A stretch of 64,000 bases of DNA, from positions 1,302,001 through 1,366,000 of the forward strand of contig NZ_CP047897.1 of the NCBI RefSeq assembly GCF_009913235.1, in the 5' to 3' direction. The stretch's first letter is position 1; each line of letters begins with the position of its first letter. Positions 1-64,000 of this stretch are shown piece by piece. Position numbers and translations under genes: made by a program. Origin of the DNA: Nibribacter ruber (GTDB lineage: Bacteria; Bacteroidota; Bacteroidia; Cytophagales; Hymenobacteraceae). Below the pieces are notes generated by a model. That model did no database searches. It saw only the letters and a program-made list of their open reading frames with translations, and was not told the origin of the DNA.

Positions 1-344
1 AGCGCATGCAGTACATCTTGGAGCAGCACGGGATGTTGGAAGAAGGCGGCGCCAATGACCTGCCTCAGGACTTTTTGATGGAAGTGATGGAGCTCAACGA
101 GCTGCTCATGGACCTGGAAATGGAGTACAACTCCACCACCTTTAAGATTGTCTCTGACCAAACCGGTGAAATTGAGGGCCATATCAAGTCTGAGATCTGG
201 CCGGTGCTGGAAGCCTATGAAACTTTTCCCCCTGAAAAACAGGCAGAAGCGCTTAAGCAGATAAAAAATTACTACTTAAAAGAGCGCTACCTCTTGCGTA
301 TAAAGGAATCATTGAATAAGTTTGCATCCTCTTCTGACAGATAA
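1..344 (+). CDS. hscB: Fe-S cluster co-chaperone HscB, C-terminal part
   Basis: Only the last ~113 residues are present; the frame is open through the left edge, so the J-domain lies outside. The visible part is the three-helix C-terminal domain that binds the scaffold protein IscU and delivers it to the Hsp70 HscA during Fe-S cluster assembly in the cytoplasm. Seen in the sequence: the family-typical stretch LPQDFLMEVMELNELLMDLE followed by acidic helices and a KIKNYYLKERYLLRIKES-like end. The ATG at position 6 is internal, not the start. The gene ends 45 bp before the tRNA. Identification rests on remembered family sequence; confidence is high for the family. Confidence 0.85.
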   Translation, partial: RMQYILEQHGMLEEGGANDLPQDFLMEVMELNELLMDLEMEYNSTTFKIVSDQTGEIEGHIKSEIWPVLEAYETFPPEKQAEALKQIKNYYLKERYLLRIKESLNKFASSSDR

Positions 345-389
345 ACCAATCAAAACGGTTTCTCATTCAGAATCTACCAAACAGTAAAT

Positions 390-470
390 GCCCAGATGGC
401 GGAATTGGTAGACGCGTTGGTCTCAAACACCAATATCTTTGATGTGCCGGTTCGACTCCGGCTCTGGGTA
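390..470 (+). tRNA. tRNA-Leu (anticodon CAA)
   Basis: The acceptor stem pairs GCCCAGA at 390-396 with TCTGGGT at 463-469, with A470 as discriminator; CCA is not encoded. The D-arm carries GGCGGAATTGGTAGACGCG, typical of leucine tRNA. The anticodon stem TTGGT/ACCAA encloses loop CTCAAAC (422-428), giving anticodon CAA at 424-426. A variable arm and the T-arm GGTTCGACTCC follow. Its 3' end serves as the attachment core of two inserted segments downstream. Confidence 0.95.
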
Positions 471-471
471 C
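459..471 (+). repeat. attachment core, copy 1 (tRNA 3' end)
   Basis: The 13 bases CGGCTCTGGGTAC are the end of tRNA-Leu plus one base. Exact copies stand at 5357-5369 and 8045-8057, in the same orientation. Each copy is followed within 25 bp by an AAGCC-stem hairpin. This is the layout left by tyrosine-recombinase integration into a tRNA 3' end. Confidence 0.8.
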
Positions 472-479
472 AGAAACAA

Positions 480-508
480 AATAAGCCGCTGATAATCAGC
501 GGCTTATT
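480..508 (+). terminator. terminator of tRNA-Leu
   Basis: Inverted repeat AATAAGCCGCTGA / TCAGCGGCTTATT with a TAA loop, followed by TTTG TTT. Variant copies of the same hairpin (AAGCCACTGA / TCAGTGGCTT) follow the att core at 5376 and 8064. Confidence 0.8.
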
Positions 509-583
509 TTGTTTATAGGTGGCAAAATATGTAGTTAAAAACCAATAATACAAACTATATCACCTAACTTTTCTGCCTGGTGG

Positions 584-1615
584 TCAATTAACCTGAATCA
601 CAATCTTACCGAACGCACCCTGGTTTAGATGTTCGTATGCTTTCAAGGCATCTTCGAATGGATAGACTTTGTCAATCACTGGCTGTATTTTGAGCTGTTG
701 GAATGCTTTGACCACATCTTCCAATGCTTTGCGGTGGCCTACGTTGATACCTTGCACACGTACACGTTTAGCGAGCAAGGTGAAAAGATTGACCTCGGCC
801 ATCATGTCTTTCAGGAACCCGATGATGTAGATATTGCCCTGCAGTGCAACAGCCTCCAATGATTTATTCACGTTGTCACCGCCTACTACCTCCAGTATGT
901 GTTGTACACCCTCACCGTTGGTCAGCTCTAGGACTTTCTTTTCCCAGTCCGGATTCTCCACGTAGTTGATCACATCAGTCGCTCCCAGTGATTTTATCTT
1001 TTCGGCTTTGGCATTGCTGCTGCTGGTGGCAATGACCCTTGCCCCGAGTGCCGCCGCAATTTGAACTGCCGATACCGACACCCCACCGGTACCCAGCACC
1101 AATACCGTATCACCGGCTTTAATATTACCGTACTCCACCAACGAGAACCATACCGTCAAAGCAGCAATAGGCAAACTGGCAGCCTCTTCATAGGTCATAT
1201 AGTCAGGTGCCTTCACCGTCGCATCTTCCTCCAAGAGTAGGTATTCCGCCAACCCGCCGTCTTTCGGACCGCCAAGTGCCGACGGCCCATAGTCCTGGTT
1301 GGGCGCCCCATCGAGCCACTTGATGAACATATGTGATATCACGCGGTCCCCGGCCTTGAATTTTGTTACGTTGTCCCCAATGGCAACCACCTCTCCTGCG
1401 GCATCAGATACTGGGATAAACGGTTCAGTCATCAGGTGCGGCAGATAAATCCCGTCAGCGACTGCCTTATCCCTGTAGTTGAGTGACACTGCTTTCACTT
1501 TGACTAAAACCTGACCTGGCCCAACGGTGGGGACAGGTAATTCTACCCGTTTGATGTTATCAAGCCCGGGACCTTGCCTTTGCCATGCTTTCATGGTCGA
1601 TTTGTGATTTCCCAT
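584..1615 (-). CDS. zinc-independent MDR-family NAD(P)-dependent alcohol dehydrogenase / quinone oxidoreductase
   Basis: 343 residues, the usual length of a medium-chain dehydrogenase/reductase. A GroES-like N-terminal domain carries SLNYRDKAVADG, the zinc-less form of the usual cysteine/histidine site. A Rossmann domain follows with LVLGTGGVSVSAVQIA (about residues 172-187). No cysteine is present anywhere, so neither the structural nor the catalytic zinc of classical alcohol dehydrogenases can be bound; this favours a quinone or enone reductase. It is the last gene of a four-gene unit read leftward from 4688. The substrate is not known. The start at 1615 is the first ATG; M8 (1594) is an alternative. 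Confidence 0.85.
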   Translation of the reverse strand: MGNHKSTMKAWQRQGPGLDNIKRVELPVPTVGPGQVLVKVKAVSLNYRDKAVADGIYLPHLMTEPFIPVSDAAGEVVAIGDNVTKFKAGDRVISHMFIKWLDGAPNQDYGPSALGGPKDGGLAEYLLLEEDATVKAPDYMTYEEAASLPIAALTVWFSLVEYGNIKAGDTVLVLGTGGVSVSAVQIAAALGARVIATSSSNAKAEKIKSLGATDVINYVENPDWEKKVLELTNGEGVQHILEVVGGDNVNKSLEAVALQGNIYIIGFLKDMMAEVNLFTLLAKRVRVQGINVGHRKALEDVVKAFQQLKIQPVIDKVYPFEDALKAYEHLNQGAFGKIVIQVN

Positions 1616-1703
1616 TGTATAATCTCTAAACTAATTCTTATTGGTTGACAAGCATTTTACTAGGTCAGGAAGCTGTAGTCCCCCCTGATGAGGTACATCC
1701 TCC

Positions 1704-2459
1704 TTAATTTTTTAAGCCCTTAGCTGAGGCCGAACGGTTTAAGGCGACAATTTCCTCGTGTGGGGGTATCGGGTCGACCTGGAAGTTATTAAGTTCAGCC
1801 ATGACAAAATCCCTTGCCGCGGGTGCCTTGCCCTTTTCGGCTCTGGCCAGCGCTTCTTTTAGCTCACCCGCGTTCAGTTCGGTGCAATAGGCGGGAGTGC
1901 CCGGCTCCTGTCTCCAGGACTCGGCAAGGATCCCGCCGCCCACAGCATCAAAGCCTGTCTGGTCTACCAGTCCTGCGGCTACTTTCTTGTGTTCCTCATT
2001 ATCACCCGCAATTGAGATAGCTATTCTGCCTTCCTCCCCGGTAGCCTTCCCTTTGTGTTTCAGGGTGTACTCCATGATGTTGTTGAACACCTTGACAACC
2101 GGTCTTCCAAGAGTTTCAGAGATGTACTCGCTTTCGGTCTTGCCTTGTAAGCCGGGCAGCTCGCCATCGCGCAGAGGGTAATAGTTTGAGGTATCCATAA
2201 TAACGACCTCCTGCGGCACGCCCAGGAGCAGGTTTTTCGGAAGGTCCGTATACGCCTTGAATGGGATGGAGAAAATAATGGCTTCCACGTCCTTCACCAC
2301 CTCCTCTAAGGTAGCCGCCTCGGCGCCCAGATTGGTAGCAATTTCTTTGAGAGTGGACATGTCCCTAGTGTTGGTCACCTTTACCTGATGTCCGGCAGAG
2401 GAGAATTTTTTGGCCAGTATGCTCCCGATGGCACCGGTCCCAATGATTCCTATTTTCAT
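1704..2459 (-). CDS. NAD(P)-binding F420-oxidoreductase-like protein (1)
   Basis: 251 residues. It begins directly with a Rossmann motif, MKIGIIGTGAIGSILAKKF, continues with IIFSIPFKAY and IMDTSNYYP, and has the VKVFNN segment seen in NADP-dependent F420 reductase-like proteins. The C-terminal PAYCTEL motif is shared with its neighbour at 2471-3289, from which it is 11 bp away, so the two are a tandem paralogue pair. A role in recycling NAD(P)H or a flavin-like cofactor for the monooxygenase at 3330 is inference from the operon; the cofactor of Bacteroidota members is probably not F420. Confidence 0.75.
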   Translation of the reverse strand: MKIGIIGTGAIGSILAKKFSSAGHQVKVTNTRDMSTLKEIATNLGAEAATLEEVVKDVEAIIFSIPFKAYTDLPKNLLLGVPQEVVIMDTSNYYPLRDGELPGLQGKTESEYISETLGRPVVKVFNNIMEYTLKHKGKATGEEGRIAISIAGDNEEHKKVAAGLVDQTGFDAVGGGILAESWRQEPGTPAYCTELNAGELKEALARAEKGKAPAARDFVMAELNNFQVDPIPPHEEIVALNRSASAKGLKN

Positions 2460-2470
2460 ATATGTGAAGT

Positions 2471-3289
2471 TTAGAAAGTTCTCTTATAAAGCTTTTGCTC
2501 GTCGGTCCGTTCCGGCAGACCGTTGATGGCACGGGCAATGTCTACCCCATGGTCAACGAACCCCTCAGGGTAATTACCTGACATAATAATTTTGAAAAAT
2601 TCATCGCCGTACTCCCCCATCTTGCTGAACAGCAATGCCTGCTTGTCCCTCAAGGTTTCCCTTTCAGCCGACTTCCGCGCCTTGACGAGCTCGGGCAGGG
2701 TCAGGTCCGTGCAGTACGCCGGGGAGCATGCCTGCTGGCGCCAAGAGTCCTCCAGCGGCCCGGCATCCAAAGCGTCGAAACCATCGTCATCCACAAGGCC
2801 CAGCACTACGTCTTTGGACTTTTGCTCGTCCCCAGAGACGGCCAGGGCGATCCGGCCCTCGCTCCCCTTCGGTTTTCCTCCCGTGGCCAGGCTGTAGGCA
2901 CCTATGTTGCTGAAGGCTTTCACCACTGGACGGCCGAACTGCTCCTGCACCCAGACACTGTTCACTTTCCCGTTCTCCACTTCCTCCACGATACCGTCCC
3001 GGTTAGGCCAGTAGTTGGTCGTCTCCACGATCACTACATCGGCACCGATCTTGCCCTCCAGGGTTTTTGCCAAGTCAGGGATGTTACCGAACGGGATAGA
3101 TAAAACAAGTACATCCACATCTTTTACCACATCCTCCATTTCTACTGCTGTTATACCGGCGGCATCCGCGATGGCTTGGATGCTGGCCACCCCTCTGGCA
3201 TCTGCGAGGGTGACTTCGTGTCCTGCGGCCTTAAAATTTCTTGCTAGGCCCTTGCCGATCACGCCGGCACCAATGATTCCTATTTTCAT
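2471..3289 (-). CDS. NAD(P)-binding F420-oxidoreductase-like protein (2)
   Basis: 272 residues, paralogue of the preceding protein. It has MKIGIIGAGVIGKGLARNF at the N-terminus, LVLSIPFGNI, IVETTNYWPNRDG, VVKAFSNIGAYSL and a PAYCTDL motif. It is about 20 residues longer at the C-terminus than its neighbour. It starts 40 bp after the monooxygenase stop. Two diverged paralogues in one operon suggest different substrates or a heteromer; that is not resolved by the sequence. Confidence 0.75.
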   Translation of the reverse strand: MKIGIIGAGVIGKGLARNFKAAGHEVTLADARGVASIQAIADAAGITAVEMEDVVKDVDVLVLSIPFGNIPDLAKTLEGKIGADVVIVETTNYWPNRDGIVEEVENGKVNSVWVQEQFGRPVVKAFSNIGAYSLATGGKPKGSEGRIALAVSGDEQKSKDVVLGLVDDDGFDALDAGPLEDSWRQQACSPAYCTDLTLPELVKARKSAERETLRDKQALLFSKMGEYGDEFFKIIMSGNYPEGFVDHGVDIARAINGLPERTDEQKLYKRTF

Positions 3290-3329
3290 ATTCTTAGTCG
3301 TTTATTTTCGTTGGTTGATTTTATCTGTA

Positions 3330-4688
3330 TTAAACACGCGGGTCAATTCCATACTGTTCCGGCGCACCGAGGTGCCCCCGTAAGGTCTTGCTTTCATAGT
3401 CCTGGTGGAAGAGCCCACGCTCCTGTAGGATCGGCACTACCTCGTCCACAAAGGCGTCAATCCCGTCTGTATTAACGTCGGGCGAGATCCAGAACCCATC
3501 AGCCGCGCCTGCCTCAAACCAGGCCTGCATGTGGTCGGCGGCCTCTATACCCGGCCCTACGATCACGGGATGGTAGTCTATCACGCCGTGGGCTAGTATA
3601 TCGCGCAGGCTCCAGCCTTCTTGCGCAATCTTCAGGGCATGGGACGAGCGTGGGTCGTAAGGAGATGGGCGGGCAACGGCCAACTGGGCTTTGGAGAGCG
3701 GCTCGTCCAGTCGGGTGGGATCAAGCGGGATGCCCAGCATCTGTTGCAGGTAGCCCACTCTTTCCGGGAATAAATCCCCCGTCAATTGAATACGCCGATC
3801 CAGCGCCGTGCGCCTGTCCTTGGCAATGGTGGTCATCAGGCCCGGGATGTATTTAATCTCATCGGGGTCGCGCCCGTAGCGTTTGGCGGCCGCCCTGAAG
3901 GCGTTGCGCTGGGCGCGGGCGTCCTCAATGGTGAAGGCCGCCCCAATCACCGCATTTGCAAAACGGCCGGCCAGCTCATGCGCGTTGGGACTGCCACCAG
4001 CGTGAAAGATGATGGGCTGGCCCTGCTCGGATGGAGGAATATAGAGCGGTCCCCTAGAGCCGACATATTTGCCTTTCAAGTTAACCGGGACAATCTGGTC
4101 CTTCTTGGCGAACTGGCCAGTTTCTTGGTCGTGCACCCAAGCGTCTTTTCCCCAACTGCCCCAAAGCGCCTGAATGAGTTGAATGACCTCATGTGCGCGG
4201 CCATAGCGCTCTTCGTTAGAGGGAATAACCCTTCCATAGTTCGCGGCCACATCGTTACCGCTGGAGGTGACCGCGTTCCAGCCTGCCCGCCCGTGGCTCA
4301 TAACGTCCAGTGCTTTGAACTGCCTGGCCAGGTTGTAAGGCTCGTTGAAGGTGGTGGACCCCGTGGCGACCAAACCGATGCGTTCGGTTTCTCGCGCCAC
4401 GGCGGCCAGGGTGAGCATCACATCCAGATTGAAGCTAGGCGACTCGGTCTCTATGTCCGTCAGCATGGCGCCGGGGCCGTCAGGAAGGAATATGAACTGG
4501 AACTTGCCCCGCTCGGCTGCCTGCGCCTGTTTTACCCGGGCGTCGAAACTGATGTAGTTCTTTGGGTCTACCCCCGGCATGCGCCAAGCCCCCGGCTGGG
4601 AGCCGTATCCGTTCCCGAGATGGAGGCCGATAAGCATCTGCTTACCAGAAGCAGGAATGTTATGTGTCTTTTCTTCTGAAGAGTCCAT
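3330..4688 (-). CDS. LLM-class flavin-dependent monooxygenase (NtaA/SnaA/DszA family)
   Basis: 452 residues, the family's normal size. The N-terminal strand reads KQMLIGLHLGNG, followed by GAWRMPGVDP and FQFIFLPDGPG; GLVATGSTTFNEPYNLAR and GWNAVTSSGND are hallmark segments of the nitrilotriacetate/dibenzothiophene-sulfone/ pristinamycin monooxygenase group, which use reduced FMN from a separate reductase. No obvious flavin reductase is next to it, but the two Rossmann proteins downstream may serve that end. It is first in the leftward operon and diverges from the HxlR gene, with 129 bp between starts. The substrate is unknown. Confidence 0.85.
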   Translation of the reverse strand: MDSSEEKTHNIPASGKQMLIGLHLGNGYGSQPGAWRMPGVDPKNYISFDARVKQAQAAERGKFQFIFLPDGPGAMLTDIETESPSFNLDVMLTLAAVARETERIGLVATGSTTFNEPYNLARQFKALDVMSHGRAGWNAVTSSGNDVAANYGRVIPSNEERYGRAHEVIQLIQALWGSWGKDAWVHDQETGQFAKKDQIVPVNLKGKYVGSRGPLYIPPSEQGQPIIFHAGGSPNAHELAGRFANAVIGAAFTIEDARAQRNAFRAAAKRYGRDPDEIKYIPGLMTTIAKDRRTALDRRIQLTGDLFPERVGYLQQMLGIPLDPTRLDEPLSKAQLAVARPSPYDPRSSHALKIAQEGWSLRDILAHGVIDYHPVIVGPGIEAADHMQAWFEAGAADGFWISPDVNTDGIDAFVDEVVPILQERGLFHQDYESKTLRGHLGAPEQYGIDPRV

Positions 4689-4742
4689 GATTCTGCTGTG
4701 CTTTACTGAAAGCTATGGTTGACCTGACTGGAAAACCTTTTG

Positions 4743-4750
4743 CAAATTTA
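4743..4750 (-). promoter_or_regulatory. -7 box of the monooxygenase operon
   Basis: On the minus strand this reads TAAATTTG, matching the Bacteroidota -7 consensus TAnnTTTG, about 55 bp upstream of the ATG at 4688. Confidence 0.5.
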
Positions 4751-4759
4751 CGGATATTT

Positions 4760-4794
4760 ACTTTCCTTTGTAAAGTGCTTTCCAAAAGGAAAGT
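4760..4794. promoter_or_regulatory. candidate HxlR operator
   Basis: The shared intergenic region holds ACTTTCC at 4760-4766 and its inverted copy GGAAAGT at 4788-4794, with a further GTGCTTTCC between. The palindrome sits just upstream of the minus-strand -7 box, where a repressor or activator would act on the leftward operon. Assignment to the HxlR protein is by position only. Confidence 0.5.
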
Positions 4795-4817
4795 GAAAAT
4801 ACTTAATTGGAAGACGT

Positions 4818-5168
4818 ATGGCCAATAAAATGGGGTACCTGTCCTGCCTAGACACGGTGAAGCCGGTGCGGGACGCGATAGACGTGATAAACGGGAAGTG
4901 GAAGCTGCCCATCATCATTTCTGTGATGACCGGCAACGAGCGGTTCACCGACATCCAGGAGAGTATTCCCGGCATCACGCCTAAGGTATTGGCGAAGGAA
5001 CTAAAGGACTTGGAACAGCACCAGCTGATTAAGAGAGTAGTGATAGAGGATTACCCTGTCAAGATTCTTTACAAGCCCGAACCCTACGCCGATACCTTGA
5101 CACCGATCATCGACGCTTTGAAGGGTTGGGGGCTGAACCACCGTAAGAGGATATTCAGCAAGACATAA
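4818..5168 (+). CDS. HxlR-family winged-helix transcriptional regulator
   Basis: 116 residues, normal for HxlR. The segment VINGKWKLPIIISVMTGNERFTDIQ and the following GITPKVLAKELKDLE are the DNA-binding core. The only cysteine is Cys10, the place of the redox-sensing cysteine of relatives such as HypR and QorR, which respond to oxidants or quinones. It diverges from the monooxygenase operon and very likely controls it. Electrophile or quinone sensing is inference from Cys10 and from the reductase genes it faces. Confidence 0.85.
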   Translation: MANKMGYLSCLDTVKPVRDAIDVINGKWKLPIIISVMTGNERFTDIQESIPGITPKVLAKELKDLEQHQLIKRVVIEDYPVKILYKPEPYADTLTPIIDALKGWGLNHRKRIFSKT

Positions 5169-5222
5169 ACTAGCCTTTATTTTATTAGCCCTAAACCCTT
5201 TATGACGAACTACCGCATAAAG

Positions 5223-5253
5223 AATAGGTGGCAGGAAAGGTGGCAAAACTTAG
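5223..5253 (+). other. doubled GGTGGCA motif, candidate integrase arm site
   Basis: ATAGGTGGCAGGAAAGGTGGCAAAAC lies ~105 bp before the second att core. A near copy, GGTGGCAGAATAGGTGGCAAAAC, lies ~110 bp before the third core (7914-7936), and single ATAGGTGGCA copies follow cores 1 and 2 at 515 and 5413. The repeated spacing around each junction suggests recombinase arm-type binding sites; no integrase is here to confirm it. Confidence 0.5.
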
Positions 5254-5356
5254 GGTAAATTATGTTTACATTTAGTAAACAATATCAACAACAATTATAA
5301 CGGCCTCCAAACTTGTGCTTACAAGAACCTAAAAATGGTAAAAACCCAGTGAAGAA

Positions 5357-5369
5357 CGGCTCTGGGTAC
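5357..5369 (+). repeat. attachment core, copy 2
   Basis: Exact 13-bp copy of the tRNA-Leu end (CGGCTCTGGGTAC). The preceding bases (AAAACCCAG TGAAGAA) match the tract before copy 3 rather than the tRNA body, so only the core was regenerated. Confidence 0.75.
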
Positions 5370-5375
5370 ATTTAA

Positions 5376-5408
5376 GAAATAAGCCACTGAAAATCAGTGG
5401 CTTATTTC
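5376..5408 (+). terminator. duplicated tRNA-type terminator hairpin
   Basis: GAAATAAGCCACTGA / TCAGTGGCTTATTTC with a short AAA loop. It mirrors the hairpin after tRNA-Leu and marks the left end of segment B. Confidence 0.65.
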
Positions 5409-5443
5409 GTTTATAGGTGGCAGAGATGGCAGCGGAATACCTA

Positions 5444-5484
5444 TTAAACAACAATCGCCTCCAAGAGAGGCGATTGTTGTTTAA
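5444..5484 (-). terminator. strong hairpin downstream of the NTF2-like gene
   Basis: An 18-bp perfect inverted repeat (TTAAACAACAATCGCCTC and its complement) with loop CAAGA. It lies 53 bp beyond the stop of the leftward operon, which fits a terminator working in either direction. Confidence 0.75.
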
Positions 5485-5536
5485 TATAGAGTTATAATAA
5501 AAGCAGGTTTAGGTTTTGAAATTTTGCTTTACAAGA

Positions 5537-5950
5537 TCAGTTGTACCTTTCCACTTGAGATTTGATGTCTGATTGGTCAAAGTGAGCCCGCTTTTCAATA
5601 ATCTTTCCCTCTTTGATGGTTAACCACATACACAGAGAGAAGCGGACAAAATTCCCTTTGGGCTCAATGCCGAACGCTGGCATTTTTGTGTGCTTCCCTT
5701 CAAAAATCATGTAGGCGGCCACTCTATCACCCTCGGCCAGGATGTCCAGAATGCGGAAGGAAAAGTCTCCAAACGCATCAAAGTTCTTCTTCTCTGAGGC
5801 TACAAAGCCATCGGCACCCGGTATAGGGCTGTCCACCTGAAAGTAAAACACAAAGTCATCATGCAGAAACTCAGACGCGGCATCATAATCCTCGCGGTCA
5901 ATGGCTTCGTAGAACCCACGGACTAGCTCTTTATTATTTTCAACATTCAT
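5537..5950 (-). CDS. NTF2-like / SnoaL-type nuclear transport factor 2 family protein
   Basis: 137 residues, the usual length of this cone-shaped alpha+beta fold. Typical features are the N-terminal VRGFYEAIDREDYDAASEFLHDDF, PIPGADGF and the C-terminal KIIEKRAHFDQS. Members include ketosteroid isomerase-like enzymes, polyketide cyclases and simple ligand-binding proteins, so the activity cannot be told. It follows the MBL-fold gene by 12 bp and is probably cotranscribed with it. Confidence 0.8.
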   Translation of the reverse strand: MNVENNKELVRGFYEAIDREDYDAASEFLHDDFVFYFQVDSPIPGADGFVASEKKNFDAFGDFSFRILDILAEGDRVAAYMIFEGKHTKMPAFGIEPKGNFVRFSLCMWLTIKEGKIIEKRAHFDQSDIKSQVERYN

Positions 5951-5962
5951 TTTCAGGAAGGG

Positions 5963-6751
5963 TTAGAGTGTAATCAATTCACCGTCTTCAGGAATGATGA
6001 CCCTATCCTGAATTCCGTTCTCCGCTACAAATTCTCTTAGTTCCTTTCTGCTCAGGATGCTGTGGTTCACTGCTTCCATATGCATGGCAATGATAGTAGC
6101 ATTAGGTAAAAGCTTGCTGATTTTCAGGATGTCTTCTTTCCCCATGATGATGGCGCCCAAGCCCTCGTCCTCAAAGCTTGCGAACCCTGCGTTCACTACC
6201 ACCACATCTGGCCGCCAGTTCTTCAGGTTATCCTCCACCTCGTCAATCCAGATGGTGTCACCCAGGAAGTAGATGGACTTTTCACCTTCTGCGTTGAAGT
6301 AGAAACCCGAGGCTTTCCCTAATGCCTCCGCTAATGCTGGGATAGAATAAGCTACATCTGTTCCGTGCTGGCAGTGTGTTTTCTTAAGGTTGAGACCTTC
6401 AATGTTTGCGCTCTCGCCCAGTGCCTCTACGTTGGTGAAACCCTGTGACTTTATAACGTTGGCATCGTCCTCGTTCTGCGCCATCACTTTGATATCCTTA
6501 GGAAGGACTTGCACGGCCACTTCGTCCCAATGATCAGGGTGCAAATGTGATACCAGCACGGCATCTACATCAATCAGGCTCTCCGGCTTAACTGGCATTT
6601 CTACCAGTGGGTTGCTCAGGTGCGAGTTGGCACTCCCTGGGAAACCTGGGTATCTTCCTTTCTCGGCAAAGAAAGGGTCTATTAGTATTCTCTTGCCTGC
6701 ATAGTTTAAAACGGCAGTGGCATTTCTGATAAACTGGATATTAGGTGACAT
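5963..6751 (-). CDS. MBL-fold metal-dependent hydrolase (UlaG-like)
   Basis: 262 residues. The metal-binding signature is SHLHPDHWDE (H-x-H-x-D-H), with later ligands in YFLGDTIWID and AMHMEAVNH. These are features of the beta-lactamase-superfamily group that includes UlaG lactonases and N-acyl hydrolases. The Ile-Leu-Ile-Asp-Pro segment near the N-terminus is also typical. The protein should be cytoplasmic; no signal peptide is seen. It sits between an AraC regulator and an NTF2-like gene; the substrate is unknown. Confidence 0.8.
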   Translation of the reverse strand: MSPNIQFIRNATAVLNYAGKRILIDPFFAEKGRYPGFPGSANSHLSNPLVEMPVKPESLIDVDAVLVSHLHPDHWDEVAVQVLPKDIKVMAQNEDDANVIKSQGFTNVEALGESANIEGLNLKKTHCQHGTDVAYSIPALAEALGKASGFYFNAEGEKSIYFLGDTIWIDEVEDNLKNWRPDVVVVNAGFASFEDEGLGAIIMGKEDILKISKLLPNATIIAMHMEAVNHSILSRKELREFVAENGIQDRVIIPEDGELITL

Positions 6752-6791
6752 GACTTTTTACTTTAGTTACTAAATACATAAATACTTAATA

Positions 6792-6799
6792 CAAAAGTA
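6792..6799 (-). promoter_or_regulatory. -7 box of the MBL-fold gene
   Basis: The minus strand reads TACTTTTG, matching TAnnTTTG, about 40 bp upstream of the ATG at 6751. A separate promoter here would uncouple the two enzymes from the AraC gene upstream. Confidence 0.5.
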
Positions 6800-6886
6800 C
6801 ATGGCTACTTAGGGAGAGCTTATACCAGTTATATCCCAAATACTACCTTTTTGATAAGCACCCTAATCTAAGCCGTGAAATGTCTC

Positions 6887-7759
6887 CTAAGACGAGATGA
6901 TATTTTGGTAGTCAGCTATAAACTCGGAAGTAGTCATGCCAGTTTGACTTTTAAAGAACCGCATTAAATGGTTTGGCTCTGAGTAACCTAGTGCATAAGC
7001 GATTTCACCGATGCTTTTGTCCGAATAAATCAATTCATTCTTTATTTCTGTAAGTAACCGCTGCCTCAATAGCTCTGTAGCAGTGATGTTGAACTGCTTT
7101 TTTACCGCCGCGTTCAGCGTGATGCGACTTATACCCATCATTTCGGCGTAATCATTTATGCGTTGGGCTTCCTTGATATGTGACTCCATCAACTTCTTGA
7201 AAGTGTAGGCGTGATTGGAAGTATCAACTTGGAACGGCAGGTTATTTTGAACCGCGTAATCCCGGTTAAGGCGCTGCAGTAAATAGTAGATCAGGGAGCG
7301 AATAATATGGGCACTATCTAAATTTGGCTGAACTAGCTCTGCTTTTACCTCTGCAAGGATGTTGCTGATACTTTGGGCCTGTTTCTCTGTAGAGTTGAGG
7401 ACAAGTGGATATTCGTGCTGGTAGAAATAAAGCAGGCGGTAGGTGAATAACTTATCTGTGAAGAATTCATTCAAGAAGTCTTCCTGGAAGATAAGAATAG
7501 TAAAATCCAATCGTGAAAGATCCAGGCTCCACTTTTTCTTTTGGAATGGGGAAACAAACAGGATGGTATTGTCTTCAATTTGAATGCGCTGATTATCTAA
7601 GAAAAGCTGCCCACTCCCTTTTCTAAAAAACAAGATTTCAAAATAGTCCGCATTATGGACAGAGGGTAATAAGTATTCTTCTGCCACTTCATTACCATTG
7701 ATGACGTTGATCAGAAAGTCAACGCCGCATTCTGTTTTATTGAACTTAATGGTTTTCAA
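6887..7759 (-). CDS. AraC-family transcriptional regulator
   Basis: 290 residues: an N-terminal cupin-like sensor domain (residues ~15-170) and two C-terminal helix-turn-helix units. The second holds the classical SIGEIAYALGYSEPNHLMRFFKSQTGMTTSEF segment. It lies upstream of, and in the same direction as, the MBL-fold and NTF2-like genes, with 135 bp between that contain their own -7 box. It is the obvious candidate regulator of those two genes. The ligand is unknown. Confidence 0.88.
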   Translation of the reverse strand: MKTIKFNKTECGVDFLINVINGNEVAEEYLLPSVHNADYFEILFFRKGSGQLFLDNQRIQIEDNTILFVSPFQKKKWSLDLSRLDFTILIFQEDFLNEFFTDKLFTYRLLYFYQHEYPLVLNSTEKQAQSISNILAEVKAELVQPNLDSAHIIRSLIYYLLQRLNRDYAVQNNLPFQVDTSNHAYTFKKLMESHIKEAQRINDYAEMMGISRITLNAAVKKQFNITATELLRQRLLTEIKNELIYSDKSIGEIAYALGYSEPNHLMRFFKSQTGMTTSEFIADYQNIISS

Positions 7760-7910
7760 TCTATTAGTTAATTTATACAGCTTTATTAATACTACTAAAC
7801 CTAATCACGGAATAAAAGTTGATACCTTTTTTGCTGAACATGCTTTGTAAGAAATCACCACTTCTACAAAGAGCAGAATTATTTGGGATTAATATTTATC
7901 TTTCATAAAG

Positions 7911-7942
7911 GCTGGGTGGCAGAATAGGTGGCAAAACATCAG
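7911..7942 (+). other. doubled GGTGGCA motif near the right end of segment B
   Basis: GGTGGCAGAATAGGTGGCAAAAC, the best-conserved copy of the motif also found at 5225-5247. It is set at nearly the same distance before its att core, which supports a recombinase-binding role. Confidence 0.5.
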
Positions 7943-8044
7943 CTAAAATCAGTTAACGTATATTAAGGCTTGTTAAAAACCTGCATAAGGCACTATAAAC
8001 GCATATTTTTAGATACTTACAGCCGTTAAAAACCCACGGAAGAA

Positions 8045-8057
8045 CGGCTCTGGGTAC
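8045..8057 (+). repeat. attachment core, copy 3
   Basis: Exact 13-bp copy of the tRNA-Leu end, in the same orientation as copies 1 and 2. It marks the right boundary of the inserted region. Confidence 0.75.
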
Positions 8058-8063
8058 TAAAAC

Positions 8064-8094
8064 AAAAAAGCCACTGAAATTCAGTGGCTTTTTT
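8064..8094 (+). terminator. tRNA-type terminator hairpin after core 3
   Basis: AAAAAAGCCACTGA / TCAGTGGCTTTTTT with an AAT loop and a T-rich tail. It probably is the ancestral terminator of the tRNA gene, now displaced by the insertions. Confidence 0.65.
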
Positions 8095-8275
8095 GTTTTG
8101 ATGGGATGTTTGAGGGGAGATTACAGTTTTAATTCAACACTGATTCAGCAAATTATAACCCTGATTATATTATCAACTATACATTAAGCTACCATTGAGT
8201 ATTTCTTTAAGATTTAAGATATAGCTGTGTACTTCTAGTAGTATTGGTTTACTTGGCAGATGAACACCCAATATT

Positions 8276-8578
8276 TCAAGACTTTTCTCCTAGGCACCGT
8301 CTAATGTGCCATGTAGTCAACCACTTTAGCGCAGAAGTTCCTCTGCTCTTTTCCGCACTTCGCGATCCATCCACTTCTCCTTTGATAGCCTCCTCAACGT
8401 TAAGCGTGTCCAGTGAGCCCACCTTGGTAGATACTGAGTCAATGCCCGTGTGGCGTTCAAATTCTGTATTAACTATATCCCTGGCTGCGTTAGTAGCGGC
8501 ATCAGTGGCTGCTGTTGTAACTGATTCACATGAAGAGGCCATAAAAGCAACAATGGCAAAAGGAGCAATATTTTTCAT
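8276..8578 (-). CDS. small hypothetical lipoprotein
   Basis: 100 residues with a lipoprotein signal, KNIAPFAIVAFMASSC, in which Cys17 would be lipidated. The mature part is Ala/Thr/Val-rich (CESVTTAATDAATNAARDIV) with no known domain. An overlapping plus-strand frame (8244-8615) is of similar length, but only the minus frame has a credible start and lipobox. The C-terminal end WHIRRCLGEKS looks less natural and may reflect a frameshift near 8300. Confidence 0.45.
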   Translation of the reverse strand: MKNIAPFAIVAFMASSCESVTTAATDAATNAARDIVNTEFERHTGIDSVSTKVGSLDTLNVEEAIKGEVDGSRSAEKSRGTSALKWLTTWHIRRCLGEKS

Positions 8579-9089
8579 AATGTCTAACTATAGGGCGAAG
8601 AGGGATAACCTTTAAAGATGGAGAGGCCGCAGCATCAATCGTTTTTGAGATGAAATTGGAAAGGTCTCACCGTCCTGAGCGTAAGGCCGTCAGCCTACCT
8701 GGGTTAGTAGATCTTGATGCAGGTACTTAACCTGGAGAACGACCCTATAGCGAATTTAGTGTCTTCCTCCTGCCATGGCACGTGCCTCCTATCAGGGAGC
8801 GTCTGCAAAGCGGGCTTTTCATTCGGGGGTTGCCTGCCGCTCCATTGATGATGATTGGCCGCTTTTTTATGAACACTATATAAAAAGGCGGAACGAATTG
8901 GGTATGTAGTTATCCTAATAGAAGAAACCCGTTCAAGCGGCAATGTAGAAAGCTAAGATTGTCTTTCTACAGAAAAAAGGCTGTTAAACAGGGCTTTGAG
9001 CCTAAGGCAATTTCCTCACGCTACTTTAAGTAAACATTCTACAGGTTAGACTTCTGGAAGCTTGTTTGTGAGTTATTCTTAAAATGAAA
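8579..9089. other. intergenic stretch without a recognisable gene
   Basis: About 500 bp. Short frames exist on both strands (for example 8704-8943 minus), but none has a domain, signal or start context. The middle part is GC-richer than its surroundings and may be the remnant of a decayed gene; I could not identify it. Confidence 0.4.
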
Positions 9090-9116
9090 AAGGAGCAGCT
9101 GTGACAGCTGCTCCTT
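9090..9116 (-). terminator. terminator of the lyase-like gene
   Basis: AAGGAGCAGCTG / CAGCTGCTCCTT with a TGA loop, 26 bp past the stop; the minus-strand side ends in a TTTTCATTTT tract. Confidence 0.75.
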
Positions 9117-9141
9117 AGTAGTTATACTTTATTAATTTTTG

Positions 9142-10434
9142 TTACTTCTGAATAGTGAACTTGATGGAGTACGCAGGCGCAGTGGCTGTACCAACTTTGT
9201 CCTTAGTACCTGTGTAAGTGGTAGCACTTAGCGTATAGCTTCCGGTTTTGGCTGACCATGAATTGTAGTCACCATTTCTATCATCTCCAAACAGAGCATA
9301 AGGCACTACGTCATCCAATCTGGTCTTGCTGTCTGCCCCAGACAAGTTGAATTTCACAACACCTGCAGTAGACTTGCTGGTATTTGCTCTGATGTTGAAC
9401 TTGTAGGTACCCACTTTGCTGATATCAATCACGCCGCCATTAGCAATGGTCATGATATCTTTATTTGTGGAGGCATTTACCAGCGTGAAGCTTACCACTT
9501 TCTGAACGTCTGTAGTGGTGGTGGTGGTTGTGGAACCAGTTGTACCGCCAGTAGTGGTAGTTCCTCCGGTAGTAGTAGTAGTACCGCCAGTGGTAGTGGT
9601 AGAGCCAGTAGAAGTAGATCCTGAAGCAGTACCAGAGGTCATGTCAGCGAAGGTGGCGTTGCTGTTACCTACTCTAATGTTATCCAGGTAAAGAACGCGG
9701 TTGCTTACAATAGACTTGTCATATTTGAAGGCAGACTTATAAAGACCTACTTTCCATTTCGGCAATACGTCATTGTACATGTTACCACCGGTGATGGTTT
9801 TCACCTTTGCGCCGTTGATCCAGATTTCCACTAATCCGTCAGAACCGTAAGAGTGGATGAAGTGCAAAACAAACTCAGTCCAGGCGTCTTTCTTGATGGC
9901 ACCTAAATCATGCAGCTTTCTTGTCTCCGGAGTGTTTCCTACCTCAAAAGTGATTCTGTCTTTGTCAGTTCTAAGTGAGGTAGACGGGCTACCGCTCTGG
10001 TACCACTGGTTGATGATCTCGCGCTCTGTGTCATACTCATAGCCCTTGGAAGGGAAATAGGCGGCAAAAGAATACCAGGTGTTTTTGGTGATGTCACCTT
10101 CTGAGCCTTTTACAATAGTCACCTCAGATCTTTTCCCGTCCTGCACCAACGGCTGGTCTTTTCTAATCTCAAAGCGGGCGGCCTTGGTGCCTCTCCATAC
10201 CGGCGTGCTCACCACCTGGAAAGCATAGTCCCAAGAACCTATCTCCTTGGCATGAGCAGTAGAGAAGGGCGAAGATCCTTCCAAGGTCTCCTCAAAAATA
10301 AGGTTGCTTGACAGGTTGGATGTGGCAGAAACTTCTGCGTTTGGGGCCATTTCATCTAATTCATTCTTATCACAAGAGGCTGAGATGAAACCTACTAGCA
10401 ATGGCAATACGATATATTTGGTGTTAAACTTCAT
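9142..10434 (-). CDS. polysaccharide lyase-like lipoprotein with Thr/Gly linker and C-terminal domain
   Basis: 430 residues. A lipoprotein signal ends at VGFISASC (Cys21). Residues ~45-262 resemble the heparin-lyase-I/alginate-lyase type jelly roll (PF14099-like): FEETLEG, KRSEVTI, WYSFAAYFP, INQWYQSG, WTEFVLHFIHS and YLDNIRVG are typical. A low-complexity linker of Thr, Gly and Ser spans residues 266-308, followed by a ~120-residue C-terminal domain of unknown type with a beta-rich look. It is probably anchored at the outer membrane and acts on an acidic glycan, but the substrate cannot be told. It stands alone, without SusC/SusD partners. Confidence 0.75.
   Translation of the reverse strand: MKFNTKYIVLPLLVGFISASCDKNELDEMAPNAEVSATSNLSSNLIFEETLEGSSPFSTAHAKEIGSWDYAFQVVSTPVWRGTKAARFEIRKDQPLVQDGKRSEVTIVKGSEGDITKNTWYSFAAYFPSKGYEYDTEREIINQWYQSGSPSTSLRTDKDRITFEVGNTPETRKLHDLGAIKKDAWTEFVLHFIHSYGSDGLVEIWINGAKVKTITGGNMYNDVLPKWKVGLYKSAFKYDKSIVSNRVLYLDNIRVGNSNATFADMTSGTASGSTSTGSTTTTGGTTTTTGGTTTTGGTTGSTTTTTTTDVQKVVSFTLVNASTNKDIMTIANGGVIDISKVGTYKFNIRANTSKSTAGVVKFNLSGADSKTRLDDVVPYALFGDDRNGDYNSWSAKTGSYTLSATTYTGTKDKVGTATAPAYSIKFTIQK
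9511..9639 (-). repeat. low-complexity Thr/Gly/Ser-coding tract
   Basis: The DNA is built of GGTGGT, AGTAGT and ACCGCC-like triplet runs and encodes a linker of TTTT, GG and GS blocks. Such tracts can change length by slippage without breaking the frame. A similar Thr-Gly tail ends the CHRD protein at 29822. Confidence 0.7.
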
Positions 10435-11293
10435 GTGAAATAGTTAATAAAGGGGTTTATTTAGGGATAGTGGGATGCAGCCCAGACTCCATGAAATAAT
10501 TGGGTAGTCTAAGCGTTTAAAAAACAGCCAGAAAGGATTCCTGACCTCATTACTCTCCTTCTAAAAGTGCCTCATATACGCCTATCTGTTTTTAGTTTCT
10601 TCTCTCTATCTTTCTGCACAAAACCCAGATTTAACATCTGTACCCAGTGAGCATAATTAGGATTTTACCCTCTTTAAGCAATTAATAATTTTCTTTGGGT
10701 TATTGCAACCATCTTATTATCAATTCCGTAGCTACAAAGTTAGAAACATTATGTTTATATTTTTCAAACACCCTCCACAATTACCAAATTGTATTCAAAT
10801 GTTATAAAAAAGCCTTAATTTTCTTTATTAAAACCAACACTTTCTTTAAATAAGCCAAAACCTTTTCCTAGGGCCCAATTATAGCAAAATATTACTGACC
10901 AAGTAGTTACAATAATTTAAAGGGTAAATCGTTGCCAAAATTCAGCTGTTTCTAGCAAAAAAACTCTTACCTGCCCAAACATATATTGAACGATACCAAG
11001 AACGCTTTTTTAATACCAATAATTAGATTAGCATTTAAAAGGACATCGCGCAGTGCTACACTTCATCAAATCTATTGCTAACCTACTGACCTACAAATCC
11101 TTAATCTTCACCTTTATGCTTTCAGAAAGTATCTACCTGGATGTGACTATCGCTGGAACTTAATGCGGCAAGTCATGGTCCTAAAAGACCCTGATTACAC
11201 GTAGGTGGTGCTGTAAAAAAGAGAACACTCACCCTCTTATGTAGGGCGTTAAAATCACCCCTGCAAAACACCAACCAAAGAATGGTGCACAAA
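10435..11293. other. long AT-rich intergenic region with lyase promoter
   Basis: About 860 bp without a supported gene. A minus-strand -7 box TAACTTTG lies at 10735-10742, about 300 bp upstream of the lyase start, which would give a long leader. The AT-rich tract 10750-11000 shows no further structure that I can name. Confidence 0.4.
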
Positions 11294-11327
11294 AAAAGGC
11301 GCTCCAGCTAATGCCAGAGCGCCTTTT
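11294..11327 (-). terminator. terminator of the gene at 11349
   Basis: AAAAGGCGCTC / GAGCGCCTTTT with a 12-nt loop, 21 bp beyond the stop; the minus-strand side runs into a T-tract. Confidence 0.75.
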
Positions 11328-11348
11328 AAAGGGTCAGAAGAATTACAC

Positions 11349-12878
11349 TTACATCTTCAGTTCTTCCAGTACCAGGTTAATGGTTTGCGTTTTTTTGTCA
11401 TAATGGTACATGCACACATAGCCGGGCTTAGATTGCAAGGCACCGGTTTTGGCATCGTCGGGGCTGATAGAGGTATACTGCGACAGCTTTTTGGTCAATG
11501 GTATCTTGGTGGTCTTGGAAGCCTCACCCATCTTAATGGAAGAAACGCCCACGTACGGGTTTCCTTTGCCCAACGTAGCATCTTCAAAATTGCTATACAC
11601 AATCACCTGCTCATCTGAACCCTGCAAGCGGGTGGTGAAGTCAAAGGTAAACATCTTGTATTTTCTAAGATAGTAGGCCAGAGAAACACCACCCAAAGAA
11701 GCAATGCTGCCATCTACGTAAATAGACTTATACGGCTTCTCAATCTTATTCACGTCCAGGGGCTTACCCATCTTGTCATAGTTAAAGATGATGTAATCCA
11801 TCACGGTAAATCCCCAGGGAATGGAGGCGCTGTTGCCGCCGGCCGCCATGGCCAGAACAGTACCAGCCTTCACCGTTTTCCTGAACGTCTCGGCTACAAT
11901 CTGGTAATCGCCTTTGGCGTCTTCTACAATCTCATGAAACAGAACCTTAGGCTTAGACCCTATGCTAAACTTGCGCGAAGTGGCTTTTAGCGTATTCTGG
12001 ATGCCGTTGTCCCAGTCCATGGTGTTGTAGGCTAGCTTCTCGCCGGTGCTGGACAGCTTCATGAAGAAGATACCGTCAGAGTTCACCGCGTCCCATCTGT
12101 CGCCGTCAAAGTACATGCCCGCCGTGGTGATGTTGCCGCTCTTGTCAATCAGGAACGCAGAGGGAATGCCGGTTACTTTGCCGTCAAATAGTGGTTGCTC
12201 AAACTTCTTTTCGCCCGCTGTGCCGTCAAAAGACACAATCTTGCCCAGCACTTTGGTTGAAAAAGCATTAGGGCGCTCAGCCGTGATGGCCACCAGTTGT
12301 CCGTTGCCCGCTTCTACCGCCTCAATAGCGATCATGCCACGATCATTGGTCACTGTCTTCTCCCAGATGGGCAGCAGATTGCGATCCAACTTCTCAATGC
12401 TGTAGCCCCATTTCTTTTCTTTTACAGATTGGGTCACAAAGAAGCCGTCACCGTCCATGGAGGGATAAATAGCGGTGCTGCCGGCGGTAGCCAACTTTCG
12501 GTTCTGGCGCACCTCCTGCTTGATCAGGTTGCCTTGCTGGTCTACGGTCACAAACGTGTTCTGCGATTTAGAAAAATCAGAGAAGGCAAACAGGAAGTCC
12601 TGGCCGTTGAATTCGCCGCCAATCAGTTTTGAGGATCTGGTAATGGTGATGGGAGTTTTCTTGATGAGGTTCAGGTCCAGGTCAAAGATTTCCAAAATGA
12701 ACTCCATCATGCCGTTTTTGGCCTTCTCGTTCACATAAAACGTGTAGTAGCCTTTGTCTTTGATGGCTTCCACGCCCCTGAACTCGGCTTTTCGGACGCC
12801 GCTAATCTGGGCCTGCTGTGCATAGCCTGCCGCGCCCACTAGCAGCATGGCTGCCAATGCAAGTAAATGTTTTCTCAT
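11349..12878 (-). CDS. uncharacterised exported protein (DUF6770-like)
   Basis: 509 residues. A signal peptide is clear (MRKHLLALAAMLLVGAAGYAQ, cleavage after AQ). The mature part alternates short beta strands and polar loops (YYTFYVNEK, GGEFNGQDFLFAFSDF, WGYSIEKLDRNLLPIWEK), suggesting a beta-propeller-like or repeated beta structure. I think it belongs to the DUF6770 group of Bacteroidota, but cannot verify it. No catalytic motif is seen. It stands as a single gene with its own terminator. Confidence 0.6.
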   Translation of the reverse strand: MRKHLLALAAMLLVGAAGYAQQAQISGVRKAEFRGVEAIKDKGYYTFYVNEKAKNGMMEFILEIFDLDLNLIKKTPITITRSSKLIGGEFNGQDFLFAFSDFSKSQNTFVTVDQQGNLIKQEVRQNRKLATAGSTAIYPSMDGDGFFVTQSVKEKKWGYSIEKLDRNLLPIWEKTVTNDRGMIAIEAVEAGNGQLVAITAERPNAFSTKVLGKIVSFDGTAGEKKFEQPLFDGKVTGIPSAFLIDKSGNITTAGMYFDGDRWDAVNSDGIFFMKLSSTGEKLAYNTMDWDNGIQNTLKATSRKFSIGSKPKVLFHEIVEDAKGDYQIVAETFRKTVKAGTVLAMAAGGNSASIPWGFTVMDYIIFNYDKMGKPLDVNKIEKPYKSIYVDGSIASLGGVSLAYYLRKYKMFTFDFTTRLQGSDEQVIVYSNFEDATLGKGNPYVGVSSIKMGEASKTTKIPLTKKLSQYTSISPDDAKTGALQSKPGYVCMYHYDKKTQTINLVLEELKM

Positions 12879-13163
12879 ACGGTAATAAAGGGTAAGGTAA
12901 GGTTGGTAAGGAGTTGACTTAGAGTTGGTGTAAATTCTGCTGATACAGGCGAAAACTGGAAAATTCTAGCTTTGCCGAGGTATTTGTTGACTAACATAGC
13001 AGCGCCATGATTGGAAAAGCACTTCCGCGGGGTTCATGCCAAGCCATTTTTGTCGCCCGAATGGCAAAATCAAACAAGCTCTAAGTTTTACTAATGCAAA
13101 ATAGGACAATCTGATTTAATCTTTAGATACTCAGTTTGTTTTCTTACAAGAAAAGCTAAAATT

Positions 13164-13171
13164 TACCTTTG
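13164..13171 (+). promoter_or_regulatory. -7 box of the MORN-repeat gene
   Basis: TACCTTTG matches TAnnTTTG, 52 bp upstream of the ATG at 13224. Confidence 0.5.
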
Positions 13172-13223
13172 TTTTTCATCAGTCACCAGACCCAGGCATC
13201 TGTCCCGCGCAGCGCACATCCAT

Positions 13224-14210
13224 ATGAACTTCTTTTCTTCTAACGCCAAGCTACTCCTGCCCTGCCTGTTGTTGTTTCTTTCCTTTAAAACCCTTGCTCA
13301 GGGAAGAGAGGAAACCTTCTGGCCCAACGGCAACCCCAAAGTTCTAGGTTACTATGATGACAAGCACTACAAAGACCGCGAGTGGAAGGAATGGTATGAG
13401 AACGGCCAGCTCAAGCGGTCAGAGACCTTTTACAGAGGCCGCCGAAACGGAACCGTCACCGAATACTATGAGAACGGCCAGTTACGGTACCAGCAGAAAT
13501 ACAAGCCCAGCGTAGACTTCAACGGGTCCATTGTAGTGGATGGTCCATGGGTGGAATACTACGCCAACGGCCAAAAAATGAAGGAAGGCCTTTACCTGAA
13601 CGGCGGCCGCGAAGGCCAGTGGCAGGAATGGTATGAGGATGGCAAACCCCAGAAGAAAGAGTTCATCCTGCAAAAGAAACGCAACGGCCAGTACCAGGAG
13701 TGGCACCCCAACGGGCAGCTCAGACTTGCCGGCACCTATGTTCAGGACAATAAACAGGGCCTCTGGCAAGAGTGGCACCCCAACGGCCAGATCGCCAAAG
13801 AAGAAACCTATGACCTCAACGGCACCGTGGCCGGCAAGTCTGTGAGCTACTATGCCAACGGCCAGAAGAAAGCCGAGGGCCTCTACCACCTAAGCACCAA
13901 GACCGGAGAATGGCAAGAATGGCACGAGAACGGCCAGCCCAGAATCAAGTCTTTCTACAGCGCCTACGGGCTGGATGGTCCCTATGCCGAGTGGCACCCC
14001 AACGGCACCAAGAGCCTGGAAAGTCATTACCTACAGGGCAAGCTCCACGGCACCTGGCAAGAATGGTTTGAGAACGGCCAACCCAAGACCATCGGGTTTT
14101 ACAAATACGGTCTGCGTGATGAGAACTGGCAGGTGTACAATCCAGAAGGCCTTAAAACCAAGGAGACGGTCTACCAGAACGGAAAGAAGAAAAGCGAAAA
14201 GAACCTCTAG
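13224..14210 (+). CDS. exported MORN-repeat (YwqK-like) protein
   Basis: 328 residues. A signal peptide (residues 1-25, ending LAQG) precedes about a dozen MORN-2 type repeats of ~22 residues with the pattern G-x-W-x-E-W-Y/H-x-N-G-Q-x-K (for example EWYENGQLKRSETFYRGRRNG). These hairpin repeats form an elongated beta sheet. Databases often call such proteins YwqK antitoxins, but no toxin is next to this one and it is exported, so an envelope or binding role is more likely. The repeats at DNA level are imperfect. Confidence 0.8.
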   Translation: MNFFSSNAKLLLPCLLLFLSFKTLAQGREETFWPNGNPKVLGYYDDKHYKDREWKEWYENGQLKRSETFYRGRRNGTVTEYYENGQLRYQQKYKPSVDFNGSIVVDGPWVEYYANGQKMKEGLYLNGGREGQWQEWYEDGKPQKKEFILQKKRNGQYQEWHPNGQLRLAGTYVQDNKQGLWQEWHPNGQIAKEETYDLNGTVAGKSVSYYANGQKKAEGLYHLSTKTGEWQEWHENGQPRIKSFYSAYGLDGPYAEWHPNGTKSLESHYLQGKLHGTWQEWFENGQPKTIGFYKYGLRDENWQVYNPEGLKTKETVYQNGKKKSEKNL

Positions 14211-14295
14211 CTTCTCACCAGAAAATGCTTGAAATTTTGATGGCCAACCAAGCAGCACCAATCTAACTATTTGTCTCCTCAAAGTGCTTAAAAGC

Positions 14296-14333
14296 CGTTT
14301 TTGGCCTGTTTTCCAGAAAATAGGCCAAAAACG
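14296..14333. repeat. 38-bp palindrome, copy 1
   Basis: Near-consensus: left arm CGTTTTTGGCCTGTTTTC, right arm GAAAATAGGCCAAAAACG (one mismatch). Lies between the MORN gene and the DUF1569 gene. Confidence 0.85.
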
Positions 14334-14403
14334 AAATTTCCATTACCAACGCTTTATTGGACCGCTAGCAACGGCATTTCTACTGCATCCCAACCTCAAC
14401 CCT

Positions 14404-14856
14404 ATGAAGAATATTTTTGAACCCGCCATTTCACAGGAAATCATCCAACGCATAGAACAGCTCACGCCAGAATCTACCCCGCAATGGGGTACCATGACCG
14501 TTGCGCAGATGCTGGCGCATTGCAACGTCACCTATGAGATGGTCTATGAAGACAAGCACCCTCGGCCCAACCTCTTCATGCGGTTTCTCTTGAAACTGCT
14601 GGTAAAAAACTATGTGGTCAATGAGAAGCCCTACAAACACAACAGCCACACCGCCCCGCAGTTTATCATCAAAGAAACCAAAGACTTTGAGGCAGAGAAA
14701 GCCAGGCTAGTTCAGCACGTCTTGCAAACGCAAGCCTTGGGCGAAGCGCATTTTCAGGGCAAAGAATCTCATTCGTTCGGGCCGCTCACCAGCCAGGAAT
14801 GGAACAACATGTTTTTTAAACACCTGGACCACCACCTGCGCCAGTTTGGGGTGTAA
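14404..14856 (+). CDS. DUF1569 / DinB-like protein
   Basis: 150 residues from the ATG at 14404. The frame is open upstream to 14284, but that part only translates the palindrome at 14296-14333, so the inner start is preferred. Typical DUF1569 features: TPQWGTMTVAQMLAHCNVTYEM near the N-terminus and SFGPLTSQEWNNMFFKHLDHHLRQFG at the end, with histidines placed as in the DinB four-helix fold that binds a metal. The function of the family is not settled. It is a single gene between two palindrome copies. Confidence 0.8.
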   Translation: MKNIFEPAISQEIIQRIEQLTPESTPQWGTMTVAQMLAHCNVTYEMVYEDKHPRPNLFMRFLLKLLVKNYVVNEKPYKHNSHTAPQFIIKETKDFEAEKARLVQHVLQTQALGEAHFQGKESHSFGPLTSQEWNNMFFKHLDHHLRQFGV

Positions 14857-14883
14857 GGTACCCGCCAGGCGTAGGCAGACGGT

Positions 14884-14921
14884 CGTTTTTGGCCTCTTTT
14901 TCAGAAAATAGGCCAAAAACG
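14884..14921. repeat. 38-bp palindrome, copy 2
   Basis: CGTTTTTGGCCTCTTTTT / AGAAAATAGGCCAAAAACG type, 28 bp after the DUF1569 stop. Confidence 0.8.
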
Positions 14922-15054
14922 ACGCGCTGGACAAGCAGTAAGCAATCGTTTAGACTCTTTCCAAAAATAGAGTACCTACCACCCTAAACGTACATGTTGT
15001 CTCTTTTGGATTTCTAAAAAACAACCTTGTCGCCGGCAGGCCAGAGGCGCTTGT

Positions 15055-15068
15055 GTGACATTTGTCAC
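15055..15068. promoter_or_regulatory. Crp/Fnr-type operator 1 (autoregulation)
   Basis: Perfect palindrome GTGACATTTGTCAC. It ends 22 bp before a -7-like box CACCTTTG (15091-15098), which puts its centre near -41 as in class II activation. It precedes the regulator gene itself. Confidence 0.75.
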
Positions 15069-15234
15069 CTACCTTGTCCCTAGAAGAGGCCACCTTTGCC
15101 CAAGCCTTCCCTCAATGCAAGCGTGCCAGGAAGCGTTGAAGAATTGCGGCGGCAATCCAATGAGGATTGCGCCCTGGTACACGCCCGCAAGTAAAAGAAG
15201 CACGTACTCTTTTAGACCAACCACTTTCTTGACC

Positions 15235-15882
15235 ATGAACCAAGACACCATCAGTCTCATTCAACAGAAGTTTCCGCAGTTTGAACCGGCTTTGCTGCAA
15301 GAAGTGATACAGGCGGGCGTCATCAAGCACCTGGAGCCCGAGGACGAGGCCCTGCGCACGGGTCAGTTTTTGACGTCTAATGTTTTGGTGCTAGATGGCC
15401 TGGTGAAAGTCTACCGCGAAGACGAGGAAGGCGACGAGTTCCTGATGTACTACCTGGAGAGCGGCAGCGCCTGCGCCCTGTCCATGATGTGCACCGCCCG
15501 CAACGAGCAGAGCCAGGTCATGGCCAAGGCCGTCACGCCCTCGGCGGTGCTTATGATTCCGGCGCACGTCTCTGAGTTGTGGCTGGCCAAATACCCCAGC
15601 TGGCATACGTTCATCATTGCCTCCTACCGTGCCCGTTTTGACGAACTGCTCCAGACCCTGGACAGCATCGTGTTCAAGGGCCTGGACGAGCGTCTGGTCT
15701 TCTACCTCAAACGCCATCAGAAGGTGATGGGCAAGGAAGTGCGCCTGTCGCACCAGCAGATCTCCGAGGAGCTCAACACCTCCCGCGAGGTCATCTCCCG
15801 GCTCCTCAAAAAACTGGAGCAGACGGGGGCCGTGGTGCTGCACCGCAACTTCATTGAAATAATTAATCTGAACCTATTCTAG
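15235..15882 (+). CDS. Crp/Fnr-family transcriptional regulator, two-cysteine type
   Basis: 215 residues from the ATG at 15235; the longer frame from 15055 begins inside the operator, upstream of the inferred transcription start, and is rejected. Residues ~20-130 form a cyclic-nucleotide-binding-like sensor; ~150-210 form the Crp helix-turn-helix with recognition helix TSREVISRLLKKLEQ, whose E-x-x-S-R pattern is that of Fnr. There is no N-terminal Fe-S cysteine cluster. The only cysteines are Cys80 and Cys86 in the sensor, close enough to form a di- or polysulfide bridge. Matching operators stand before this gene and the next sulfur genes. A sulfide or persulfide signal is inference. Confidence 0.85.
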   Translation: MNQDTISLIQQKFPQFEPALLQEVIQAGVIKHLEPEDEALRTGQFLTSNVLVLDGLVKVYREDEEGDEFLMYYLESGSACALSMMCTARNEQSQVMAKAVTPSAVLMIPAHVSELWLAKYPSWHTFIIASYRARFDELLQTLDSIVFKGLDERLVFYLKRHQKVMGKEVRLSHQQISEELNTSREVISRLLKKLEQTGAVVLHRNFIEIINLNLF

Positions 15883-15886
15883 GTAT

Positions 15887-15900
15887 GTGACAATAGTCAC
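15887..15900. promoter_or_regulatory. Crp/Fnr-type operator 2
   Basis: GTGACAATAGTCAC, 22 bp upstream of the -7 box TACCTTTG at 15923-15930. It starts just 4 bp after the regulator's stop and serves the TauE/SafE gene. Confidence 0.75.
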
Positions 15901-15959
15901 TGTACCCGCCTGGCTCCTGCTCTACCTTTGTATTGTTCATTCACCAACCTCCCCAAGAA

Positions 15960-16751
15960 ATGGAAATACTAGGATACGCGGCGGCATTGTTAATCGGGAT
16001 TTCCCTGGGACTTACGGGAAGCGGCGGCTCCATTCTGACGGTTCCTATTCTGGTCTACCTCATCGGCTTGACGCCGGTCACGGCCACCGCCTATTCCCTG
16101 TTCGTGGTAGGGTCCACCAGCCTGGTGGGGAGTTTTAAGATGTACCGCAAGAAGCTGGTGAGCTTTAAAACCGCGCTGGTGTTTGGCATTCCCTCTCTGC
16201 TGACCGTGCTGTTCACGCGCGCCTTTGTCATCCCGGCCATTCCAGACACGCTCTTCACCGTGGGCGCGTTTACGGTCACCAAAGACATCATGCTCATGGT
16301 TCTTTTTGCCGTCTTAATGGTGGCCGCCTCCTATAGCATGATTCATAAAAAGAAATCCAAATCCCCTAAGGAGACCGCCGCAGAAATCCGCTACCTGCCG
16401 GTGATGGGGCAAGGCATGCTGGTGGGCCTCATCTCTGGTTTGGTGGGCGCCGGGGGCGGGTTCCTGATCATTCCGGCGCTGGTGCTGTTCACGGGCCTGG
16501 AGATGAAGCTGGCGGTGGGCACCTCGCTGTTCATCATCGCGGCCAACTCTCTGTTCGGTTTCCTGGGCGACGTTCTGCATTCCCATATTGACTGGGTCTT
16601 CCTGCTGGCCTTCTCCTCCCTTTCCATCGCCGGCATTTTCATAGGCACGGCCCTGTCCACCCGAATCGACGGCGAACGTCTCAAGAAAGGCTTCGGCTGG
16701 TTCATTCTAGCGATGGGCGTGTACATCATCGCCAAAGAGCTCTTCTTTTAA
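15960..16751 (+). CDS. TauE/SafE-family sulfite/organosulfonate exporter
   Basis: 263 residues. The frame opens at 15933, but the -7 box at 15923-15930 would put the transcript start near 15937, so the ATG at 15960 (MEILGYAAALLIG) is chosen. About eight hydrophobic segments are visible. The two family repeats are seen as GISLGLTGSGGSILTVPIL (near the N-terminus) and GLISGLVGAGGGFLIIPAL (near residue 160). The family exports sulfite, sulfoacetate and related anions across the inner membrane. Next to a persulfide dioxygenase, export of sulfite or thiosulfate is a reasonable inference. Confidence 0.85.
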   Translation: MEILGYAAALLIGISLGLTGSGGSILTVPILVYLIGLTPVTATAYSLFVVGSTSLVGSFKMYRKKLVSFKTALVFGIPSLLTVLFTRAFVIPAIPDTLFTVGAFTVTKDIMLMVLFAVLMVAASYSMIHKKKSKSPKETAAEIRYLPVMGQGMLVGLISGLVGAGGGFLIIPALVLFTGLEMKLAVGTSLFIIAANSLFGFLGDVLHSHIDWVFLLAFSSLSIAGIFIGTALSTRIDGERLKKGFGWFILAMGVYIIAKELFF

Positions 16752-16775
16752 TTTATCTCAAGAACCTGGCCCTGT

Positions 16776-16789
16776 GTAACCTAAGTCAC
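16776..16789. promoter_or_regulatory. Crp/Fnr-type operator 3
   Basis: GTAACCTAAGTCAC; the right half-site is perfect and the left half is degenerate. It is 22 bp upstream of the -7 box TACCTTTG at 16812-16819, before the persulfide dioxygenase gene. Confidence 0.7.
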
Positions 16790-16853
16790 TGACCAGACCT
16801 TTCCTGGCCTGTACCTTTGTACTATAAATTTCAACCACCAAAAACAAAACACC

Positions 16854-18266
16854 ATGTTAGTAGAACAAATATATACCGGCTGTCTGGCGCAAGGCGCCTA
16901 CTATGTAGAAAGCAACGGCGAGGCCGTGATCATTGACCCGCTCCGCGAAACCCAGCCCTACCTGGACAAGGCCGAAAGCCGCCGCGCCAAGATCAAATAC
17001 GTCCTGGAGACCCACTTCCACGCCGACTTCGTGAGCGGCCACGTGGATCTGGCCAAGGCCTCGGGCGCGCAAATCGTTTTTGGGCCCAACGCCGAGACCA
17101 GCTATGAGGCCTACATTGCCCAAGACGGCGAAGAGTTGAAGGTAGGCGATGTGACCATCCAAGTGCTGCACACCCCCGGCCACACCATGGAATCTACCAC
17201 CTATCTCCTGAAAGACGAAAACGGCAAAGACTACGCGCTCTTCTCCGGGGACACCCTGTTCATTGGAGACGTGGGCCGTCCAGACCTGGCCGCCAAGTCT
17301 GAGTTAACCCAGGAGCAACTGGCCGGCCACTTGTTTGATTCGCTTAGAAACAAGATCATGCCCTTGGCGGATGACGTGCTGGTGTACCCCGCGCACGGCG
17401 CGGGCTCTGCCTGCGGAAAGAATATGAGCAAGGAGACCTTTGACACCCTGGGCCACCAGAAGGAAACCAACTACGCACTGCGCGCAGACATGACCCGCGA
17501 GGAATTCGTGAAGGAAGTGACAAACGGCCTTACCCCTCCGCCCAGCTACTTCCCGCTCAACGTGCAAATGAACAAGCAGGGCTATGCCAACATAGCCGAC
17601 GTGCTGGAGAAAGGCCTGCAGGCCCTGAACCCCGAGGCGTTTGAGGCGGCCGCCAACGAGACCGGCGCTTTGGTGCTGGACACCAGAAAGCCGGAGGACT
17701 TCGCCAAGGGCTTCATCCCCAACGCCGTCAACATCGGCATTGACGGAAACTTCGCACCGTGGGTAGGCACCTTGATCCCAGACATCAAGCAGCAGATTCT
17801 GCTAGTGACGGAAGAGGGCCGTGAGGAAGAGGTAGTGACCCGTCTGGCGCGCGTAGGCTATGACTACACCATCGGGTATCTGCAGGGCGGTTTCAATGCC
17901 TGGCAAGCCGCGGGTAAGGAGACAGACGCCATCGCGTCCATCTCGCCGCAGGAGTTTGAACAGCGCTACAAGCGGGACGGCAACTTAAAAGTAGTGGATG
18001 TGCGCAAGCCCAGCGAGTACCAGTCTGAGCACGTGGAGACCGCCAGCAACGCCCCCCTGGATTACCTGAATGACTATCTGGCAGAAATCCCGAAGGACCA
18101 GCAAGTGTACCTGCACTGCGCCGGCGGGTACCGCTCCATGATTGCGGCCTCCATCCTGAAAGCCCGGGGTTATGACAACCTGGTGAACGTGCAGGAAGGC
18201 TTCAAGGGCATCTCGGGCACCAGCGTGCCTAGAACCGCCTTCGTGTGCCCTTCTACCCTTAAGTAA
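16854..18266 (+). CDS. persulfide dioxygenase-rhodanese fusion (CstB-like)
   Basis: 470 residues in three domains. Residues 1-~240 are a metallo-beta-lactamase fold of the ETHE1 type, with iron ligands in THFHADFVSGH (His54, His56, Asp58, His63), HTPGHT and the hallmark DTLFIGDVGRPDL. Residues ~255-355 are a rhodanese fold lacking the catalytic cysteine (LVTEEGREEE in its place). Residues ~365-470 are an active rhodanese with Cys422 in HCAGGYRS. This order is that of Staphylococcus CstB, which turns low-molecular-weight persulfide plus O2 and sulfite into thiosulfate. Cytoplasmic; own promoter and operator upstream. Confidence 0.88.
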   Translation: MLVEQIYTGCLAQGAYYVESNGEAVIIDPLRETQPYLDKAESRRAKIKYVLETHFHADFVSGHVDLAKASGAQIVFGPNAETSYEAYIAQDGEELKVGDVTIQVLHTPGHTMESTTYLLKDENGKDYALFSGDTLFIGDVGRPDLAAKSELTQEQLAGHLFDSLRNKIMPLADDVLVYPAHGAGSACGKNMSKETFDTLGHQKETNYALRADMTREEFVKEVTNGLTPPPSYFPLNVQMNKQGYANIADVLEKGLQALNPEAFEAAANETGALVLDTRKPEDFAKGFIPNAVNIGIDGNFAPWVGTLIPDIKQQILLVTEEGREEEVVTRLARVGYDYTIGYLQGGFNAWQAAGKETDAIASISPQEFEQRYKRDGNLKVVDVRKPSEYQSEHVETASNAPLDYLNDYLAEIPKDQQVYLHCAGGYRSMIAASILKARGYDNLVNVQEGFKGISGTSVPRTAFVCPSTLK

Positions 18267-18337
18267 GTAAAAAGTCCAGCGCCCACGTTCATTCATTGTC
18301 TTGGGTGCTGGCACTACTTACCAACAATTTTGCCAGC

Positions 18338-18351
18338 GTGACATAAGTCAC
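18338..18351. promoter_or_regulatory. Crp/Fnr-type operator 4
   Basis: GTGACATAAGTCAC, 22 bp upstream of the -7-like box GACCTTTG at 18374-18381. It heads the rhodanese/YeeE unit; the leader that follows contains palindrome copy 3. Confidence 0.75.
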
Positions 18352-18436
18352 TGAACCAGGGACCCAGAACCCCGACCTTTGTACCATAAATTGAAACAGT
18401 CAGGTGATACGCATCTGAGACAAAAAGAAATATCGT

Positions 18437-18474
18437 CGTTTTTGGGCTGATTTTAAGGAAACAGGCTAAAAACG
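18437..18474. repeat. 38-bp palindrome, copy 3 (inside a 5' leader)
   Basis: CGTTTTTGGGCTGATTTT / AAACAGGCTAAAAACG, moderately diverged. It sits between the promoter at 18374 and the rhodanese start, so it would be transcribed in the 5' leader. Confidence 0.75.
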
Positions 18475-18497
18475 AACAAGACAGACAAAACAAAAAA

Positions 18498-18520
18498 GGG
18501 CCGGCCTTGTGGCTGGCCCA
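18498..18520 (+). promoter_or_regulatory. GC-rich leader hairpin
   Basis: GGGCCGGCC / GGCTGGCCC with a TTGT-type loop (one mismatch), 26 bp before the rhodanese start. It is not followed by a T-tract, so a role in transcript stability or translation is more likely than termination. Confidence 0.4.
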
Positions 18521-18545
18521 AACTAACTTAAAAAGACAGACAGCC

Positions 18546-18872
18546 ATGTTTAACTTATTTAAATCAGCCCCTAAGAACTACCAAGACTTAGACGGCAAAG
18601 CTTTTAAAACAGCCTTTACGCAAGCCGGTAAAACCGAACTGTTGGACGTGCGCACTTCTGGAGAGTTTGCCTCTGGCACCATTCCGGGCGCTAAGAACCT
18701 GGACGTCATGTCTTCTGGGTTTGCAACCGCCATTGCCCAACTGGACAAGGACAAGGAATACTTCGTCTTCTGCCGAAGCGGCAACCGCAGCGGTACTGCC
18801 TGCAAACAATTAGCTGCCCTGGGCCTGAAGGCCTATAACCTAAAGGGCGGCGTGGGGGCCTGGCCCCGGTAA
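18546..18872 (+). CDS. single-domain rhodanese
   Basis: 108 residues from the ATG at 18546 (MFNLFKSAPKNY); the frame is open to 18507 but the added residues are not family-like. The active-site loop is FCRSGNRSG with Cys76; VRTSGEFASGTIPGAKNLDV is the typical rhodanese entry segment. It transfers sulfane sulfur between thiosulfate or persulfides and thiols. No signal peptide is seen, so it is cytoplasmic. It starts the unit driven by operator 4 and lies 53 bp before the first YeeE half. Confidence 0.88.
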   Translation: MFNLFKSAPKNYQDLDGKAFKTAFTQAGKTELLDVRTSGEFASGTIPGAKNLDVMSSGFATAIAQLDKDKEYFVFCRSGNRSGTACKQLAALGLKAYNLKGGVGAWPR

Positions 18873-18925
18873 TTCAAAAATAGTAACCACAGAAGCGAAC
18901 CCACTTCTTTAGAAAGACTTACAAT

Positions 18926-19483
18926 ATGTTAGAAATACTCAGTCAGCCCTGGCCTTGGTACGTGTCTGGGGCGGTGATTGCCCTGATCATGGTCATCATG
19001 CTCTTCTTCGGGAAGTCTTTTGGCTTTTCCTCCAACCTGCGGGTGATCTGCGCGGCCTGCGGGGCCGGCAAGAAGGTGCCGTTCTTCAACTATAACTGGA
19101 AAAACCAGCGCTGGAACCTGCTGTTTCTGGTAGGTGCCATTCTGGGCGGTTGGATTTCCTCTACCTTCCTCTCTACTGGTGAGACCGTGCAAATCTCCCA
19201 GGCCACCATCCAGGACCTAAAACAGTTGGGTTTCTCTGCGCCGCAGGGCATGCAGCCTCAGGAGTTGTTCGGAATGGAGTCGCTGCTCAGTTTCAAGACC
19301 ATTGCACTGCTATTGGGCGGCGGTCTGTTGATTGGCTTCGGCTCACGGTATGCAGGAGGCTGTACGTCTGGGCACGCCATCAGCGGCTTGTCAAACCTGC
19401 AGTGGCCGTCTTTGGTAGCGGTGATTGGCTTCTTTATTGGCGGCCTTATCATGACGTTCCTGCTGTTCCCGCTTATTTTTTAA
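18926..19483 (+). CDS. YeeE/YedE-family transporter, first half
   Basis: 185 residues with about five hydrophobic segments. The signature GFGSRYAGGCTSGHAISGLS carries the conserved cysteine of the family; a second pair of cysteines stands in ICAACGAG. YeeE moves thiosulfate through the inner membrane by relaying it between conserved cysteines. In many Bacteroidota the transporter is split into two adjacent genes, as here. Import of thiosulfate or sulfane sulfur is known for the family; direction here is inference. Confidence 0.85.
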   Translation: MLEILSQPWPWYVSGAVIALIMVIMLFFGKSFGFSSNLRVICAACGAGKKVPFFNYNWKNQRWNLLFLVGAILGGWISSTFLSTGETVQISQATIQDLKQLGFSAPQGMQPQELFGMESLLSFKTIALLLGGGLLIGFGSRYAGGCTSGHAISGLSNLQWPSLVAVIGFFIGGLIMTFLLFPLIF

Positions 19484-19519
19484 CCCATACTCTCTTTAAA
19501 GACAGAAAGACATAGCCTT

Positions 19520-19933
19520 ATGAAAGGACTTAAATTTATAGTGACGGGGATCCTCTTCGGGATTGTGATGAGCAAGTCTGAGGCCATCTCCTGGTACCGC
19601 ATCCAGGAGATGTTCCGGTTCCAGTCGTTCCACATGTACGGCATCATCGGGACGGCCGTCATCCTAGGCGTCATTGCCGTGTACCTGATCAAAAAATACC
19701 AACTACGCGACTACCAGGGCAATCCCATCACGTTCACGCCCAAGGAGAAGTCGGTTCCCAGGTACCTGTACGGGGGCATCATCTTCGGGTTGGGCTGGGC
19801 GCTGGTGGGTGCCTGTCCAGGGCCGCTGTTCGTGAACCTGGGCTACGCGTACTGGCCCATCCTGATCGCCATCTTCGGCGGCGTGGTGGGCACCTACCTG
19901 TACGGCGTCCTCAAAGACCGACTGCCTCACTAA
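19520..19933 (+). CDS. YeeE/YedE-family transporter, second half
   Basis: 137 residues with four hydrophobic segments. It contains the partner signature FGLGWALVGACPGPLFVNLGYAY with the conserved cysteine. It begins 36 bp after the first half and presumably pairs with it in the inner membrane. The start MKGLKFIVTGILFGIVMSKSEAIS is typical of the family. Confidence 0.85.
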   Translation: MKGLKFIVTGILFGIVMSKSEAISWYRIQEMFRFQSFHMYGIIGTAVILGVIAVYLIKKYQLRDYQGNPITFTPKEKSVPRYLYGGIIFGLGWALVGACPGPLFVNLGYAYWPILIAIFGGVVGTYLYGVLKDRLPH

Positions 19934-19942
19934 TCTCTTTTC

Positions 19943-19980
19943 CGTTTTTGGCCTGTTTTCATGAAAACAGGCCAAAAACG
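19943..19980. repeat. 38-bp palindrome, copy 4
   Basis: Nearly perfect: arms CGTTTTTGGCCTGTTTTC / GAAAACAGGCCAAAAACG around AT, extended by one C/G pair on each side. It is 10 bp after the YeeE stop and 38 bp before the MFS gene. Confidence 0.9.
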
Positions 19981-20018
19981 GTTTACTTTGACCATGGTTC
20001 TATGACGTTTCACTTTCT

Positions 20019-21272
20019 ATGAATGCCCTCCCTGAAACAAGACTTGGCTTAAAAGAAAACGCGCTGCAGTTCTGGCTGCTGGTACTGGTAAACGGGTTTG
20101 TGGGTGCCATGGTGGGCCTGGAGCGATCCGTGATTCCTGAGTTTGCCGAAACCGTTTTTAACCTGAGCGGGCATACGGCCTTGCTGTCCTTTATTGTGGC
20201 GTTTGGGCTGGCCAAGTCGTTTGCCAACCTCATGATGGGCAATTTGGCTAAGCGATACTCCCGCAAGCAGCTATTAACGCTGGGTTGGTTATTTGCCTTG
20301 CCCGTGCCGTGGCTCTTATTCTACGCCGAGAGTTGGAGCTGGGTCATCTTCGCCAACGTGCTGTTGGGCCTCAACCAGGGTTTAGCCTGGTCTTCTACGG
20401 TGGTCATGAAAATTGACCTGGTAGGTGAAAAGAACCGCGGGTTGGCCATGGGCATCAATGAGTTTGCGGGCTATCTGGCCGTGGGGCTGGTGGCGTTTCT
20501 GGCGGGCTACATTGCCTCAGAAACCGGCCACGTGACCTACGCATTTCTACCGGGCATCGGGTTTTCTATTCTAGGGTTGCTGCTCACCATCTTTCTGGTG
20601 AAAGACACCAAATCGCACGCCAGAACCGAAGCCGCGCAAACCAAGATTCCGTTGCTCTCTAACATCTGGCAAGACACCACCTGGCGGCATGGCAACTTGG
20701 GCTCGGTGACCTTGAACGGCTTTGTCAACAACCTCAACGACGGCATTCTCTGGGGACTTTTACCTGTATTGCTGGCGTCTAAAGGCTATTCGCTGGCACA
20801 GACTGGACTTTTGGCGGGTATCTATCCGGTGGTCTGGGGATTGGGGCAGTTGGTGACGGGCAAGCTAGGCGATGTGTACTGTAAAAAGCAGTTGCTCACG
20901 CTGGGAATGGTCTTGCAGGGCGTGGCCATTGGCTTATTGTTGCTGGCGGGCAGCAGTCCGGTACTTGTGACGGCTTTGGTTTTGCTGGGTGCTGGCACGG
21001 CCTTGGTGTACCCTAATTTCCTGAGTGTGGTGGCTGAGAACACGCATCCTTCGCAAAGGCCGCAGAGCCTGGGCATCTTTAGGTTCTGGCGAGATTTCGG
21101 CTACGTGGCCGGAGCCGTGGCGGCAGGCGTGTTCAGTGATTTGTTTGGCTTAGATGCAGTGCTGCTGGGCACGGCGGCATTAACCGTTGGGGCCGGCGTT
21201 CTGTCTGAAGTGCGCATGTGCTGTACTAAGAAAACGCTGTGGCCAAGCCAAGTTTGCACTTCGGCTCAATAA
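20019..21272 (+). CDS. MFS transporter
   Basis: 417 residues with twelve predictable membrane segments. The loop between segments 2 and 3 reads GNLAKRYSRKQLLTLG, matching the MFS G-x-x-x-D/R-R-x-x-R-K pattern, and GKLGDVYCKKQLLTLG is its copy in the second half. It starts 86 bp after the second YeeE gene, beyond a palindrome. The substrate is unknown; the neighbourhood suggests a sulfur oxyanion or a toxic anion. No operator-like site was found directly in front. Confidence 0.8.
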   Translation: MNALPETRLGLKENALQFWLLVLVNGFVGAMVGLERSVIPEFAETVFNLSGHTALLSFIVAFGLAKSFANLMMGNLAKRYSRKQLLTLGWLFALPVPWLLFYAESWSWVIFANVLLGLNQGLAWSSTVVMKIDLVGEKNRGLAMGINEFAGYLAVGLVAFLAGYIASETGHVTYAFLPGIGFSILGLLLTIFLVKDTKSHARTEAAQTKIPLLSNIWQDTTWRHGNLGSVTLNGFVNNLNDGILWGLLPVLLASKGYSLAQTGLLAGIYPVVWGLGQLVTGKLGDVYCKKQLLTLGMVLQGVAIGLLLLAGSSPVLVTALVLLGAGTALVYPNFLSVVAENTHPSQRPQSLGIFRFWRDFGYVAGAVAAGVFSDLFGLDAVLLGTAALTVGAGVLSEVRMCCTKKTLWPSQVCTSAQ

Positions 21273-21326
21273 AAAAGAATAAAACGAGTTAATAGAAATA
21301 GACCGCGTTCACAGGCGAAAGAATAT

Positions 21327-21698
21327 ATGAAGAGTTACCTGCTTTTAGGCATCAGCGTGTTGCTTCTGCTGTTCACCCTGCCCAAGCCGCCCCAGGCGGT
21401 GAGCCGGTGGGAGAGCCCAGAAACGTCTGTGCTCAAAAAAGCTTGTACCCACCAGAAATATTCTACCAAGCGCATTTGCAAAAAGAAGTGTCTGCGTCGT
21501 CAAACTCACTCCGGTCCAGAAAACAAGTCCGGGACCGTCACTGACTGCGGCACGCATATCTTTGCCTTGGCCGCCGCTCTTTTGCAGATGCCGGCACACC
21601 ACTTCTTCCCAGAGGCGAAAGCGAAGGCAGGCGCAATAGCCGTGGCATATCTTCCTCCGCCTTTGGAGCGAGACCCCAACCCACCCCGGTTTTCTTAA
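21327..21698 (+). CDS. small exported hypothetical protein
   Basis: 123 residues with an N-terminal hydrophobic segment (MKSYLLLGISVLLLLFTLP). The middle is Lys/Arg/Cys-rich (KRICKKKCLRR), and the end is PPPLERDPNPPRFS. A similar proline-rich C-terminus occurs in small exported Bacteroidota proteins found beside metal- or redox-related genes (recollection). It lies 55 bp after the MFS stop. Function unknown. Confidence 0.5.
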   Translation: MKSYLLLGISVLLLLFTLPKPPQAVSRWESPETSVLKKACTHQKYSTKRICKKKCLRRQTHSGPENKSGTVTDCGTHIFALAAALLQMPAHHFFPEAKAKAGAIAVAYLPPPLERDPNPPRFS

Positions 21699-21831
21699 TC
21701 TGATGTTTTCGCGGTACCTCATCCTGTCTAAACTTTTAAGACTGGCAGCGAGGGTACGGCGCATTTGCCTTACAGGAAATGTAGGCTTGGCTTGTCCTTG
21801 CCTTGTCAATTCATTTTAAGAAACCAACCCA

Positions 21832-22707
21832 ATGGAAAATACCCCTTTGCAAAAACTATCCTACCTGGTACTTCGGGTGATGGGTAGTCTCATTTTTATC
21901 ATGGCCGGCTTCAACCACCTGTTCCAGACCCAGGACGCGGTGGCCAAACTGCAGAAGGCGCCTTTTGGGCACCTCACGGCGGGACTGGCCTCGCCAGAGA
22001 CACTTATCATACTGTCTGGCGTTGGTCTGCTGCTGGGCGGCGTGTTGCTGCTCTTGGGTTTCATGACCAGATGGACGGCCCTGGCTCTGGCCCTGATTCT
22101 GATTCCCATCACGCTTACCGTGCAGGTGAACAGCCCGCAGGGCAGCGGCCCTTTGTTCAAGAACATAGCGCTGCTGGGCATGCTGTTTTTCTTTTTCGTG
22201 AACGGATCCCGCTACTTCAGCCTGGACCAGTTCCTACAACCTAAACTTCCCAATAAAATGAACCTATTCAATACAGGTAAACTGGTAGCCTTTTTTGCCA
22301 TCGCCCTACTGCCATTTCTTTCTTCTTGTGCTACTGTTGAATCTGCCACACAAGCATCCTCAAAAGCTGCAACTAAAAACTACGCAGTGCTCATCAGTCA
22401 GCCCAACCACGTAAAGGCCGCCGTACACACCGCCCAGACCATGACGCCGGGCAGTTCTTATAAACGAGGTACCTTTGTGGTAATGGCCTGCGCCAAGTCT
22501 GTAGAGGCTTTTGTGGAGGGCAGCGATTTGGCCTCAGAGATTGAGAAAGGCAGAGCGGCGGGCGTGCAGTACAAAGTCTGCGGCATGTCCCTGAAGCAGT
22601 TCAACATTGACCCGGCCACGCTGGTAGAAGGCGTCACCGTCATCCCCAACGGCCTCACCTATATGTTTGACCTGCAGAATCAGGGTTATACCACGGTAGA
22701 ACTATAG
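21832..22707 (+). CDS. DoxX-DsrE fusion with an internal lipoprotein signal
   Basis: 291 residues. Residues ~5-135 are a four-helix DoxX membrane domain (RVMGSLIFIMAGFNHLF, GFMTRWTALALALILIP). From Met143 a second hydrophobic segment reads LVAFFAIALLPFLSSC, a standard lipobox. The rest (~residues 180-291) is a DsrE-type fold with cysteines in VVMACAKS and YKVCGMS, like sulfur-carrier proteins. The two parts share one frame with no stop. Either one polypeptide tethers a periplasmic DsrE domain to DoxX, or an internal start at 22258 also makes a free lipoprotein. Sulfur relay is inferred from context. Confidence 0.75.
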   Translation: MENTPLQKLSYLVLRVMGSLIFIMAGFNHLFQTQDAVAKLQKAPFGHLTAGLASPETLIILSGVGLLLGGVLLLLGFMTRWTALALALILIPITLTVQVNSPQGSGPLFKNIALLGMLFFFFVNGSRYFSLDQFLQPKLPNKMNLFNTGKLVAFFAIALLPFLSSCATVESATQASSKAATKNYAVLISQPNHVKAAVHTAQTMTPGSSYKRGTFVVMACAKSVEAFVEGSDLASEIEKGRAAGVQYKVCGMSLKQFNIDPATLVEGVTVIPNGLTYMFDLQNQGYTTVEL

Positions 22708-22708
22708 C

Positions 22709-22746
22709 CGTTTTTGGCTTATTTTCTAGAAAACTCCCTAAAAACG
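22709..22746. repeat. 38-bp palindrome, copy 5
   Basis: CGTTTTTGGCTTATTTTC / GAAAACTCCCTAAAAACG; the right arm has diverged. It begins 2 bp after the DoxX-DsrE stop and ends 6 bp before the TlpA start, so it fills the whole gap. Confidence 0.8.
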
Positions 22747-22752
22747 AAAAAT

Positions 22753-23373
22753 ATGAACAGAGATAAATTTTCCTTCAAAAGCATACCCGGCTGGGTCTAT
22801 ACCTTGGCCATTTTCGGTTTGTTGTACGCTACCGGCCTACACACCGAAGTCCTGGGCGGGGCTCAGCGCCTGCTCCTGGCCACCGGCCTAAAGAACGCCG
22901 ACGTACCCACGCAAACGGAACCTGCCACGCCGGCTACGTTGACGGCCACCTCTCAACCAATGGTGGGTGCCGGCTTCCAGATGACAGATTTAGACGGTAA
23001 GCTGGTATCATTTGAGTCTTTGAAAGGCAAGGTCATTTTCCTGAACGTCTGGGCTACCTGGTGCCCGCCGTGCATAGCGGAGATGCCCAACATCCAAAGC
23101 CTGTATGAAAAAGTAGGCTCAGACAAGATTGCGTTTGTGATGCTGTCTGTTGACCAGAAAAGCCGGGAGAAGGTCAAGAAGTTCATTGAAAAAAAGGGCT
23201 TCACGTTCCCGGTGTACATGCCGGCCAGCGGGTTGCCAGAGGCGTTCAACAGCCCTGCCATTCCTTCTACCTACATCATTTCACCGGCCGGGCAGATTGT
23301 GGCCCAGCAGAGCGGCATGGCTGAGTATGACACGCCCGAGGTGATTGACTTTTTACAGAAGCTGGCCAAATAA
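22753..23373 (+). CDS. TlpA-family thiol-disulfide oxidoreductase
   Basis: 206 residues from the ATG at 22753; the frame is open through palindrome copy 5, but that part is repeat sequence. One N-terminal membrane segment (residues ~12-30) anchors a periplasmic thioredoxin domain. The active site is WATWCPPC (Cys104, Cys107), with the cis-proline region PAIPSTYIIS. Such proteins reduce periplasmic cysteines or sulfur-carrier proteins. It is placed between a DsrE lipoprotein and a SoxB-like enzyme, so keeping a sulfur carrier reduced is a fair inference. Confidence 0.88.
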   Translation: MNRDKFSFKSIPGWVYTLAIFGLLYATGLHTEVLGGAQRLLLATGLKNADVPTQTEPATPATLTATSQPMVGAGFQMTDLDGKLVSFESLKGKVIFLNVWATWCPPCIAEMPNIQSLYEKVGSDKIAFVMLSVDQKSREKVKKFIEKKGFTFPVYMPASGLPEAFNSPAIPSTYIISPAGQIVAQQSGMAEYDTPEVIDFLQKLAK

Positions 23374-23516
23374 CCTACCCTCCATTTTTAGAAAATCTGG
23401 CTTTGTCAACGGGCAAGGGTGGGAAAGGTATGCCTTACTTGTAGCGCATAGCTTCTTCCTCTCTTCTGCCGGTTTGCCTATCCTATCTCCTTATTTAGGC
23501 TCTTTAAACCTTACCT

Positions 23517-25178
23517 ATGATTCATCTCAAAATAAGAAACTATATCACCAGCCTCTTTTTATTGGCGACAATGGGCGTGATCTATTCTTGCCAGACGCAG
23601 CCTCAAAAAAGCGCTGCCACAACACCTGCCCATAATGGCGTAGAAACCATTACCATCTTGCAGACCGCTGACATCCATGGCCAGTTGCTACCGCACCAGG
23701 AGTTCTTTATAGAAAACGGCGAGTTTGTCTTTAAGGAGCGCGGCGGCGTGGCCCACATCCAGACCATTTTCAACCAAGTAAAAACAGAAAACCCAAACGG
23801 CACTGTGATTGTTGACGGCGGCGACCTGATTCAGGGAAGTGCCGTGGCGGCTTTGTCTGAAGGAAAAGTCTTCGGGCCGGTCATCAGCGCCATGTCCTAT
23901 GACTTTTTGATTCCGGGAAACTGGGAAGTCATCTTCGGGAGCCAGAAAATGCAGGCGGTGCTCAAATCCTACAACAAGCCTGTAGTCTGCGCCAATATTT
24001 ATGACGAAGCCTCTTCTAACATACTGTACCCGCCTTACATCATCAAAGAAGTGAAGGGCGTGAAGTTGGGCTTTATCTCTTACAATGACCCCGAAGTGCC
24101 CATCCGCCAGAACCCGGGTTTCAGTAAAGGATTACTTTTCAAACAACTGGAAGAAAATCTTCAGCCGCTTATTAAGGAATTGAAGGAGGTACAGGAAGTA
24201 GACATTCTGTTTCTGGTAACGCACTTGGGCATCTCTAAGCAGATATACCTGGCAGATCAGGAAGAGATAAAGGGTGTGGACTTTATTCTGGGCAATGACA
24301 CCCATGAGCGCATAAGACAGCCTCTGAAAAGAAAGTACGCGCAGGTGGTGGAACCGGGAGCCTTCGCGTCCTTTGTGGGCAGATTGGACTTGGACGTGAA
24401 GAATGGCAAGATTGTAAGCCAGCGCTATGAACTCATTGACGTTGACCCTGCCAAATTTCCCGCCGACCCAGCCGTCCAAAAAGTAGTGGATGCCCAGATG
24501 GCTCCCTACAAGCAAAAGATGGACCGGGTGCTGGGTTACACGTCTACGCCCCCTTACCGCTATCTGGTGGTGGAGAACCCCATGGACAACATGATTACGG
24601 ACGCTCTACGCGAAAGAACCGGCGCGGACATTGCCATCTCCAACGGCTTTAGGTTCAGTACACCCATTGTGCCCGGCGCCTCAGGAACAGCCCCCATCAC
24701 CTACAGCGACCTTTGGAACATGCTCCCTGTGAATGAGAACGTAAAAACCGCCAAGGCAACGGGTAAGCAGATACAGGATTGGATGGAGCAGGAGTTGCAC
24801 AACGTCTTCGCAGAGAAGCCATTGGAGCGGTTTGGCGGCTGGGTCTTGCGCTTTTCTGGCATGAAAATGACCTTTAACGCCAACGCTCCCAAAGGCCAGC
24901 GGGTACAGAGCATAATCGTGGGCGGCCAGCCGTTAGACCCAGCCAAACTTTATACTCTAGCCGCCTGCCGGCGAACCGGCGAGCCAGATCACATGCTCTG
25001 CCGCCTGCCAAACGCCCAAGATCCTCAAGTGATGAAGTACACGGTGCATGATGTGTTGGAGGATTACTTAAAAAAGCAGGGTACCGTGGCTCCAAAGGTA
25101 GATGGCCGAGCCCAAGCCCTGGATTTGCCCTCCCCCGTGCTGTCCCAATTGCCAAACGTTGACTATGAGTTCAGGTAA
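23517..25178 (+). CDS. SoxB-like / 5'-nucleotidase-family metallophosphoesterase lipoprotein
   Basis: 553 residues. A lipoprotein signal ends at GVIYSC (Cys25). The N-terminal dimetal domain shows TADIHGQ (Asp52, His54), DGGD (Asp100-Asp103), VTHLG and GNDTHE; the C-terminal 5'-nucleotidase domain spans ~340-540. The motif that is GNHE in 5'-nucleotidases reads GNWE here (residues 134-137), so the catalytic histidine is replaced by tryptophan. A tryptophan at this place is, as I recall, typical of the thiosulfohydrolase SoxB. With persulfide and thiosulfate genes upstream, a SoxB-like hydrolase is plausible, but no SoxYZ carrier is in the window. Confidence 0.7.
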   Translation: MIHLKIRNYITSLFLLATMGVIYSCQTQPQKSAATTPAHNGVETITILQTADIHGQLLPHQEFFIENGEFVFKERGGVAHIQTIFNQVKTENPNGTVIVDGGDLIQGSAVAALSEGKVFGPVISAMSYDFLIPGNWEVIFGSQKMQAVLKSYNKPVVCANIYDEASSNILYPPYIIKEVKGVKLGFISYNDPEVPIRQNPGFSKGLLFKQLEENLQPLIKELKEVQEVDILFLVTHLGISKQIYLADQEEIKGVDFILGNDTHERIRQPLKRKYAQVVEPGAFASFVGRLDLDVKNGKIVSQRYELIDVDPAKFPADPAVQKVVDAQMAPYKQKMDRVLGYTSTPPYRYLVVENPMDNMITDALRERTGADIAISNGFRFSTPIVPGASGTAPITYSDLWNMLPVNENVKTAKATGKQIQDWMEQELHNVFAEKPLERFGGWVLRFSGMKMTFNANAPKGQRVQSIIVGGQPLDPAKLYTLAACRRTGEPDHMLCRLPNAQDPQVMKYTVHDVLEDYLKKQGTVAPKVDGRAQALDLPSPVLSQLPNVDYEFR

Positions 25179-25224
25179 AAGCACGAGAAAACCATTACTA
25201 TCTTTTTTGCATTAGCGCCTCATT

Positions 25225-25262
25225 CGTTTTTGGCCTGTTTTCTTTAAAACAGACCAAAAACG
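25225..25262. repeat. 38-bp palindrome, copy 6
   Basis: CGTTTTTGGCCTGTTTTC / TTTAAAACAGACCAAAAACG type, with one arm mismatch, 47 bp after the SoxB-like stop. Confidence 0.85.
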
Positions 25263-25291
25263 CAAAATAGGAATCTGTGAAAGTTCCACTT

Positions 25292-25348
25292 TTAAGGAGT
25301 AAAGAAAAGGGAGGCACCTGCGTTGCCTCCCTTTTCTTTACTCCTTAA
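25292..25348. terminator. bidirectional terminator, 25-bp perfect inverted repeat
   Basis: Arms of 25 nt (25292-25316 and 25324-25348) with loop CCTGCGT. A C-free purine-rich tract faces a T-rich tract, so both strands end in a U-rich side. It stands between convergent genes ending at 25178 and 25420. Confidence 0.85.
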
Positions 25349-25419
25349 TTTTAAATATTATAGGTGTCACCTAATGAACGAAGGCATCTTGCTTTATAAC
25401 TTTGAAAGTTATTCAAAAC

Positions 25420-26106
25420 CTAAAGTTTCACATTCAACCCTATCCCCAGCGTGGGTTGATGGAAAAAGGGAGACTGGTCGCCAACGGAAAGGTTTTTCTG
25501 AATTAGGTTACCTTCAATATAGCCATCAATTCGTTTATTAATCCGGTATTTCAACAAAAGCCCTCCTACAAAATAGGTATTTACCCCTGAAGCGTTTGCC
25601 TCACTGTTTATAGTCTTAGCCCCTTCACCTGAGGTTGAATATTCGTTGTGAACAGACCCAAACACCGTCACTAACTTGGCGGTCCCATATAACTGGAATC
25701 TTTTCCCGGGATTAAATGGCGTATACTGTAGCGTCACTGGAATCACCCAACCTCTTATATCATTTCTAATTTCATCAGTAAATGAAGGGCCGTCCTCCTC
25801 TTTCCTGTATATTCCTGCACTAGTAACAACACTTCTCCTATACCCAACTCCCACTTCTATATTTAGTCGGTCACTAAGCCTATAGCCTAAATGAGGAGTA
25901 GTCCATGGCCGCAAATTTCCCCCTTGATACGTTATGCCAGAAGAAGATCTGCTTTTAAATGCTACGAAATAGTTAATGTTACTTAATCCTACCCCTACAT
26001 ACCATTTGCTTTCTGGAGGGGATGTTTTCAAGGAATCTAAAGTCTGCGCCGAAGCCGCGCTTGCGAATAATAAACAGATAAGGGTTGCGCAAATAGAATT
26101 TCTCAT
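25420..26106 (-). CDS. outer-membrane beta-barrel-like exported protein
   Basis: 228 residues. The signal peptide ends at FASAASAQ. The mature part has alternating strands with aromatic ends (KWYVGVGLSNINYFVAF, HLGYRLSDRLNIEVGVGYRRS, VNTYFVGGLLLKYRINKRIDGYIEGNL) and ends GIGLNVKL, which fits an 8-strand porin-like barrel of the outer membrane. The family is unidentified. It faces the SoxB-like gene across the terminator and has no partner gene. Confidence 0.65.
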   Translation of the reverse strand: MRNSICATLICLLFASAASAQTLDSLKTSPPESKWYVGVGLSNINYFVAFKSRSSSGITYQGGNLRPWTTPHLGYRLSDRLNIEVGVGYRRSVVTSAGIYRKEEDGPSFTDEIRNDIRGWVIPVTLQYTPFNPGKRFQLYGTAKLVTVFGSVHNEYSTSGEGAKTINSEANASGVNTYFVGGLLLKYRINKRIDGYIEGNLIQKNLSVGDQSPFFHQPTLGIGLNVKL

Positions 26107-26453
26107 GGTATATAATTTGGTTATAGGTGATTCTATGGAATGGGTGAACTGATGAAATGAACAGGATTAAATGCAAGTATTATTAATTGTTATATAGAAG
26201 GGTTTGAATAACATAGTAACTGACTATATTCTATTCTTATTATATTAAATATTAAAAATTTACAAATCGTAATAAAGACATCATCGGCATGTTAGTAGGT
26301 CTTTAATGATTGTCTAAAAACTTCAAGCTGTGTTTGCTTTATCCATCTTTTACCGGCTCCCTGAACAAACCTTTTCTGTGTCTGTTAACTAAATATTGTT
26401 TCACTCAGTACAACCACCTATACAGGACAGCTGGCAATAAACAAGACCTACCT

Positions 26454-27692
26454 ATGAAAAACTCAAAACAACTTATTATTTCTAGCCTGCTGGCGGTGGC
26501 CATGAACACCGCCTGTAGCCAGAAAACCATGACCAATGACCCGGTAGCAAATGAATGTAAGCCCCTGGAAACACGCCAACCCAACGTACCAGAGCAGAAA
26601 CCAACCTTTGCCGGCCAAACCCGGGCCTGTGGCATTACGTCTACCTCTGCCTATCAAGTAGATGTAATGGCCAAAGGACTGGACAAACCTTGGGCCGTAG
26701 AACCTATGCCAGACGGCAATTTGCTGGTAACAGAAAAACCCGGCAGAATGCGCGTCATCTCAGCAATGGGTGCCATGGGCGATCCTTTGACCGGACTGCC
26801 TGAGGTAGTCGCTGGCGGACAGGCTGGTCTGTTAGATGTGGCGCTTAGTCCTACGTTTGCCACAGACAGAACCATTTACTGGAGCTTCTCTGAGCCGCGT
26901 CCCGGCGGCAACGGAACTGCCGTAGCCCGCGGCGTATTGTCACAAGACAACAAAAGCCTGAGCCAGGTGAAGGTGATTCTGAGCACCAAGCCTACCTATA
27001 ACAACACCATGCACTTCGGTAGTAGGCTGGCGTTTGGGCAGGACGGCATGCTGTACGTGACCATGGGCGAACGCTCAGATTTAAAAACCCGGCCCCAAGC
27101 CCAGCACATGGACAGCCACCTGGGCAAGATTCTGCGCATCACCAATGACGGCGCTCCGGCTCCGGGCAATCCATTCATAGGCCAGGCCGGCGCCTTACCC
27201 GAAATCTGGACTGTAGGCCACCGCAACGTACAATCCTCGGCCTTTGACACCCAGGGCAGACTATGGTCTGTGGAGATGGGACCACAGGGCGGCGATGAGC
27301 TGAACCTGATTGAAAAAGGCAAGAACTACGGCTGGCCGCTGGTGACCTTCGGGGAAGAATATTCTGGGCAGCCAGTGCCCAATGCCGTAACGGCCAAAGA
27401 AGGATATGAGTCGCCGGTGTATTACTGGGACCCCGTGATTGCGCCGTCTGGCGCGCAGTTCTATACCGGAAGCGCTTTCCCAGAGTGGCAAGGCAACCTG
27501 TTTATAGGCGGACTCAAAGACAAGCGCCTGGTTCGGCTGAAGATAGAGAACGGCAAAGTAACCGGCGAGGAGCATCTTCTTACAGACCGAGGCCAGCGCA
27601 TACGTGACGTGAAACAAGGCCCGGACGGCGCTCTGTACGTAGTCACTGACCAAAGCAACGGCGAACTCTGGAAAATCTCTCCCAAGAAATAA
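26454..27692 (+). CDS. PQQ-dependent sugar (aldose) dehydrogenase lipoprotein
   Basis: 412 residues from the ATG at 26454, which gives a lipoprotein signal ending at AMNTAC (Cys21); the frame is open to 26310 but the added part is not signal-like. The body is a six-bladed propeller of the soluble glucose dehydrogenase/YliI type: GLDKPWAVEPMPDGNLLVTEK, MHFGSRLAFGQDGMLYVTMGE, LRITNDGAPAPGNPF, GHRNVQSSAFD and GPQGGDELNLI. These proteins oxidise aldoses in the periplasm with PQQ. No PQQ synthesis genes are in the window, so the cofactor may be scavenged. Confidence 0.85.
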   Translation: MKNSKQLIISSLLAVAMNTACSQKTMTNDPVANECKPLETRQPNVPEQKPTFAGQTRACGITSTSAYQVDVMAKGLDKPWAVEPMPDGNLLVTEKPGRMRVISAMGAMGDPLTGLPEVVAGGQAGLLDVALSPTFATDRTIYWSFSEPRPGGNGTAVARGVLSQDNKSLSQVKVILSTKPTYNNTMHFGSRLAFGQDGMLYVTMGERSDLKTRPQAQHMDSHLGKILRITNDGAPAPGNPFIGQAGALPEIWTVGHRNVQSSAFDTQGRLWSVEMGPQGGDELNLIEKGKNYGWPLVTFGEEYSGQPVPNAVTAKEGYESPVYYWDPVIAPSGAQFYTGSAFPEWQGNLFIGGLKDKRLVRLKIENGKVTGEEHLLTDRGQRIRDVKQGPDGALYVVTDQSNGELWKISPKK

Positions 27693-27710
27693 CGCAGTTT
27701 CCATTTTATC

Positions 27711-27770
27711 ACACAGCACCCCGTTTTTGGCTTGTTTTCCAGAAAACAAGCCAAAAACGGGGTGCTGTGT
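27711..27770. repeat. 38-bp palindrome, copy 7, inside a 60-bp perfect inverted repeat
   Basis: The core (27722-27759) has perfect arms CGTTTTTGGCTTGTTTTC. The flanks ACACAGCACCC and GGGTGCTGTGT continue the pairing, so the whole 60 bp is a perfect inverted repeat. It lies between convergent genes and is followed by a second hairpin. Confidence 0.9.
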
Positions 27771-27787
27771 TACTACTGTTGCTACAG

Positions 27788-27839
27788 TAGGACAAAGGCA
27801 GGTACAGCTTCTATATTCCTGTGCCGTACCTGCTTTGTC
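27788..27839. terminator. second hairpin between convergent genes
   Basis: GGACAAAGGCAGGTAC pairs with GTACCTGCTTTGTCC with one bulge, loop of about 20 nt. It lies 20 bp before the stop-side of the DUF5777 gene and probably ends transcription from the minus strand. Confidence 0.6.
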
Positions 27840-27858
27840 CACTACATTCACATAAGTT

Positions 27859-28737
27859 TTACTTTTCCTTCAGTTGGAACACCCGTGAGATGTTGAACCC
27901 GAAATAAATATCGCCTTTGCTCCAGCTGCCCGCATTACTGGGGATGAAGAATTGCTCTATCATTCCCTGGGAGTTGGTGGCCATGAGTTGGAAGACGTGT
28001 CCGCCGGTTTCAATGTCTACCCCCAACGAAAGGCTGTTCCTGAACTGGTCTGCGGTAGCACCCGGTAATAGATAAAAGTATTCTGCGTTGAAGGTAGTGC
28101 GTTTGGTCAGTTTAAACCTTCCGCCCGCGCCCACGGCATACACGTTGTTCTCATCCGTAGAAAGAGGCACCAGGTTTCTGTGCACCAGGGTTGGGGCCAC
28201 CTGCAAAGAGACCCTATCTGTGAGCTTGCGGGCTACCAAAGCCTGAAACGTGTAGGTGAGCCGGTACTTGAACTGTTCTTCTACGTTGGGCTCAAACCAC
28301 TCCAAGGTTTTAATGGCGGTGCTGGTGAAAAGCGTGAGGGTAATGGGCATGCCTGCTTCCTGCTGCTGAAGTAGTTTGTATTTCAGGAACCCGTCATAGG
28401 TTTTTTCCAGGGAGCTTCTGCCCACGCCCACGGTCAGCTGATCTGTGAGACCGTATTCCAAACCCAACCGAATAGTGGCCTGGTCCAGCCCCCAGAACTC
28501 ATAGGCGCCGCTGTTAAGAGTCCCAAATCTATGGGAGATTAAAAATAGCAGAGCGCCGGCTCCGTTGGTTTGCACGGTGTGCCCGTTTAGCAGGCGCGTG
28601 GCTTTGAAGGTGCCCGTGGTATGGCCTGTCCGGGCGCTGTCCTGGGTTTCCGCTAGCTTTAGCAAATCGTCCTGGGCCTGGCTTTTGGTCACCATCACTA
28701 GGCAGAAAAAGCAAAAAAATGCAACACGTTTTATCAT
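27859..28737 (-). CDS. DUF5777-family beta-barrel protein
   Basis: 292 residues. A signal peptide (residues 1-21, ending SQAQ) is followed by TFKATRLLNGHTVQT and LLFLISHRFGTLNSGAYEFWGLDQATIRLGLEYGLTDQLTVGVGRSS, strongly typical of the DUF5777 group of outer-membrane barrel proteins. The family often sits, as here, with YceI and cytochrome c genes, which precede it in the same direction and overlap by 4 bp. Its role is unknown; an outer-membrane pore for a redox system is one possibility. Confidence 0.75.
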   Translation of the reverse strand: MIKRVAFFCFFCLVMVTKSQAQDDLLKLAETQDSARTGHTTGTFKATRLLNGHTVQTNGAGALLFLISHRFGTLNSGAYEFWGLDQATIRLGLEYGLTDQLTVGVGRSSLEKTYDGFLKYKLLQQQEAGMPITLTLFTSTAIKTLEWFEPNVEEQFKYRLTYTFQALVARKLTDRVSLQVAPTLVHRNLVPLSTDENNVYAVGAGGRFKLTKRTTFNAEYFYLLPGATADQFRNSLSLGVDIETGGHVFQLMATNSQGMIEQFFIPSNAGSWSKGDIYFGFNISRVFQLKEK

Positions 28738-29330
28738 GGCCGTAGAGGTTTTTCCTGGAACGGAGCATACAGCATCTGCACGCTTATGTCAATGCGTTTG
28801 GCTATGTGCTCTCTCACCAGGGCGGGTATCTCAATGTTGAATTCCTGGGGCGTAACAGAGAAGTTGGCCCTGCCCTGCAACTGCCTTCCTTTCACGTCTA
28901 GCGTGGCATTGGTCTTCAGGAGCCTCTCTACCCCGTGAATGGTCAGAACGCCCTCCAACTGCAGGTTATAGAGCCGGTCCTGCCCGAAGTCGATTTCCTG
29001 CAGATTGAGGATTTTGCCTTTAAAGGTAGCCTTGGGGTACTTGTCTGACTCCACGTAATTCTCATTGAAGTGCTCCTGCATGAGCGCCTTCTTGAACTGG
29101 AACGCCTTCATGGGCACTGAGAAAACCAATTCTCCGGTCTTGGTGTCCAGTATAGAAACCACTTGACGGTTATGGGCTTCAATGTCTTCCAGGGGGGCCT
29201 TGGAGAAGAAGGAAATGTACCCGGTCCTGGTCATGTACTTGCCCTGTGCCTGCACCCCGGGGGGGCCTAGCAGTGCTAAAGCTCCCGCCAGCAGCAACAT
29301 CCTTCCCCTCTTTTTCATCACCCTGGTCAT
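28734..29330 (-). CDS. YceI-family periplasmic protein
   Basis: 198 residues from the ATG at 29330, which lies 4 bp past the stop of the cytochrome gene; a longer frame starts at 29357 inside that gene. The signal peptide ends at GVQAQG. YceI features are TGYISFFSKAPLEDIEAHNRQV, the VFSVPMKAFQF strand, FNENYVESDKYPKATFKGKI and LTIHGVERLL. The family forms a lipocalin-like barrel that binds isoprenoid-type lipids. It overlaps the DUF5777 gene by 4 bp, indicating translational coupling. Confidence 0.85.
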   Translation of the reverse strand: MTRVMKKRGRMLLLAGALALLGPPGVQAQGKYMTRTGYISFFSKAPLEDIEAHNRQVVSILDTKTGELVFSVPMKAFQFKKALMQEHFNENYVESDKYPKATFKGKILNLQEIDFGQDRLYNLQLEGVLTIHGVERLLKTNATLDVKGRQLQGRANFSVTPQEFNIEIPALVREHIAKRIDISVQMLYAPFQEKPLRP

Positions 29331-29334
29331 AGTC

Positions 29335-29742
29335 TTAGTTGTTAGGGGCACCGTCATCTACCCATTTCTTAATCTTGGCAATGTTACAGTCAGAAAGCTT
29401 AGCGCCCCCGCTGGGCATGGCTGGAAACCCCGGAGAGTGTGTAATCACGCCCATGAGCTTGCCCGTACTGGCCTGGGCCTTTACGCCGGCGTACGTATCC
29501 AGCACCACGCCGTCGGTGGCAATGGCCGTGCTATGACAGCTGTAACAGTTAGTGCTCAAAATGCTCACCACGGTGTTGGTGTAGGTAACGCCGGTGGTCA
29601 CGCATTGCTGGTCCTGCGGATTGGGCGTGGGGGTTGGTTGTGGGTCTGGATCATCAGCTGAGTCACTGGAACAGGCAGAAACCATGCTGGCCGCAAGCGC
29701 CAGTAATACAAAAACGGTACGTGATGGGGTAAAATACTTCAT
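29335..29742 (-). CDS. monohaem cytochrome c-like lipoprotein
   Basis: 135 residues. The lipoprotein signal ends at SMVSAC; an Asp/Pro-rich spacer follows. The haem motif is CYSCH (in ILSTNCYSCHSTA), and PAMPSGG near the end supplies a candidate axial methionine, followed by IKKWVDDGAPNN, the typical end of these short cytochromes. It probably passes electrons at the outer face of the inner membrane or the periplasmic face of the outer membrane. It heads the cytochrome-YceI-DUF5777 unit. Confidence 0.85.
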   Translation of the reverse strand: MKYFTPSRTVFVLLALAASMVSACSSDSADDPDPQPTPTPNPQDQQCVTTGVTYTNTVVSILSTNCYSCHSTAIATDGVVLDTYAGVKAQASTGKLMGVITHSPGFPAMPSGGAKLSDCNIAKIKKWVDDGAPNN

Positions 29743-29780
29743 AGTGGAGAAGGATTAGTGGAACAAAAAAGCGTTTTGAA

Positions 29781-29809
29781 AAAGGGGGAGTCCTGGAGCC
29801 TCCCCCTTT
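29781..29809 (-). terminator. terminator of the CHRD gene
   Basis: AAAGGGGGAG / CTCCCCCTTT hairpin, 13 bp past the CHRD stop, with a T-rich side on the minus strand. Confidence 0.65.
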
Positions 29810-29821
29810 CATCAGTTGAGA

Positions 29822-30379
29822 TTAATAGCCGGTGGTGCCGCCTGTAGTGCTGCCCGTGGTAGAGCCGGTGGTGGTACCTGCATTTCCTGTAGTAGAACCA
29901 GTGGCCCCTTGCATGGCAATCTGGGCGCGTATTTCTCCGGCCGGGTAATTGGTGGTGTGCACGTTCACATACCATAGGCCCGCCATCAAATCTGCCTCCT
30001 GGGCGTCGGTGAGAACTGCCTCTGCCGTTACTGGGCTACTGAAGGTGGTTTCACGTATGTTGACCACCGGCGGGCCAGACACGCCCACGGCTCCCTTGTG
30101 AAAGTGCGCCATGGTGGTGGCGGAAGACAAGCCAGAAAAGGTGAGGGTGTAGGACAGTACGTTGGTGTCTTTGTTGTAAGAGCCCGTGATGGTACCAGTA
30201 CCTCCAGAGGCATTTGCGGGAACTTCCTGTGCCCCGGTCAAAGTGGCCATCTGCATCTCTACCTTGTTCTCCTTTGTCATACCATCATCATCATCATCAT
30301 CACTGCAGCTGTTCATGGTGAAGGCGCCTACTACCAGTAGACTGAATACCAAGTGGAAAATATATTTTGAGGTTTTCAT
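29822..30379 (-). CDS. CHRD-domain lipoprotein with Thr-Gly tail
   Basis: 185 residues from the ATG at 30379 (MKTSKYIFHLVFSLL); the longer frame from 30427 lacks a signal. The lipobox is FTMNSC, followed by a run of aspartates. Residues ~40-155 are a CHRD domain (LTGAQEVPANASGGTGTITGSY, MAHFHKGAVGVSGPPVV, WYVNVHTTNYPAGEIRAQI). The tail is a run of GSTTG units. CHRD domains may bind copper or other ligands, but their role is not settled. It precedes the cytochrome gene in the same direction with a terminator between. Confidence 0.8.
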   Translation of the reverse strand: MKTSKYIFHLVFSLLVVGAFTMNSCSDDDDDDGMTKENKVEMQMATLTGAQEVPANASGGTGTITGSYNKDTNVLSYTLTFSGLSSATTMAHFHKGAVGVSGPPVVNIRETTFSSPVTAEAVLTDAQEADLMAGLWYVNVHTTNYPAGEIRAQIAMQGATGSTTGNAGTTTGSTTGSTTGGTTGY

Positions 30380-30555
30380 AGTGATACTTTTTACTTTTTG
30401 AGATTGAATTGAATACATCCTTATCACAAGTAGCTATACATCAAATATTTATAGCCTTCGTTTTTTCCTTTTAAGCAATTAATCGTCCTGAAATTTGGGC
30501 AACAAGGAGCCAGTCTCCCATTTTTTGGAAGATGAAACAGTGAGTTGAAAGTTGT

Positions 30556-31950
30556 TTAGGGTTTTAGGTGAAACGTATAACTGGTAGAGAAAAAGACCCC
30601 GGCACTGGTCAGGTTAACCTTTCCTTCGCCTATGCCAGACAGCGGTATTTTCACGAACGGCTCCACCCCCAGAGAAAGGCCGGAGGCAAACGTGCGCGCG
30701 TAGCTCACGGAAAGATTCTGGACCTGGAACCAATGCCGGTTCTCATTGTCCACTTCCCAGGTTTTGGTGTAGGTTTTGGCCGGATTGCCATAGCCATACG
30801 CAGCGGTGTAACTATATGTATACTTCTCGCTTAGCATGAGGTAGCTGGATAGTCCGGCCTGCAGTGCTAGCGTATTGCCTCCTTTCTGCCAGAGCGTGTA
30901 TTTCAAATTCAAAGGCAAGTCAATGACCTGGCAGACGGCGTCAATGTCATTTTTATAATTACTGATGGCAGAACCAGCGGGCGCAGTGTATTCCTCAGGC
31001 GGAGCGGAGTAAATCTTGCGGGCCCAGATGGCACCAGTCACCAGGCTCCACCTCTTGCTGATCGGAACGGCCACCAGCATGCCGGCGTTGGGAGAGATCC
31101 GGCCCGCGCCTTTGAATTTGACCGTGGTAATATCTGGGGCTATTGCTACACCTACCTGCACAAATCGCAGAAAATTACTTTCCTGTGTCACTGGGGCTTG
31201 TTTCTGTGGCAGACTGTCTTGGGACGGCACCAACTCTACAGGCGTTTCTTTCAGGTTTTTGGGCAAGTCTGCAGAATCAACTACCAAGACTGTCAGCGCT
31301 TCCAGTAGTTTTTTTTCTTTAGTGGAAATAGCTTCCTGCTCGGTTATAAGGGTTTCTTGCTGCTTTAGGCTTTCTTCCTCCAATCCTTGTGGGGCCTTTT
31401 CTGCGCCAGCGTTACTTTCTTTCCTGTTGATGGCTAACTTGTATGGAACGGTTCTTTTTTTACCGGGCAGCAAAGTCACAATTCCTAAAACTCTTCTTTG
31501 CTGGGCAACCCGTTTTTGGGCAGTTTTCTGGGTTTCAGGCGAAAAACGTTCCTTCTGCTGGGTATTCTCAGGTATTGCTGCCTTATCCATGGAGACCTGG
31601 GCTTTTTTAGTTGACAGGCTAGTCATGGTTGTAGCCTCTGGCCGGGTGCGGCTGGCAACCGAAGTTGCTTTTTCTGGCGCGGTAGCCTCATTCTCTGACT
31701 GGCTCTGTACCAATGCAGCAGACTTTTCCTGATGGCTGGTAAAGAGTGTGGGCACGCTGAGCAGACCCAGAAAGAGCAGCAAGATGAGTGCCGAATAATA
31801 CCACGCACCTCTTCCCTTGCCCCCCTGGAGCGTATCTAGCCGTTGGTCCATGTCTGCCCAGGCGGCCGGGTTAAAGGGAGGTTCATACCCTTCTGCCGAC
31901 TCCCGGAACAGCTGATCTAGTTCTTCGTCAGACATATTGTTTGTACTCAT
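30556..31950 (-). CDS. membrane-anchored beta-barrel-like partner of an ECF sigma factor
   Basis: 464 residues. Residues 1-50 are cytoplasmic and acidic (SDEELDQLFRESAEGYEPPFNPAAWADM), a pattern common in Bacteroidota anti-sigma-like proteins. One membrane segment (WYYSALILLLFLGLL, ~53-70) follows, then a long Gln/Lys/Glu-rich spacer and a C-terminal porin-like beta domain (~265-464). The gene overlaps the sigma gene by 23 bp, so it is probably the regulator of that sigma factor. Residues near 135-147 (ERFSPETQKTAQKR) are encoded by a copy of the 38-bp palindrome. Confidence 0.7.
   Translation of the reverse strand: MSTNNMSDEELDQLFRESAEGYEPPFNPAAWADMDQRLDTLQGGKGRGAWYYSALILLLFLGLLSVPTLFTSHQEKSAALVQSQSENEATAPEKATSVASRTRPEATTMTSLSTKKAQVSMDKAAIPENTQQKERFSPETQKTAQKRVAQQRRVLGIVTLLPGKKRTVPYKLAINRKESNAGAEKAPQGLEEESLKQQETLITEQEAISTKEKKLLEALTVLVVDSADLPKNLKETPVELVPSQDSLPQKQAPVTQESNFLRFVQVGVAIAPDITTVKFKGAGRISPNAGMLVAVPISKRWSLVTGAIWARKIYSAPPEEYTAPAGSAISNYKNDIDAVCQVIDLPLNLKYTLWQKGGNTLALQAGLSSYLMLSEKYTYSYTAAYGYGNPAKTYTKTWEVDNENRHWFQVQNLSVSYARTFASGLSLGVEPFVKIPLSGIGEGKVNLTSAGVFFSTSYTFHLKP
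31511..31548. repeat. 38-bp palindrome inside a coding region (spacer of the sigma partner)
   Basis: CGTTTTTGGGCAGTTTTC / GTTTCAGGCGAAAAACG: exact 38-nt length and both conserved ends. It lies in frame in the low-complexity spacer of the gene at 30556-31950, where an insertion would be tolerated. Confidence 0.7.
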
Positions 31951-32494
31951 CTACCCTGTTTTTTTTTAACATCTCCCGTAAATTGGCCCTTGCCTTGAAC
32001 AGATTGGATTTGGACGCTCCCGCAGAAATTCCCAGAATCTCAGCTATTTCCTCATGGGTGTAACCGTCAATCACGTACATGTTGAACACCGTTCTATAGG
32101 CCGGCGACAGTTGCTGCACCAGGCCAATGAGGTACTCATAGTTGATCTGCTGCAGGACGTCATAGGCATCGGCGGTGGGGGCCGCGGACTCCAGGTCCAT
32201 GGAGTGGTAATGCTTGAGGTTGTGGCGGTAGTTGTCCAGGGCCGTGTTGATCATGATCCTCCTCAACCATCCTTTAAAAGGCTTGGCCGGATCATACTGC
32301 TTTAACCTGGTAAACACTTTCATAAACCCATCATTCAACACCTCTTTCGCCTCTTCTGCATCTTTGGAGTAGCGCACGCAAATGCTCATGGCATAGCCAT
32401 AGAAGAGCTTGTAAAGCTCTCTCTGTGCTTCTCGGTTTTGTGCCAGGCACCCTTGAAGTACTGCTTCTATCTCCTTGCTTACCGTTTCGCTCAC
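31928..32494 (-). CDS. ECF-family RNA polymerase sigma factor
   Basis: 188 residues. Region 2 is seen as YKLFYGYAMSICVRYSKDAEEAKEVLNDGFMKVF with FKGWLRRIMINTALDNYR; region 4 as LSPAYRTVFNMYVIDGYTHEEIAEILGISAGASKSNLFKAR. This is the standard two-domain extracytoplasmic-function sigma factor. The stop overlaps the start of the partner protein downstream, so the two are translationally coupled. No self-recognised promoter could be picked out. Confidence 0.92.
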   Translation of the reverse strand: MSETVSKEIEAVLQGCLAQNREAQRELYKLFYGYAMSICVRYSKDAEEAKEVLNDGFMKVFTRLKQYDPAKPFKGWLRRIMINTALDNYRHNLKHYHSMDLESAAPTADAYDVLQQINYEYLIGLVQQLSPAYRTVFNMYVIDGYTHEEIAEILGISAGASKSNLFKARANLREMLKKNRVDEYKQYV

Positions 32495-32743
32495 TGTTTC
32501 AGATTTAGCGCTCCCATCACGGAAGGATTTACAAAAGGGTTGCCACGGCTTAAAAAAAAATTTACCTGAAAAATGCAGGGACGGGAATCTATCAGCAACC
32601 TGGCCTGGTGTACAGCCCAGTGGACATTGGGGGAATGCGTGATGGTTCTGGGTAGAAAGATATCATTTTTACGGATTTGACAAGAAGTTGGGACTTCAAA
32701 ATAGAGAGTGGGCATCTGTCCTTTGTGGGGGAGGGCAAAAAAA

Positions 32744-32772
32744 AGAGGGGCGACTGTAACGTCTGCCCCTCT
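32744..32772 (-). terminator. terminator of the PAS kinase gene
   Basis: AGAGGGGC / GCCCCTCT hairpin; on the minus strand it is followed by eight Ts. It lies 23 bp beyond the kinase stop. Confidence 0.75.
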
Positions 32773-32794
32773 CTATTGTATTTCTAGCCATGGT

Positions 32795-35700
32795 CTACGC
32801 CAAGTTCTTGATGTACACCTTGAACGAAGATCCTTTGCCCACCTGGCTTTCAACGGTCACATAGCCACCCAGCGCCTCAGCCTGGGTTTTTACCAGGTAC
32901 AGGCCCAGCCCCTTGCCCGTGACATGGAAATGGAACCGTTTGTATAGGCCAAATAGATTTCCCTGTTCCTTTTTAAGGTCAATGCCCAGGCCGTTGTCTT
33001 CTACGGTAAAGCAGAAAAGGTCTTCCACTTGCTCCGCCGAGATTTTAATCTGCAGTTCCCGCTGGGGCGCCTTGTATTTTACAGCGTTAGACACCAGGTT
33101 GCTCAAGATGCTGCTCACGTAACTTCTGGCAGAATGTATCTTCTCCAGACCATTCAATTCTATCTGTACCCGAGGCTTGGTGGTGTCTGGCAGAATCTGG
33201 AGAACCTGTTCCACCAACTCCCGCAGGTCAATCTTCTCGCGGGCGTCGTTCACCTCGCCTTGCATGCTAAGCAAATCATTCAAGTCCCGGAGAATGGTGT
33301 CCAGGTTCTGAGCGGTTTGTTTTAGCCGGTCCAGGATGAGCTTTTGATTTTCCATGTCCTGCTGGTAGTTGAACAGCGCCGTAAGACCCAGAATGTTGGC
33401 CACCGGTGAGCGAAGGTTATGCGAGACAATGTAGGTAAACTGCTCTAAGTGGCGGTTGCGGCGCAGGAGTTCTTCTGTGAGGAGCATGCGTTCCTGTTCT
33501 GCTTTCTTCTGTTCTGTGATGACCGTCTCAATGACAATGAACTTCTTGCCACCAGATTGTTCATCAAAAATGGGCGTTACGTCCAGCTTAGACCAATAAA
33601 GTTCTCCGTTTTTATTCCTGTTTTGTACCTCCTGCACAAAAGGCTCCTCAAACTTCAGTTTGTCTCTTATCTGGCGCACCTCGTCCAGCGCGGTCTCTGG
33701 GCCTGCCAGCAGGTCGCCGGGGCGCTGGCCCTTCATCTCTTGCAGGGTATAACCTGTGACGCGGATAAATCCGTCGTTCACCCATTCAATGCGTGATTGA
33801 TCATCTGTGATATACACAGAGTTCACGGTTTTACTGGCCACCCAAGACAGTTTCTTAAGTTCTGCCTCGGCGGTCTTGCGGCTGGTAATCTCTTTGAAAT
33901 AAATGGAAAGCCCCTCTTCAGATGGGTACGCATTCACATCTAGCCACAGCTTTATATTAGGCGAGAACATTTCAAAATGAACGGCTTCTCCTGTGGCAAG
34001 GGCCTGTTGGTAATGCTGGTAGAAACCTTCAAATTCCGTCACAGGGAAAATCTCCCGCATGTCTAAGCCCAGCCAACCCTTGGAATTTACGCCGAGCACC
34101 TTGTCAAATTCCTGGTTGATGTAGGTGAAACGCCAATCCTTGTCTATGGTAAAAAAGGCATCTCTGATGCTTTCCAGAATTGTGTTCAGTCTGTTGGCGG
34201 TGGCTTCTTGCAATAACTGCTGTCTTTTGGCTACCGAGATGTCTTTGGCAATGCCGTGTACGCCCACCACCTTTCCATGAATGATGATAGGAATTTCTGT
34301 GAAACTGAAATACAGGTCTTCATTATTAGGTCCCTTCATAGCCGCCTCTGAAGAGATGGGCTCCCCGCTTAGCACCTTGGCGAAGTCTCTTTTGGTCTCC
34401 TCTAGATTGTCCTGGCTGGCAAACTCAAACAAATGCTTCTTCTGCAACTCTTCTGGGCTCAAACCAAAGAACTTAAGGGCTACGCTGTTGGCAGAGGTAT
34501 AATTTCCTTCGGTGTCTAAGGAATACACCGCATCTGGATTATAGTCAAAGAGGGCCTTGAAACGCTGGTTGTTTTCTTCCAGTTGCAATTCTGCCTTGCG
34601 GCGGTCTGTTATGTCCCTGGTGTTTACTATGATGCCGTTGATGCTGGGCTGGTCCAGACAGTTGGTGGCATGAGACTCCAGCCAACGCCATTCCCCGCGC
34701 CCGTCTTTGAACTGATACGGCATGGTGTTCACTTCCTCCCCGTTCAGGACCTTGGTAAGGCAGGCAATAACTTCTTCATGAAAATCTGGGTGGATGTATT
34801 CAAAGGCGTTCCTGCCAATGAAGTCTTCTGGTGAAATACCCAGAATTCTGGCGACGTTGCTGCTGGCAAACAGATAGCCACCCTGGATATCCAGGATACC
34901 GATCATGTCAGAACCTTGCTGTAAAAGAGCCTGCAGGCGTTCCTCGCTTTCCTTTTGAATCTGGTCTACCTTAATCAACTCTGTGATGTCACGCGCAATG
35001 CAATAGGCTTTGCCCACCGTCTCAGAGCGCGAAGAAGACCAGGAAAGGTGGACCAGGTTTCCGTTTTTATGCCGATATCTGTTCTTAAAATTGGTGGTGG
35101 TTTTAACGTGTTTTACCTTTTCTGTGTCCTGCAGGGTGCTGGCAATGTCGTCTTCATATATAAACTCAGTATAATGACGGTTCACCAGTTCTTCTGCCTT
35201 GTAACCCAGAATGGTTTCACAGGCTTGGTTCACGCGCAGGAACCGTCCTTCCAGATCAAAGGTGCAGATAAGGTCCGCAGAATGTTTGAGCACCATGCCC
35301 ATGTCATGGAGGGATTCTGTGGTGGCTATCTGCTGCTGTTCCAGTTTCTCTTCAAGCGCTTTGATCTCTCGTTGATCCCGCACATGCAGGCTTACCAGTG
35401 TATCGCCTTCCAGCGTTTGAACGGTTTTGGCCAACAGCTGTACCGGAATCATGGCACCGTCCTGGTGCCGTAAATGGAGCTCTCTTTGGCAGATCCCTTG
35501 TAACTGGCTCTCCTGCCGTATTAGCCTCCACTCCCCTTCTCCCAGATCGCTGAGGGGCTCCAAGCCCAATAAAAGCAAGGTGCTCTTCTCATGGCCTAAC
35601 AACTGTTCCAAGGCTTCGTTCACGCTCAACAGGGTACCGCCTTGATGGGTTAGGGCCATTGGTTCTGGGTTAAGGTCTACCAGGGCATAGAGAACTTCAA

Positions 35701-35854
35701 CCCCCACCACGGGCACCTGTACTTCTTGCTGTACTGTCATTTCTACTTCAATTTCCCCCTTCTCCATGGTATTGATATCTGGTTCGCTCCTTTGCCAGCT
35801 GAGCACTTCCTTTCTGTAAAGTCCTGTATTATACAAAATAAGCACGCTAACCAA
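32795..35854 (-). CDS. multi-PAS hybrid-free sensor histidine kinase
   Basis: 1019 residues from the first ATG; Met30 (35767) is a likely alternative, since the first 29 residues are not domain-like. Six PAS units follow each other (roughly 45-150, 190-305, 310-425, 430-550, 555-665, 665-785), seen by repeats of the type LFDYNPDAVYSLDTEGNYTSAN and KDGRGEWRWLESHA. The kinase core has the H-box YIVSHNLRSPVANI (His812), N-box NLVSNAVKYK, and G-boxes ENGLGIDL and GKGLGLYLVK. No membrane segment is seen, so it is a cytoplasmic sensor. No response regulator is adjacent; it is an orphan here. Confidence 0.88.
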   Translation of the reverse strand: MVSVLILYNTGLYRKEVLSWQRSEPDINTMEKGEIEVEMTVQQEVQVPVVGVEVLYALVDLNPEPMALTHQGGTLLSVNEALEQLLGHEKSTLLLLGLEPLSDLGEGEWRLIRQESQLQGICQRELHLRHQDGAMIPVQLLAKTVQTLEGDTLVSLHVRDQREIKALEEKLEQQQIATTESLHDMGMVLKHSADLICTFDLEGRFLRVNQACETILGYKAEELVNRHYTEFIYEDDIASTLQDTEKVKHVKTTTNFKNRYRHKNGNLVHLSWSSSRSETVGKAYCIARDITELIKVDQIQKESEERLQALLQQGSDMIGILDIQGGYLFASSNVARILGISPEDFIGRNAFEYIHPDFHEEVIACLTKVLNGEEVNTMPYQFKDGRGEWRWLESHATNCLDQPSINGIIVNTRDITDRRKAELQLEENNQRFKALFDYNPDAVYSLDTEGNYTSANSVALKFFGLSPEELQKKHLFEFASQDNLEETKRDFAKVLSGEPISSEAAMKGPNNEDLYFSFTEIPIIIHGKVVGVHGIAKDISVAKRQQLLQEATANRLNTILESIRDAFFTIDKDWRFTYINQEFDKVLGVNSKGWLGLDMREIFPVTEFEGFYQHYQQALATGEAVHFEMFSPNIKLWLDVNAYPSEEGLSIYFKEITSRKTAEAELKKLSWVASKTVNSVYITDDQSRIEWVNDGFIRVTGYTLQEMKGQRPGDLLAGPETALDEVRQIRDKLKFEEPFVQEVQNRNKNGELYWSKLDVTPIFDEQSGGKKFIVIETVITEQKKAEQERMLLTEELLRRNRHLEQFTYIVSHNLRSPVANILGLTALFNYQQDMENQKLILDRLKQTAQNLDTILRDLNDLLSMQGEVNDAREKIDLRELVEQVLQILPDTTKPRVQIELNGLEKIHSARSYVSSILSNLVSNAVKYKAPQRELQIKISAEQVEDLFCFTVEDNGLGIDLKKEQGNLFGLYKRFHFHVTGKGLGLYLVKTQAEALGGYVTVESQVGKGSSFKVYIKNLA

Positions 35855-36129
35855 TAACTACCTTGCAAACAGAAACAATAAATTGAAGAAGGATAAAATA
35901 CTTTAAATCTTCTGATTAAAAACAATAATCCTGCTACTTCATAGGTACTACTGGTAATCTTCAAAGGCAATTCTGACGATTTAAGTTCTTCAATAATTCA
36001 TAAAATTAAAACTGCTCCCGCGCTTGCTCCTGCTTAGCGGCCTACCTAAGAAATTTGTCAGCACCGGCAACATACATCAACCTGCTTTTTTGCTGCCTAC
36101 TTACCCCCTGTATTAAAAAAAGGAACCAT
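35855..36129. other. intergenic region upstream of the PAS kinase
   Basis: About 275 bp, AT-rich near 35870-36000; no gene or clear structure seen. The kinase promoter must lie here, but no good TAnnTTTG box was found on the minus strand. Confidence 0.3.
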
Positions 36130-36167
36130 CGTTTTTAAGCTGTTTTCTGAGAAATAGGCCAAAAACG
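36130..36167. repeat. 38-bp palindrome, copy 8
   Basis: CGTTTTTAAGCTGTTTTC / GAAATAGGCCAAAAACG; the left arm has diverged. It lies next to the terminator of the amidohydrolase gene. Confidence 0.8.
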
Positions 36168-36174
36168 CCAAAAA

Positions 36175-36203
36175 AAAAGAGCAGCTGTTGAGGCTGCTCT
36201 TTT
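36175..36203 (-). terminator. terminator of the amidohydrolase-like operon
   Basis: AAAAGAGCAGC / GCTGCTCTTTT with loop TGTTGAG; the minus-strand side continues into a T-tract. It is 19 bp past the stop at 36222. Confidence 0.8.
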
Positions 36204-36221
36204 GGTAAGGTAGAAAGAAGG

Positions 36222-37514
36222 TTATTTCCCTACCTCATACTTGTGGTTGAACTTCTCATACAGATATTTCTGCTTGTCATTGAGGTTGAGTTTACGGCCT
36301 TCAATGAAAGAAAGGGCCACCTTGTTAGTTCGCATATCCAGTAAATCGCCTTCAGAAACTATCAGGGTGGCATCTTTGCCTGCTTCCAGAGAACCCACCC
36401 GGTTGTCTACCCCCAGAATCTTGGCGGCGTTCAACGTTACGGCAGAAAGCGCTGCTTCCTTGTCTAGACCGAAGGCTACGGCAGTACCGGCAATAAACGG
36501 CAGGTTGCGAGTGCCGTGCAAACTGGCGTCATAGTCCAGGCAGAACAAGATGCCCGCCTTCTGCAGGTAACCCGGCATTTTATACGGCAGGTACACGTCA
36601 TCACCGGCTCTGGCAGGTAGGGCGTGCACGCCAGAATAAATAACCGGAATCTGATGTTCCTTCAGGAAGTCAGCCACCATGAGAGCGTCTCCACCCCCCA
36701 CAATCACCACGTTCTTTACGCCGGCTTTCTGTGCGAAGCGTACGGCTTCAATGATTTCCTTGCCATAGTCAGCGTGAATGAATAGCTTTTTGCTGCCGTC
36801 AAACAAGCCCGTCATGGAGCTCATACGAAGGTTCTGCTTGTCATTTTTCTGGTTTTTGTACACAGAGGCTTCAGCCAAGAGAGCAGAAAGCTGCTGCAAA
36901 CCAGCATCGCGCTGTTGTTTGCGCTGCTGGGCCTGCGGCGAGTTGTCTCCCATCTGCACCAGACCCGGCCATCTCAGGTGAATGCCACCATCTGCCTTGA
37001 TTAGGGCATCTTCCCAGTTCCAGGCATCCAATTGCACCACCGAAGATGACCCGGAGATCATGCCTCCCACGGGAGTCACCTGCGCCAGCAAGACGCCGTT
37101 AGACCGCAAGGTGGGCGTAATGTCTGAGTCGGTATTGTAGGCTACCACAGAGCGCACGTTAGGGTTGAAGATGCCTACTTCCTGCTGGTCCAGCGTAGCC
37201 CGCACAGACTCAATCTCGGTTAAGCCCAGTTGGGAGTTAGGGAGGATCAGGCCCGGATAAATGTGCTTACCAGAGACGTCTACTTTGTCATAGGCCGTAG
37301 CACCGGCGTTGAAACCAGCGGCGGGGCCGGCGTAGGTAATTTTTCCGTTGTCAAAGGCCACGGCCGCTTTCTCAATAACCTGGCCGTTGCCTACGTGTAA
37401 GGTGGCACCTGTCAGGAGCGTTGGGGTGGTTTGCTTGGCAGCGGGCACGGGCACTTGCGCCCAGGCGGTACCGCCTATCAGGAGCGATGCCAGTAGCAAA
37501 GCTGTCTTTTTCAT
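36222..37514 (-). CDS. exported amidohydrolase-like protein lacking the H-x-H site
   Basis: 430 residues from the ATG at 37514, which yields a clear signal peptide (MKKTALLLASLLIGGTAWAQ); the frame is open to 37616. The fold is that of imidazolonepropionase-like amidohydrolases (TLLTGATLHVGNGQVIEKAAVAFDNGKI, YDASLHGTRNLPF, GVDNRVGSLEAGKDATLIVSEGDLLDM). The metal motif normally reading D-x-H-x-H after the first strand is LILPNSQLGL here, so both histidines are missing. It is probably a non-catalytic paralogue of the larger protein encoded just upstream, 58 bp away, and may bind it. Confidence 0.75.
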   Translation of the reverse strand: MKKTALLLASLLIGGTAWAQVPVPAAKQTTPTLLTGATLHVGNGQVIEKAAVAFDNGKITYAGPAAGFNAGATAYDKVDVSGKHIYPGLILPNSQLGLTEIESVRATLDQQEVGIFNPNVRSVVAYNTDSDITPTLRSNGVLLAQVTPVGGMISGSSSVVQLDAWNWEDALIKADGGIHLRWPGLVQMGDNSPQAQQRKQQRDAGLQQLSALLAEASVYKNQKNDKQNLRMSSMTGLFDGSKKLFIHADYGKEIIEAVRFAQKAGVKNVVIVGGGDALMVADFLKEHQIPVIYSGVHALPARAGDDVYLPYKMPGYLQKAGILFCLDYDASLHGTRNLPFIAGTAVAFGLDKEAALSAVTLNAAKILGVDNRVGSLEAGKDATLIVSEGDLLDMRTNKVALSFIEGRKLNLNDKQKYLYEKFNHKYEVGK

Positions 37515-37572
37515 GTTTTTGGTTTTTGAGACTACCACAGAGGTTGGATTTAGGTGCATGGTTGGGTCCTCC

Positions 37573-40500
37573 TTAGTTTTTGTGGTATTCAGATTCATAC
37601 AAAGTCTCTTGGGCACCGTTGTCTACATCTTCACAATGCAACACTTCCTGCGCCCCGCGTCTGCCCACTACTGCAGACTGGGTTTTCTCACCGCGGGCTT
37701 TGGCGGCCAGCATTTTCTGGATCAGGCGCAGACGCTCCTTCTCCTGGTTGTCTTGCATGGCCTTGTCCTGCTCCAGGTCAAAGTAAGCGATACCGTCTAC
37801 AAAGGTCTTCTCTGGACGCGCGTAGATGGACAGCGGGTGTTCGTTCCAAAGCACCACATCGGCGTCTTTCCCGACTTTCAAGCTACCCACCTTGTCATCA
37901 ATGTGCAGAAGTTTGGCTGGGTTCAAGGTCACCATTTTCAGGGCGTCTTCTTCAGACACGCCACCGTATTTTATGGTTTTGGCGGCTTCCTGGTTCAGAC
38001 GGCGGGCCATCTCGGCGTCATCTGAGTTGATGGCCGTGGTTACGCCCACGTTGTGCATGATGGCAGCATTGTACGGAATGGCGTCTTTCACCTCCACCTT
38101 ATAAGCCCACCAGTCAGAGAAGGTAGAGGCACCCGCACCATGTTCCTTCATCTTGTCTGCTACTTTGTAGCCTTCCAGAATGTGAGTAAAGGTGTTGACT
38201 CTAAAGCCCATCTGGTCTGCCACTTTCATGAGCATGTTGATCTCAGACTGCACGTAAGAATGGCAAGTGATGAAGCGCTTGTCGTTCAGGATTTCTACCA
38301 AGGCGTCCAGTTCCAGGTCGCGGCGCGGGGCGGCGGTTTTCTTCTGGGCAGATTTAGACAGTTTGTTGTAGGCGGTCCAGGACTTCTCATACTCTTTGGC
38401 GCGCTGGAAGGCGTCAATCATGACCTGCTCCACACCCATACGGGTCTGCGGGAACCGGATGTTGTATACCGGCGAGCGGTTGGATTGCTTCACGTTTTCA
38501 CCCAGGGCGAATTTGATGAACGGATCGGCGCCCTGGAACATGAGCTTCTCAGGAGCCTGTCCCCAGCGTAGTTTGATGATGGCGCTCTGCCCACCAATGG
38601 GGTTAGCCGAGCCATGCAGCAATTGCGAGGTAGTTACTCCACCCGCCAATTGACGGTAGATGTTCACCTGCTCATGGTTCACTACATCTGCCATGCGTAC
38701 CTCAGAAGTCACGGACTGGGTGCCTTCGTTTACGCCGTCCAGGGCAATATGCGAGTGCTCGTCAATAATACCCGGGGTTACGTGCTTGCCAGTCCCGTCA
38801 ATCACTTTGGCGCCGTTGGCGGACAGGTTCTTGCCTATCTGGGCTATTTTGCCGTCTTTCAACAACACGTCTGTGTTTTCCAGCTTGCCTTCTTTCTCAT
38901 TGGTCCAAACGGTGGCGTTCTTGATTAACACGGTCTCTGAGCCGGGCATGGCCGTCCTACCGAAATCTGCGAATGGATACACCATGGCCCCCATCTCTAC
39001 TTTTTCAGCAGCTTTGGCAGCGGCGGCTTTTTTGGCTTGGGCGGTAGAGGCTTCAGACAATTGGGCAGACCATTTCACCATCTGGGCGTCTGTGTTCTGA
39101 CCTTCGCCCTGGAATCCTTTGCCCGTGCTCCAGCCGCTTAGCCTAATGCTTTCCTTGCCGTTCTTCACTGGGGCAAACGCCAATGTCAACTGGTCGCCAG
39201 AGAACAGAAGCGTGCCTTTCAAGGTGTCTGTGGCCACAATCTTCACGTCTGGTTTCTCAGCGGAGCCGCCAATGATCATTTTACGCTCCGGCTGACTGCC
39301 AATACGCAAGGAGTAGATGCCGCGGTAGTCATTGGGCGTCTCACTGATTTTGTAAGATTCGCCCTGCACGTAGTTTTCTAGAAGCACGGCGCTGTTGTCA
39401 AACAGACTAGCCGAGGCGATTACAAAGTTGGCTTGCATGCCTTCGCGCAGGCTGCCTACGTATTTCTCTCCCTTTATGAGTTTGGCCGGGGTAGCCGTCA
39501 AGGCTTTCAAGGCTTCCTGTTCAGACAAACCATACTGCACGGCTTTGCGCAAGTTGGGCAAGAAACGGGATTTGTCTTTCATATCTGAAGCCGTGAACGC
39601 AATGATCACTCCTTCTTTGGCCAGCATGGCCGGGTTGGCCGGTGCCATTTCCCAGTGCTTCAAATCACTTAGGTTCAAGCGACGGGCCTCATACGGGTCT
39701 TCTACATTGTAGGCATCCGGGAAGTTGAGGCTTACAATAAACGGTGCCTTGGTGGCCTTGATCTCTGGCAACATCTGGTATTCGTCACCGGTGCCTTTGA
39801 AGATATATTGGTAGCCAAACTCATCGCCTACCTTGTCAGCGCGCACGGCGTTCAGCTTGTTGCTCACCTCAAAGATCTGGGGCAGGCTGTTGGATTCTGT
39901 GAAGGCTTTTAACGAGATGTTCTGCTCTTTGTCTGGGTTTTTGGCGTTCCACTGGGCGTCCAGGTACGTCTGGCGCAGCAGCGCAATGGAGCCCATTAAA
40001 GACTGCGGATACTCCTGGGTAGAAGAACCTTTGTCCAGAGACAGGGCGGCGGCGGCTCTATCCAGAAGCACCACCTGGTTTTCACGCTTGTCGGCTAGAG
40101 ATACCAGAGATCCGGTGCCGCGGGCAATGCCGTCCTGGTGAATGGTCAGCACGGCGCCATAGCCTAGCTTTCTCAGTTCATCGGCGGCTTTGTCATCTAC
40201 CTTGAACAGTTCTACCGCGTGGGTTTCTGGGCGAATGGCCTGGTTCCAGTTAAAGGCTCCGGCCTTTTTAGACTCTGCCTGCGGCGGGCTGTTCCAACCG
40301 CCCCCGGTGCGGGCCACGGCGGGCAGACCATAGTTGGAGAACGGATCCACAAAACCGGGATAAATGGTCTTGCCTTTCATGTCTACCACCAGTGCGCCCT
40401 GCGGCACGGCCACTTTGGTGCCCACGGCGGCAACTTTGCCGTCCTTGATGACTAATGTGGCATTTTCCAGCTTGGTTTGGTAGTCTACATAAATGGTGGC

Positions 40501-40623
40501 ATTGGTGAAGGCGCGTAGACCGCTGCGCTCATCATACACCCCATTGCGCGGAAACGTCTCCTGCGCCCGGCTCTGGAGCGACAAGGCCGCTACCGCCAGC
40601 ACGGAGAGAATTACTTTTTTCAT
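37573..40623 (-). CDS. exported tandem amidohydrolase (degenerate plus intact domain)
   Basis: 1016 residues with a signal peptide (MKKVILSVLAVAALSLQSRAQ). Two amidohydrolase units are fused. The first (~25-430) has GFVDPFSNYG where the metal histidines should be, and so is degenerate. The second (~565-1016) has the intact motif IDEHSHIA (Asp621, His623, His625), a later HSYVQSE-type segment, INSDDAEMAR and KVGSLKVGKDADVVLWNEHPL. This organisation is common in Bacteroidota periplasmic proteins of unknown substrate, perhaps acting on peptides or xenobiotic amides. It is the first gene of a two-gene unit. Confidence 0.8.
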   Translation of the reverse strand: MKKVILSVLAVAALSLQSRAQETFPRNGVYDERSGLRAFTNATIYVDYQTKLENATLVIKDGKVAAVGTKVAVPQGALVVDMKGKTIYPGFVDPFSNYGLPAVARTGGGWNSPPQAESKKAGAFNWNQAIRPETHAVELFKVDDKAADELRKLGYGAVLTIHQDGIARGTGSLVSLADKRENQVVLLDRAAAALSLDKGSSTQEYPQSLMGSIALLRQTYLDAQWNAKNPDKEQNISLKAFTESNSLPQIFEVSNKLNAVRADKVGDEFGYQYIFKGTGDEYQMLPEIKATKAPFIVSLNFPDAYNVEDPYEARRLNLSDLKHWEMAPANPAMLAKEGVIIAFTASDMKDKSRFLPNLRKAVQYGLSEQEALKALTATPAKLIKGEKYVGSLREGMQANFVIASASLFDNSAVLLENYVQGESYKISETPNDYRGIYSLRIGSQPERKMIIGGSAEKPDVKIVATDTLKGTLLFSGDQLTLAFAPVKNGKESIRLSGWSTGKGFQGEGQNTDAQMVKWSAQLSEASTAQAKKAAAAKAAEKVEMGAMVYPFADFGRTAMPGSETVLIKNATVWTNEKEGKLENTDVLLKDGKIAQIGKNLSANGAKVIDGTGKHVTPGIIDEHSHIALDGVNEGTQSVTSEVRMADVVNHEQVNIYRQLAGGVTTSQLLHGSANPIGGQSAIIKLRWGQAPEKLMFQGADPFIKFALGENVKQSNRSPVYNIRFPQTRMGVEQVMIDAFQRAKEYEKSWTAYNKLSKSAQKKTAAPRRDLELDALVEILNDKRFITCHSYVQSEINMLMKVADQMGFRVNTFTHILEGYKVADKMKEHGAGASTFSDWWAYKVEVKDAIPYNAAIMHNVGVTTAINSDDAEMARRLNQEAAKTIKYGGVSEEDALKMVTLNPAKLLHIDDKVGSLKVGKDADVVLWNEHPLSIYARPEKTFVDGIAYFDLEQDKAMQDNQEKERLRLIQKMLAAKARGEKTQSAVVGRRGAQEVLHCEDVDNGAQETLYESEYHKN

Positions 40624-40721
40624 GGGTAGAGTCTGTGTGGTATGTGGTTAGGTGTGAATGTTTTGTAGCAGGGAATCTACTAAATATACAATGGGCAAAA
40701 AAGCAGTCTACCAAGAAACAT

Positions 40722-40759
40722 TGGTTTTTCACCTTTTTCCTAAAAAGAAGCCAAAATCG
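40722..40759. repeat. 38-bp palindrome, degenerate copy
   Basis: TGGTTTTTCACCTTTTTC / AAAAAGAAGCCAAAATCG: the spacing and end bases fit but arms have decayed. It lies in the upstream region of the tandem amidohydrolase. Confidence 0.45.
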
Positions 40760-40910
40760 GCAATTGCATAACCACGTTCTACTATTCCTTAAAAGAACTT
40801 TAAGGAAAACAAAGCTTACTCCTGATAGGTCATGTCGAAGAATAAAACACGCTGGAGAAGAGTAGAGATCAATGCCCTGAGCAAGGAAGCTGGTTCTGAG
40901 GAATGACAAT

Positions 40911-40948
40911 TGTTTTTAGCGTATTTCCTAGAAAACAGGCTAAAAATG
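40911..40948. repeat. 38-bp palindrome, copy 9 (diverged)
   Basis: TGTTTTTAGCGTATTTCC / GAAAACAGGCTAAAAATG; the right arm is close to consensus, the outer C and G are mutated. Confidence 0.65.
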
Positions 40949-40975
40949 CCAGGCAAGCACCCAACCGAAGCGAAA

Positions 40976-41013
40976 CAAAAAGCCCGTCACGCAGGAGCGC
41001 AACGGGCTTTTTT
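40976..41013 (-). terminator. terminator of the amino acid permease gene
   Basis: AAAAAAGCCCGT / ACGGGCTTTTTT hairpin with a 14-nt loop, 20 bp past the permease stop. Confidence 0.8.
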
Positions 41014-41032
41014 ATAAGTGATGTAAAAGAGG

Positions 41033-42586
41033 CTATTCCAGGTTGTTTTCCTTCCGGATAACGCTGTGCTTTTTACCGTAGAAGAAGTAGATGGCAATAC
41101 CAATGGCCATCCAGCCTAACAGTCGGTACCAGGTTTCAATAGGCAGACCAGCCATCATGCCCACGCACACCAGAATACCCAGGATTGGCACCAACGGCAC
41201 CAACGGCGTTCTGAACGGACGTACACGGTCTGGCTCTTTCACGCGCAGGTACCAAACTCCGGCACACACAATCACGAAGGCCAGCAACGTACCAATGGAC
41301 ACCAGGTGACCCAGTTCTGTAACAGAGAAGGCACCTGCCACTACCGCACAGATTGAACCAGTCAAGATAGTGCTTACGTGAGGCGTCTTGAAACGTGGGT
41401 GCAAACGACCGAATACCGGAGGCAGCAAACCATCTTTAGACATGGTGTAGAAAATACGCGGCTGTGACATCAACATCACCAACATTACAGAAGAAAGACC
41501 GGCAATGGCACCAATCTTGATCAGGTCGCGCAAGAATCTGTAACCTGTTTTCTCAATACCCACGGCAATAGGCTCGGCTACGTTCAGCTGGCTGTAATGC
41601 ACCATGGCCGTCAAGATACCAGACACCAGAATGTACAGAATGGTACAGATCACCAAAGAACCCAAGATACCAATTGGCATGTCTCTTTGTGGGTTCTTGG
41701 CTTCCTGGGCAGTGGTAGAAACGGCGTCAAACCCAATGTAGGCGAAGAAGATAACCCCCGCGGCCCGTACAATGCCAGACCAACCGTACTCGCCAAACCC
41801 TCCTTTGTTTTCAGGAATGAACGGCGTCCAGTTAGCGGCAGCCTCATCTGGGTGACCAAACAACCAGTTGGCACCAGCCATGATGAACAAGATCACCACG
41901 CCTACTTTAATGATTACGGCCACGTTGTTGAACTTGGCAGACTCGCTCATACCAATCACCAATAAGATGGTTACCAAGGCAATAGCAATAGCAGCTACTA
42001 GGTTGAAAATACCCGTAGCGTGCGGCAAGGTGGCAATGTTGACGCCATCGGCGGCCAAAGAAGCCGTCAATTGGTCTGTGATAGGCGTCCAGGCACCGGT
42101 TTTGGCCACGTAGACCATTTCAATACCCACTGCGTTGGACCATTCTGGTGGAATGTTCACGCCAAAGTCACGCAGGAAGGAAACCACGTACCCAGACCAT
42201 CCCACGGCCACGGTAGCAGCGCCAAAAAGATATTCCAAAATCAAATCCCAACCAATGATCCAGGCCACGAACTCGCCTAGGGTGGCGTAGCCGTACGTAT
42301 AGGCAGACCCGGCAATAGGAATCATAGATGCAAACTCAGCGTAGCAAAGACCGGCAAACGCACAGCCAATACCTGCTAAAATAAACGCCAGAACAATAGC
42401 CGGACCGGTGTACTCAGCGGCGGCGCTCCCGGTAAGAACAAAAATACCCGTCCCAATGATGGCCCCTACGCCCAGGGCTACCAGATTGACCGGCCCTAAG
42501 GTACGTTTTAGACTGTGGGCGCCCTCACTAAAGGCGTCTGCGCTAAGCTTGTCAATTGACTTCCTAGCGAAAAGTTGGTTTGCCAT
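41033..42586 (-). CDS. APC-family amino acid permease (CAT-like)
   Basis: 517 residues with about 14 hydrophobic segments. Typical APC features: LVALGVGAIIGTGIFVLTGSAAAEYTGPAIVLAFILAG at the first segment, CYAEFASMIPIAGSAYTYGYATLGE, and FFAYIGFDAVSTTAQEAKNPQRDMPIGI. This is the cationic-amino-acid-transporter subgroup, inner-membrane symporters of amino acids. It is a single gene with its own terminator; the substrate is not fixed by sequence. Confidence 0.88.
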   Translation of the reverse strand: MANQLFARKSIDKLSADAFSEGAHSLKRTLGPVNLVALGVGAIIGTGIFVLTGSAAAEYTGPAIVLAFILAGIGCAFAGLCYAEFASMIPIAGSAYTYGYATLGEFVAWIIGWDLILEYLFGAATVAVGWSGYVVSFLRDFGVNIPPEWSNAVGIEMVYVAKTGAWTPITDQLTASLAADGVNIATLPHATGIFNLVAAIAIALVTILLVIGMSESAKFNNVAVIIKVGVVILFIMAGANWLFGHPDEAAANWTPFIPENKGGFGEYGWSGIVRAAGVIFFAYIGFDAVSTTAQEAKNPQRDMPIGILGSLVICTILYILVSGILTAMVHYSQLNVAEPIAVGIEKTGYRFLRDLIKIGAIAGLSSVMLVMLMSQPRIFYTMSKDGLLPPVFGRLHPRFKTPHVSTILTGSICAVVAGAFSVTELGHLVSIGTLLAFVIVCAGVWYLRVKEPDRVRPFRTPLVPLVPILGILVCVGMMAGLPIETWYRLLGWMAIGIAIYFFYGKKHSVIRKENNLE

Positions 42587-42722
42587 AAAAGCTTAAAAAT
42601 TAAAGAAGTGTTTAGTTTGGTTAGTTAATCAAGGGGATTGAGGAGGCTAATATAAGGACAAATTAATAGATGCAACGCAGAGAGGCTGGTTTTTGCAACT
42701 GGGCATCCGTATTTTTTCGGGA

Positions 42723-42760
42723 CGTTTTTGGCCTGTTTTCCAGAAAAAAGACCAAAAACG
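42723..42760. repeat. 38-bp palindrome, copy 10
   Basis: CGTTTTTGGCCTGTTTTC / GAAAAAAGACCAAAAACG, two arm mismatches; between the permease promoter region and the gene at 42800. Confidence 0.85.
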
Positions 42761-42799
42761 GAGGCGCCACTTGTACCAAAACAAGGAAAAGGCGGCAGC

Positions 42800-43420
42800 T
42801 CATAACTTTAGAAAAAAGCCAACGGTATTAAGGCCGGAGTAGCCAAACCCTAGTTCAGCAAAGATCCCTTTTTTGTTACCAAGTCTTGCCCCTAAAACTG
42901 TTACTTGATAGGCCAACTCATAAAGTGTTTTCGTTTCATCCAGATCAGTGCGGGAATTCTCTTTGACGGTCCCTTCCCTAACATCCACTCCCATCAGTAA
43001 ACTTGAATAAATAGAACCGTCTTCCTTGTCATACCATTTGTAAGAAACCTTAGGCATAAGGGCCCATGATTTTGTTCGTTCTACCCTGTAGTCAGCGCTG
43101 GAACCTGGATTCCGAGATTCGTACTCTTCCTTGATGCTTAAATAAGAACAGGTCACCCCTAGTTGTAGGCGCTTAGACACATCCAGAGAGTACCCCATAG
43201 TAAATGCGCCAATAGGCCTGAAGGTTTCTCTACTCCAAGAGGATCCCCACCCTCCTAAACCAGCCACTTTTCTGCTGATTTCCAGGACAGGATGAAAGCC
43301 ATACCCCATTTCAAAGGAATGCCTCGGCTCACGTGGCTTTTCCTGCGCCATCAAGGATGCAGGCCTCATGAAGGACAAAATTGTAGCCAAAACACATGTA
43401 AAGAAGATGGGATATTTCAT
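42800..43420 (-). CDS. exported beta-barrel-like hypothetical protein
   Basis: 206 residues from the ATG at 43420 (MKYPIFFTCVLATILSF, signal peptide to SLMAQ); longer frames to 43432 or 43531 lack a signal. Strands with aromatic ends (HSFEMGYGFHPVLEISRK, FTMGYSLDVSKRLQLGVTCSYLSIKEEYE, KSWALMPKVSYKWYD) and a C-terminal AELGFGYSGLNTVGFFLKL suggest a small outer-membrane barrel. No family recognised. It diverges from sbcD. Confidence 0.6.
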   Translation of the reverse strand: MKYPIFFTCVLATILSFMRPASLMAQEKPREPRHSFEMGYGFHPVLEISRKVAGLGGWGSSWSRETFRPIGAFTMGYSLDVSKRLQLGVTCSYLSIKEEYESRNPGSSADYRVERTKSWALMPKVSYKWYDKEDGSIYSSLLMGVDVREGTVKENSRTDLDETKTLYELAYQVTVLGARLGNKKGIFAELGFGYSGLNTVGFFLKL

Positions 43421-43603
43421 AGTATAATTCATATCTGGCCTTATACCGAGTAATTTACATTTAATTTTGGTCATAGAAAATTGCCCATTCACCATGACCT
43501 CTTTATCAAAAGATTTTCCCAGGACCTCCACGATTGCTTCAGGATTGATGTCGCTTTTGTATCTTCGGGGCTCCTATACTCCACACAGAAAGACAGCAGC
43601 GGC

Positions 43604-44866
43604 ATGATACGGGTACTACACACAGCAGACTGGCATTTGGGGCAGCGCCTGGCCAACCATGAGCGCCTGGAAGAGCACCGGGCTTTCCTCACCTGGCTCT
43701 GCCAGACCATCTGCGACCAGAAGATTGACCTCCTGCTCATTGCCGGCGACATCTTTGACACCGGTTTCCCCAGCAACGCCGCCCTCAAGCTCTACTATGA
43801 TTTCCTGCGCGAAGTAAAAAATACCTGCTGCCGCGACCTGGTCATCATTGGCGGCAACCATGACTCCGTTTCTACGCTCAACGCCCCCGCCGAACTGCTG
43901 CGCCACTATAATGTGCACGTGGTAGGCGGCGCGCCGGTCAACTGTGAAGACCAGGTGATCGTCCTCACAGACGAGAACGATCAGCCCAAGGCCGTGGTCT
44001 GCGCCGTGCCGTTTCTGCGGGACAAAGACGTGCGCCTCTCGGTGCCCGGTGAAACTTCTGAAGAGCGCGAAGCCCGCTTAAAGCAAGGCATTTGTGACCA
44101 TTATCACCAACTTGTGCCTTTAATCCAGGAGTTCAAGCAGCAGGGTATTCCGGTGCTGGCTACCGGCCATCTGTTTGCCGCCGGCGGTAGCGGTTCAGAT
44201 TCTGAGAAAGAAATCCATGTGGGCAACCTGGGCCAGATTTGCGGCGATCAGTTCCCGGCGGAGTTTGATTACGTAGCCCTGGGCCATTTGCACAGACCGC
44301 AGGTGGTGAACAAAATGCCGCACATCCGGTACAGCGGTTCGCCTATTCCCTTGAGCTTCTCTGAGGTCACAGACAAAAAACAAATTCTGGTGCTAGAGTT
44401 TGAAGGCGCCTCGCTCACCAATATCCTAGAATTGCCCATTCCGTGCTGGCGGCAGTTGGTCAGGTTCAAGGGCACCATTGACGAGGTCTTTCCCAAGATT
44501 CTGGCCTTTGACAACGGCGACACCGCCCTTCCCGCCTGGGCCGAGGTGCAACTGCAATACGAACACAACCTGCACGACCATACTGCGCGCCTGCACGAGG
44601 CTTTTGCCCTGCAAGACCAGGTGCAACTACTCATTCACCGCCCCCTGCGGACCATTGCTCAGCAAAGCCTGGACCAGCAAGTAGCCCCAGAACAAGACTT
44701 GGCAGACCTGAAACCCAAAGACGTCTTCCTGAAAAAATGCGAAGAAGCCCTGGAGCAGGACACCTACCAAGACCTGGTAGCCACTTTTGATGAGCTTCTG
44801 GAATTGATGCCCCAAACCGAAGACGCTTTGGACCTGGCTACCAATCCGGTAAAATCACTGTTTTAA
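43604..44866 (+). CDS. sbcD: exonuclease subunit SbcD
   Basis: 420 residues from the ATG at 43604, where the conserved N-terminus MIRVLHTADWHLGQRL begins. Metal-binding motifs of the calcineurin-like nuclease are HTADWHLG, IAGDIFDTG, GGNHDS and ATGHLFAAGG, then the ALGHLHRPQ segment. SbcD works with the SMC-like SbcC to cleave hairpins and process DNA ends. The partner gene is not adjacent: downstream lies a palindrome and then catalase. The usual sbcD-sbcC pair is thus broken or sbcC is elsewhere. Confidence 0.92.
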   Translation: MIRVLHTADWHLGQRLANHERLEEHRAFLTWLCQTICDQKIDLLLIAGDIFDTGFPSNAALKLYYDFLREVKNTCCRDLVIIGGNHDSVSTLNAPAELLRHYNVHVVGGAPVNCEDQVIVLTDENDQPKAVVCAVPFLRDKDVRLSVPGETSEEREARLKQGICDHYHQLVPLIQEFKQQGIPVLATGHLFAAGGSGSDSEKEIHVGNLGQICGDQFPAEFDYVALGHLHRPQVVNKMPHIRYSGSPIPLSFSEVTDKKQILVLEFEGASLTNILELPIPCWRQLVRFKGTIDEVFPKILAFDNGDTALPAWAEVQLQYEHNLHDHTARLHEAFALQDQVQLLIHRPLRTIAQQSLDQQVAPEQDLADLKPKDVFLKKCEEALEQDTYQDLVATFDELLELMPQTEDALDLATNPVKSLF

Positions 44867-44893
44867 GCCAGCAAACTCTTCTTGCCTTACATC

Positions 44894-44931
44894 CGTTTTT
44901 GGCCAGTTTCCTGGAAAACTGGCCAAAAACG
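44894..44931. repeat. 38-bp palindrome, copy 11
   Basis: CGTTTTTGGCCAGTTTCC / GGAAAACTGGCCAAAAACG; the arms changed together (CCAG pairs with CTGG), a compensatory pair. It is followed by GAATTTTTTT, so this copy could also terminate sbcD. Confidence 0.85.
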
Positions 44932-45274
44932 GAATTTTTTTCCAGGCTCGCTCACTGCGGTGTAATGCGTTTAGGTGTGTTCTTCAAAATCGTCTTCAAA
45001 AAATAACAATCGCTGCCAACCTTTGACTGCCTTTCTCCTTCCTAACTCCCTGCAGCCATAACCTTATAAACTGAATTGATAAACGCATCAACTTTATCAA
45101 TTTGATAGATAACCATAAAGCTGGCACCTTTACTCTACCTCAAGAGAGAAGAAGTGCTTTAAAAGCCTGTTCGGCTGAAATAAATCTTCTAAGGTTTTGA
45201 TAACGTGCCTGGTACGCAGAACCTCTCTCCTACGCAAGCGTTAATGAACTATCACCTTAACCATTCATCATCCT
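44932..45274 (+). other. catalase upstream region
   Basis: About 340 bp without a gene. It holds a palindrome at 45076-45100 (TTGATAAA, 9 bp, TTTATCAA) followed by TTGATAGAT, described separately. No good TAnnTTTG box was found. Confidence 0.4.
45076..45100. promoter_or_regulatory. candidate operator upstream of catalase
   Basis: TTGATAAA and its inverted copy TTTATCAA with a 9-bp spacer, ~175 bp before the catalase ATG. A peroxide regulator such as OxyR or PerR would be expected to act here, but the match to either consensus is only loose. Confidence 0.4.
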
Positions 45275-46879
45275 ATGGAAAAAGACCAAAACAAGACCAA
45301 CGGCCAGTCTGGCAAAGACCAGGAAGGCCGTCCTACCCTCACCACGCGGCAAGGTCATCCGGTCACTGATAACCAGAACCTGCGCACCATCGGGAACCGT
45401 GGTCCGGCCACTTTGGAGAACTACCACTTCATTGAGAAGATTTCTCATTTTGACCGGGAGCGCGTGCCGGAGCGTGTAGTGCACGCCCGCGGTGCTGGTG
45501 CCCACGGGGTCTTTACCGCCTACGGAAAAGTGGGTGATGAACCAATTGCCAAGTACACCCGCGCCCGTTTGTTCCAGGAGAAAGGCAAGCAGACGCCGGT
45601 GTTCGTGCGCTTCTCTACGGTTGGCCATGGCGGCCACTCGCCGGAGACCCTGCGTGACCCGCGTGGTTTTGCGGTGAAGTTCTACACCGAGGACGGGAAC
45701 TGGGATCTGGTGGGCAACAACCTGAAGATCTTCTTCATTAGAGACGCCATGAAGTTCCCGGACCTGATCCACTCCCAGAAGCCAGACCCGGTGACCAACA
45801 TCCAGAGCGGTGAGCGTATTTTTGACTTTATCGCTAGCACGCCAGAGGCCACGCACATGGCCACGTTCCTGTTCTCGCCGTGGGGTATTCCGGCCAACTA
45901 CCGCCAGATGCAAGGCTCCGGCGTGAACACCTACAAGTGGGTGAACGCCGATGGGCAGGCTGTTTTGGTGAAATACCACTGGGAACCGTTGCAGGGCATT
46001 AAGAACCTGACCCAGAAAGAAGCCGAAGCCATTCAGGCCAAGAACTTCAACCACGCCACCCAAGACCTGTTTGAGGCCATCAAGGAAGGTAACTTCCCAG
46101 AGTGGGAACTGTGCGTGCAAATCATGTCTGATGACGACCACCCAGAACTGGACTTCGACCCACTGGATGACACCAAGCTGTGGCCGGTAGACCAGTTTCC
46201 GTTCCTGCCAGTGGGCAAAATGACCTTGAACAGGAACCCTGAAAACTACTTCGCGGAGGTGGAGCAGTCTGCCTTTGGTACCGGGGTTTTGGTAGACGGT
46301 CTTGATTTCTCAGATGACAAGATGCTCCAGGGACGTACCTTCTCTTACTCAGACACGCAACGTTACCGCGTGGGTGCCAACTACCTGCAACTGCCTATCA
46401 ATGCGCCTAAAACGCATGTGGCCACCAACCAGCGAGACGGCCAGATGGCCTATCACGTAGACACCAGCGGCCAGAACCCGCATGTGAACTATGAGCCATC
46501 CATCTTGGCTGGCGTAAAAGAAGCACCCAAAGCCGGCAAGGACTACACCCCGCGCTATGAAGCCAACCTGGTACGGGCCAAGATTGACCGCGCCAATGAC
46601 TTTAAGCAGGCCGGTGACACCTACCGCAACTTTGAGGACTGGGAGCGCGATGAGTTGATCAGCAACCTGGTGTCTACTTTAGCTACTGCCGATAAACGGA
46701 TACAGGATAAGATGATTGAGCATTTCACGCTGGCAGACGCAGACTACGGCAGACGCGTGGCTGAAGGCCTGGCCAAGACCAAGAAGTCTCAAGATGACAA
46801 AGGCCCTATTGGCGCCACCTCGCCAGAGGCCGGCGTACAAGAAGCCAAAGAAGTCTCTCATTCCGCTAAACCTTATTAA
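45275..46879 (+). CDS. haem catalase
   Basis: 534 residues, small-subunit type. The N-terminus [56 protein letters not shown] contains the distal haem histidine; [39 protein letters not shown] holds the distal asparagine; [17 protein letters not shown] gives the proximal tyrosine. It converts hydrogen peroxide to water and oxygen in the cytoplasm. It is a single gene with a clear terminator and an operator-like palindrome upstream. Confidence 0.95.
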
Positions 46880-46904
46880 TGAATGTGTTTTATTTAGAGC
46901 TTGA

Positions 46905-46935
46905 GAAAAGCCGCTTCTTATGGAAGCGGCTTTTC
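46905..46935 (+). terminator. catalase terminator
   Basis: GAAAAGCCGCTTC / GAAGCGGCTTTTC with loop TTATG, followed by TGTTTTT. The T-tract is supplied by the first bases of palindrome copy 12, which abuts it. Confidence 0.85.
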
Positions 46936-46973
46936 TGTTTTTAGGCTGTTTTGGAGAAAAAAGGCCAAAAACA
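46936..46973. repeat. 38-bp palindrome, copy 12 (abutting a terminator)
   Basis: TGTTTTTAGGCTGTTTTG / GAAAAAAGGCCAAAAACA; outer bases changed in a compensatory way (TG...CA). It starts directly after the catalase terminator stem. Confidence 0.8.
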
Positions 46974-47734
46974 AGAAGGTAGTGGCAATCACTGGTGCTT
47001 GCCTTTTTCTTTGGAGAGTTGCAGGCAAGCCATCCATATGCGTCAATGCAACCACAAGGGATTGCCCTACAAGGAATGCAGGCAGAAGATGGAAATGCGC
47101 GGGAGACAAGGCAGTGCCGTTTCCTCTACATTATTATCCACGCGACAGCGCAGGAAGGCATTGCTGCTTCTCAAGCACAAACCCGCCTGCCCTTGACCGA
47201 GGGAAAAAGGACCGGTCAATTTAGGTCCCTTTTCAGGAGGGAGAAAGCAGTGGCCTGTCAATTTTCAGTGGCTTAAGTTTACTATAAAACGAATCACCTC
47301 AGCCAGGTGCATGTTGAAGGAAGAACAGACTGTCTGAGCGTCAGCGAGTTTCTGTTCTTCTTGATTCTTTTGGTTACTTTTCTCATCAAGGAGAAAAGTG
47401 ACAGACTTGAGTAGAAAGTATGAAAGAAAGAGTTGGTAAGGAAAGAACTGGGAGGCAGAGGTTGGTAGTATGTCCTAGTTAGATCCTTCGGCGGTGCTCA
47501 GGATGACGACGGAAGGAAAAGGCAGTCTAGGTCGTTGGTGATAACACCAACAACGGCGGGGGCAGGGATTTAGGAGAGGCAGGTAGGATTAATCAGCTTT
47601 TGCCCATCTGCTAGTGTAAACACCCCTCTTCGCTCCCCTCAAGGGGAGAATCCATGTTAGGCCAAGGTAGTTGGTTTAAATCTAAGGACTCGAAAGCCAT
47701 CCCCACCCTCTTCAAAAGGGACGAAGATCTCCTT
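46974..47734. other. intergenic stretch without supported genes
   Basis: About 760 bp. Several short overlapping frames exist, none with a domain or start context. Small hairpins are visible: CTCCCC-TCAA-GGGGAG at 47633-47648 and ATCCTTCGG...CAGGAT near 47480, both of a kind common between Bacteroidota genes. Confidence 0.4.
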
Positions 47735-47772
47735 GGATAGAAGGCTACTTCCCAGAAAAAAGCCTAAAAACG
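47735..47772. repeat. 38-bp palindrome, degenerate copy
   Basis: Right arm AAAAAAGCCTAAAAACG is well kept, the left arm (GGATAGAAGGCTACTTCC) has lost the CGTTTTT end. It is 10 bp from the stop of the small gene at 47782. Confidence 0.45.
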
Positions 47773-47781
47773 AAGGCAAGC

Positions 47782-48036
47782 TTAGCAATCACAAGTAAAA
47801 TCCCGGGCATCGTAGTTAGAAGAATTCACGTTCCCCACCCGCACCAGTTGGTCAAACCGAAGCTGTTCACCCGTGGCCAATTCCAGCACCAATCCGGTTT
47901 CTTCTTCGTGCAGGTCTTTGATGAACGCCGTCACCGTAAGGTACTCGTGAATATCTGTGACGTACTGTACCCGCACCGACTTACGGTGGGCCACCGCCTC
48001 TTGCACGGCATCTAACAAAGGAAGGTCTTTTTCCAT
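47782..48036 (-). CDS. small cytoplasmic protein, Rof-like SH3 barrel possible
   Basis: 84 residues. The order of short strands (KSVRVQYVTD, EYLTVTAFIKDLH, GLVLELATGEQLRFDQLVRVGNV) resembles the small barrel of the Rho-binding antiterminator Rof, where LRFDQLVRV matches the I-R-L-D-x-I end strand. The C-terminus is DFTCDC. The match is weak and from memory, so the function stays open. It lies 49 bp upstream of nothing in the same unit and reads leftward like its neighbours. Confidence 0.5.
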   Translation of the reverse strand: MEKDLPLLDAVQEAVAHRKSVRVQYVTDIHEYLTVTAFIKDLHEEETGLVLELATGEQLRFDQLVRVGNVNSSNYDARDFTCDC

Positions 48037-48084
48037 AGCGGTTTACTAGCTGATGTTCACTACCTGTATACGAAAACCAACCGG

Positions 48085-48690
48085 TTAGCGGAGAGCCATC
48101 TTCAAGCCCAGGGCCAGATGGAAAATCTTAGGCAGGCTGAGGTAACGGGGGTTCTGGATATAGGAGATTACGTATTCGCCGGGGGCGCCCACCTCATAAT
48201 AGGCACTAAACTTCTGGAGTTTGGGAACGCGCGCAAAATCCACCTGACCGCCGGCAAACACATACACACTCAAGGCAGTGGAGAAACGGTAGTACGAATT
48301 GGGGTAACGGCTCAGGTATCCTTCCCAGGCAAAATACTCGTCGCCAAACGTATAACTCACCTGCGCTCCCGCCGTGATGAAATACCAGTCCAGGGATTTG
48401 AGGCGGACGGGCTTTAAAGGAAGCATGGTAGATTTGAGGGCCACGGTGAAAATGGCGTCACCGCCAATGCTTTCGGGTAGGTAGCCAACGGAAAGATCAG
48501 TGTTGAGTCTTCGATTAAAGGACTCCCGACCCACGCCCACAGACAAAAACCCAATGTCACCGGCAAACTGCGCCTTGGCATAATACGGAGACGGAGGCAC
48601 GTGCAGACTGTCATGGGGCGTCTGCGCCCATACAGAAGAAGTTAAGTCTGTGCACAACAAAACCAGGGCAAGAAGGAAGTAGCGCTGCAT
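48085..48690 (-). CDS. exported outer-membrane-like hypothetical protein
   Basis: 201 residues with a signal peptide (MQRYFLLALVLLCTDLTSSVWAQ). The mature part shows barrel-like strands (KAQFAGDIGFLSVGVGRESFNRRLNTDLSVGYLPES, LDWYFITAGAQVSYTFGDEYF, HLALGLKMALR). No family recognised. It starts 2 bp after the stop of the phosphoesterase gene upstream, so the two are likely cotranscribed and may work at the same surface. Confidence 0.65.
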   Translation of the reverse strand: MQRYFLLALVLLCTDLTSSVWAQTPHDSLHVPPSPYYAKAQFAGDIGFLSVGVGRESFNRRLNTDLSVGYLPESIGGDAIFTVALKSTMLPLKPVRLKSLDWYFITAGAQVSYTFGDEYFAWEGYLSRYPNSYYRFSTALSVYVFAGGQVDFARVPKLQKFSAYYEVGAPGEYVISYIQNPRYLSLPKIFHLALGLKMALR

Positions 48691-48692
48691 GG

Positions 48693-49502
48693 TTAAAACT
48701 CCACCCTTTCCAGGCGGTAGCCGCCTGGCCAGATTTTAAGATACGTAAAGCCACGGCCCTTGGCGCTGGTGGTCACGTGATACAAGATTTCGCCGTCGTA
48801 TTTCTTCTCGGTTTCCCAGCCGTGGCGGTGCCCGTGCAAGCTCAAAGGCACTTTCTGGCTGTTGACCAGCGTCTGGTGATAGGGCAGTTCTAGTTGGGCG
48901 TCAAAGTCGCCGTCAAAGGGCGGCGCATGGGAGACGACCACCGCCTGCTGCCAGGTATCTGCCGGAGAATGCATCAGTTCCCTAGAAAGCCAGTCTAGGT
49001 CAGGCACGCGGCCTTGAAACCCGTCTTCGCGGCCGTTGGTGTCCAGGAACACGAATTTGGTATGGCCATACACGAAGGAGTAGTTCAGGTCTCCGTACAT
49101 GCGGCGGTAGAGTTTCCGGCCGTTGCCCAGCATGTCATGGTTGCCAATGACGGTGAGGTACGGCCATTGGAGGTCTTGCATGATGTCATGCACCCACTTG
49201 AACTCCTGGGTCATGCCAAAGTCTGAGATGTCTCCCAGGTGCACAACAAAGTCAATGTCTTGAAACGAGTTGGCCTTCTGCACAAAATCAACGGTGGCAT
49301 CATAAAAGCGCTGGGTATCACCCATGACCAACAGCCGCAGGGTGTCCTGGGGCACACGCGATTGCAGTTTTTGCAGGTTTAGGGCAGTGAGGTTTTTTTC
49401 ATCATCGTCTAAGATGATCTGGTGCGGATGGTACTCAAACAGGTTCTCACAGGAAGAGAAAAGCAGCAGCAGGAAGGGTACTAAAAGGGGTAAGCGTTTC
49501 AT
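48693..49502 (-). CDS. calcineurin-like metallophosphoesterase lipoprotein
   Basis: 269 residues from the ATG at 49502, giving a lipoprotein signal ending at LLLFSSC; the frame is open to 49526. Phosphoesterase motifs are VMGDTQ, VHLGDISD, VIGNHD, VVSHAPP and SLHGHRHG. The catalytic set is complete. It is probably held in the outer or inner membrane facing the periplasm. The substrate is unknown; it is followed directly by a barrel-like protein. Confidence 0.85.
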   Translation of the reverse strand: MKRLPLLVPFLLLLFSSCENLFEYHPHQIILDDDEKNLTALNLQKLQSRVPQDTLRLLVMGDTQRFYDATVDFVQKANSFQDIDFVVHLGDISDFGMTQEFKWVHDIMQDLQWPYLTVIGNHDMLGNGRKLYRRMYGDLNYSFVYGHTKFVFLDTNGREDGFQGRVPDLDWLSRELMHSPADTWQQAVVVSHAPPFDGDFDAQLELPYHQTLVNSQKVPLSLHGHRHGWETEKKYDGEILYHVTTSAKGRGFTYLKIWPGGYRLERVEF

Positions 49503-49723
49503 AGCGGGTCTCACGGAATGCGCCAAACGGAAAGAAGCCCGGTTGCCCGCTTCTTTTCTTTTGGTCAGGTGACGCCCGGGCAGAAAGGTGAGACTTCTGC
49601 GCGGGCGGTTGGTACGTAGTGATCAAAGGATAGTGTGTATCCTGTAGAAGAAGGACAACCGGAAGGAAAGGTACCCCTACCCAATGCCCCGAAGGGAGAG
49701 AAAATGAAGTCTTTTTGAAGGGC

Positions 49724-49975
49724 CTAGCTGGCCTGACGGTACTGCTGCATCTCTATGATGTGGGCAAAATCATCCAGCGTGAACACCGGCAGATCATCTG
49801 TGATCTCCACGCCGTATTTCTTCTCCACTTCCAGAATGATGTCTACCACGTCCAGCAGTTCCAGGCCGTGCTTTTCCAGATGGGGCTGGCGGAGTAATTG
49901 AAAGGTTTCCAGGTTTTTGAGGTCACTGATCAGACAGGCAACATCATAGCGCAGTCTGTTGGTATAGGAGTCCAT
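49724..49975 (-). CDS. acyl-carrier-protein-like protein without the phosphopantetheine serine
   Basis: 83 residues from the ATG at 49975 (MDSYTNRLRYDVACL); a longer frame to 50056 has no support. The segment HGLELLDVVDIILEVEKKYGVEITDD aligns well with helix II of acyl carrier proteins (D-S-L-D-x-V-E-L-V-x-x-L-E-x-x-F-x-I-x-I). The serine that carries the phosphopantetheine arm is a leucine here, and no serine is close by. It may be a carrier-fold protein with a structural or regulatory role. It stands alone, with no fatty-acid or polyketide gene nearby. Confidence 0.6.
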   Translation of the reverse strand: MDSYTNRLRYDVACLISDLKNLETFQLLRQPHLEKHGLELLDVVDIILEVEKKYGVEITDDLPVFTLDDFAHIIEMQQYRQAS

Positions 49976-50154
49976 ACTCGTATAGATTAGGGGTAAAGGA
50001 TAAGCGCAAACCTTGGTAGTTGCAGGACAGAATCTACCCGTTGTTTGACGATGCAAAAATACGCCCTAAATAATTGTCTACATGCATACTACATGATACC
50101 CTTTAATATACCTGATATCCTTCTTCTGCCCAGATTGACCTCAACAAAAAATGC

Positions 50155-50192
50155 CGTTTTTGGCTTGTTTTCCAGGAAACAGGCCAAAAACG
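50155..50192. repeat. 38-bp palindrome, copy 13
   Basis: CGTTTTTGGCTTGTTTTC / GGAAACAGGCCAAAAACG; beyond the stop side of the glutathione peroxidase gene. Confidence 0.85.
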
Positions 50193-50222
50193 GCTGATGC
50201 GGTTTGAGGTATGGCTAACTTT

Positions 50223-50816
50223 CTATTTTCTACCCTGCAAAGCCTGTTGCACTTCGGGTCCCAGCGGTGAAATGGCCGGCCCGAAGTAATGTGTCAGGAC
50301 GCCGTTTTCATCCAGCAGGTACTTGCTGAAGTTCCAGTCGGGTTGGTGTTGGTTCCAGCCGTTCTGGCCGGGGTCTGAGAGCCATTGGTACACGGGGTGC
50401 TGGCCTGGGTTTTTCACCACTACGCTCTTCTTGGAAAGTGGGAACGTGACGCCGTAGTTTACCTGGCAGAACTGCGAAATGGTTTGGTCATCGTCTTTCT
50501 CCTGCTCCTTGAAATCATTGGCCGGAAACCCGATGATCACCAGATCGTCCTTCTTTTCTTCCTGCAACTTCTGCAGTTCTTCATACTGCCCGGTGTAGCC
50601 GCAGTTGGAGGCCGTGTTCACCAGCAGCACCTTCTTGCCTTTGAGGGCACTGAAATCCATTGGCTGGCCGTTGTTGAGCACCGTGCCTAAGCTGTAGAAG
50701 GGCTGCACGGGCGCCGCATTCTTCTCATTCTGCAACACCGTTCCGTTCTTGGTGCTCTTGCTCAGTTTCATGATGAGCGGGTACAGCAACTTCATTATTT
50801 TCTTTCGCATACTCAT
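50223..50816 (-). CDS. glutathione peroxidase family protein
   Basis: 197 residues; the catalytic domain follows a basic N-terminal extension of ~38 residues that may act as a membrane anchor or an uncleaved signal. The peroxidatic cysteine is in LVNTASNCGYTGQY, and the tryptophan motif is PDWNFSKYL. The place of the catalytic glutamine reads GFPANDF, with Asp where Gln is usual (a substitution I recall from other Bacteroidota). These enzymes normally use thioredoxin rather than glutathione. A MarR-type regulator lies 150 bp upstream in the same direction. Confidence 0.85.
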   Translation of the reverse strand: MSMRKKIMKLLYPLIMKLSKSTKNGTVLQNEKNAAPVQPFYSLGTVLNNGQPMDFSALKGKKVLLVNTASNCGYTGQYEELQKLQEEKKDDLVIIGFPANDFKEQEKDDDQTISQFCQVNYGVTFPLSKKSVVVKNPGQHPVYQWLSDPGQNGWNQHQPDWNFSKYLLDENGVLTHYFGPAISPLGPEVQQALQGRK

Positions 50817-50857
50817 AAGGGGTATAACCTAAAAAAGACCAAAGAGTTTAAGCAAGT

Positions 50858-50895
50858 CGTTTTTGGCTTGTTTTCTGGAAAAGAGGCTAAAAACG
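50858..50895. repeat. 38-bp palindrome, copy 14
   Basis: CGTTTTTGGCTTGTTTTC / GAAAAGAGGCTAAAAACG; between the MarR gene and the peroxidase gene. Confidence 0.85.
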
Positions 50896-50966
50896 ACCTC
50901 GGTCCAGGTAAGATAAAACAGTGGTATTTCCAGCAGCTAATTCAGCTTTTAACAGACAAGAGGCTT

Positions 50967-51419
50967 TTAAGCAATCTGTTGTTTTACGTTCTCCTGTATG
51001 TTCTTGAACACGTCCAGGCTGGATTGCAGTTCTTCTGATGTACCGCTCAGGGCCACCATCTGGTACATCTCTTCCAACCACGGCTGAATCATGGCAGAAA
51101 GGTCTTTGCCGGCGGGCGTTAGGGTGATGAGCTTGTTTCGGCGGTCCTGGCTGTCCTCGGTGCGCTGCACCAGGTTGCGGCCCACCAGGTTGTCAATGAG
51201 GTACGTGAGGCTGGCTTTGTCTTTAATGATGGCGTCTGCAATCTCCTGCTGGTTCCCACTTTCCTTTTCCCACAGAAACCTGAGCACCTGCAGCATCTCA
51301 AACGTGATATTGATGTTGTGGGCTTTGAATTTCTGCCGCATAAATCCTTTCAAGGTCTGCGTCACTATAGACATCTGCCTCAGGAATTTAATGGCGTTCT
51401 CACGGTCAGAAGGCTGCAT
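50967..51419 (-). CDS. MarR-family transcriptional regulator
   Basis: 150 residues. The winged helix is seen as FEMLQVLRFLWEKESGNQQEIADAIIKDKASLTYLIDNLVGRNLVQRTEDSQDRRNKLITLTPAGKDL, with the D-x-R-x-x wing typical of MarR. No cysteine is present, so it is not an OhrR-type thiol sensor. It precedes the glutathione peroxidase gene, which it may control. Confidence 0.88.
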   Translation of the reverse strand: MQPSDRENAIKFLRQMSIVTQTLKGFMRQKFKAHNINITFEMLQVLRFLWEKESGNQQEIADAIIKDKASLTYLIDNLVGRNLVQRTEDSQDRRNKLITLTPAGKDLSAMIQPWLEEMYQMVALSGTSEELQSSLDVFKNIQENVKQQIA

Positions 51420-51639
51420 AGCGGTAGTAGAGTTTGAAAGAAAACGCAGGCAAAAGGCACAACAATCACCCTTTGCGAGATATTACTATTTACAGGCAAA
51501 AATATACAATAACGCCAACAATGCGCCAGTTTTAAACAGCCAATTTGCTCTAGCCTCTCTGCGGCGGAAACAAGGAACAATAAATGACCGTTTGGCAAAC
51601 CCGCCTCATAGCCACAACACGCGCGTTACTTTCATGTTT

Positions 51640-51677
51640 CGTTTTATGCGCAATTCCTGGACAACAGGCTAAAAACG
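51640..51677. repeat. 38-bp palindrome, copy 15 (diverged)
   Basis: CGTTTTATGCGCAATTCC / GACAACAGGCTAAAAACG; the right arm is close to consensus, the left has decayed. Between the MarR gene and the small basic protein. Confidence 0.6.
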
Positions 51678-51784
51678 ATGTCTCCCCATTGCTGGCATCC
51701 AATAGATGAATATGCCGGTCTATATAGGAAACTCTCCTTTTACGGCCTCGTTTTAAAACAGATAGACCACTAAACTGAACGCAT

Positions 51785-52057
51785 ATGAAAAAGCTCACAA
51801 GCATAGGGTTAGCAATTGGATTTGCCTTGAGCATGGGGGCCGCTCCCCTGGCCGCGCAAGACACCACTCATGTAAAGAAAACCAATAAAGAGCGTGCCAA
51901 GACCGGAACGCACCAGGTAGGCCATGGCACCAAAGAGGTAGGCAAAGGCACTAAAAACGTGGTGGTGGCCGGCGCCAAAGCCACCGGCAAGGGTGCCAAG
52001 AAAGCCGGTAAAGCCGTAAAGAAGACCGTTAAAAAAGGCGTTGACAAAGTAGATTAA
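51785..52057 (+). CDS. small exported lysine/glycine-rich protein
   Basis: 90 residues. The signal peptide is clear (KKLTSIGLAIGFALSMGAAPLAAQ). The mature part is a run of short units such as GTKEVGKGTKN, GAKATGKGAKK and AGKAVKKTVKKGV, very basic and similar in composition to histone H1 tails. No family recognised. It could bind anionic surfaces, DNA or lipid A, or be a structural envelope peptide. It is a single gene closed by a strong terminator. Confidence 0.65.
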   Translation: MKKLTSIGLAIGFALSMGAAPLAAQDTTHVKKTNKERAKTGTHQVGHGTKEVGKGTKNVVVAGAKATGKGAKKAGKAVKKTVKKGVDKVD

Positions 52058-52064
52058 ATTTTCC

Positions 52065-52121
52065 CCTTTAAAAGGAGAGGGCGCCCGCAGAATAGATGCG
52101 GGCGCCCTCTCCTTTTAAAGG
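52065..52121. terminator. bidirectional terminator, 25-bp perfect inverted repeat
   Basis: Arms 52065-52089 and 52097-52121 with loop GAATAGA. It lies between the small basic protein and the convergent CDF gene, 8 bp and 15 bp from their stops. Confidence 0.88.
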
Positions 52122-52135
52122 CAAGCAACCGTGCT

Positions 52136-53098
52136 TTATTTTTCGCCGGTGGTCTCCGGAATCTCCCGTACCGGCATTATCACAAACTCTTCAATGCGCC
52201 AGGACAGGTCTTCTACCTCCTCCCCTAACTGGTTTAAGTTCTCTACCAGGTCCTCATCTGAGGTAGGCACCACGTAGGCTTCCCCCAAATACACGTGACC
52301 TTCTTCGCGCATTCTAAAGACATGTTCTTTTACCCAATCTTGTTTCTTAAGTAATGCGTCAATCTTATCCAGCAGGGGATCTTTTTTCTGCTCTTCCACG
52401 GTTTTGGGTTGCTCGTCCATCAAGTCAAAAACGGCCTGCTTGAGGTTGGTGAACCCGTCTTTGATAATGTCCAGGGAGATGATGAGGGCCGCTACGGCAT
52501 CTGCCCACCAAAAGCCTAAGCCAATGCCTGCAATGCCCAGAATGGCGGCCAGGCCGGTCATCCAGTCGGCTTTGTTCATTTCGGCGTCAGTGAACAGGTT
52601 CTTTTCATGCAGCTGTTTGGCCAGCGGCAGTTTCATGTGACCCAGAATGACGGGCGGCACGGAGCCATACACCAGGGCCGCCATCATCACGTAGCCCAGC
52701 CAGATCTCATGACCGAAGATAACGGCTATGCCGATGGTGGGGTGCTCCTGTTTGATCAAGGTCATGGAGGAGTCGATGATTAAGAAGGCTCCCACCGCAA
52801 ACAGGGCCAGGGAACTGCACAGGTAGGCAATGCTCACCACCCGGTGGTACCCGTACGGAAAATCCTTGTTGGGCTTCTTATGAAACACCCGGGAGGCGAT
52901 CAAAAACGAAATGGAGGGCGTGAGGCTGAGCGCGTCTTCAAACCAGGCGGTTTTCATGGCCTGTGAGTTGCCCATGGTAAAGAACATAAGGGCCGCCGCC
53001 GAGATGAGGTAGAAGATGGTGATCCACTCCAGGCGTTTAGCTTTCTCAAAGGCGGGCTTCAACTCCTCCGGATATTCAAAGCTATTGAGGGGTTGCAT
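52136..53098 (-). CDS. cation diffusion facilitator family transporter
   Basis: 320 residues with six hydrophobic segments. FEDALSLTPSISFLIASRVFHKKPNKDFPYGYHRVVSIAYL is the typical second-segment region with its Y-G-Y-H-R motif; ADWMTGLAAILGIAGIGLGFWWADAVAALIISLDIIKDG carries the fifth-segment aspartates. A soluble C-terminal domain (~225-320) follows. CDF proteins export divalent metals such as Zn, Fe or Mn by proton exchange. The start overlaps the stop of a solute-binding-like gene by 17 bp, an unusual partner. Confidence 0.85.
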   Translation of the reverse strand: MQPLNSFEYPEELKPAFEKAKRLEWITIFYLISAAALMFFTMGNSQAMKTAWFEDALSLTPSISFLIASRVFHKKPNKDFPYGYHRVVSIAYLCSSLALFAVGAFLIIDSSMTLIKQEHPTIGIAVIFGHEIWLGYVMMAALVYGSVPPVILGHMKLPLAKQLHEKNLFTDAEMNKADWMTGLAAILGIAGIGLGFWWADAVAALIISLDIIKDGFTNLKQAVFDLMDEQPKTVEEQKKDPLLDKIDALLKKQDWVKEHVFRMREEGHVYLGEAYVVPTSDEDLVENLNQLGEEVEDLSWRIEEFVIMPVREIPETTGEK

Positions 53099-53573
53099 GG
53101 CCGTAGCGGGTTTTAAGTGAGTCTTCTTTTTGGTGCAGGTATTTCTCTAGTTTGGTGACAAAGGCGTTTTCACCCATCACCACCCCAAATACATGCTTTT
53201 TCTTGCCCTGTTCCAGGTAAGGACGGGTAAAGGAGATTTTACTTTTCCAGGGAGAGTCATCTGTGAGGCCGGCCAGTACCAAATGCAACTTCTTTTCCTC
53301 CAGTTCCTCCAGGAGGTTCTGCTCGGTGTCTCGTTTCCAGGTGATCTGGGCTTGTATGGTCTTGGCGAAGCCTCTTACCAGGTCTGCCTCCACCCCGCCA
53401 GGATGGCCGTTGGGGCCCAGCGTGACCCAGGGCGGGTTTTCTGAGTAACCCACCACCAGCGTGCCTCCCGTTACCTGGGCCAGGGTGTCATTGGGGTCTT
53501 TGGGATAATTCTCACAACCGGCCAGCAGCCAGCAGAGACAGAGGAGAAGGGGTATTTTCCAGACTTTTTGCAT
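53082..53573 (-). CDS. half-size family-3 solute-binding lipoprotein
   Basis: 163 residues from the ATG at 53573, giving a lipobox LLAGC. The domain begins GTLVVGYSENPPWVTLGPNGHPGGVEADLVRGFAK and has AGLTDDSPWKSKISFTRPYLEQGK, the first lobe of amino-acid-type binding proteins. The second lobe is essentially missing, compared with ~240 residues in full members. It overlaps the CDF transporter gene. No ABC permease or ATPase is present. It may be a degenerate receptor, or an accessory to the CDF pump. Confidence 0.7.
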   Translation of the reverse strand: MQKVWKIPLLLCLCWLLAGCENYPKDPNDTLAQVTGGTLVVGYSENPPWVTLGPNGHPGGVEADLVRGFAKTIQAQITWKRDTEQNLLEELEEKKLHLVLAGLTDDSPWKSKISFTRPYLEQGKKKHVFGVVMGENAFVTKLEKYLHQKEDSLKTRYGHATPQ

Positions 53574-53715
53574 CACGTACACAGGTTAAGAGTGGGCCTT
53601 CCCTCAGAAATTTCTTTCCAGTGCAGCCTATCCTGCTAAACAATTTCTGAAGAACGCTGTTAGTACGCAGCATTTTGCCCAATGTTATTTTACCGCCAGT
53701 TGGGCTCATAAGCAA

Positions 53716-53765
53716 ACCCGCCGTTTTTAGCCTGATTTCTGGAAAACAGGCTAAAAACGGCGGGT
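53716..53765. repeat. 38-bp palindrome, copy 16, with extended flanks
   Basis: Core 53722-53759, arms CGTTTTTAGCCTGATTTC / GGAAAACAGGCTAAAAACG. Flanks ACCCGC and GCGGGT continue the pairing to 50 bp. Between the solute-binding gene and the copper ATPase. Confidence 0.9.
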
Positions 53766-53788
53766 CAAGCAAGAGGGCTTTCTATGGG

Positions 53789-56191
53789 TTACAGACCGGC
53801 TCTTCTGGCGGCTACCTTCACAGACAGTACGGCAAAAGAAATCACGCTCAAGGTGCTCACCGGCATGAGAATGGCAGACACGATAGGCGAAAACTCACCC
53901 ATCACGGCCAGCGTCAAGCCAATGATGTTGTAGACAAAGGACACCCCGAAGGCGGCCAGAATCAGGCGGCGGCTGGTTTTGGAGAACTTCAGGAAATGCC
54001 CCAGCCGGGCCAGATGGTTGGCCTCCAGAATACCGTCACAAGATGGCGAGAAACCGTTTACCTGGTCAGTTAAGGCTAAGCCCACGTCACTCTGGCGCAG
54101 CGCCCCGGCATCATTCAGACCGTCACCCACCATAATAGGCGACTGGCCTTTCTGCTTCAGTTCCTGGATGTACTCCAGCTTTTGCATGGGGCTTTGGTTG
54201 AAGCGCATGTCGGCGTCCGGCCCGAAGATGGCTTGCAACCTTTCCCGCTCGCTGTCATTGTCACCGGAAAGGACGGCCAGTTTTCTGGTCTTGCCCAGTT
54301 CCTGGATTAATTGCGGCAAGCCGTTGCGGTACACGTTCTCAAACACATAATAGCCGCGTGCTTTCTTGTTGAAGGCCACATACACTTTGGTTTGCTTGGC
54401 AGAGGCATCCTGGGTGTCTACGGGGGCGCCCACCCACGCGGCAGAACCTATTTCCACCAGGTTGTCGGCCACGCGGCCAGAAAGCCCGGCCCCGGTTTTT
54501 TCCAGGAAGTCCAGAACCGGCAGCGGCTTGGCGTCTACGTGTTGGTAGAGGCGCTGGCTGAGCGGGTGTGTAGAGTGCTTGAGCAGGGATTTGATCTGCC
54601 GGGTTTCTTCTTGAGAAAGCGCATCGCCGTGATAAGTGATCTGCGAAGCGCTGGGCTCTGTAAGCGTGCCGGTTTTGTCAAACACAATGGTGTCTGCCTT
54701 GGCCAGGGCCTCTACCACGGCGCTGTTTTTGAGGTAGAACTTATGCCTTCCAAAGATGCGCAGCGTTGCGCCCAGCGTGAACGGCGTGGCCAGAGACAGC
54801 GCGCACGGGCAGGCAATCACCAGCACAGAGGTGAACGCCTTCACGGCCATGTCTGTGTCTCTGGGCACCCAGTACCATAGCGCACCCGCCGCAATCAGCA
54901 ACGTTACAGATAGGAAGTACTTGCCCACCGCGTTGGCGTAATTCTCTACGGTCTGGGTTTCTTCTTTCTTGTAGTTGGCGTTGTTCCAGAGTTGGGTTAA
55001 ATAGCCCTGTGATACTTCCTTGATGACTTCCAGTTCCAGACCTTCGCCCAACTGCCGACCACCGGCATAAATGACTTCGCCAGCGTTTCTCACCACCGGC
55101 ACAGACTCACCGGTCACAAAGCTGTAGTCAATGTTGGCAGAACCGCGCAAGAGCACCGCGTCTGCCGGAATCAATTCTTGGTTGCGCACCAGAATGCGCT
55201 GGCCTTTCTGAAGTTCTTTGACAGAAATGGGCTTCTCTTTTCCTTCCTCCAACACCGTCACGGCAATAGGAAAGTAAGAAGTATAGTCGCGGTCAAAGGC
55301 CAGGGAGTCATAGGTGCGGCGCTGCACGTACTTGCCAATGAGCATGAAAAATACCAGGCCGGTGAAAGAGTCTAAAAAGCCGGGGCCGCGGTGCGTAAGA
55401 ATGTCATACAAACTCACGCAGAACAAAGACAACAACCCAATGGCGATGGGCAGGTCCAGGTTAATCATGCGCTGCTGCAAACCCTGCCAGGCACTGGTGA
55501 AAAAGCCGCGGGCGCTGTATAAAAACACCGGCAAGGCCAGGGCAATGTTGATCCACCCGAAGAACTGGCCATACTCCTTCTGCAGGCCGCCAAAATACTC
55601 CGGAAAGCTCAGCATCATCACGTTGCCAAAGCAGAAGCCCGCCAGGCCCAGCTTGTAGTAAATGGACTTGTCTTTCTTGGGGGCCGGGGCCTCCATGTCT
55701 GCCAACGTGATTTGCGGTTCATAGCCAATGTGGGCCATGAGTTCCACCACCTGCGCCAGCGTGGTCACGCCGTGCTCAAACGTGATGGCGGCCTCCTTGC
55801 GCAGGAAGTTCACGTGCACGTCCGTAACGCCCGTGTTCAGGCGGTTCAGGTTTTCCAGGAGCCAGATGCAGGAGCTGCAGTGCATCTGCGGAATATGGAA
55901 AGTGATTTTGCTGACGGTGCCGTTCTGGAAGTCCAACAACTGTTGCTGCACTTTGGCGTCATTCAAATACGCAAATCGCGCTGACAGAACCGGGTCTTTC
56001 ACCGAAATACCAGGGCGTTCGTCCAGGGTGTAATAAGTGCAGAGATTGTTTTCGGCTAAAAGGGTATAGACCACTTTGCATCCTTCGCAGCAGAAGTCCT
56101 TGTCTTCATGGACAATGGGGGCTCCCTGGCATTCATCGCCGCAATGGTAGCAGGTGTGGAGGGCGGTCTCTAGATGTGCGGTCTGGAGCAT
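53789..56191 (-). CDS. copper-translocating P-type ATPase, CcoI/FixI type
   Basis: 800 residues. The N-terminus has the CcoI-specific cysteine-rich segment CYHCGDEC...FCCEGCKVVY, followed by a heavy-metal domain with MHCSSCIWLLENL. The membrane part holds ACPCALSLATP; the phosphorylation motif is DKTGT with Asp505; MVGDGLNDAGAL closes the hinge. CcoI-type pumps export copper needed for assembly of cbb3 oxidase. The usual cbb3 genes are not directly visible here. A Crp/Fnr-like site with the same 22-bp spacing as in the sulfur island precedes the gene. Confidence 0.92.
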   Translation of the reverse strand: MLQTAHLETALHTCYHCGDECQGAPIVHEDKDFCCEGCKVVYTLLAENNLCTYYTLDERPGISVKDPVLSARFAYLNDAKVQQQLLDFQNGTVSKITFHIPQMHCSSCIWLLENLNRLNTGVTDVHVNFLRKEAAITFEHGVTTLAQVVELMAHIGYEPQITLADMEAPAPKKDKSIYYKLGLAGFCFGNVMMLSFPEYFGGLQKEYGQFFGWINIALALPVFLYSARGFFTSAWQGLQQRMINLDLPIAIGLLSLFCVSLYDILTHRGPGFLDSFTGLVFFMLIGKYVQRRTYDSLAFDRDYTSYFPIAVTVLEEGKEKPISVKELQKGQRILVRNQELIPADAVLLRGSANIDYSFVTGESVPVVRNAGEVIYAGGRQLGEGLELEVIKEVSQGYLTQLWNNANYKKEETQTVENYANAVGKYFLSVTLLIAAGALWYWVPRDTDMAVKAFTSVLVIACPCALSLATPFTLGATLRIFGRHKFYLKNSAVVEALAKADTIVFDKTGTLTEPSASQITYHGDALSQEETRQIKSLLKHSTHPLSQRLYQHVDAKPLPVLDFLEKTGAGLSGRVADNLVEIGSAAWVGAPVDTQDASAKQTKVYVAFNKKARGYYVFENVYRNGLPQLIQELGKTRKLAVLSGDNDSERERLQAIFGPDADMRFNQSPMQKLEYIQELKQKGQSPIMVGDGLNDAGALRQSDVGLALTDQVNGFSPSCDGILEANHLARLGHFLKFSKTSRRLILAAFGVSFVYNIIGLTLAVMGEFSPIVSAILMPVSTLSVISFAVLSVKVAARRAGL

Positions 56192-56216
56192 AAGTTTCCT
56201 CAGTTAATGTACACTA

Positions 56217-56224
56217 CAAAACTA
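56217..56224 (-). promoter_or_regulatory. -7 box of the copper ATPase gene
   Basis: The minus strand reads TAGTTTTG, matching TAnnTTTG, 25 bp before the ATG at 56191. Confidence 0.55.
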
Positions 56225-56246
56225 CCGGGTGCGGGCCGCTCCAGAC

Positions 56247-56260
56247 ATGATGAAAGTCAT
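56247..56260. promoter_or_regulatory. Crp/Fnr-type operator 5 (weak)
   Basis: On the minus strand ATGACTTTCATCAT: the inner TGA and TCA are kept, other positions differ from GTGACA-TGTCAC. It ends exactly 22 bp upstream of the -7 box at 56217-56224, the same spacing as the four sulfur-island sites. A second look-alike core, GACATTTGTC, is at 56305-56314. Confidence 0.5.
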
Positions 56261-56399
56261 CTTACCCTTTGACTTTGCTCATCTGCTTTGCCTGCCCCAG
56301 ACCAGACATTTGTCATGTTGAAAGAACACAGGAAGTTCTGTTTGCCGCGCCCGGTTGTTTCCATAAAAGCTTACCTGGGACGCATTTACAGAATGAGAG

Positions 56400-56437
56400 C
56401 GTTTTTGGCCACTTTTGGGGGAAATTGGCCAAAAACG
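56400..56437. repeat. 38-bp palindrome, copy 17
   Basis: CGTTTTTGGCCACTTTTG / GGAAATTGGCCAAAAACG; between the divergent copper ATPase and cupin genes, the only copy clearly between two promoters. Confidence 0.85.
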
Positions 56438-56610
56438 CCCGTCCTTCCGGTGGTTGCCCGTTGGGCGAATAAAAGAAAGCTGCTTCTCCGTTGACTAAGG
56501 CTTTTATGCTTCTTGCCAGCCGAGCTCTCAGGCATTTTTTACACTGAATGAGAACTGGTTCCAACTTCAGCAAATCCCTCCATCTAAGTACCCACCTTAC
56601 CACCAAAACT

Positions 56611-56940
56611 ATGGCACCCATGCATTTAGCAAATCAGTTGCAATTACCAGACTTAGCGGGCCAACTGGGCTATTCAACAGAGAAGTTCCAAAGCAAGATA
56701 CTCTCTGACCAAGGTTTCCAGAAGGTGATTTTGTTTGCCTTTGCGGCAGGTCAGGAATTGAAGACGCACACCACGCCCATTGATGCCATTCTGTTGGTGC
56801 TGGAGGGAGAATGTTCCTTCTCCTTCCCCGAAGAAGATATCACCAAAACCCTAACGGTGGGCCAAGTCATCCAGATTCCGGCCAAGGTGCCGCACGCTTT
56901 AAAAGCGCTCACAGACTTTAAAATGGTCTTGATTAAATAA
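56611..56940 (+). CDS. small cupin-domain protein
   Basis: 109 residues from the ATG at 56611; the frame is open to 56548 but upstream residues are not family-like. The cupin strands are VILFAFAAGQELKTHTTPIDAILLVLEGECSFSF and LTVGQVIQIPAKVPHALKALTDFKMVLIK. Histidines in THTT and PHAL could bind a metal. Such small cupins act as sensors or enzymes of unknown substrate. It stands alone between two palindrome copies. Confidence 0.8.
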   Translation: MAPMHLANQLQLPDLAGQLGYSTEKFQSKILSDQGFQKVILFAFAAGQELKTHTTPIDAILLVLEGECSFSFPEEDITKTLTVGQVIQIPAKVPHALKALTDFKMVLIK

Positions 56941-56967
56941 GTGATTGGGAGGTTTTCCAGCGGCAGC

Positions 56968-57005
56968 CGTTTTTTGCTTGTTTTCTGGAAAACAGGCCAA
57001 AAACG
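56968..57005. repeat. 38-bp palindrome, copy 18
   Basis: CGTTTTTTGCTTGTTTTC / GAAAACAGGCCAAAAACG; it ends 2 bp before the stop codon of the convergent response regulator gene. Confidence 0.85.
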
Positions 57006-57007
57006 AC

Positions 57008-57715
57008 TTACTCTGCCACTTCCAGCTTGTAGCCTCTGCCGTGTACCGTGGTGATTTTCAAGGTGGAGTCTGGTTGCAGGTATTTGCGCAGGCGCGAAAT
57101 GAACACGTCTAGGCTTCGGCCCACAAAATAGCCGTCGTCCTGCCAGAGGCGCTGCAAGATTTCCTCTCTTCTCAACAGTTGCTGCGGATGTTGCGCAAAC
57201 AATCTCAGCAGTTCGGCCTCGCGATCAGTGAGCAGGTGCGTCTCTCCTTTCACGTGCAAGAGCAGGTTCTTGAATTCCAGGGAGGAAGCGCCAAACGTAA
57301 GCAGTTCGTTGGCCGGTTGGGTTTTGTCGGCTGGGCTGGCTTCTGGCTGCTGGCTGGTCCTTCTCAAAATGGCCTTCACGCGGTAAACCAGTTCCTCCAA
57401 CCCGAAGGGCTTGGTCAGGTAATCATCACAACCCAGCTCAAACCCCTGCAGCCTGTCTTCTTTTAACGCTTTGGCGGTCAGAAACATGAAGGGCACCTCT
57501 TGCCGCTGCTGCCGTATTTGCCGCGCCAGGGTAAAACCATCCATCTTGGGCAGCATCACGTCCAGCACGCAGAGGTCAAACGTTTGTTTTTTGAAAGCCT
57601 CCCAGCCAGCCTCACCGTCTGCACACAGCGTAACGGCATACCCCGAACTTTCCAGGCTGTCCTGTAGCAAAAAGCCCAGATTGGGATCATCTTCTACCAG
57701 AAGGAGGTGCGGCAT
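57008..57715 (-). CDS. OmpR-family response regulator
   Basis: 235 residues. The receiver domain has the acidic pocket VEDDPN, phosphoacceptor Asp52 in VLDVMLPKMDG and Lys in FLTAKALKED...TKPF. A short Gln/Pro-rich linker leads to a winged-helix domain ending FISRLRKYLQPDSTLKITTVHGRGYKLEV. It is the third gene of a unit that begins with the histidine kinase at 59655, with a small membrane protein between. Confidence 0.9.
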   Translation of the reverse strand: MPHLLLVEDDPNLGFLLQDSLESSGYAVTLCADGEAGWEAFKKQTFDLCVLDVMLPKMDGFTLARQIRQQRQEVPFMFLTAKALKEDRLQGFELGCDDYLTKPFGLEELVYRVKAILRRTSQQPEASPADKTQPANELLTFGASSLEFKNLLLHVKGETHLLTDREAELLRLFAQHPQQLLRREEILQRLWQDDGYFVGRSLDVFISRLRKYLQPDSTLKITTVHGRGYKLEVAE

Positions 57716-57762
57716 GTTATTTTTTTAGACTCAAGTATCATGATGTAAGATAAAAGACTTTC

Positions 57763-57799
57763 CGTTTTTAGGCTATTTCCTGCAAAACAGGTTAAAACG
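57763..57799. repeat. 38-bp palindrome, copy 19 (37 nt)
   Basis: CGTTTTTAGGCTATTTCC / GCAAAACAGGTTAAAACG; one A is missing in the right end. It sits between the membrane protein and the response regulator within one operon. Confidence 0.75.
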
Positions 57800-58372
57800 C
57801 TATACAGGCACAAGCCTCACGTGTTTTCTATAGGTCCATATCTGGAACATAATTCCTGCCAATACGCCCAACAGTCCACCCAAATAACTGAATCCGTGCA
57901 CAAACCCGACAAGAATGTAACTGAAGCCTTCCGTAATTTTTACGTCTGCGGGGACAAAACCTGTATCTACAAAGCTGTAACTTTCCATGGAGGTTGAATC
58001 CAGGTAGTCTTCTAAAAAATAGGCTGGCACGCCAATGATGGGGGTGAAAAAAGCGATGGCCAAAGCAATTCCTAATGCCTTGAGGGTAACAGAGAGCATC
58101 AGCTTAGGAGATGGGAATAAGAAGAAGATTAGCCCGAGGATAATACCCGCCGCCAAGCCTAAATACCAGGTGGCCAGGAAACCAACAATGGCCACTCCTA
58201 CCCGAGGCGAGTTTGCTATAAAATACTCTAGACCAAATTGATAAAACTTCAACTTGGTGTAATACTCATTGGAAATGGTAAAGGTAATCTGGTCATGAAG
58301 AATGCCATAAACCCCTCCTATCAAAGTAGATAGAAAGATGATCAGGTAGAGCATTCTAAACTTTCTAGACAT
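57800..58372 (-). CDS. four-segment membrane protein in a two-component operon
   Basis: 190 residues with about four hydrophobic segments (LYLIIFLSTLIGGVYGIL, VGVAIVGFLATWYLGLAAGIILGLIFFL, LKALGIALAIAFFTPIIGVPAYF, GFVHGFSYLGGLLGVLAGIMF). No family recognised. It lies 15 bp downstream of the kinase stop and upstream of the response regulator, so it could be an accessory sensor for the kinase. That is inference from position. Confidence 0.6.
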   Translation of the reverse strand: MSRKFRMLYLIIFLSTLIGGVYGILHDQITFTISNEYYTKLKFYQFGLEYFIANSPRVGVAIVGFLATWYLGLAAGIILGLIFFLFPSPKLMLSVTLKALGIALAIAFFTPIIGVPAYFLEDYLDSTSMESYSFVDTGFVPADVKITEGFSYILVGFVHGFSYLGGLLGVLAGIMFQIWTYRKHVRLVPV

Positions 58373-58386
58373 ACTATCTCAAACAA

Positions 58387-59655
58387 TCAAACAGGCAATA
58401 CCAAGGTAAAGCGCGTGCCGCCTTGTTCGGCGCTTTCTACCGTTACCTGGCCGTGGTGGGCGTCCATGATGGCTTTCACGTAGCTCAATCCCAGCCCGAA
58501 GCCTTTCACGTTGTGCACGTTGCCGGTGGGTACGCGGTAGAACTTGTCAAACAAAAACTTCTGGAATTCCTGCTTGATCCCGATGCCGTGGTCCCGGATG
58601 CTGATGAGCAGGCCCTGTTCTACGTCACGGGTTTGTATTTCAATGGCGGGAGCCTGGGTAGAGTATTTTTCAGCGTTGTCCAGGAGGCTGTACAGGGCGT
58701 TAGCCACATGCAGGCTGTCTGCGTGCACCAGGGACCGCGTGGCCTGCAAATCTAACCGAAGATGTCCGGACCGTTGCTGCAGCCGCGGGGCCACGTTCTG
58801 GCTGGTCTGCTGCAGAAGTGCATGCACGTCTACGGGTTCTTTTTTGAGGGCGAGTTCACCACTTTCCATGGTGGCCATCTGCAGGACGCGCTCCACCTGG
58901 GCCCGCAGGCGCTCATTCTCAGAGTAGATGAGGTCATGGTAGCGGGTGAGCCTTTCCGGGGACAGCGTTTCGGGGCGTTTGCGCAGCACCTCGCTGGCCA
59001 GGCCAATGTTGGTGATGGGTGTCTGCAGTTCGTGGGTGAGGTTGTTGATGAAATCGGTCTTGAGTTCGGTGAGCCGCTTTTCGCGCAGAATCTGGAACAT
59101 GGTATAGGCGAAGAACAAAACCACCAGCAGCAGGGCGCCGGTAGAATACCACCAGAACTCCATCTCCCCCAGAATCACGGCCGTCTTGCCAGGGAACACC
59201 ACCGCCACGTTGTAGAGCAAAGGTGTGCCGGTTTGTTCATGCTTCAGGATGGCATCGCCCTTTTCTGCCAGTTGGCGGTGCGTGGCCGGCACGTATTTCC
59301 CGAACATGAGCGTATCATCCAGGCTGTTATAGACGCCAAACTCATAGGCTTCGTGCAAGTTGCGTTTGCCCAGCTCCTGTTCCAGCAGGTGTTCTACCTG
59401 GCTGGGGTCTACGGGCGCGTTCAGTTCGGCGAGGTAATAATTGGAGGCAATCTGTTGGATGGGTTTGGCCTCTGCCCTTCCCAGACCGGTCAGCAACTGG
59501 TCAGACACGCTGGTGAGCGCCACCTGCACGCGGTGGTTAAAGGCTTTCTCCTCCACGCTGTACGCCTTGGTCAGCCACACCAGCTGGGCGCTCAGCAAAG
59601 CCACCAGGGCTAAGCTAGCCAACACCAGTATGATTTGAATCTTTTGCCTGCTCAT
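58387..59655 (-). CDS. membrane sensor histidine kinase
   Basis: 422 residues. One segment at 8-28 and another near 165-185 bracket a periplasmic sensor of ~135 residues. The kinase core has FINNLTHELQTPITNI (His208), the N-box LLDNAEKYS, and G-boxes RDHGIGIK and GFGLGLSYVK. It reads into the small membrane protein and the OmpR-type regulator, forming a complete two-component system. The stimulus is unknown. Confidence 0.9.
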   Translation of the reverse strand: MSRQKIQIILVLASLALVALLSAQLVWLTKAYSVEEKAFNHRVQVALTSVSDQLLTGLGRAEAKPIQQIASNYYLAELNAPVDPSQVEHLLEQELGKRNLHEAYEFGVYNSLDDTLMFGKYVPATHRQLAEKGDAILKHEQTGTPLLYNVAVVFPGKTAVILGEMEFWWYSTGALLLVVLFFAYTMFQILREKRLTELKTDFINNLTHELQTPITNIGLASEVLRKRPETLSPERLTRYHDLIYSENERLRAQVERVLQMATMESGELALKKEPVDVHALLQQTSQNVAPRLQQRSGHLRLDLQATRSLVHADSLHVANALYSLLDNAEKYSTQAPAIEIQTRDVEQGLLISIRDHGIGIKQEFQKFLFDKFYRVPTGNVHNVKGFGLGLSYVKAIMDAHHGQVTVESAEQGGTRFTLVLPV

Positions 59656-59753
59656 GGTCTAAAAGTAACCAATTTCTCACTGCCTTTCATGCCATTAACA
59701 TATCGTTAACATGATTTTACATTCCATTAACCTGGGTGCGTTGGTAGGCGGGC

Positions 59754-59761
59754 TACTTTTG
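59754..59761 (+). promoter_or_regulatory. candidate -7 box upstream of the DUF2723 gene
   Basis: TACTTTTG matches TAnnTTTG, ~140 bp before the ATG at 59903. Confidence 0.4.
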
Positions 59762-59902
59762 TAAGCAAGGGAAAGGAAGATGCGCGCATTACACCGATTA
59801 TCTTCTTAATGATCAACGCTACTCCTGCCAGTTTTCTTACAGAATCCTGACAAACAACAGGTTGCCCACTACTCGCCCACATTTAAAGTAATCAATACCG
59901 CC

Positions 59903-62900
59903 ATGCCGAACACCAAAATTTTCAACCCGCTCTCTTCAGTGACCAGTTCCAAATCATCAGGAATCCTCTTCGGGAGGCGGCAGTTCCTGCCGGTGCTTCT
60001 GGGTTTGGCCGTGGTGGCGCTGGGCTTTGCCTGCATGGCTCTGGACACCTCGCCGCAGGGCTATGGCTTTCTGGGTTTGACGCTGGGCCCCTTGCTGGTG
60101 ATGGTAGGATTGGGCTTGCCGTTTTTCGGTATTTTTAGGGAAAACAGCCCAAAAACGGAGATTCCTGCATCGCCGGCCTGGCAGTCTTTCATCCGGTGGA
60201 ATACAATACTGGGTTGGGTTGTGGCCTTGGCAGCGCTTACGGTGTATGTGCTTACGCTAGAGCCCAGCACCTCTTTCTGGGACACCGGCGAATTCATTGC
60301 CGCCGCCTACAAGTTGCAAGTCCCGCATCCGCCCGGGGCGCCTCTGTTTCTGCTGCTGGGTAGGTTGTTTACGCTTTTGAGTTTGGGCGATGTTACGCGG
60401 GTGGCCTGGTGCATGAACCTGCTTTCGGCGCTTTGTAGTGCCGGCACCGTGTTATTTCTGTTCTGGAGCATCACTTTGTTGGGTCAGCGCCTGCCTTCCC
60501 TTTCTTTCCAAGGCCCCAGCCGGGCGCAACGCATCTTGCTCCTGGCCAGCGGGACGGTGGGCGCACTGGGGTTTGCGTTCACAGACTCGTTCTGGTTCTC
60601 GGCGGTAGAGGCCGAGGTGTACGCCATGTCCTCCTTCTTCACAGCCATTGTGGTATGGGCCGCCCTTAAATGGCAAGCCGAGGCCCCGGCCCCCGCTGCC
60701 AACCGCTGGCTGCTGTTTCTGGCGTATTTGGTGGGCTTGTCCATTGGCGTGCACTTGCTCAACCTGGTGGCTATTCCGGCCATTGCCCTGCTGGTCTATC
60801 TGCATTTGTATTCGCCCACTAAAAAAGGAATTGCCTTTACGCTGTTGATTGGGGCTGCCATAGTTTTGCTGGTGATGGAAGGCATGATTACCGGTCTGCC
60901 CAGCGTAGCCGGTAGCTTTGAGGTGTTTCTGGTCAATAATCTGGGGTTGCCCTATGGCAGCGGCGCGGTGCTGTTTCTTTGTTTGCTGGTGGCGGGTATT
61001 ATCTATGGCTTGCGCTGGGCCAAACAACATCAGAAACCGGTCTTACACACCTCGCTGGTGGCCCTGGTGTTGGTCTTGATAGGCTATTCTTCTTATTTGA
61101 TGGTGCCCATCAGGTCGGGCTTCAACACGCCCATTGACGAGAACAACCCCGAGAACCTGCTCAGTTTTGTCAGCTACCTCAAGCGGGAACAGTACGGCTC
61201 CCGGCCGTTGCTGTACGGCCCGCAGTTCAACGCGCAGGCGCAGAGCTATGACAAAACCGGCCCCATCTATGCACCCCAGAACGGAAAGTATGCCGTGGTA
61301 GACTCCAAATTTGAGCAGGTGTATGACGCCCAGGACAAGACGCTTCTGCCGAGGTTGTATTCGCCAGAGCCGGCGCACCTGCGGGCCTACCAGCACTGGG
61401 TGAACGTGAAGGAAGGCCAGAAACCCACTTTTGGCCAGAACCTGAGTTTTCTCTGGAACTACCAGTTAGGACATATGTATTGGCGGTACTTCGGGTGGAA
61501 TTTTGTGGGCCGCGAGCATGACACGCAACATGCCGGGGTGCTCTGGCCCTGGGAGCAGCAGCATGACGTGCCCGCCCCGCTCTCTACCAGCAAAGCCCGA
61601 AACCAGTTTTTCCTGCTCCCTTTGTTGTTGGGCGTTTTTGGCCTGTTTTTCCAGTTTAAGCGCAAAAACACCGATGCCTGGGTGGTGCTCCTGTTGTTCT
61701 TTTTCACCGGCGTGGCTATTGTGCTGTACCTGAACCAGCCGCCCGTAGAACCCCGCGAGCGCGACTACACCTTTGCGGGCTCTTACTACGCCTTCAGTAT
61801 CTGGATGGGCCTGGGCGTGCTGGCTTTGGCAGATATAGTCAAGAGGTTCATTAAATCAGAAACGGCCACCGCCGGACTGGCCACTTTGGTAGCTTTGTCA
61901 GTGCCGGGCATTCTCCTGGCCCAGGGCTGGAACGACCATGACCGCTCTGGCCGGTCGCACGCCCTAGATTCGGCAAAGAACCTGTTAAGCTCCGTGGCAC
62001 CCAACGCCATCCTGTTCACCAACGGCGACAATGACACCTTCCCGCTGTGGTACGCCCAGGAGGTGGAAGGCTTTAGAACCGATGTGCGCGTGCTGGTGCT
62101 CCCCTACCTCAACACCGACTGGTACATTGAACAGTTGAAGAAGCCCATGAACGCCTCTGCGCCGGTTAGCACTACGCTGCAAATGGCCCAGTATGCCTTC
62201 AGCAACAACAACTACCTGCCCTACGTGCCCAATCCCAGCGTGCAGGACAGTGGCATGGACGTACGCCAATATCTGAATCTGCTGCAGTCCCAACATCCCG
62301 CCTTGCAAGTGCAAACCCAGGACGGCCGGACCTTAAACGTACTGCCCACCAAAAAACTGCTACTGTCTGTGAACCCCGCAGAGGTCCTGAAAAATCAAAC
62401 CATCTCCCCGGAAAGAGCCAGCCAGGTGGCACCTAGTATGAATTGGAGCCTTCAGACCGAGGCTCTAGAGAAGAAGCACCTGGTCATCCTAGACATTCTG
62501 GCTTCCAATAATTGGCAGCGGCCCATCTACTTTTCTACCGCGGGTTCAGAGACCACAGAAATGGGTTTGCAGCCGTTCTTACAGTTAGAAGGTCTGGCCC
62601 TGCGCGTAGTGCCTGCCCGTAACCCAGACACCCAGGCAACAGCGTATGTAGACCGGGAACGCACGTATCTGCGGCTAATGCAGCAGTTCAGGTTCACGGG
62701 CCTGCAAAACACAGACCATGCGTATGAAGAAAACTTCACTACCCAGCTAGCACCCATGTACCGAACCGCCTTTGTAGACCTGGCCACTGCCTATCTACAG
62801 AACGGTCAGACAGAAAAAGCCCGCGCCGTCTTGCAAAAATGCCTTGCCGACTTACCAGACCAAGGCGCCCCGCACAATTTTGAAAGCGCCTCTCTGGTGT

Positions 62901-63139
62901 TGCCCCTAGCTAAGGCAGGGATGACCAAACAAGCGCAGCAACTGACCAATTTGCTCAGCCATAGATTTGACCAGCAGCTCATCTATTACAGCACCCAACC
63001 CGCCTATTTTGACCGTGAACGCCAACTCAACTTATACGGCCTCCAGAACCTGACCCAAGCCGCATACGCCGCTGGTTTACCACAAGCCCCGCAGCTAGAA
63101 AGGCTCTTTAAGAAACACTATCGTTTAATTAGTAATTGA
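59903..63139 (+). CDS. large DUF2723 membrane protein (TMEM260/O-mannosyltransferase-like)
   Basis: 1078 residues. About a dozen membrane segments fill the first ~640 residues; the family hallmark is LEPSTSFWDTGEFIAAAYKLQVPHPPGAPLFLLLGR (residues ~115-150). A soluble C-terminal part follows (NGDNDTFPLWYAQEVEGFRTDVRVL is also typical). The family is related to protein O-mannosyltransferases and probably glycosylates exported proteins with a lipid-linked sugar donor. Residues ~73-85 (FFGIFRENSPKTE) are encoded by a copy of the 38-bp palindrome in the variable N-terminal loop. It is a single gene. Confidence 0.88.
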   Translation: MPNTKIFNPLSSVTSSKSSGILFGRRQFLPVLLGLAVVALGFACMALDTSPQGYGFLGLTLGPLLVMVGLGLPFFGIFRENSPKTEIPASPAWQSFIRWNTILGWVVALAALTVYVLTLEPSTSFWDTGEFIAAAYKLQVPHPPGAPLFLLLGRLFTLLSLGDVTRVAWCMNLLSALCSAGTVLFLFWSITLLGQRLPSLSFQGPSRAQRILLLASGTVGALGFAFTDSFWFSAVEAEVYAMSSFFTAIVVWAALKWQAEAPAPAANRWLLFLAYLVGLSIGVHLLNLVAIPAIALLVYLHLYSPTKKGIAFTLLIGAAIVLLVMEGMITGLPSVAGSFEVFLVNNLGLPYGSGAVLFLCLLVAGIIYGLRWAKQHQKPVLHTSLVALVLVLIGYSSYLMVPIRSGFNTPIDENNPENLLSFVSYLKREQYGSRPLLYGPQFNAQAQSYDKTGPIYAPQNGKYAVVDSKFEQVYDAQDKTLLPRLYSPEPAHLRAYQHWVNVKEGQKPTFGQNLSFLWNYQLGHMYWRYFGWNFVGREHDTQHAGVLWPWEQQHDVPAPLSTSKARNQFFLLPLLLGVFGLFFQFKRKNTDAWVVLLLFFFTGVAIVLYLNQPPVEPRERDYTFAGSYYAFSIWMGLGVLALADIVKRFIKSETATAGLATLVALSVPGILLAQGWNDHDRSGRSHALDSAKNLLSSVAPNAILFTNGDNDTFPLWYAQEVEGFRTDVRVLVLPYLNTDWYIEQLKKPMNASAPVSTTLQMAQYAFSNNNYLPYVPNPSVQDSGMDVRQYLNLLQSQHPALQVQTQDGRTLNVLPTKKLLLSVNPAEVLKNQTISPERASQVAPSMNWSLQTEALEKKHLVILDILASNNWQRPIYFSTAGSETTEMGLQPFLQLEGLALRVVPARNPDTQATAYVDRERTYLRLMQQFRFTGLQNTDHAYEENFTTQLAPMYRTAFVDLATAYLQNGQTEKARAVLQKCLADLPDQGAPHNFESASLVLPLAKAGMTKQAQQLTNLLSHRFDQQLIYYSTQPAYFDRERQLNLYGLQNLTQAAYAAGLPQAPQLERLFKKHYRLISN
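60120..60157. repeat. 38-bp palindrome inside a coding region (DUF2723 N-terminus)
   Basis: CGTTTTTCGGTATTTTTA / GGAAAACAGCCCAAAAACG, full length and both ends kept. It is in frame and adds about 13 residues to a variable loop before the first conserved motif. Confidence 0.75.
61633..61670. repeat. half-copy resemblance to the palindrome inside DUF2723
   Basis: CGTTTTTGGCCTGTTTTTCC matches the left arm, but the right half (AGTTTAAGCGCAAAAACA) only weakly. The protein here (GVFGLFFQFKRKNTDA) looks like normal family sequence, so chance similarity is possible. Confidence 0.3.
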
Positions 63140-63175
63140 TAATTAAGAATTAATAATGACGAAGAGTGGTATAGT

Positions 63176-63213
63176 CGTTTTTGGGCTGTTTTCTGGGAAA
63201 GAGGCTAAAAACG
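63176..63213. repeat. 38-bp palindrome, copy 20
   Basis: CGTTTTTGGGCTGTTTTC / GGAAAGAGGCTAAAAACG, 36 bp after the DUF2723 stop. Confidence 0.85.
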
Positions 63214-63632
63214 CCCTCGCCTAAAGTTGGCAATTTGTGGTTAGTAGGATGGTAAATTACAATTGATGAATGGCTTTAGCAATTAAGCAGTTGGAAACTT
63301 GCGGCAATGGTGGTTTTAAGTTAAAAACATGCAGCAAAGAGCTTAGCCACCGCCTTTCTAGCTTGCCCACAAGATCCTTTCACGATGACAACTTAGATGT
63401 AGAGATGTGAAAATTTGAAAATGTGGCGATGTGAAGATTTGAAGATGGCACAAACGGGTACCATGGCACGAGCGGACGCTTGCGTCCGCTTGCCTTGGTC
63501 CTTCCCCTGACAGACCAACACCTCTAAGGATTATTTATACAAGATTTTGTCTGTCAGGGGACAGACCAAGGAGATGGGAGAGCTTACTATCCTAAGAAAC
63601 CCTAAAGCCAAGAAGATAATGGACAGTCAGAA
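63214..63632. other. intergenic repeat-rich stretch
   Basis: No gene seen. It holds degenerate direct repeats of GATGTGAAnATTTGAAnATG at ~63405-63447, a perfect hairpin AGCGGACGC-TT-GCGTCCGCT at 63471-63490, and a long inverted repeat at 63493-63571. Confidence 0.5.
63493..63571. repeat. 23-bp inverted repeat with 33-bp spacer
   Basis: The left arm at 63493-63515 (CCTTGGTCCTTCCCCTGACAG...) and the right arm at 63549-63571 pair with two mismatches; the spacer is AT-rich. It could be a small MITE-like element or a structured RNA end. Confidence 0.6.
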
Positions 63633-63723
63633 ATTCTTAATTCTTAATTCTTAATTCTTAATTCTTAATTCTTAATTCTTAATTCTTAATTCTTAATTCT
63701 TAATTCTTAATTCTTAATTCTTA
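63633..63723 (+). repeat. heptamer tandem repeat (ATTCTTA)13
   Basis: Thirteen perfect copies of ATTCTTA, followed by a partial unit. It ends at the stop codon of the DsbA-like gene and is a likely length-variable site. Confidence 0.92.
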
Positions 63724-63724
63724 A

Positions 63725-64000
63725 TTAAAAAGGAATGCTCATGGCTTGCAGGAGTCTTTCTTCTAGTTCTGGTAGTTGGCAGTAGCCTTTGGAGATGAGG
63801 CGCGGGCCTTGGGGATGGTCCAGAAAAAGGGTGGGCAGGGTGTCTACGCCCAGGCCTTGCACATACTGGAACTCCTGCTCGGTTTGCCTGAAGATTTCCT
63901 CGGTCTCAAAGACGGCCAGAAACAGGTTTTCAGATATCCCGAAGAGCCGCAGCACCTCCACCAACACCTCTGTTTTGCTTAAGTCCCGGCCATCGGCGTA
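63725..64000 (-). CDS. DsbA-family/thioredoxin-like protein, C-terminal part
   Basis: 92 residues are visible; the frame is open at the right edge (YADGRDLSKTEVL...), so the N-terminal half with the expected C-x-x-C site is outside. The visible part has VLRLFGISENLF, the cis-proline region GVDTLPTLFLD and KGYCQLPELEERL, as in DsbA-type oxidoreductases of the FrnE/HCCA-isomerase-like group. The GTG at 63967 is internal. The heptamer repeat abuts its stop codon. Confidence 0.7.
   Translation of the reverse strand, partial: YADGRDLSKTEVLVEVLRLFGISENLFLAVFETEEIFRQTEQEFQYVQGLGVDTLPTLFLDHPQGPRLISKGYCQLPELEERLLQAMSIPF

Follow-up and report, generated by a model that had tools for sequence, protein, structure and literature searches.

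At class II promoters of Escherichia coli, CRP acts from a characteristic operator position and through AR contacts with RNA polymerase, and the oxygen sensor FNR carries four cysteines for its [4Fe-4S] cluster. We analysed a 64,000-nucleotide stretch of DNA (the window) in which the gene at position 15235 encodes a member of the Crp/Fnr superfamily with a cNMP-binding beta-roll and a Crp-type winged helix. This 15235 protein resembles CRP in its fold, in its proposed half-site (TGA core with an outer G), in its Arg-Glu..Arg recognition residues, and in the predicted operator centre at -41.5. It differs in having cysteines at the presumed ligand position and in being associated with a Bacteroidota -7 box rather than a -10 box, and its score against the CRP equivalog model NF008732 was 38.5 bits (cut-off 266). 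Cys80 and Cys86 are its only two cysteines, which separates it from FNR.

HcpR and HcpR2 of Bacteroides and Porphyromonas are likewise Crp/Fnr proteins from Bacteroidota, and the excerpts of PMC1274295 give them a similar palindrome, GTnAC-N4-GTnAC. They act on hcp genes and in nitrosative stress, whereas the predicted targets of the 15235 protein are chiefly sulfur genes. HcpR2 has Pro at position 181 and the operator GTAACnnnnGTTAC (PMC1274295, excerpts); the 15235 protein has Glu at the CRP-181 position, invariant in 41 of 41 aligned proteins, and the predicted operator GTGAC-N4-GTCAC. By the recognition code in the same excerpts of PMC1274295, its Arg-Glu..Arg residues fit the outer G and TGA core.

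The proposed control of sulfide and persulfide genes is shared with CstR (CsoR-like), SqrR/BigR (ArsR), and FisR (Fis-type activator), which belong to other families (PMC9774590, partial text); their sensing cysteines have a candidate counterpart in Cys80/Cys86. The available part of that review names no persulfide sensor from the Crp/Fnr family, so it offers no precedent for the proposed sensing step. A Crp-like protein of Acinetobacter baumannii is persulfidated in sulfide-treated cells; it is close to CRP/Vfr, and its conserved cysteine lies opposite the ligand pocket (PMC7315123, partial text).

A conserved cysteine pair is a mark of persulfide-sensing regulators, and Cys80 and Cys86 were invariant in 81/81 family proteins and in 41/41 proteins of a wider, partly overlapping alignment, from which one distant locus with a stop in its translation was kept out. 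The pair probably occupies the position of the ligand pocket in cyclic-nucleotide sensors; confidence in the structure model was lowest at residues 81-90 (block mean pLDDT 63). The closest solved structure by sequence was Eubacterium rectale EUBREC_1222 (PDB 3dv8; E 2.1e-28 with an alignment, 24% identity), whose CLLSASC aligns with CALSMMC of the 15235 protein, both being C-x5-C. With its conserved pair, the 15235 protein is a plausible persulfide sensor.

The preliminary description had reported four palindromes, each ending exactly 22 bp before a -7 box, and this was read directly in the sequence (Table 1). Three of these strong sites are exact and one has a single mismatch. The box form given there, TAnnTTTG, was exact in two of the four boxes; the other two fit only the wider form [TGC]AnnTTTG. 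For TauE/SafE, the ATG at 15960 is a likelier start than the TTG at 15933 in the ORF list, because the latter precedes the predicted transcript start.

Table 1. Operators, -7 boxes, and genes of the sulfur locus, and the ccoI site, in the window
Feature	Position	Strand	Basis
Operator palindrome GTGACATTTGTCAC 5' of regulator gene	15055..15068	+	sequence, genome scan, shuffles
-7 box CACCTTTG, one mismatch, 22 bp 3' of palindrome	15091..15098	+	sequence, shuffles
Crp/Fnr regulator, 215 aa, cNMP_binding + HTH_Crp_2, recognition helix SREVISR	15235..15882	+	
Operator palindrome GTGACAATAGTCAC 5' of TauE/SafE	15887..15900	+	sequence, genome scan, relatives
-7 box TACCTTTG, predicted transcript start 15935	15923..15930	+	start predicted via PMC9723704 (partial text)
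TauE/SafE family exporter (predicted)	15960..16751	+	
Operator palindrome GTAACCTAAGTCAC 5' of persulfide dioxygenase	16776..16789	+	sequence, genome scan, relatives
-7 box TACCTTTG, predicted transcript start 16824	16812..16819	+	sequence, shuffles
Metallo-beta-lactamase fold + two rhodanese stretches; persulfide-dioxygenase-like (predicted function)	16854..18266	+	
Operator palindrome GTGACATAAGTCAC 5' of rhodanese/YeeE unit	18338..18351	+	sequence, genome scan, relatives
-7 box GACCTTTG, one mismatch, predicted transcript start 18386	18374..18381	+	sequence, shuffles
Single-domain rhodanese	18546..18872	+	
YeeE/Sulf_transp half 1	18926..19483	+	
YeeE/Sulf_transp half 2	19520..19933	+	
ATGACTTTCATCAT, 22 bp before TAGTTTTG; candidate site of another Crp/Fnr regulator	56247..56260	-	

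The palindrome by itself was dropped as evidence; with up to two mismatches it is not rare in the window (25 matches vs 19.7 expected). The composite of palindrome and box occurred four times in the window at a gap of 22 with at most one mismatch, never at any of the remaining gaps of 15 to 30, and in 0 of 300 dinucleotide shuffles, which bears out the proposal that so constant a geometry is hard to get by chance. A scan of the whole genome (4.35 Mb) at the same threshold gave five matches, four of them the strong sites of the window. With up to three mismatches the genome held 27 composites vs 19 for a reversed-pattern control, so composites of this grade, including the one at ccoI, say little alone. 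In 80 family loci, including that of the window, an exact box stood at gap 22 in 167 cases, and any other gap between 5 and 45 was seen at most once. Matches across the phylum lay at gap 22 in 13/24 cases, at 23 in 4/24, and were scattered in 7/24. Loci outside the Rufibacter/Pontibacter/Adhaeribacter group had a site with gap 22 in 22 of 28 cases and none in the other six. The histograms for the window, the 80 family loci, the 24 phylum matches, the 28 distant loci, and ccoI did not fix the gap; the counts of sites upstream of genes, of ccoI sites, and of targets of 312 sites required 22 bp. The loci and genomes in all these counts are related to each other, and some genomes contributed two loci.

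The Flavobacterium promoter box lies at -12 to -5 (PMC9723704, partial text). If the boxes of the window take the same position, the operator centre is at -41.5 at all four sites, in agreement with the earlier estimate of about -41, and the sites have the position (centre ~-41.5, fixed distance) of class II Crp-dependent promoters.

The TauE/SafE, persulfide dioxygenase, and rhodanese/YeeE sites had been proposed to form one Crp/Fnr regulon. Conservation of the sites at gap 22 and their co-occurrence with the regulator corroborated this. Among family genomes, an exact site was found in 66 of the 69 that encode the regulator or its second subfamily (three lacked it) and in 2 of the 81 that encode neither; tblastn of the two exceptions gave regulator fragments only. 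In 5 of the 69 genomes the second subfamily (about 40% identity) was present alone, which means that close orthologs are not the only proteins that the site accompanies. The regulon claim now rests on this joint presence and absence over 150 genomes, beyond the four sites of the window, although the sample is not phylogenetically independent because one large genus has neither site nor regulator. Within the window's own genus, the site was present in 11/11 genomes with the regulator vs 2/5 without it.

Family copies had the site upstream of TauE in 77/78 cases (window included), of the main dioxygenase in 45/48, of the second dioxygenase in 59/61, and of rhodanese in 42/63. Under the same rule the 28 distant loci gave 14/23 for the main dioxygenase, 4/20 for TauE, 1/20 for YeeE, and 0/9 for rhodanese. 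These counts omit genes whose start is less than 300 bp from the end of the locus. The large target clusters among the 312 sites were sulfur genes; other targets, each in few relatives, were universal stress protein (8), thioredoxin-reductase-like protein (6), thioredoxin (3), and peroxiredoxin (1). Twenty further stretches were chosen for an exact site among the matches listed.

We put at about 0.72 the probability that a dimer of the 15235 protein is the class II activator of a sulfide/persulfide regulon and reads sulfane sulfur through Cys80 and Cys86. The dimer would bind GTGAC-N4-GTCAC and activate sigma-A promoters, with the operator centred at -41.5 substituting for the -33 element, and the rigid 22-bp distance would reflect simultaneous contact with RNA polymerase. 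The regulon would serve sulfide/persulfide detoxification through the TauE/SafE exporter, persulfide dioxygenase, rhodanese, and YeeE sulfur transporter, with thiol genes apparently joining it in single relatives. The signal would most likely be sulfane sulfur (persulfide or polysulfide). The neighbouring regulator, from the long-established Crp/Fnr family, most likely operates the sulfur-gene sites; its two cysteines may be the sulfur sensor. A broader proposal, to which we give slightly less than even odds, is that the protein founds a class of Crp/Fnr sulfane-sulfur sensors throughout Bacteroidota, in which a C-x5-C pair replaces an emptied nucleotide pocket and class II activation is set off by a persulfide or polysulfide bridge within that pair; since 3dv8 has the same C-x5-C, the class may perhaps extend to Firmicutes.

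The same regulator and regulon could be tuned to another signal, with Cys80/Cys86 responding to thiol oxidation in general, to NO, or to a metal, and the sulfur genes forming one branch of the response to thiol stress. A two-cysteine switch suits a disulfide as well as a sulfur bridge, and the thioredoxin, thioredoxin-reductase-like, universal stress protein, and peroxiredoxin targets would fit such a role; however, these occur in few relatives, whereas the near-universal targets (TauE and both dioxygenases) are sulfur-specific. We consider this signal unlikely.

The 15235 protein might instead be a repressor lying across the -33 region and freed by persulfide. CstR, SqrR, and BigR are repressors, FisR being an activator (PMC9774590, partial text), and the operator would span -48 to -35. 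A repressor would not need an equal distance at every promoter, yet the 22 bp is fixed and gives the class II position; moreover, the column table of the family loci displayed no conserved -33 element before the box apart from a TGA directly 3' of the palindrome. Repression therefore appears quite improbable. The TGA was considered as a general -33 element, but ccoI sites mostly have CTTTT there.

Besides the sulfur sites that we assign to the proposed 15235 activator, a weaker site before the CcoI-type ATPase, with three mismatches to the palindrome, had been counted in the regulon. Its 22-bp spacing was upheld, but its membership was dropped: the site was kept in 11/11 ccoI-bearing genomes without a 15235-type regulator and has a different half-site, the outer bases being G..C in 0/26 ccoI sites. 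It is most likely the site of some other Crp/Fnr protein. Because the 22-bp spacing is conserved at ccoI too, it is not unique to the sulfur regulon. The genome encodes seven cNMP-domain proteins, including a response-regulator/Crp fusion whose gene adjoins hemA; the hemA site has gap 22 and one mismatch to GTGAC-N4-GTCAC. The fusion was found in 27/27 ccoI-bearing genomes and in 29/31 of the family genomes examined, although it was only 46-50% identical to the window genome's copy in 10 of the 11 ccoI-bearing, regulator-free genomes. Binding of the sulfur sites by such another Crp/Fnr protein, which the geometry at ccoI and hemA and the number of cNMP-domain proteins might suggest, is very improbable, as the fusion is nearly ubiquitous whereas exact sites track the 15235 protein or its second subfamily, and the fusion's recognition helix has Lys where the 15235 protein has Arg.

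Autoregulation, also predicted in the preliminary description, was not borne out as a conserved feature: a site directly 5' of the regulator was found in 0/72 other close orthologs and 0/28 distant loci, and was present in the window and in 4/8 members of the second subfamily. Within the window itself, autoregulation from the 15055 site is possible. In many relatives a second dioxygenase gene lies 5' of the regulator. When 14851-15240 was compared with regions from a few relatives, blastn and tblastx detected nothing beyond a dispersed palindromic repeat and some short matches resembling chance, and gave no support for the 15055 site as a leftover second-dioxygenase promoter.

With the 15235 protein, Bacteroidota gain a concrete candidate activator of sulfide/persulfide detoxification, from a family other than those of the sensors named in PMC9774590 (partial text). 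Among the matches listed (titles and abstract starts, several lists giving the best 20 of 411, 20 of 161, and 10 of 599, with subscription papers outside the search), none reports for Bacteroidota that a Crp/Fnr protein controls sulfide genes or persulfide dioxygenase; one listed paper, PMC8014003, contains both Fnr family and persulfide dioxygenase. This is weak evidence of novelty. The 22-bp distance to the -7 box is common to two sets of Crp/Fnr sites of the phylum that differ in their half-sites, and may therefore help to find Crp/Fnr promoters in Bacteroidota.

A search of plasmids revealed relatives of the regulator in five records, the best (70%) from Pontibacter akesuensis. Four of the records are annotated and list the relative under a general name or as a hypothetical protein; the fifth carries no annotation.

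The window's host genome is 4.35 Mb in one contig, and its sulfur gene cluster (see table) includes a metallo-beta-lactamase/rhodanese protein assigned by its sequence to the persulfide-dioxygenase type. Direct reading of the sequence bore out that the palindrome GTGAC-N4-GTCAC, a 22-bp gap and a -7-like box (TAnnTTTG) precede the regulator, TauE/SafE, dioxygenase and rhodanese/YeeE unit, as the preliminary description had stated. The palindrome by itself occurs at a frequency close to background within the window. The composite of palindrome, gap and box (at most one mismatch) was found four times with a 22-bp gap, never with gaps of 15-21 or 23-30 bp, and never in 300 shuffles; the proposal that the spacing exceeds chance was thus upheld. 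A scan of the whole genome at the same stringency gave five matches, four of which were the window sites. A SoxB/5'-nucleotidase-like protein is encoded near the cluster (284.6 bits with the SoxB model, under its cut-off of 550); a gene of this kind is preceded by a site in three other loci (L337, L338, L109).

Positions of the features discussed (L-numbers are fetched loci)
Feature	Position	Strand	Loci
Cluster: Crp/Fnr regulator, TauE/SafE exporter, metallo-beta-lactamase/rhodanese protein, small rhodanese, two YeeE/Sulf_transp halves	window 15.0-20 kb		
Regulator gene	window 15235-15882	plus	
SoxB/5'-nucleotidase-like protein	window 23517-25178		
Response-regulator receiver fused to Crp-type regulator, and its likely sites	genome C1:1381150-1382208; window 56247-56260	minus	L257, L291; also L022 1501-1544
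38-bp repeat, strict copies	window 14296, 14884, 19943, 25225, 27722, 42723, 44894, 50155, 56400		

We searched 150 genomes of the family Hymenobacteraceae for the regulator (E up to 1e-20). Sixty-nine matched, five of them (G013, G027, G096, G114, G132) only with a second subfamily at ~36-41% identity. The exact palindrome with NAnnTTTG at a gap of 22 was present in 66 of the 69 genomes having the regulator or second subfamily, whereas only 2 of the 81 others had it (Fisher p 3.5e-36, relatedness ignored), and 166 of the 169 exact matches fell in the former group. The reversed pattern, used as control, gave 2 matches in the 150 genomes. One large genus (g6) had neither regulator nor site; in the window's own genus, the site was found in 11/11 genomes with the regulator versus 2/5 without. 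The exceptions G032 (locus L323) and G057 (L321) retained the site, near which tblastn (E up to 1e-3) detected regulator fragments only, covering residues 46-73 and 154-199. Judging from these remnants, this looks like loss in progress, and the two genomes could perhaps serve as natural knock-outs. Three of the 69 genomes (G001, G007, G023) had no exact site; one-mismatch sites were present in their loci (L120, L134, L128, L135).

Conservation of the distance was determined in 80 family loci, comprising the window and 79 stretches fetched around 80 relatives. With the gap free from 5 to 45 bp, exact TAnnTTTG boxes lay at 22 bp 87 times after perfect palindromes and 80 times after one-mismatch palindromes; every other distance had none or one. 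The closest named regulator loci were those of Rufibacter hautae and Rufibacter sediminis (86% and 84% identical, respectively). A set of 80 named loci, many of them from the same family genomes, was also compared; exclusion of Rufibacter, Pontibacter, Adhaeribacter and Botryobacter left 28 distant loci (Chitinophagaceae, Flavobacterium, Pedobacter, Aquirufa, Imperialibacter and others), with regulators ~50-57% identical. By the rule applied, 22 of the 28 had a site with a 22-bp gap, and four of the remaining six had an exact palindrome followed at equal distance by CACCTTCA. When the gap was allowed to vary, one-mismatch palindromes in the distant loci were followed by an exact box at 22 bp eight times, and two-mismatch palindromes by one at 13 and one at 23. 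A scan of the phylum (395 genomes, gap allowed to vary from 10 to 34) revealed exact matches in 19 genomes; of the 24 in total, 13 lay at 22, 4 at 23 and 7 elsewhere.

At class II promoters, E. coli CRP is centred at -41.5. The four window operators are centred at this same position when the box is taken as -12 to -5, the numbering of the Flavobacterium psychrophilum sigma-A box TAnnTTTG in an excerpt of PMC9723704, in agreement with the class II placement suggested earlier. In a column table of the sites, information was concentrated in the palindrome, a TGA immediately following it, and the box plus the next two bases; the intervening positions carried little. This TGA (columns 14-16, promoter side; G at 93% in 281 sites) is asymmetric, having no mirror copy on the palindrome's far side. 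In the same 281 sites, the promoter-side half-site GTCAC was better kept than the far half-site.

With the 22-bp gap imposed, sites were found in the family upstream of 77/78 copies of TauE, 45/48 of the main dioxygenase, 59/61 of a second dioxygenase-like protein, 42/63 of the small rhodanese and 10/69 of YeeE half 1. No site preceded YeeE half 2 (0/69), an MFS protein (0/38) or a DoxX-like protein (0/32), as expected of genes inside operons or outside the regulon. By the same rule, the 28 distant loci had sites at 14/23 main dioxygenase, 4/20 TauE, 1/20 YeeE and 0/9 rhodanese genes; the regulon is therefore thinner there, or its sites are more degraded. For 312 sites, drawn from the 80 family loci plus 20 additional stretches, we clustered the gene that came first downstream. 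Targets were dioxygenase/rhodanese (157), TauE (82), methyltransferase (17), YeeE (13), universal stress protein (8), thioredoxin-reductase-like protein (6) and the regulator itself (5). One to three sites each preceded 5'-nucleotidase/SoxB-like, TlpA-like, thioredoxin, SoxA/TsdA-type cytochrome, peroxiredoxin, OprD porin and other genes. Small clusters, one of them a transposase, may be chance matches.

Autoregulation had also been predicted. The window site lies 180 bp before the regulator start, but the arrangement recurred in none of 72 other close orthologs and none of 28 distant ones, and the prediction was not sustained as a conserved feature. In the second subfamily, four of the eight regulator genes were immediately preceded by a site, within ~275 bp. 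In L076 and L077 the order is site, methyltransferase gene, regulator; indirect feedback is therefore possible in these two loci.

The weaker site before the CcoI-type ATPase gene (ccoI) had been placed in the same regulon. We compared 31 family genomes, 27 of them with ccoI. The 22-bp spacing held, whereas regulon membership did not: the site was kept in all 11 ccoI genomes without the regulator. TGA-N6-TCA stood at gap 22 upstream of ccoI in 26 of the 27 genomes, with outer bases G..C in 0/26; with the gap free, 24 sites lay at 22 and one at 10. Most have CTTTT where regulon sites have TGA. A protein that joins a response-regulator receiver to a Crp-type regulator (recognition helix SKETVIR) is encoded in 29/31 genomes, including all 27 with ccoI; its gene adjoins hemA and in some genomes lies near ccoI. 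Identity of the fusion protein was at least 75% in one group of 17 genomes and 46-51% in the remaining 12; ten of the 11 ccoI genomes lacking the regulator belong to the latter group. A pattern scan of the window's genome (gene names from reading translations) gave sites with one mismatch at hemA, two at a tryptophan-dioxygenase-like gene, and three each at globin and ccmB-like genes, a level at which the control was nearly as frequent. We infer that the ccoI site belongs to the fusion. The likely sites of this protein, with TGA-N6-TCA at gap 22 from the -7 box, precede ccoI and hemA and perhaps also globin and ccmB. The fusion looks like a respiratory/heme regulator.

The sulfur-locus regulator consists of cNMP_binding and HTH_Crp_2 domains. 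Its only cysteines, Cys80 and Cys86, were invariant in 81/81 family proteins (73 close, including that of the window, and 8 of the second subfamily) and in 41/41 of a wider alignment, 25 of them from distant loci. The structure model has a Crp fold (mean pLDDT 87, pTM 0.64); a short predicted helix at residues 82-88, in the least confident block (mean 63), was read as the ligand-binding cassette helix. Among solved proteins the nearest in sequence is 3dv8 (Eubacterium rectale), which likewise has C-x5-C at the aligned place. Gene content and the cysteine pair suggest that the regulator may sense sulfane sulfur. Its recognition helix SREVISR places Arg, Glu and Arg at CRP positions 180, 181 and 185; the published code, as given in an excerpt of PMC1274295, connects the outer G with position 180 and the core A with position 181. 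The second subfamily (L147-L153, L137), ~36-42% identical to the regulator, has C-x5-CC in all eight members and lies next to genes of the same kinds, with the same sites.

The protein family, class II geometry and target enzymes are of known kinds. Among the literature matches listed there was no Crp/Fnr regulator that is dedicated to sulfide/persulfide genes of Bacteroidota and carries a cysteine pair in its ligand pocket. The 64-kb window also contains a dispersed 38-bp palindromic repeat, CGTTTTTGGCC...GGCCAAAAACG, in nine copies by a strict rule and sixteen by a loose one.
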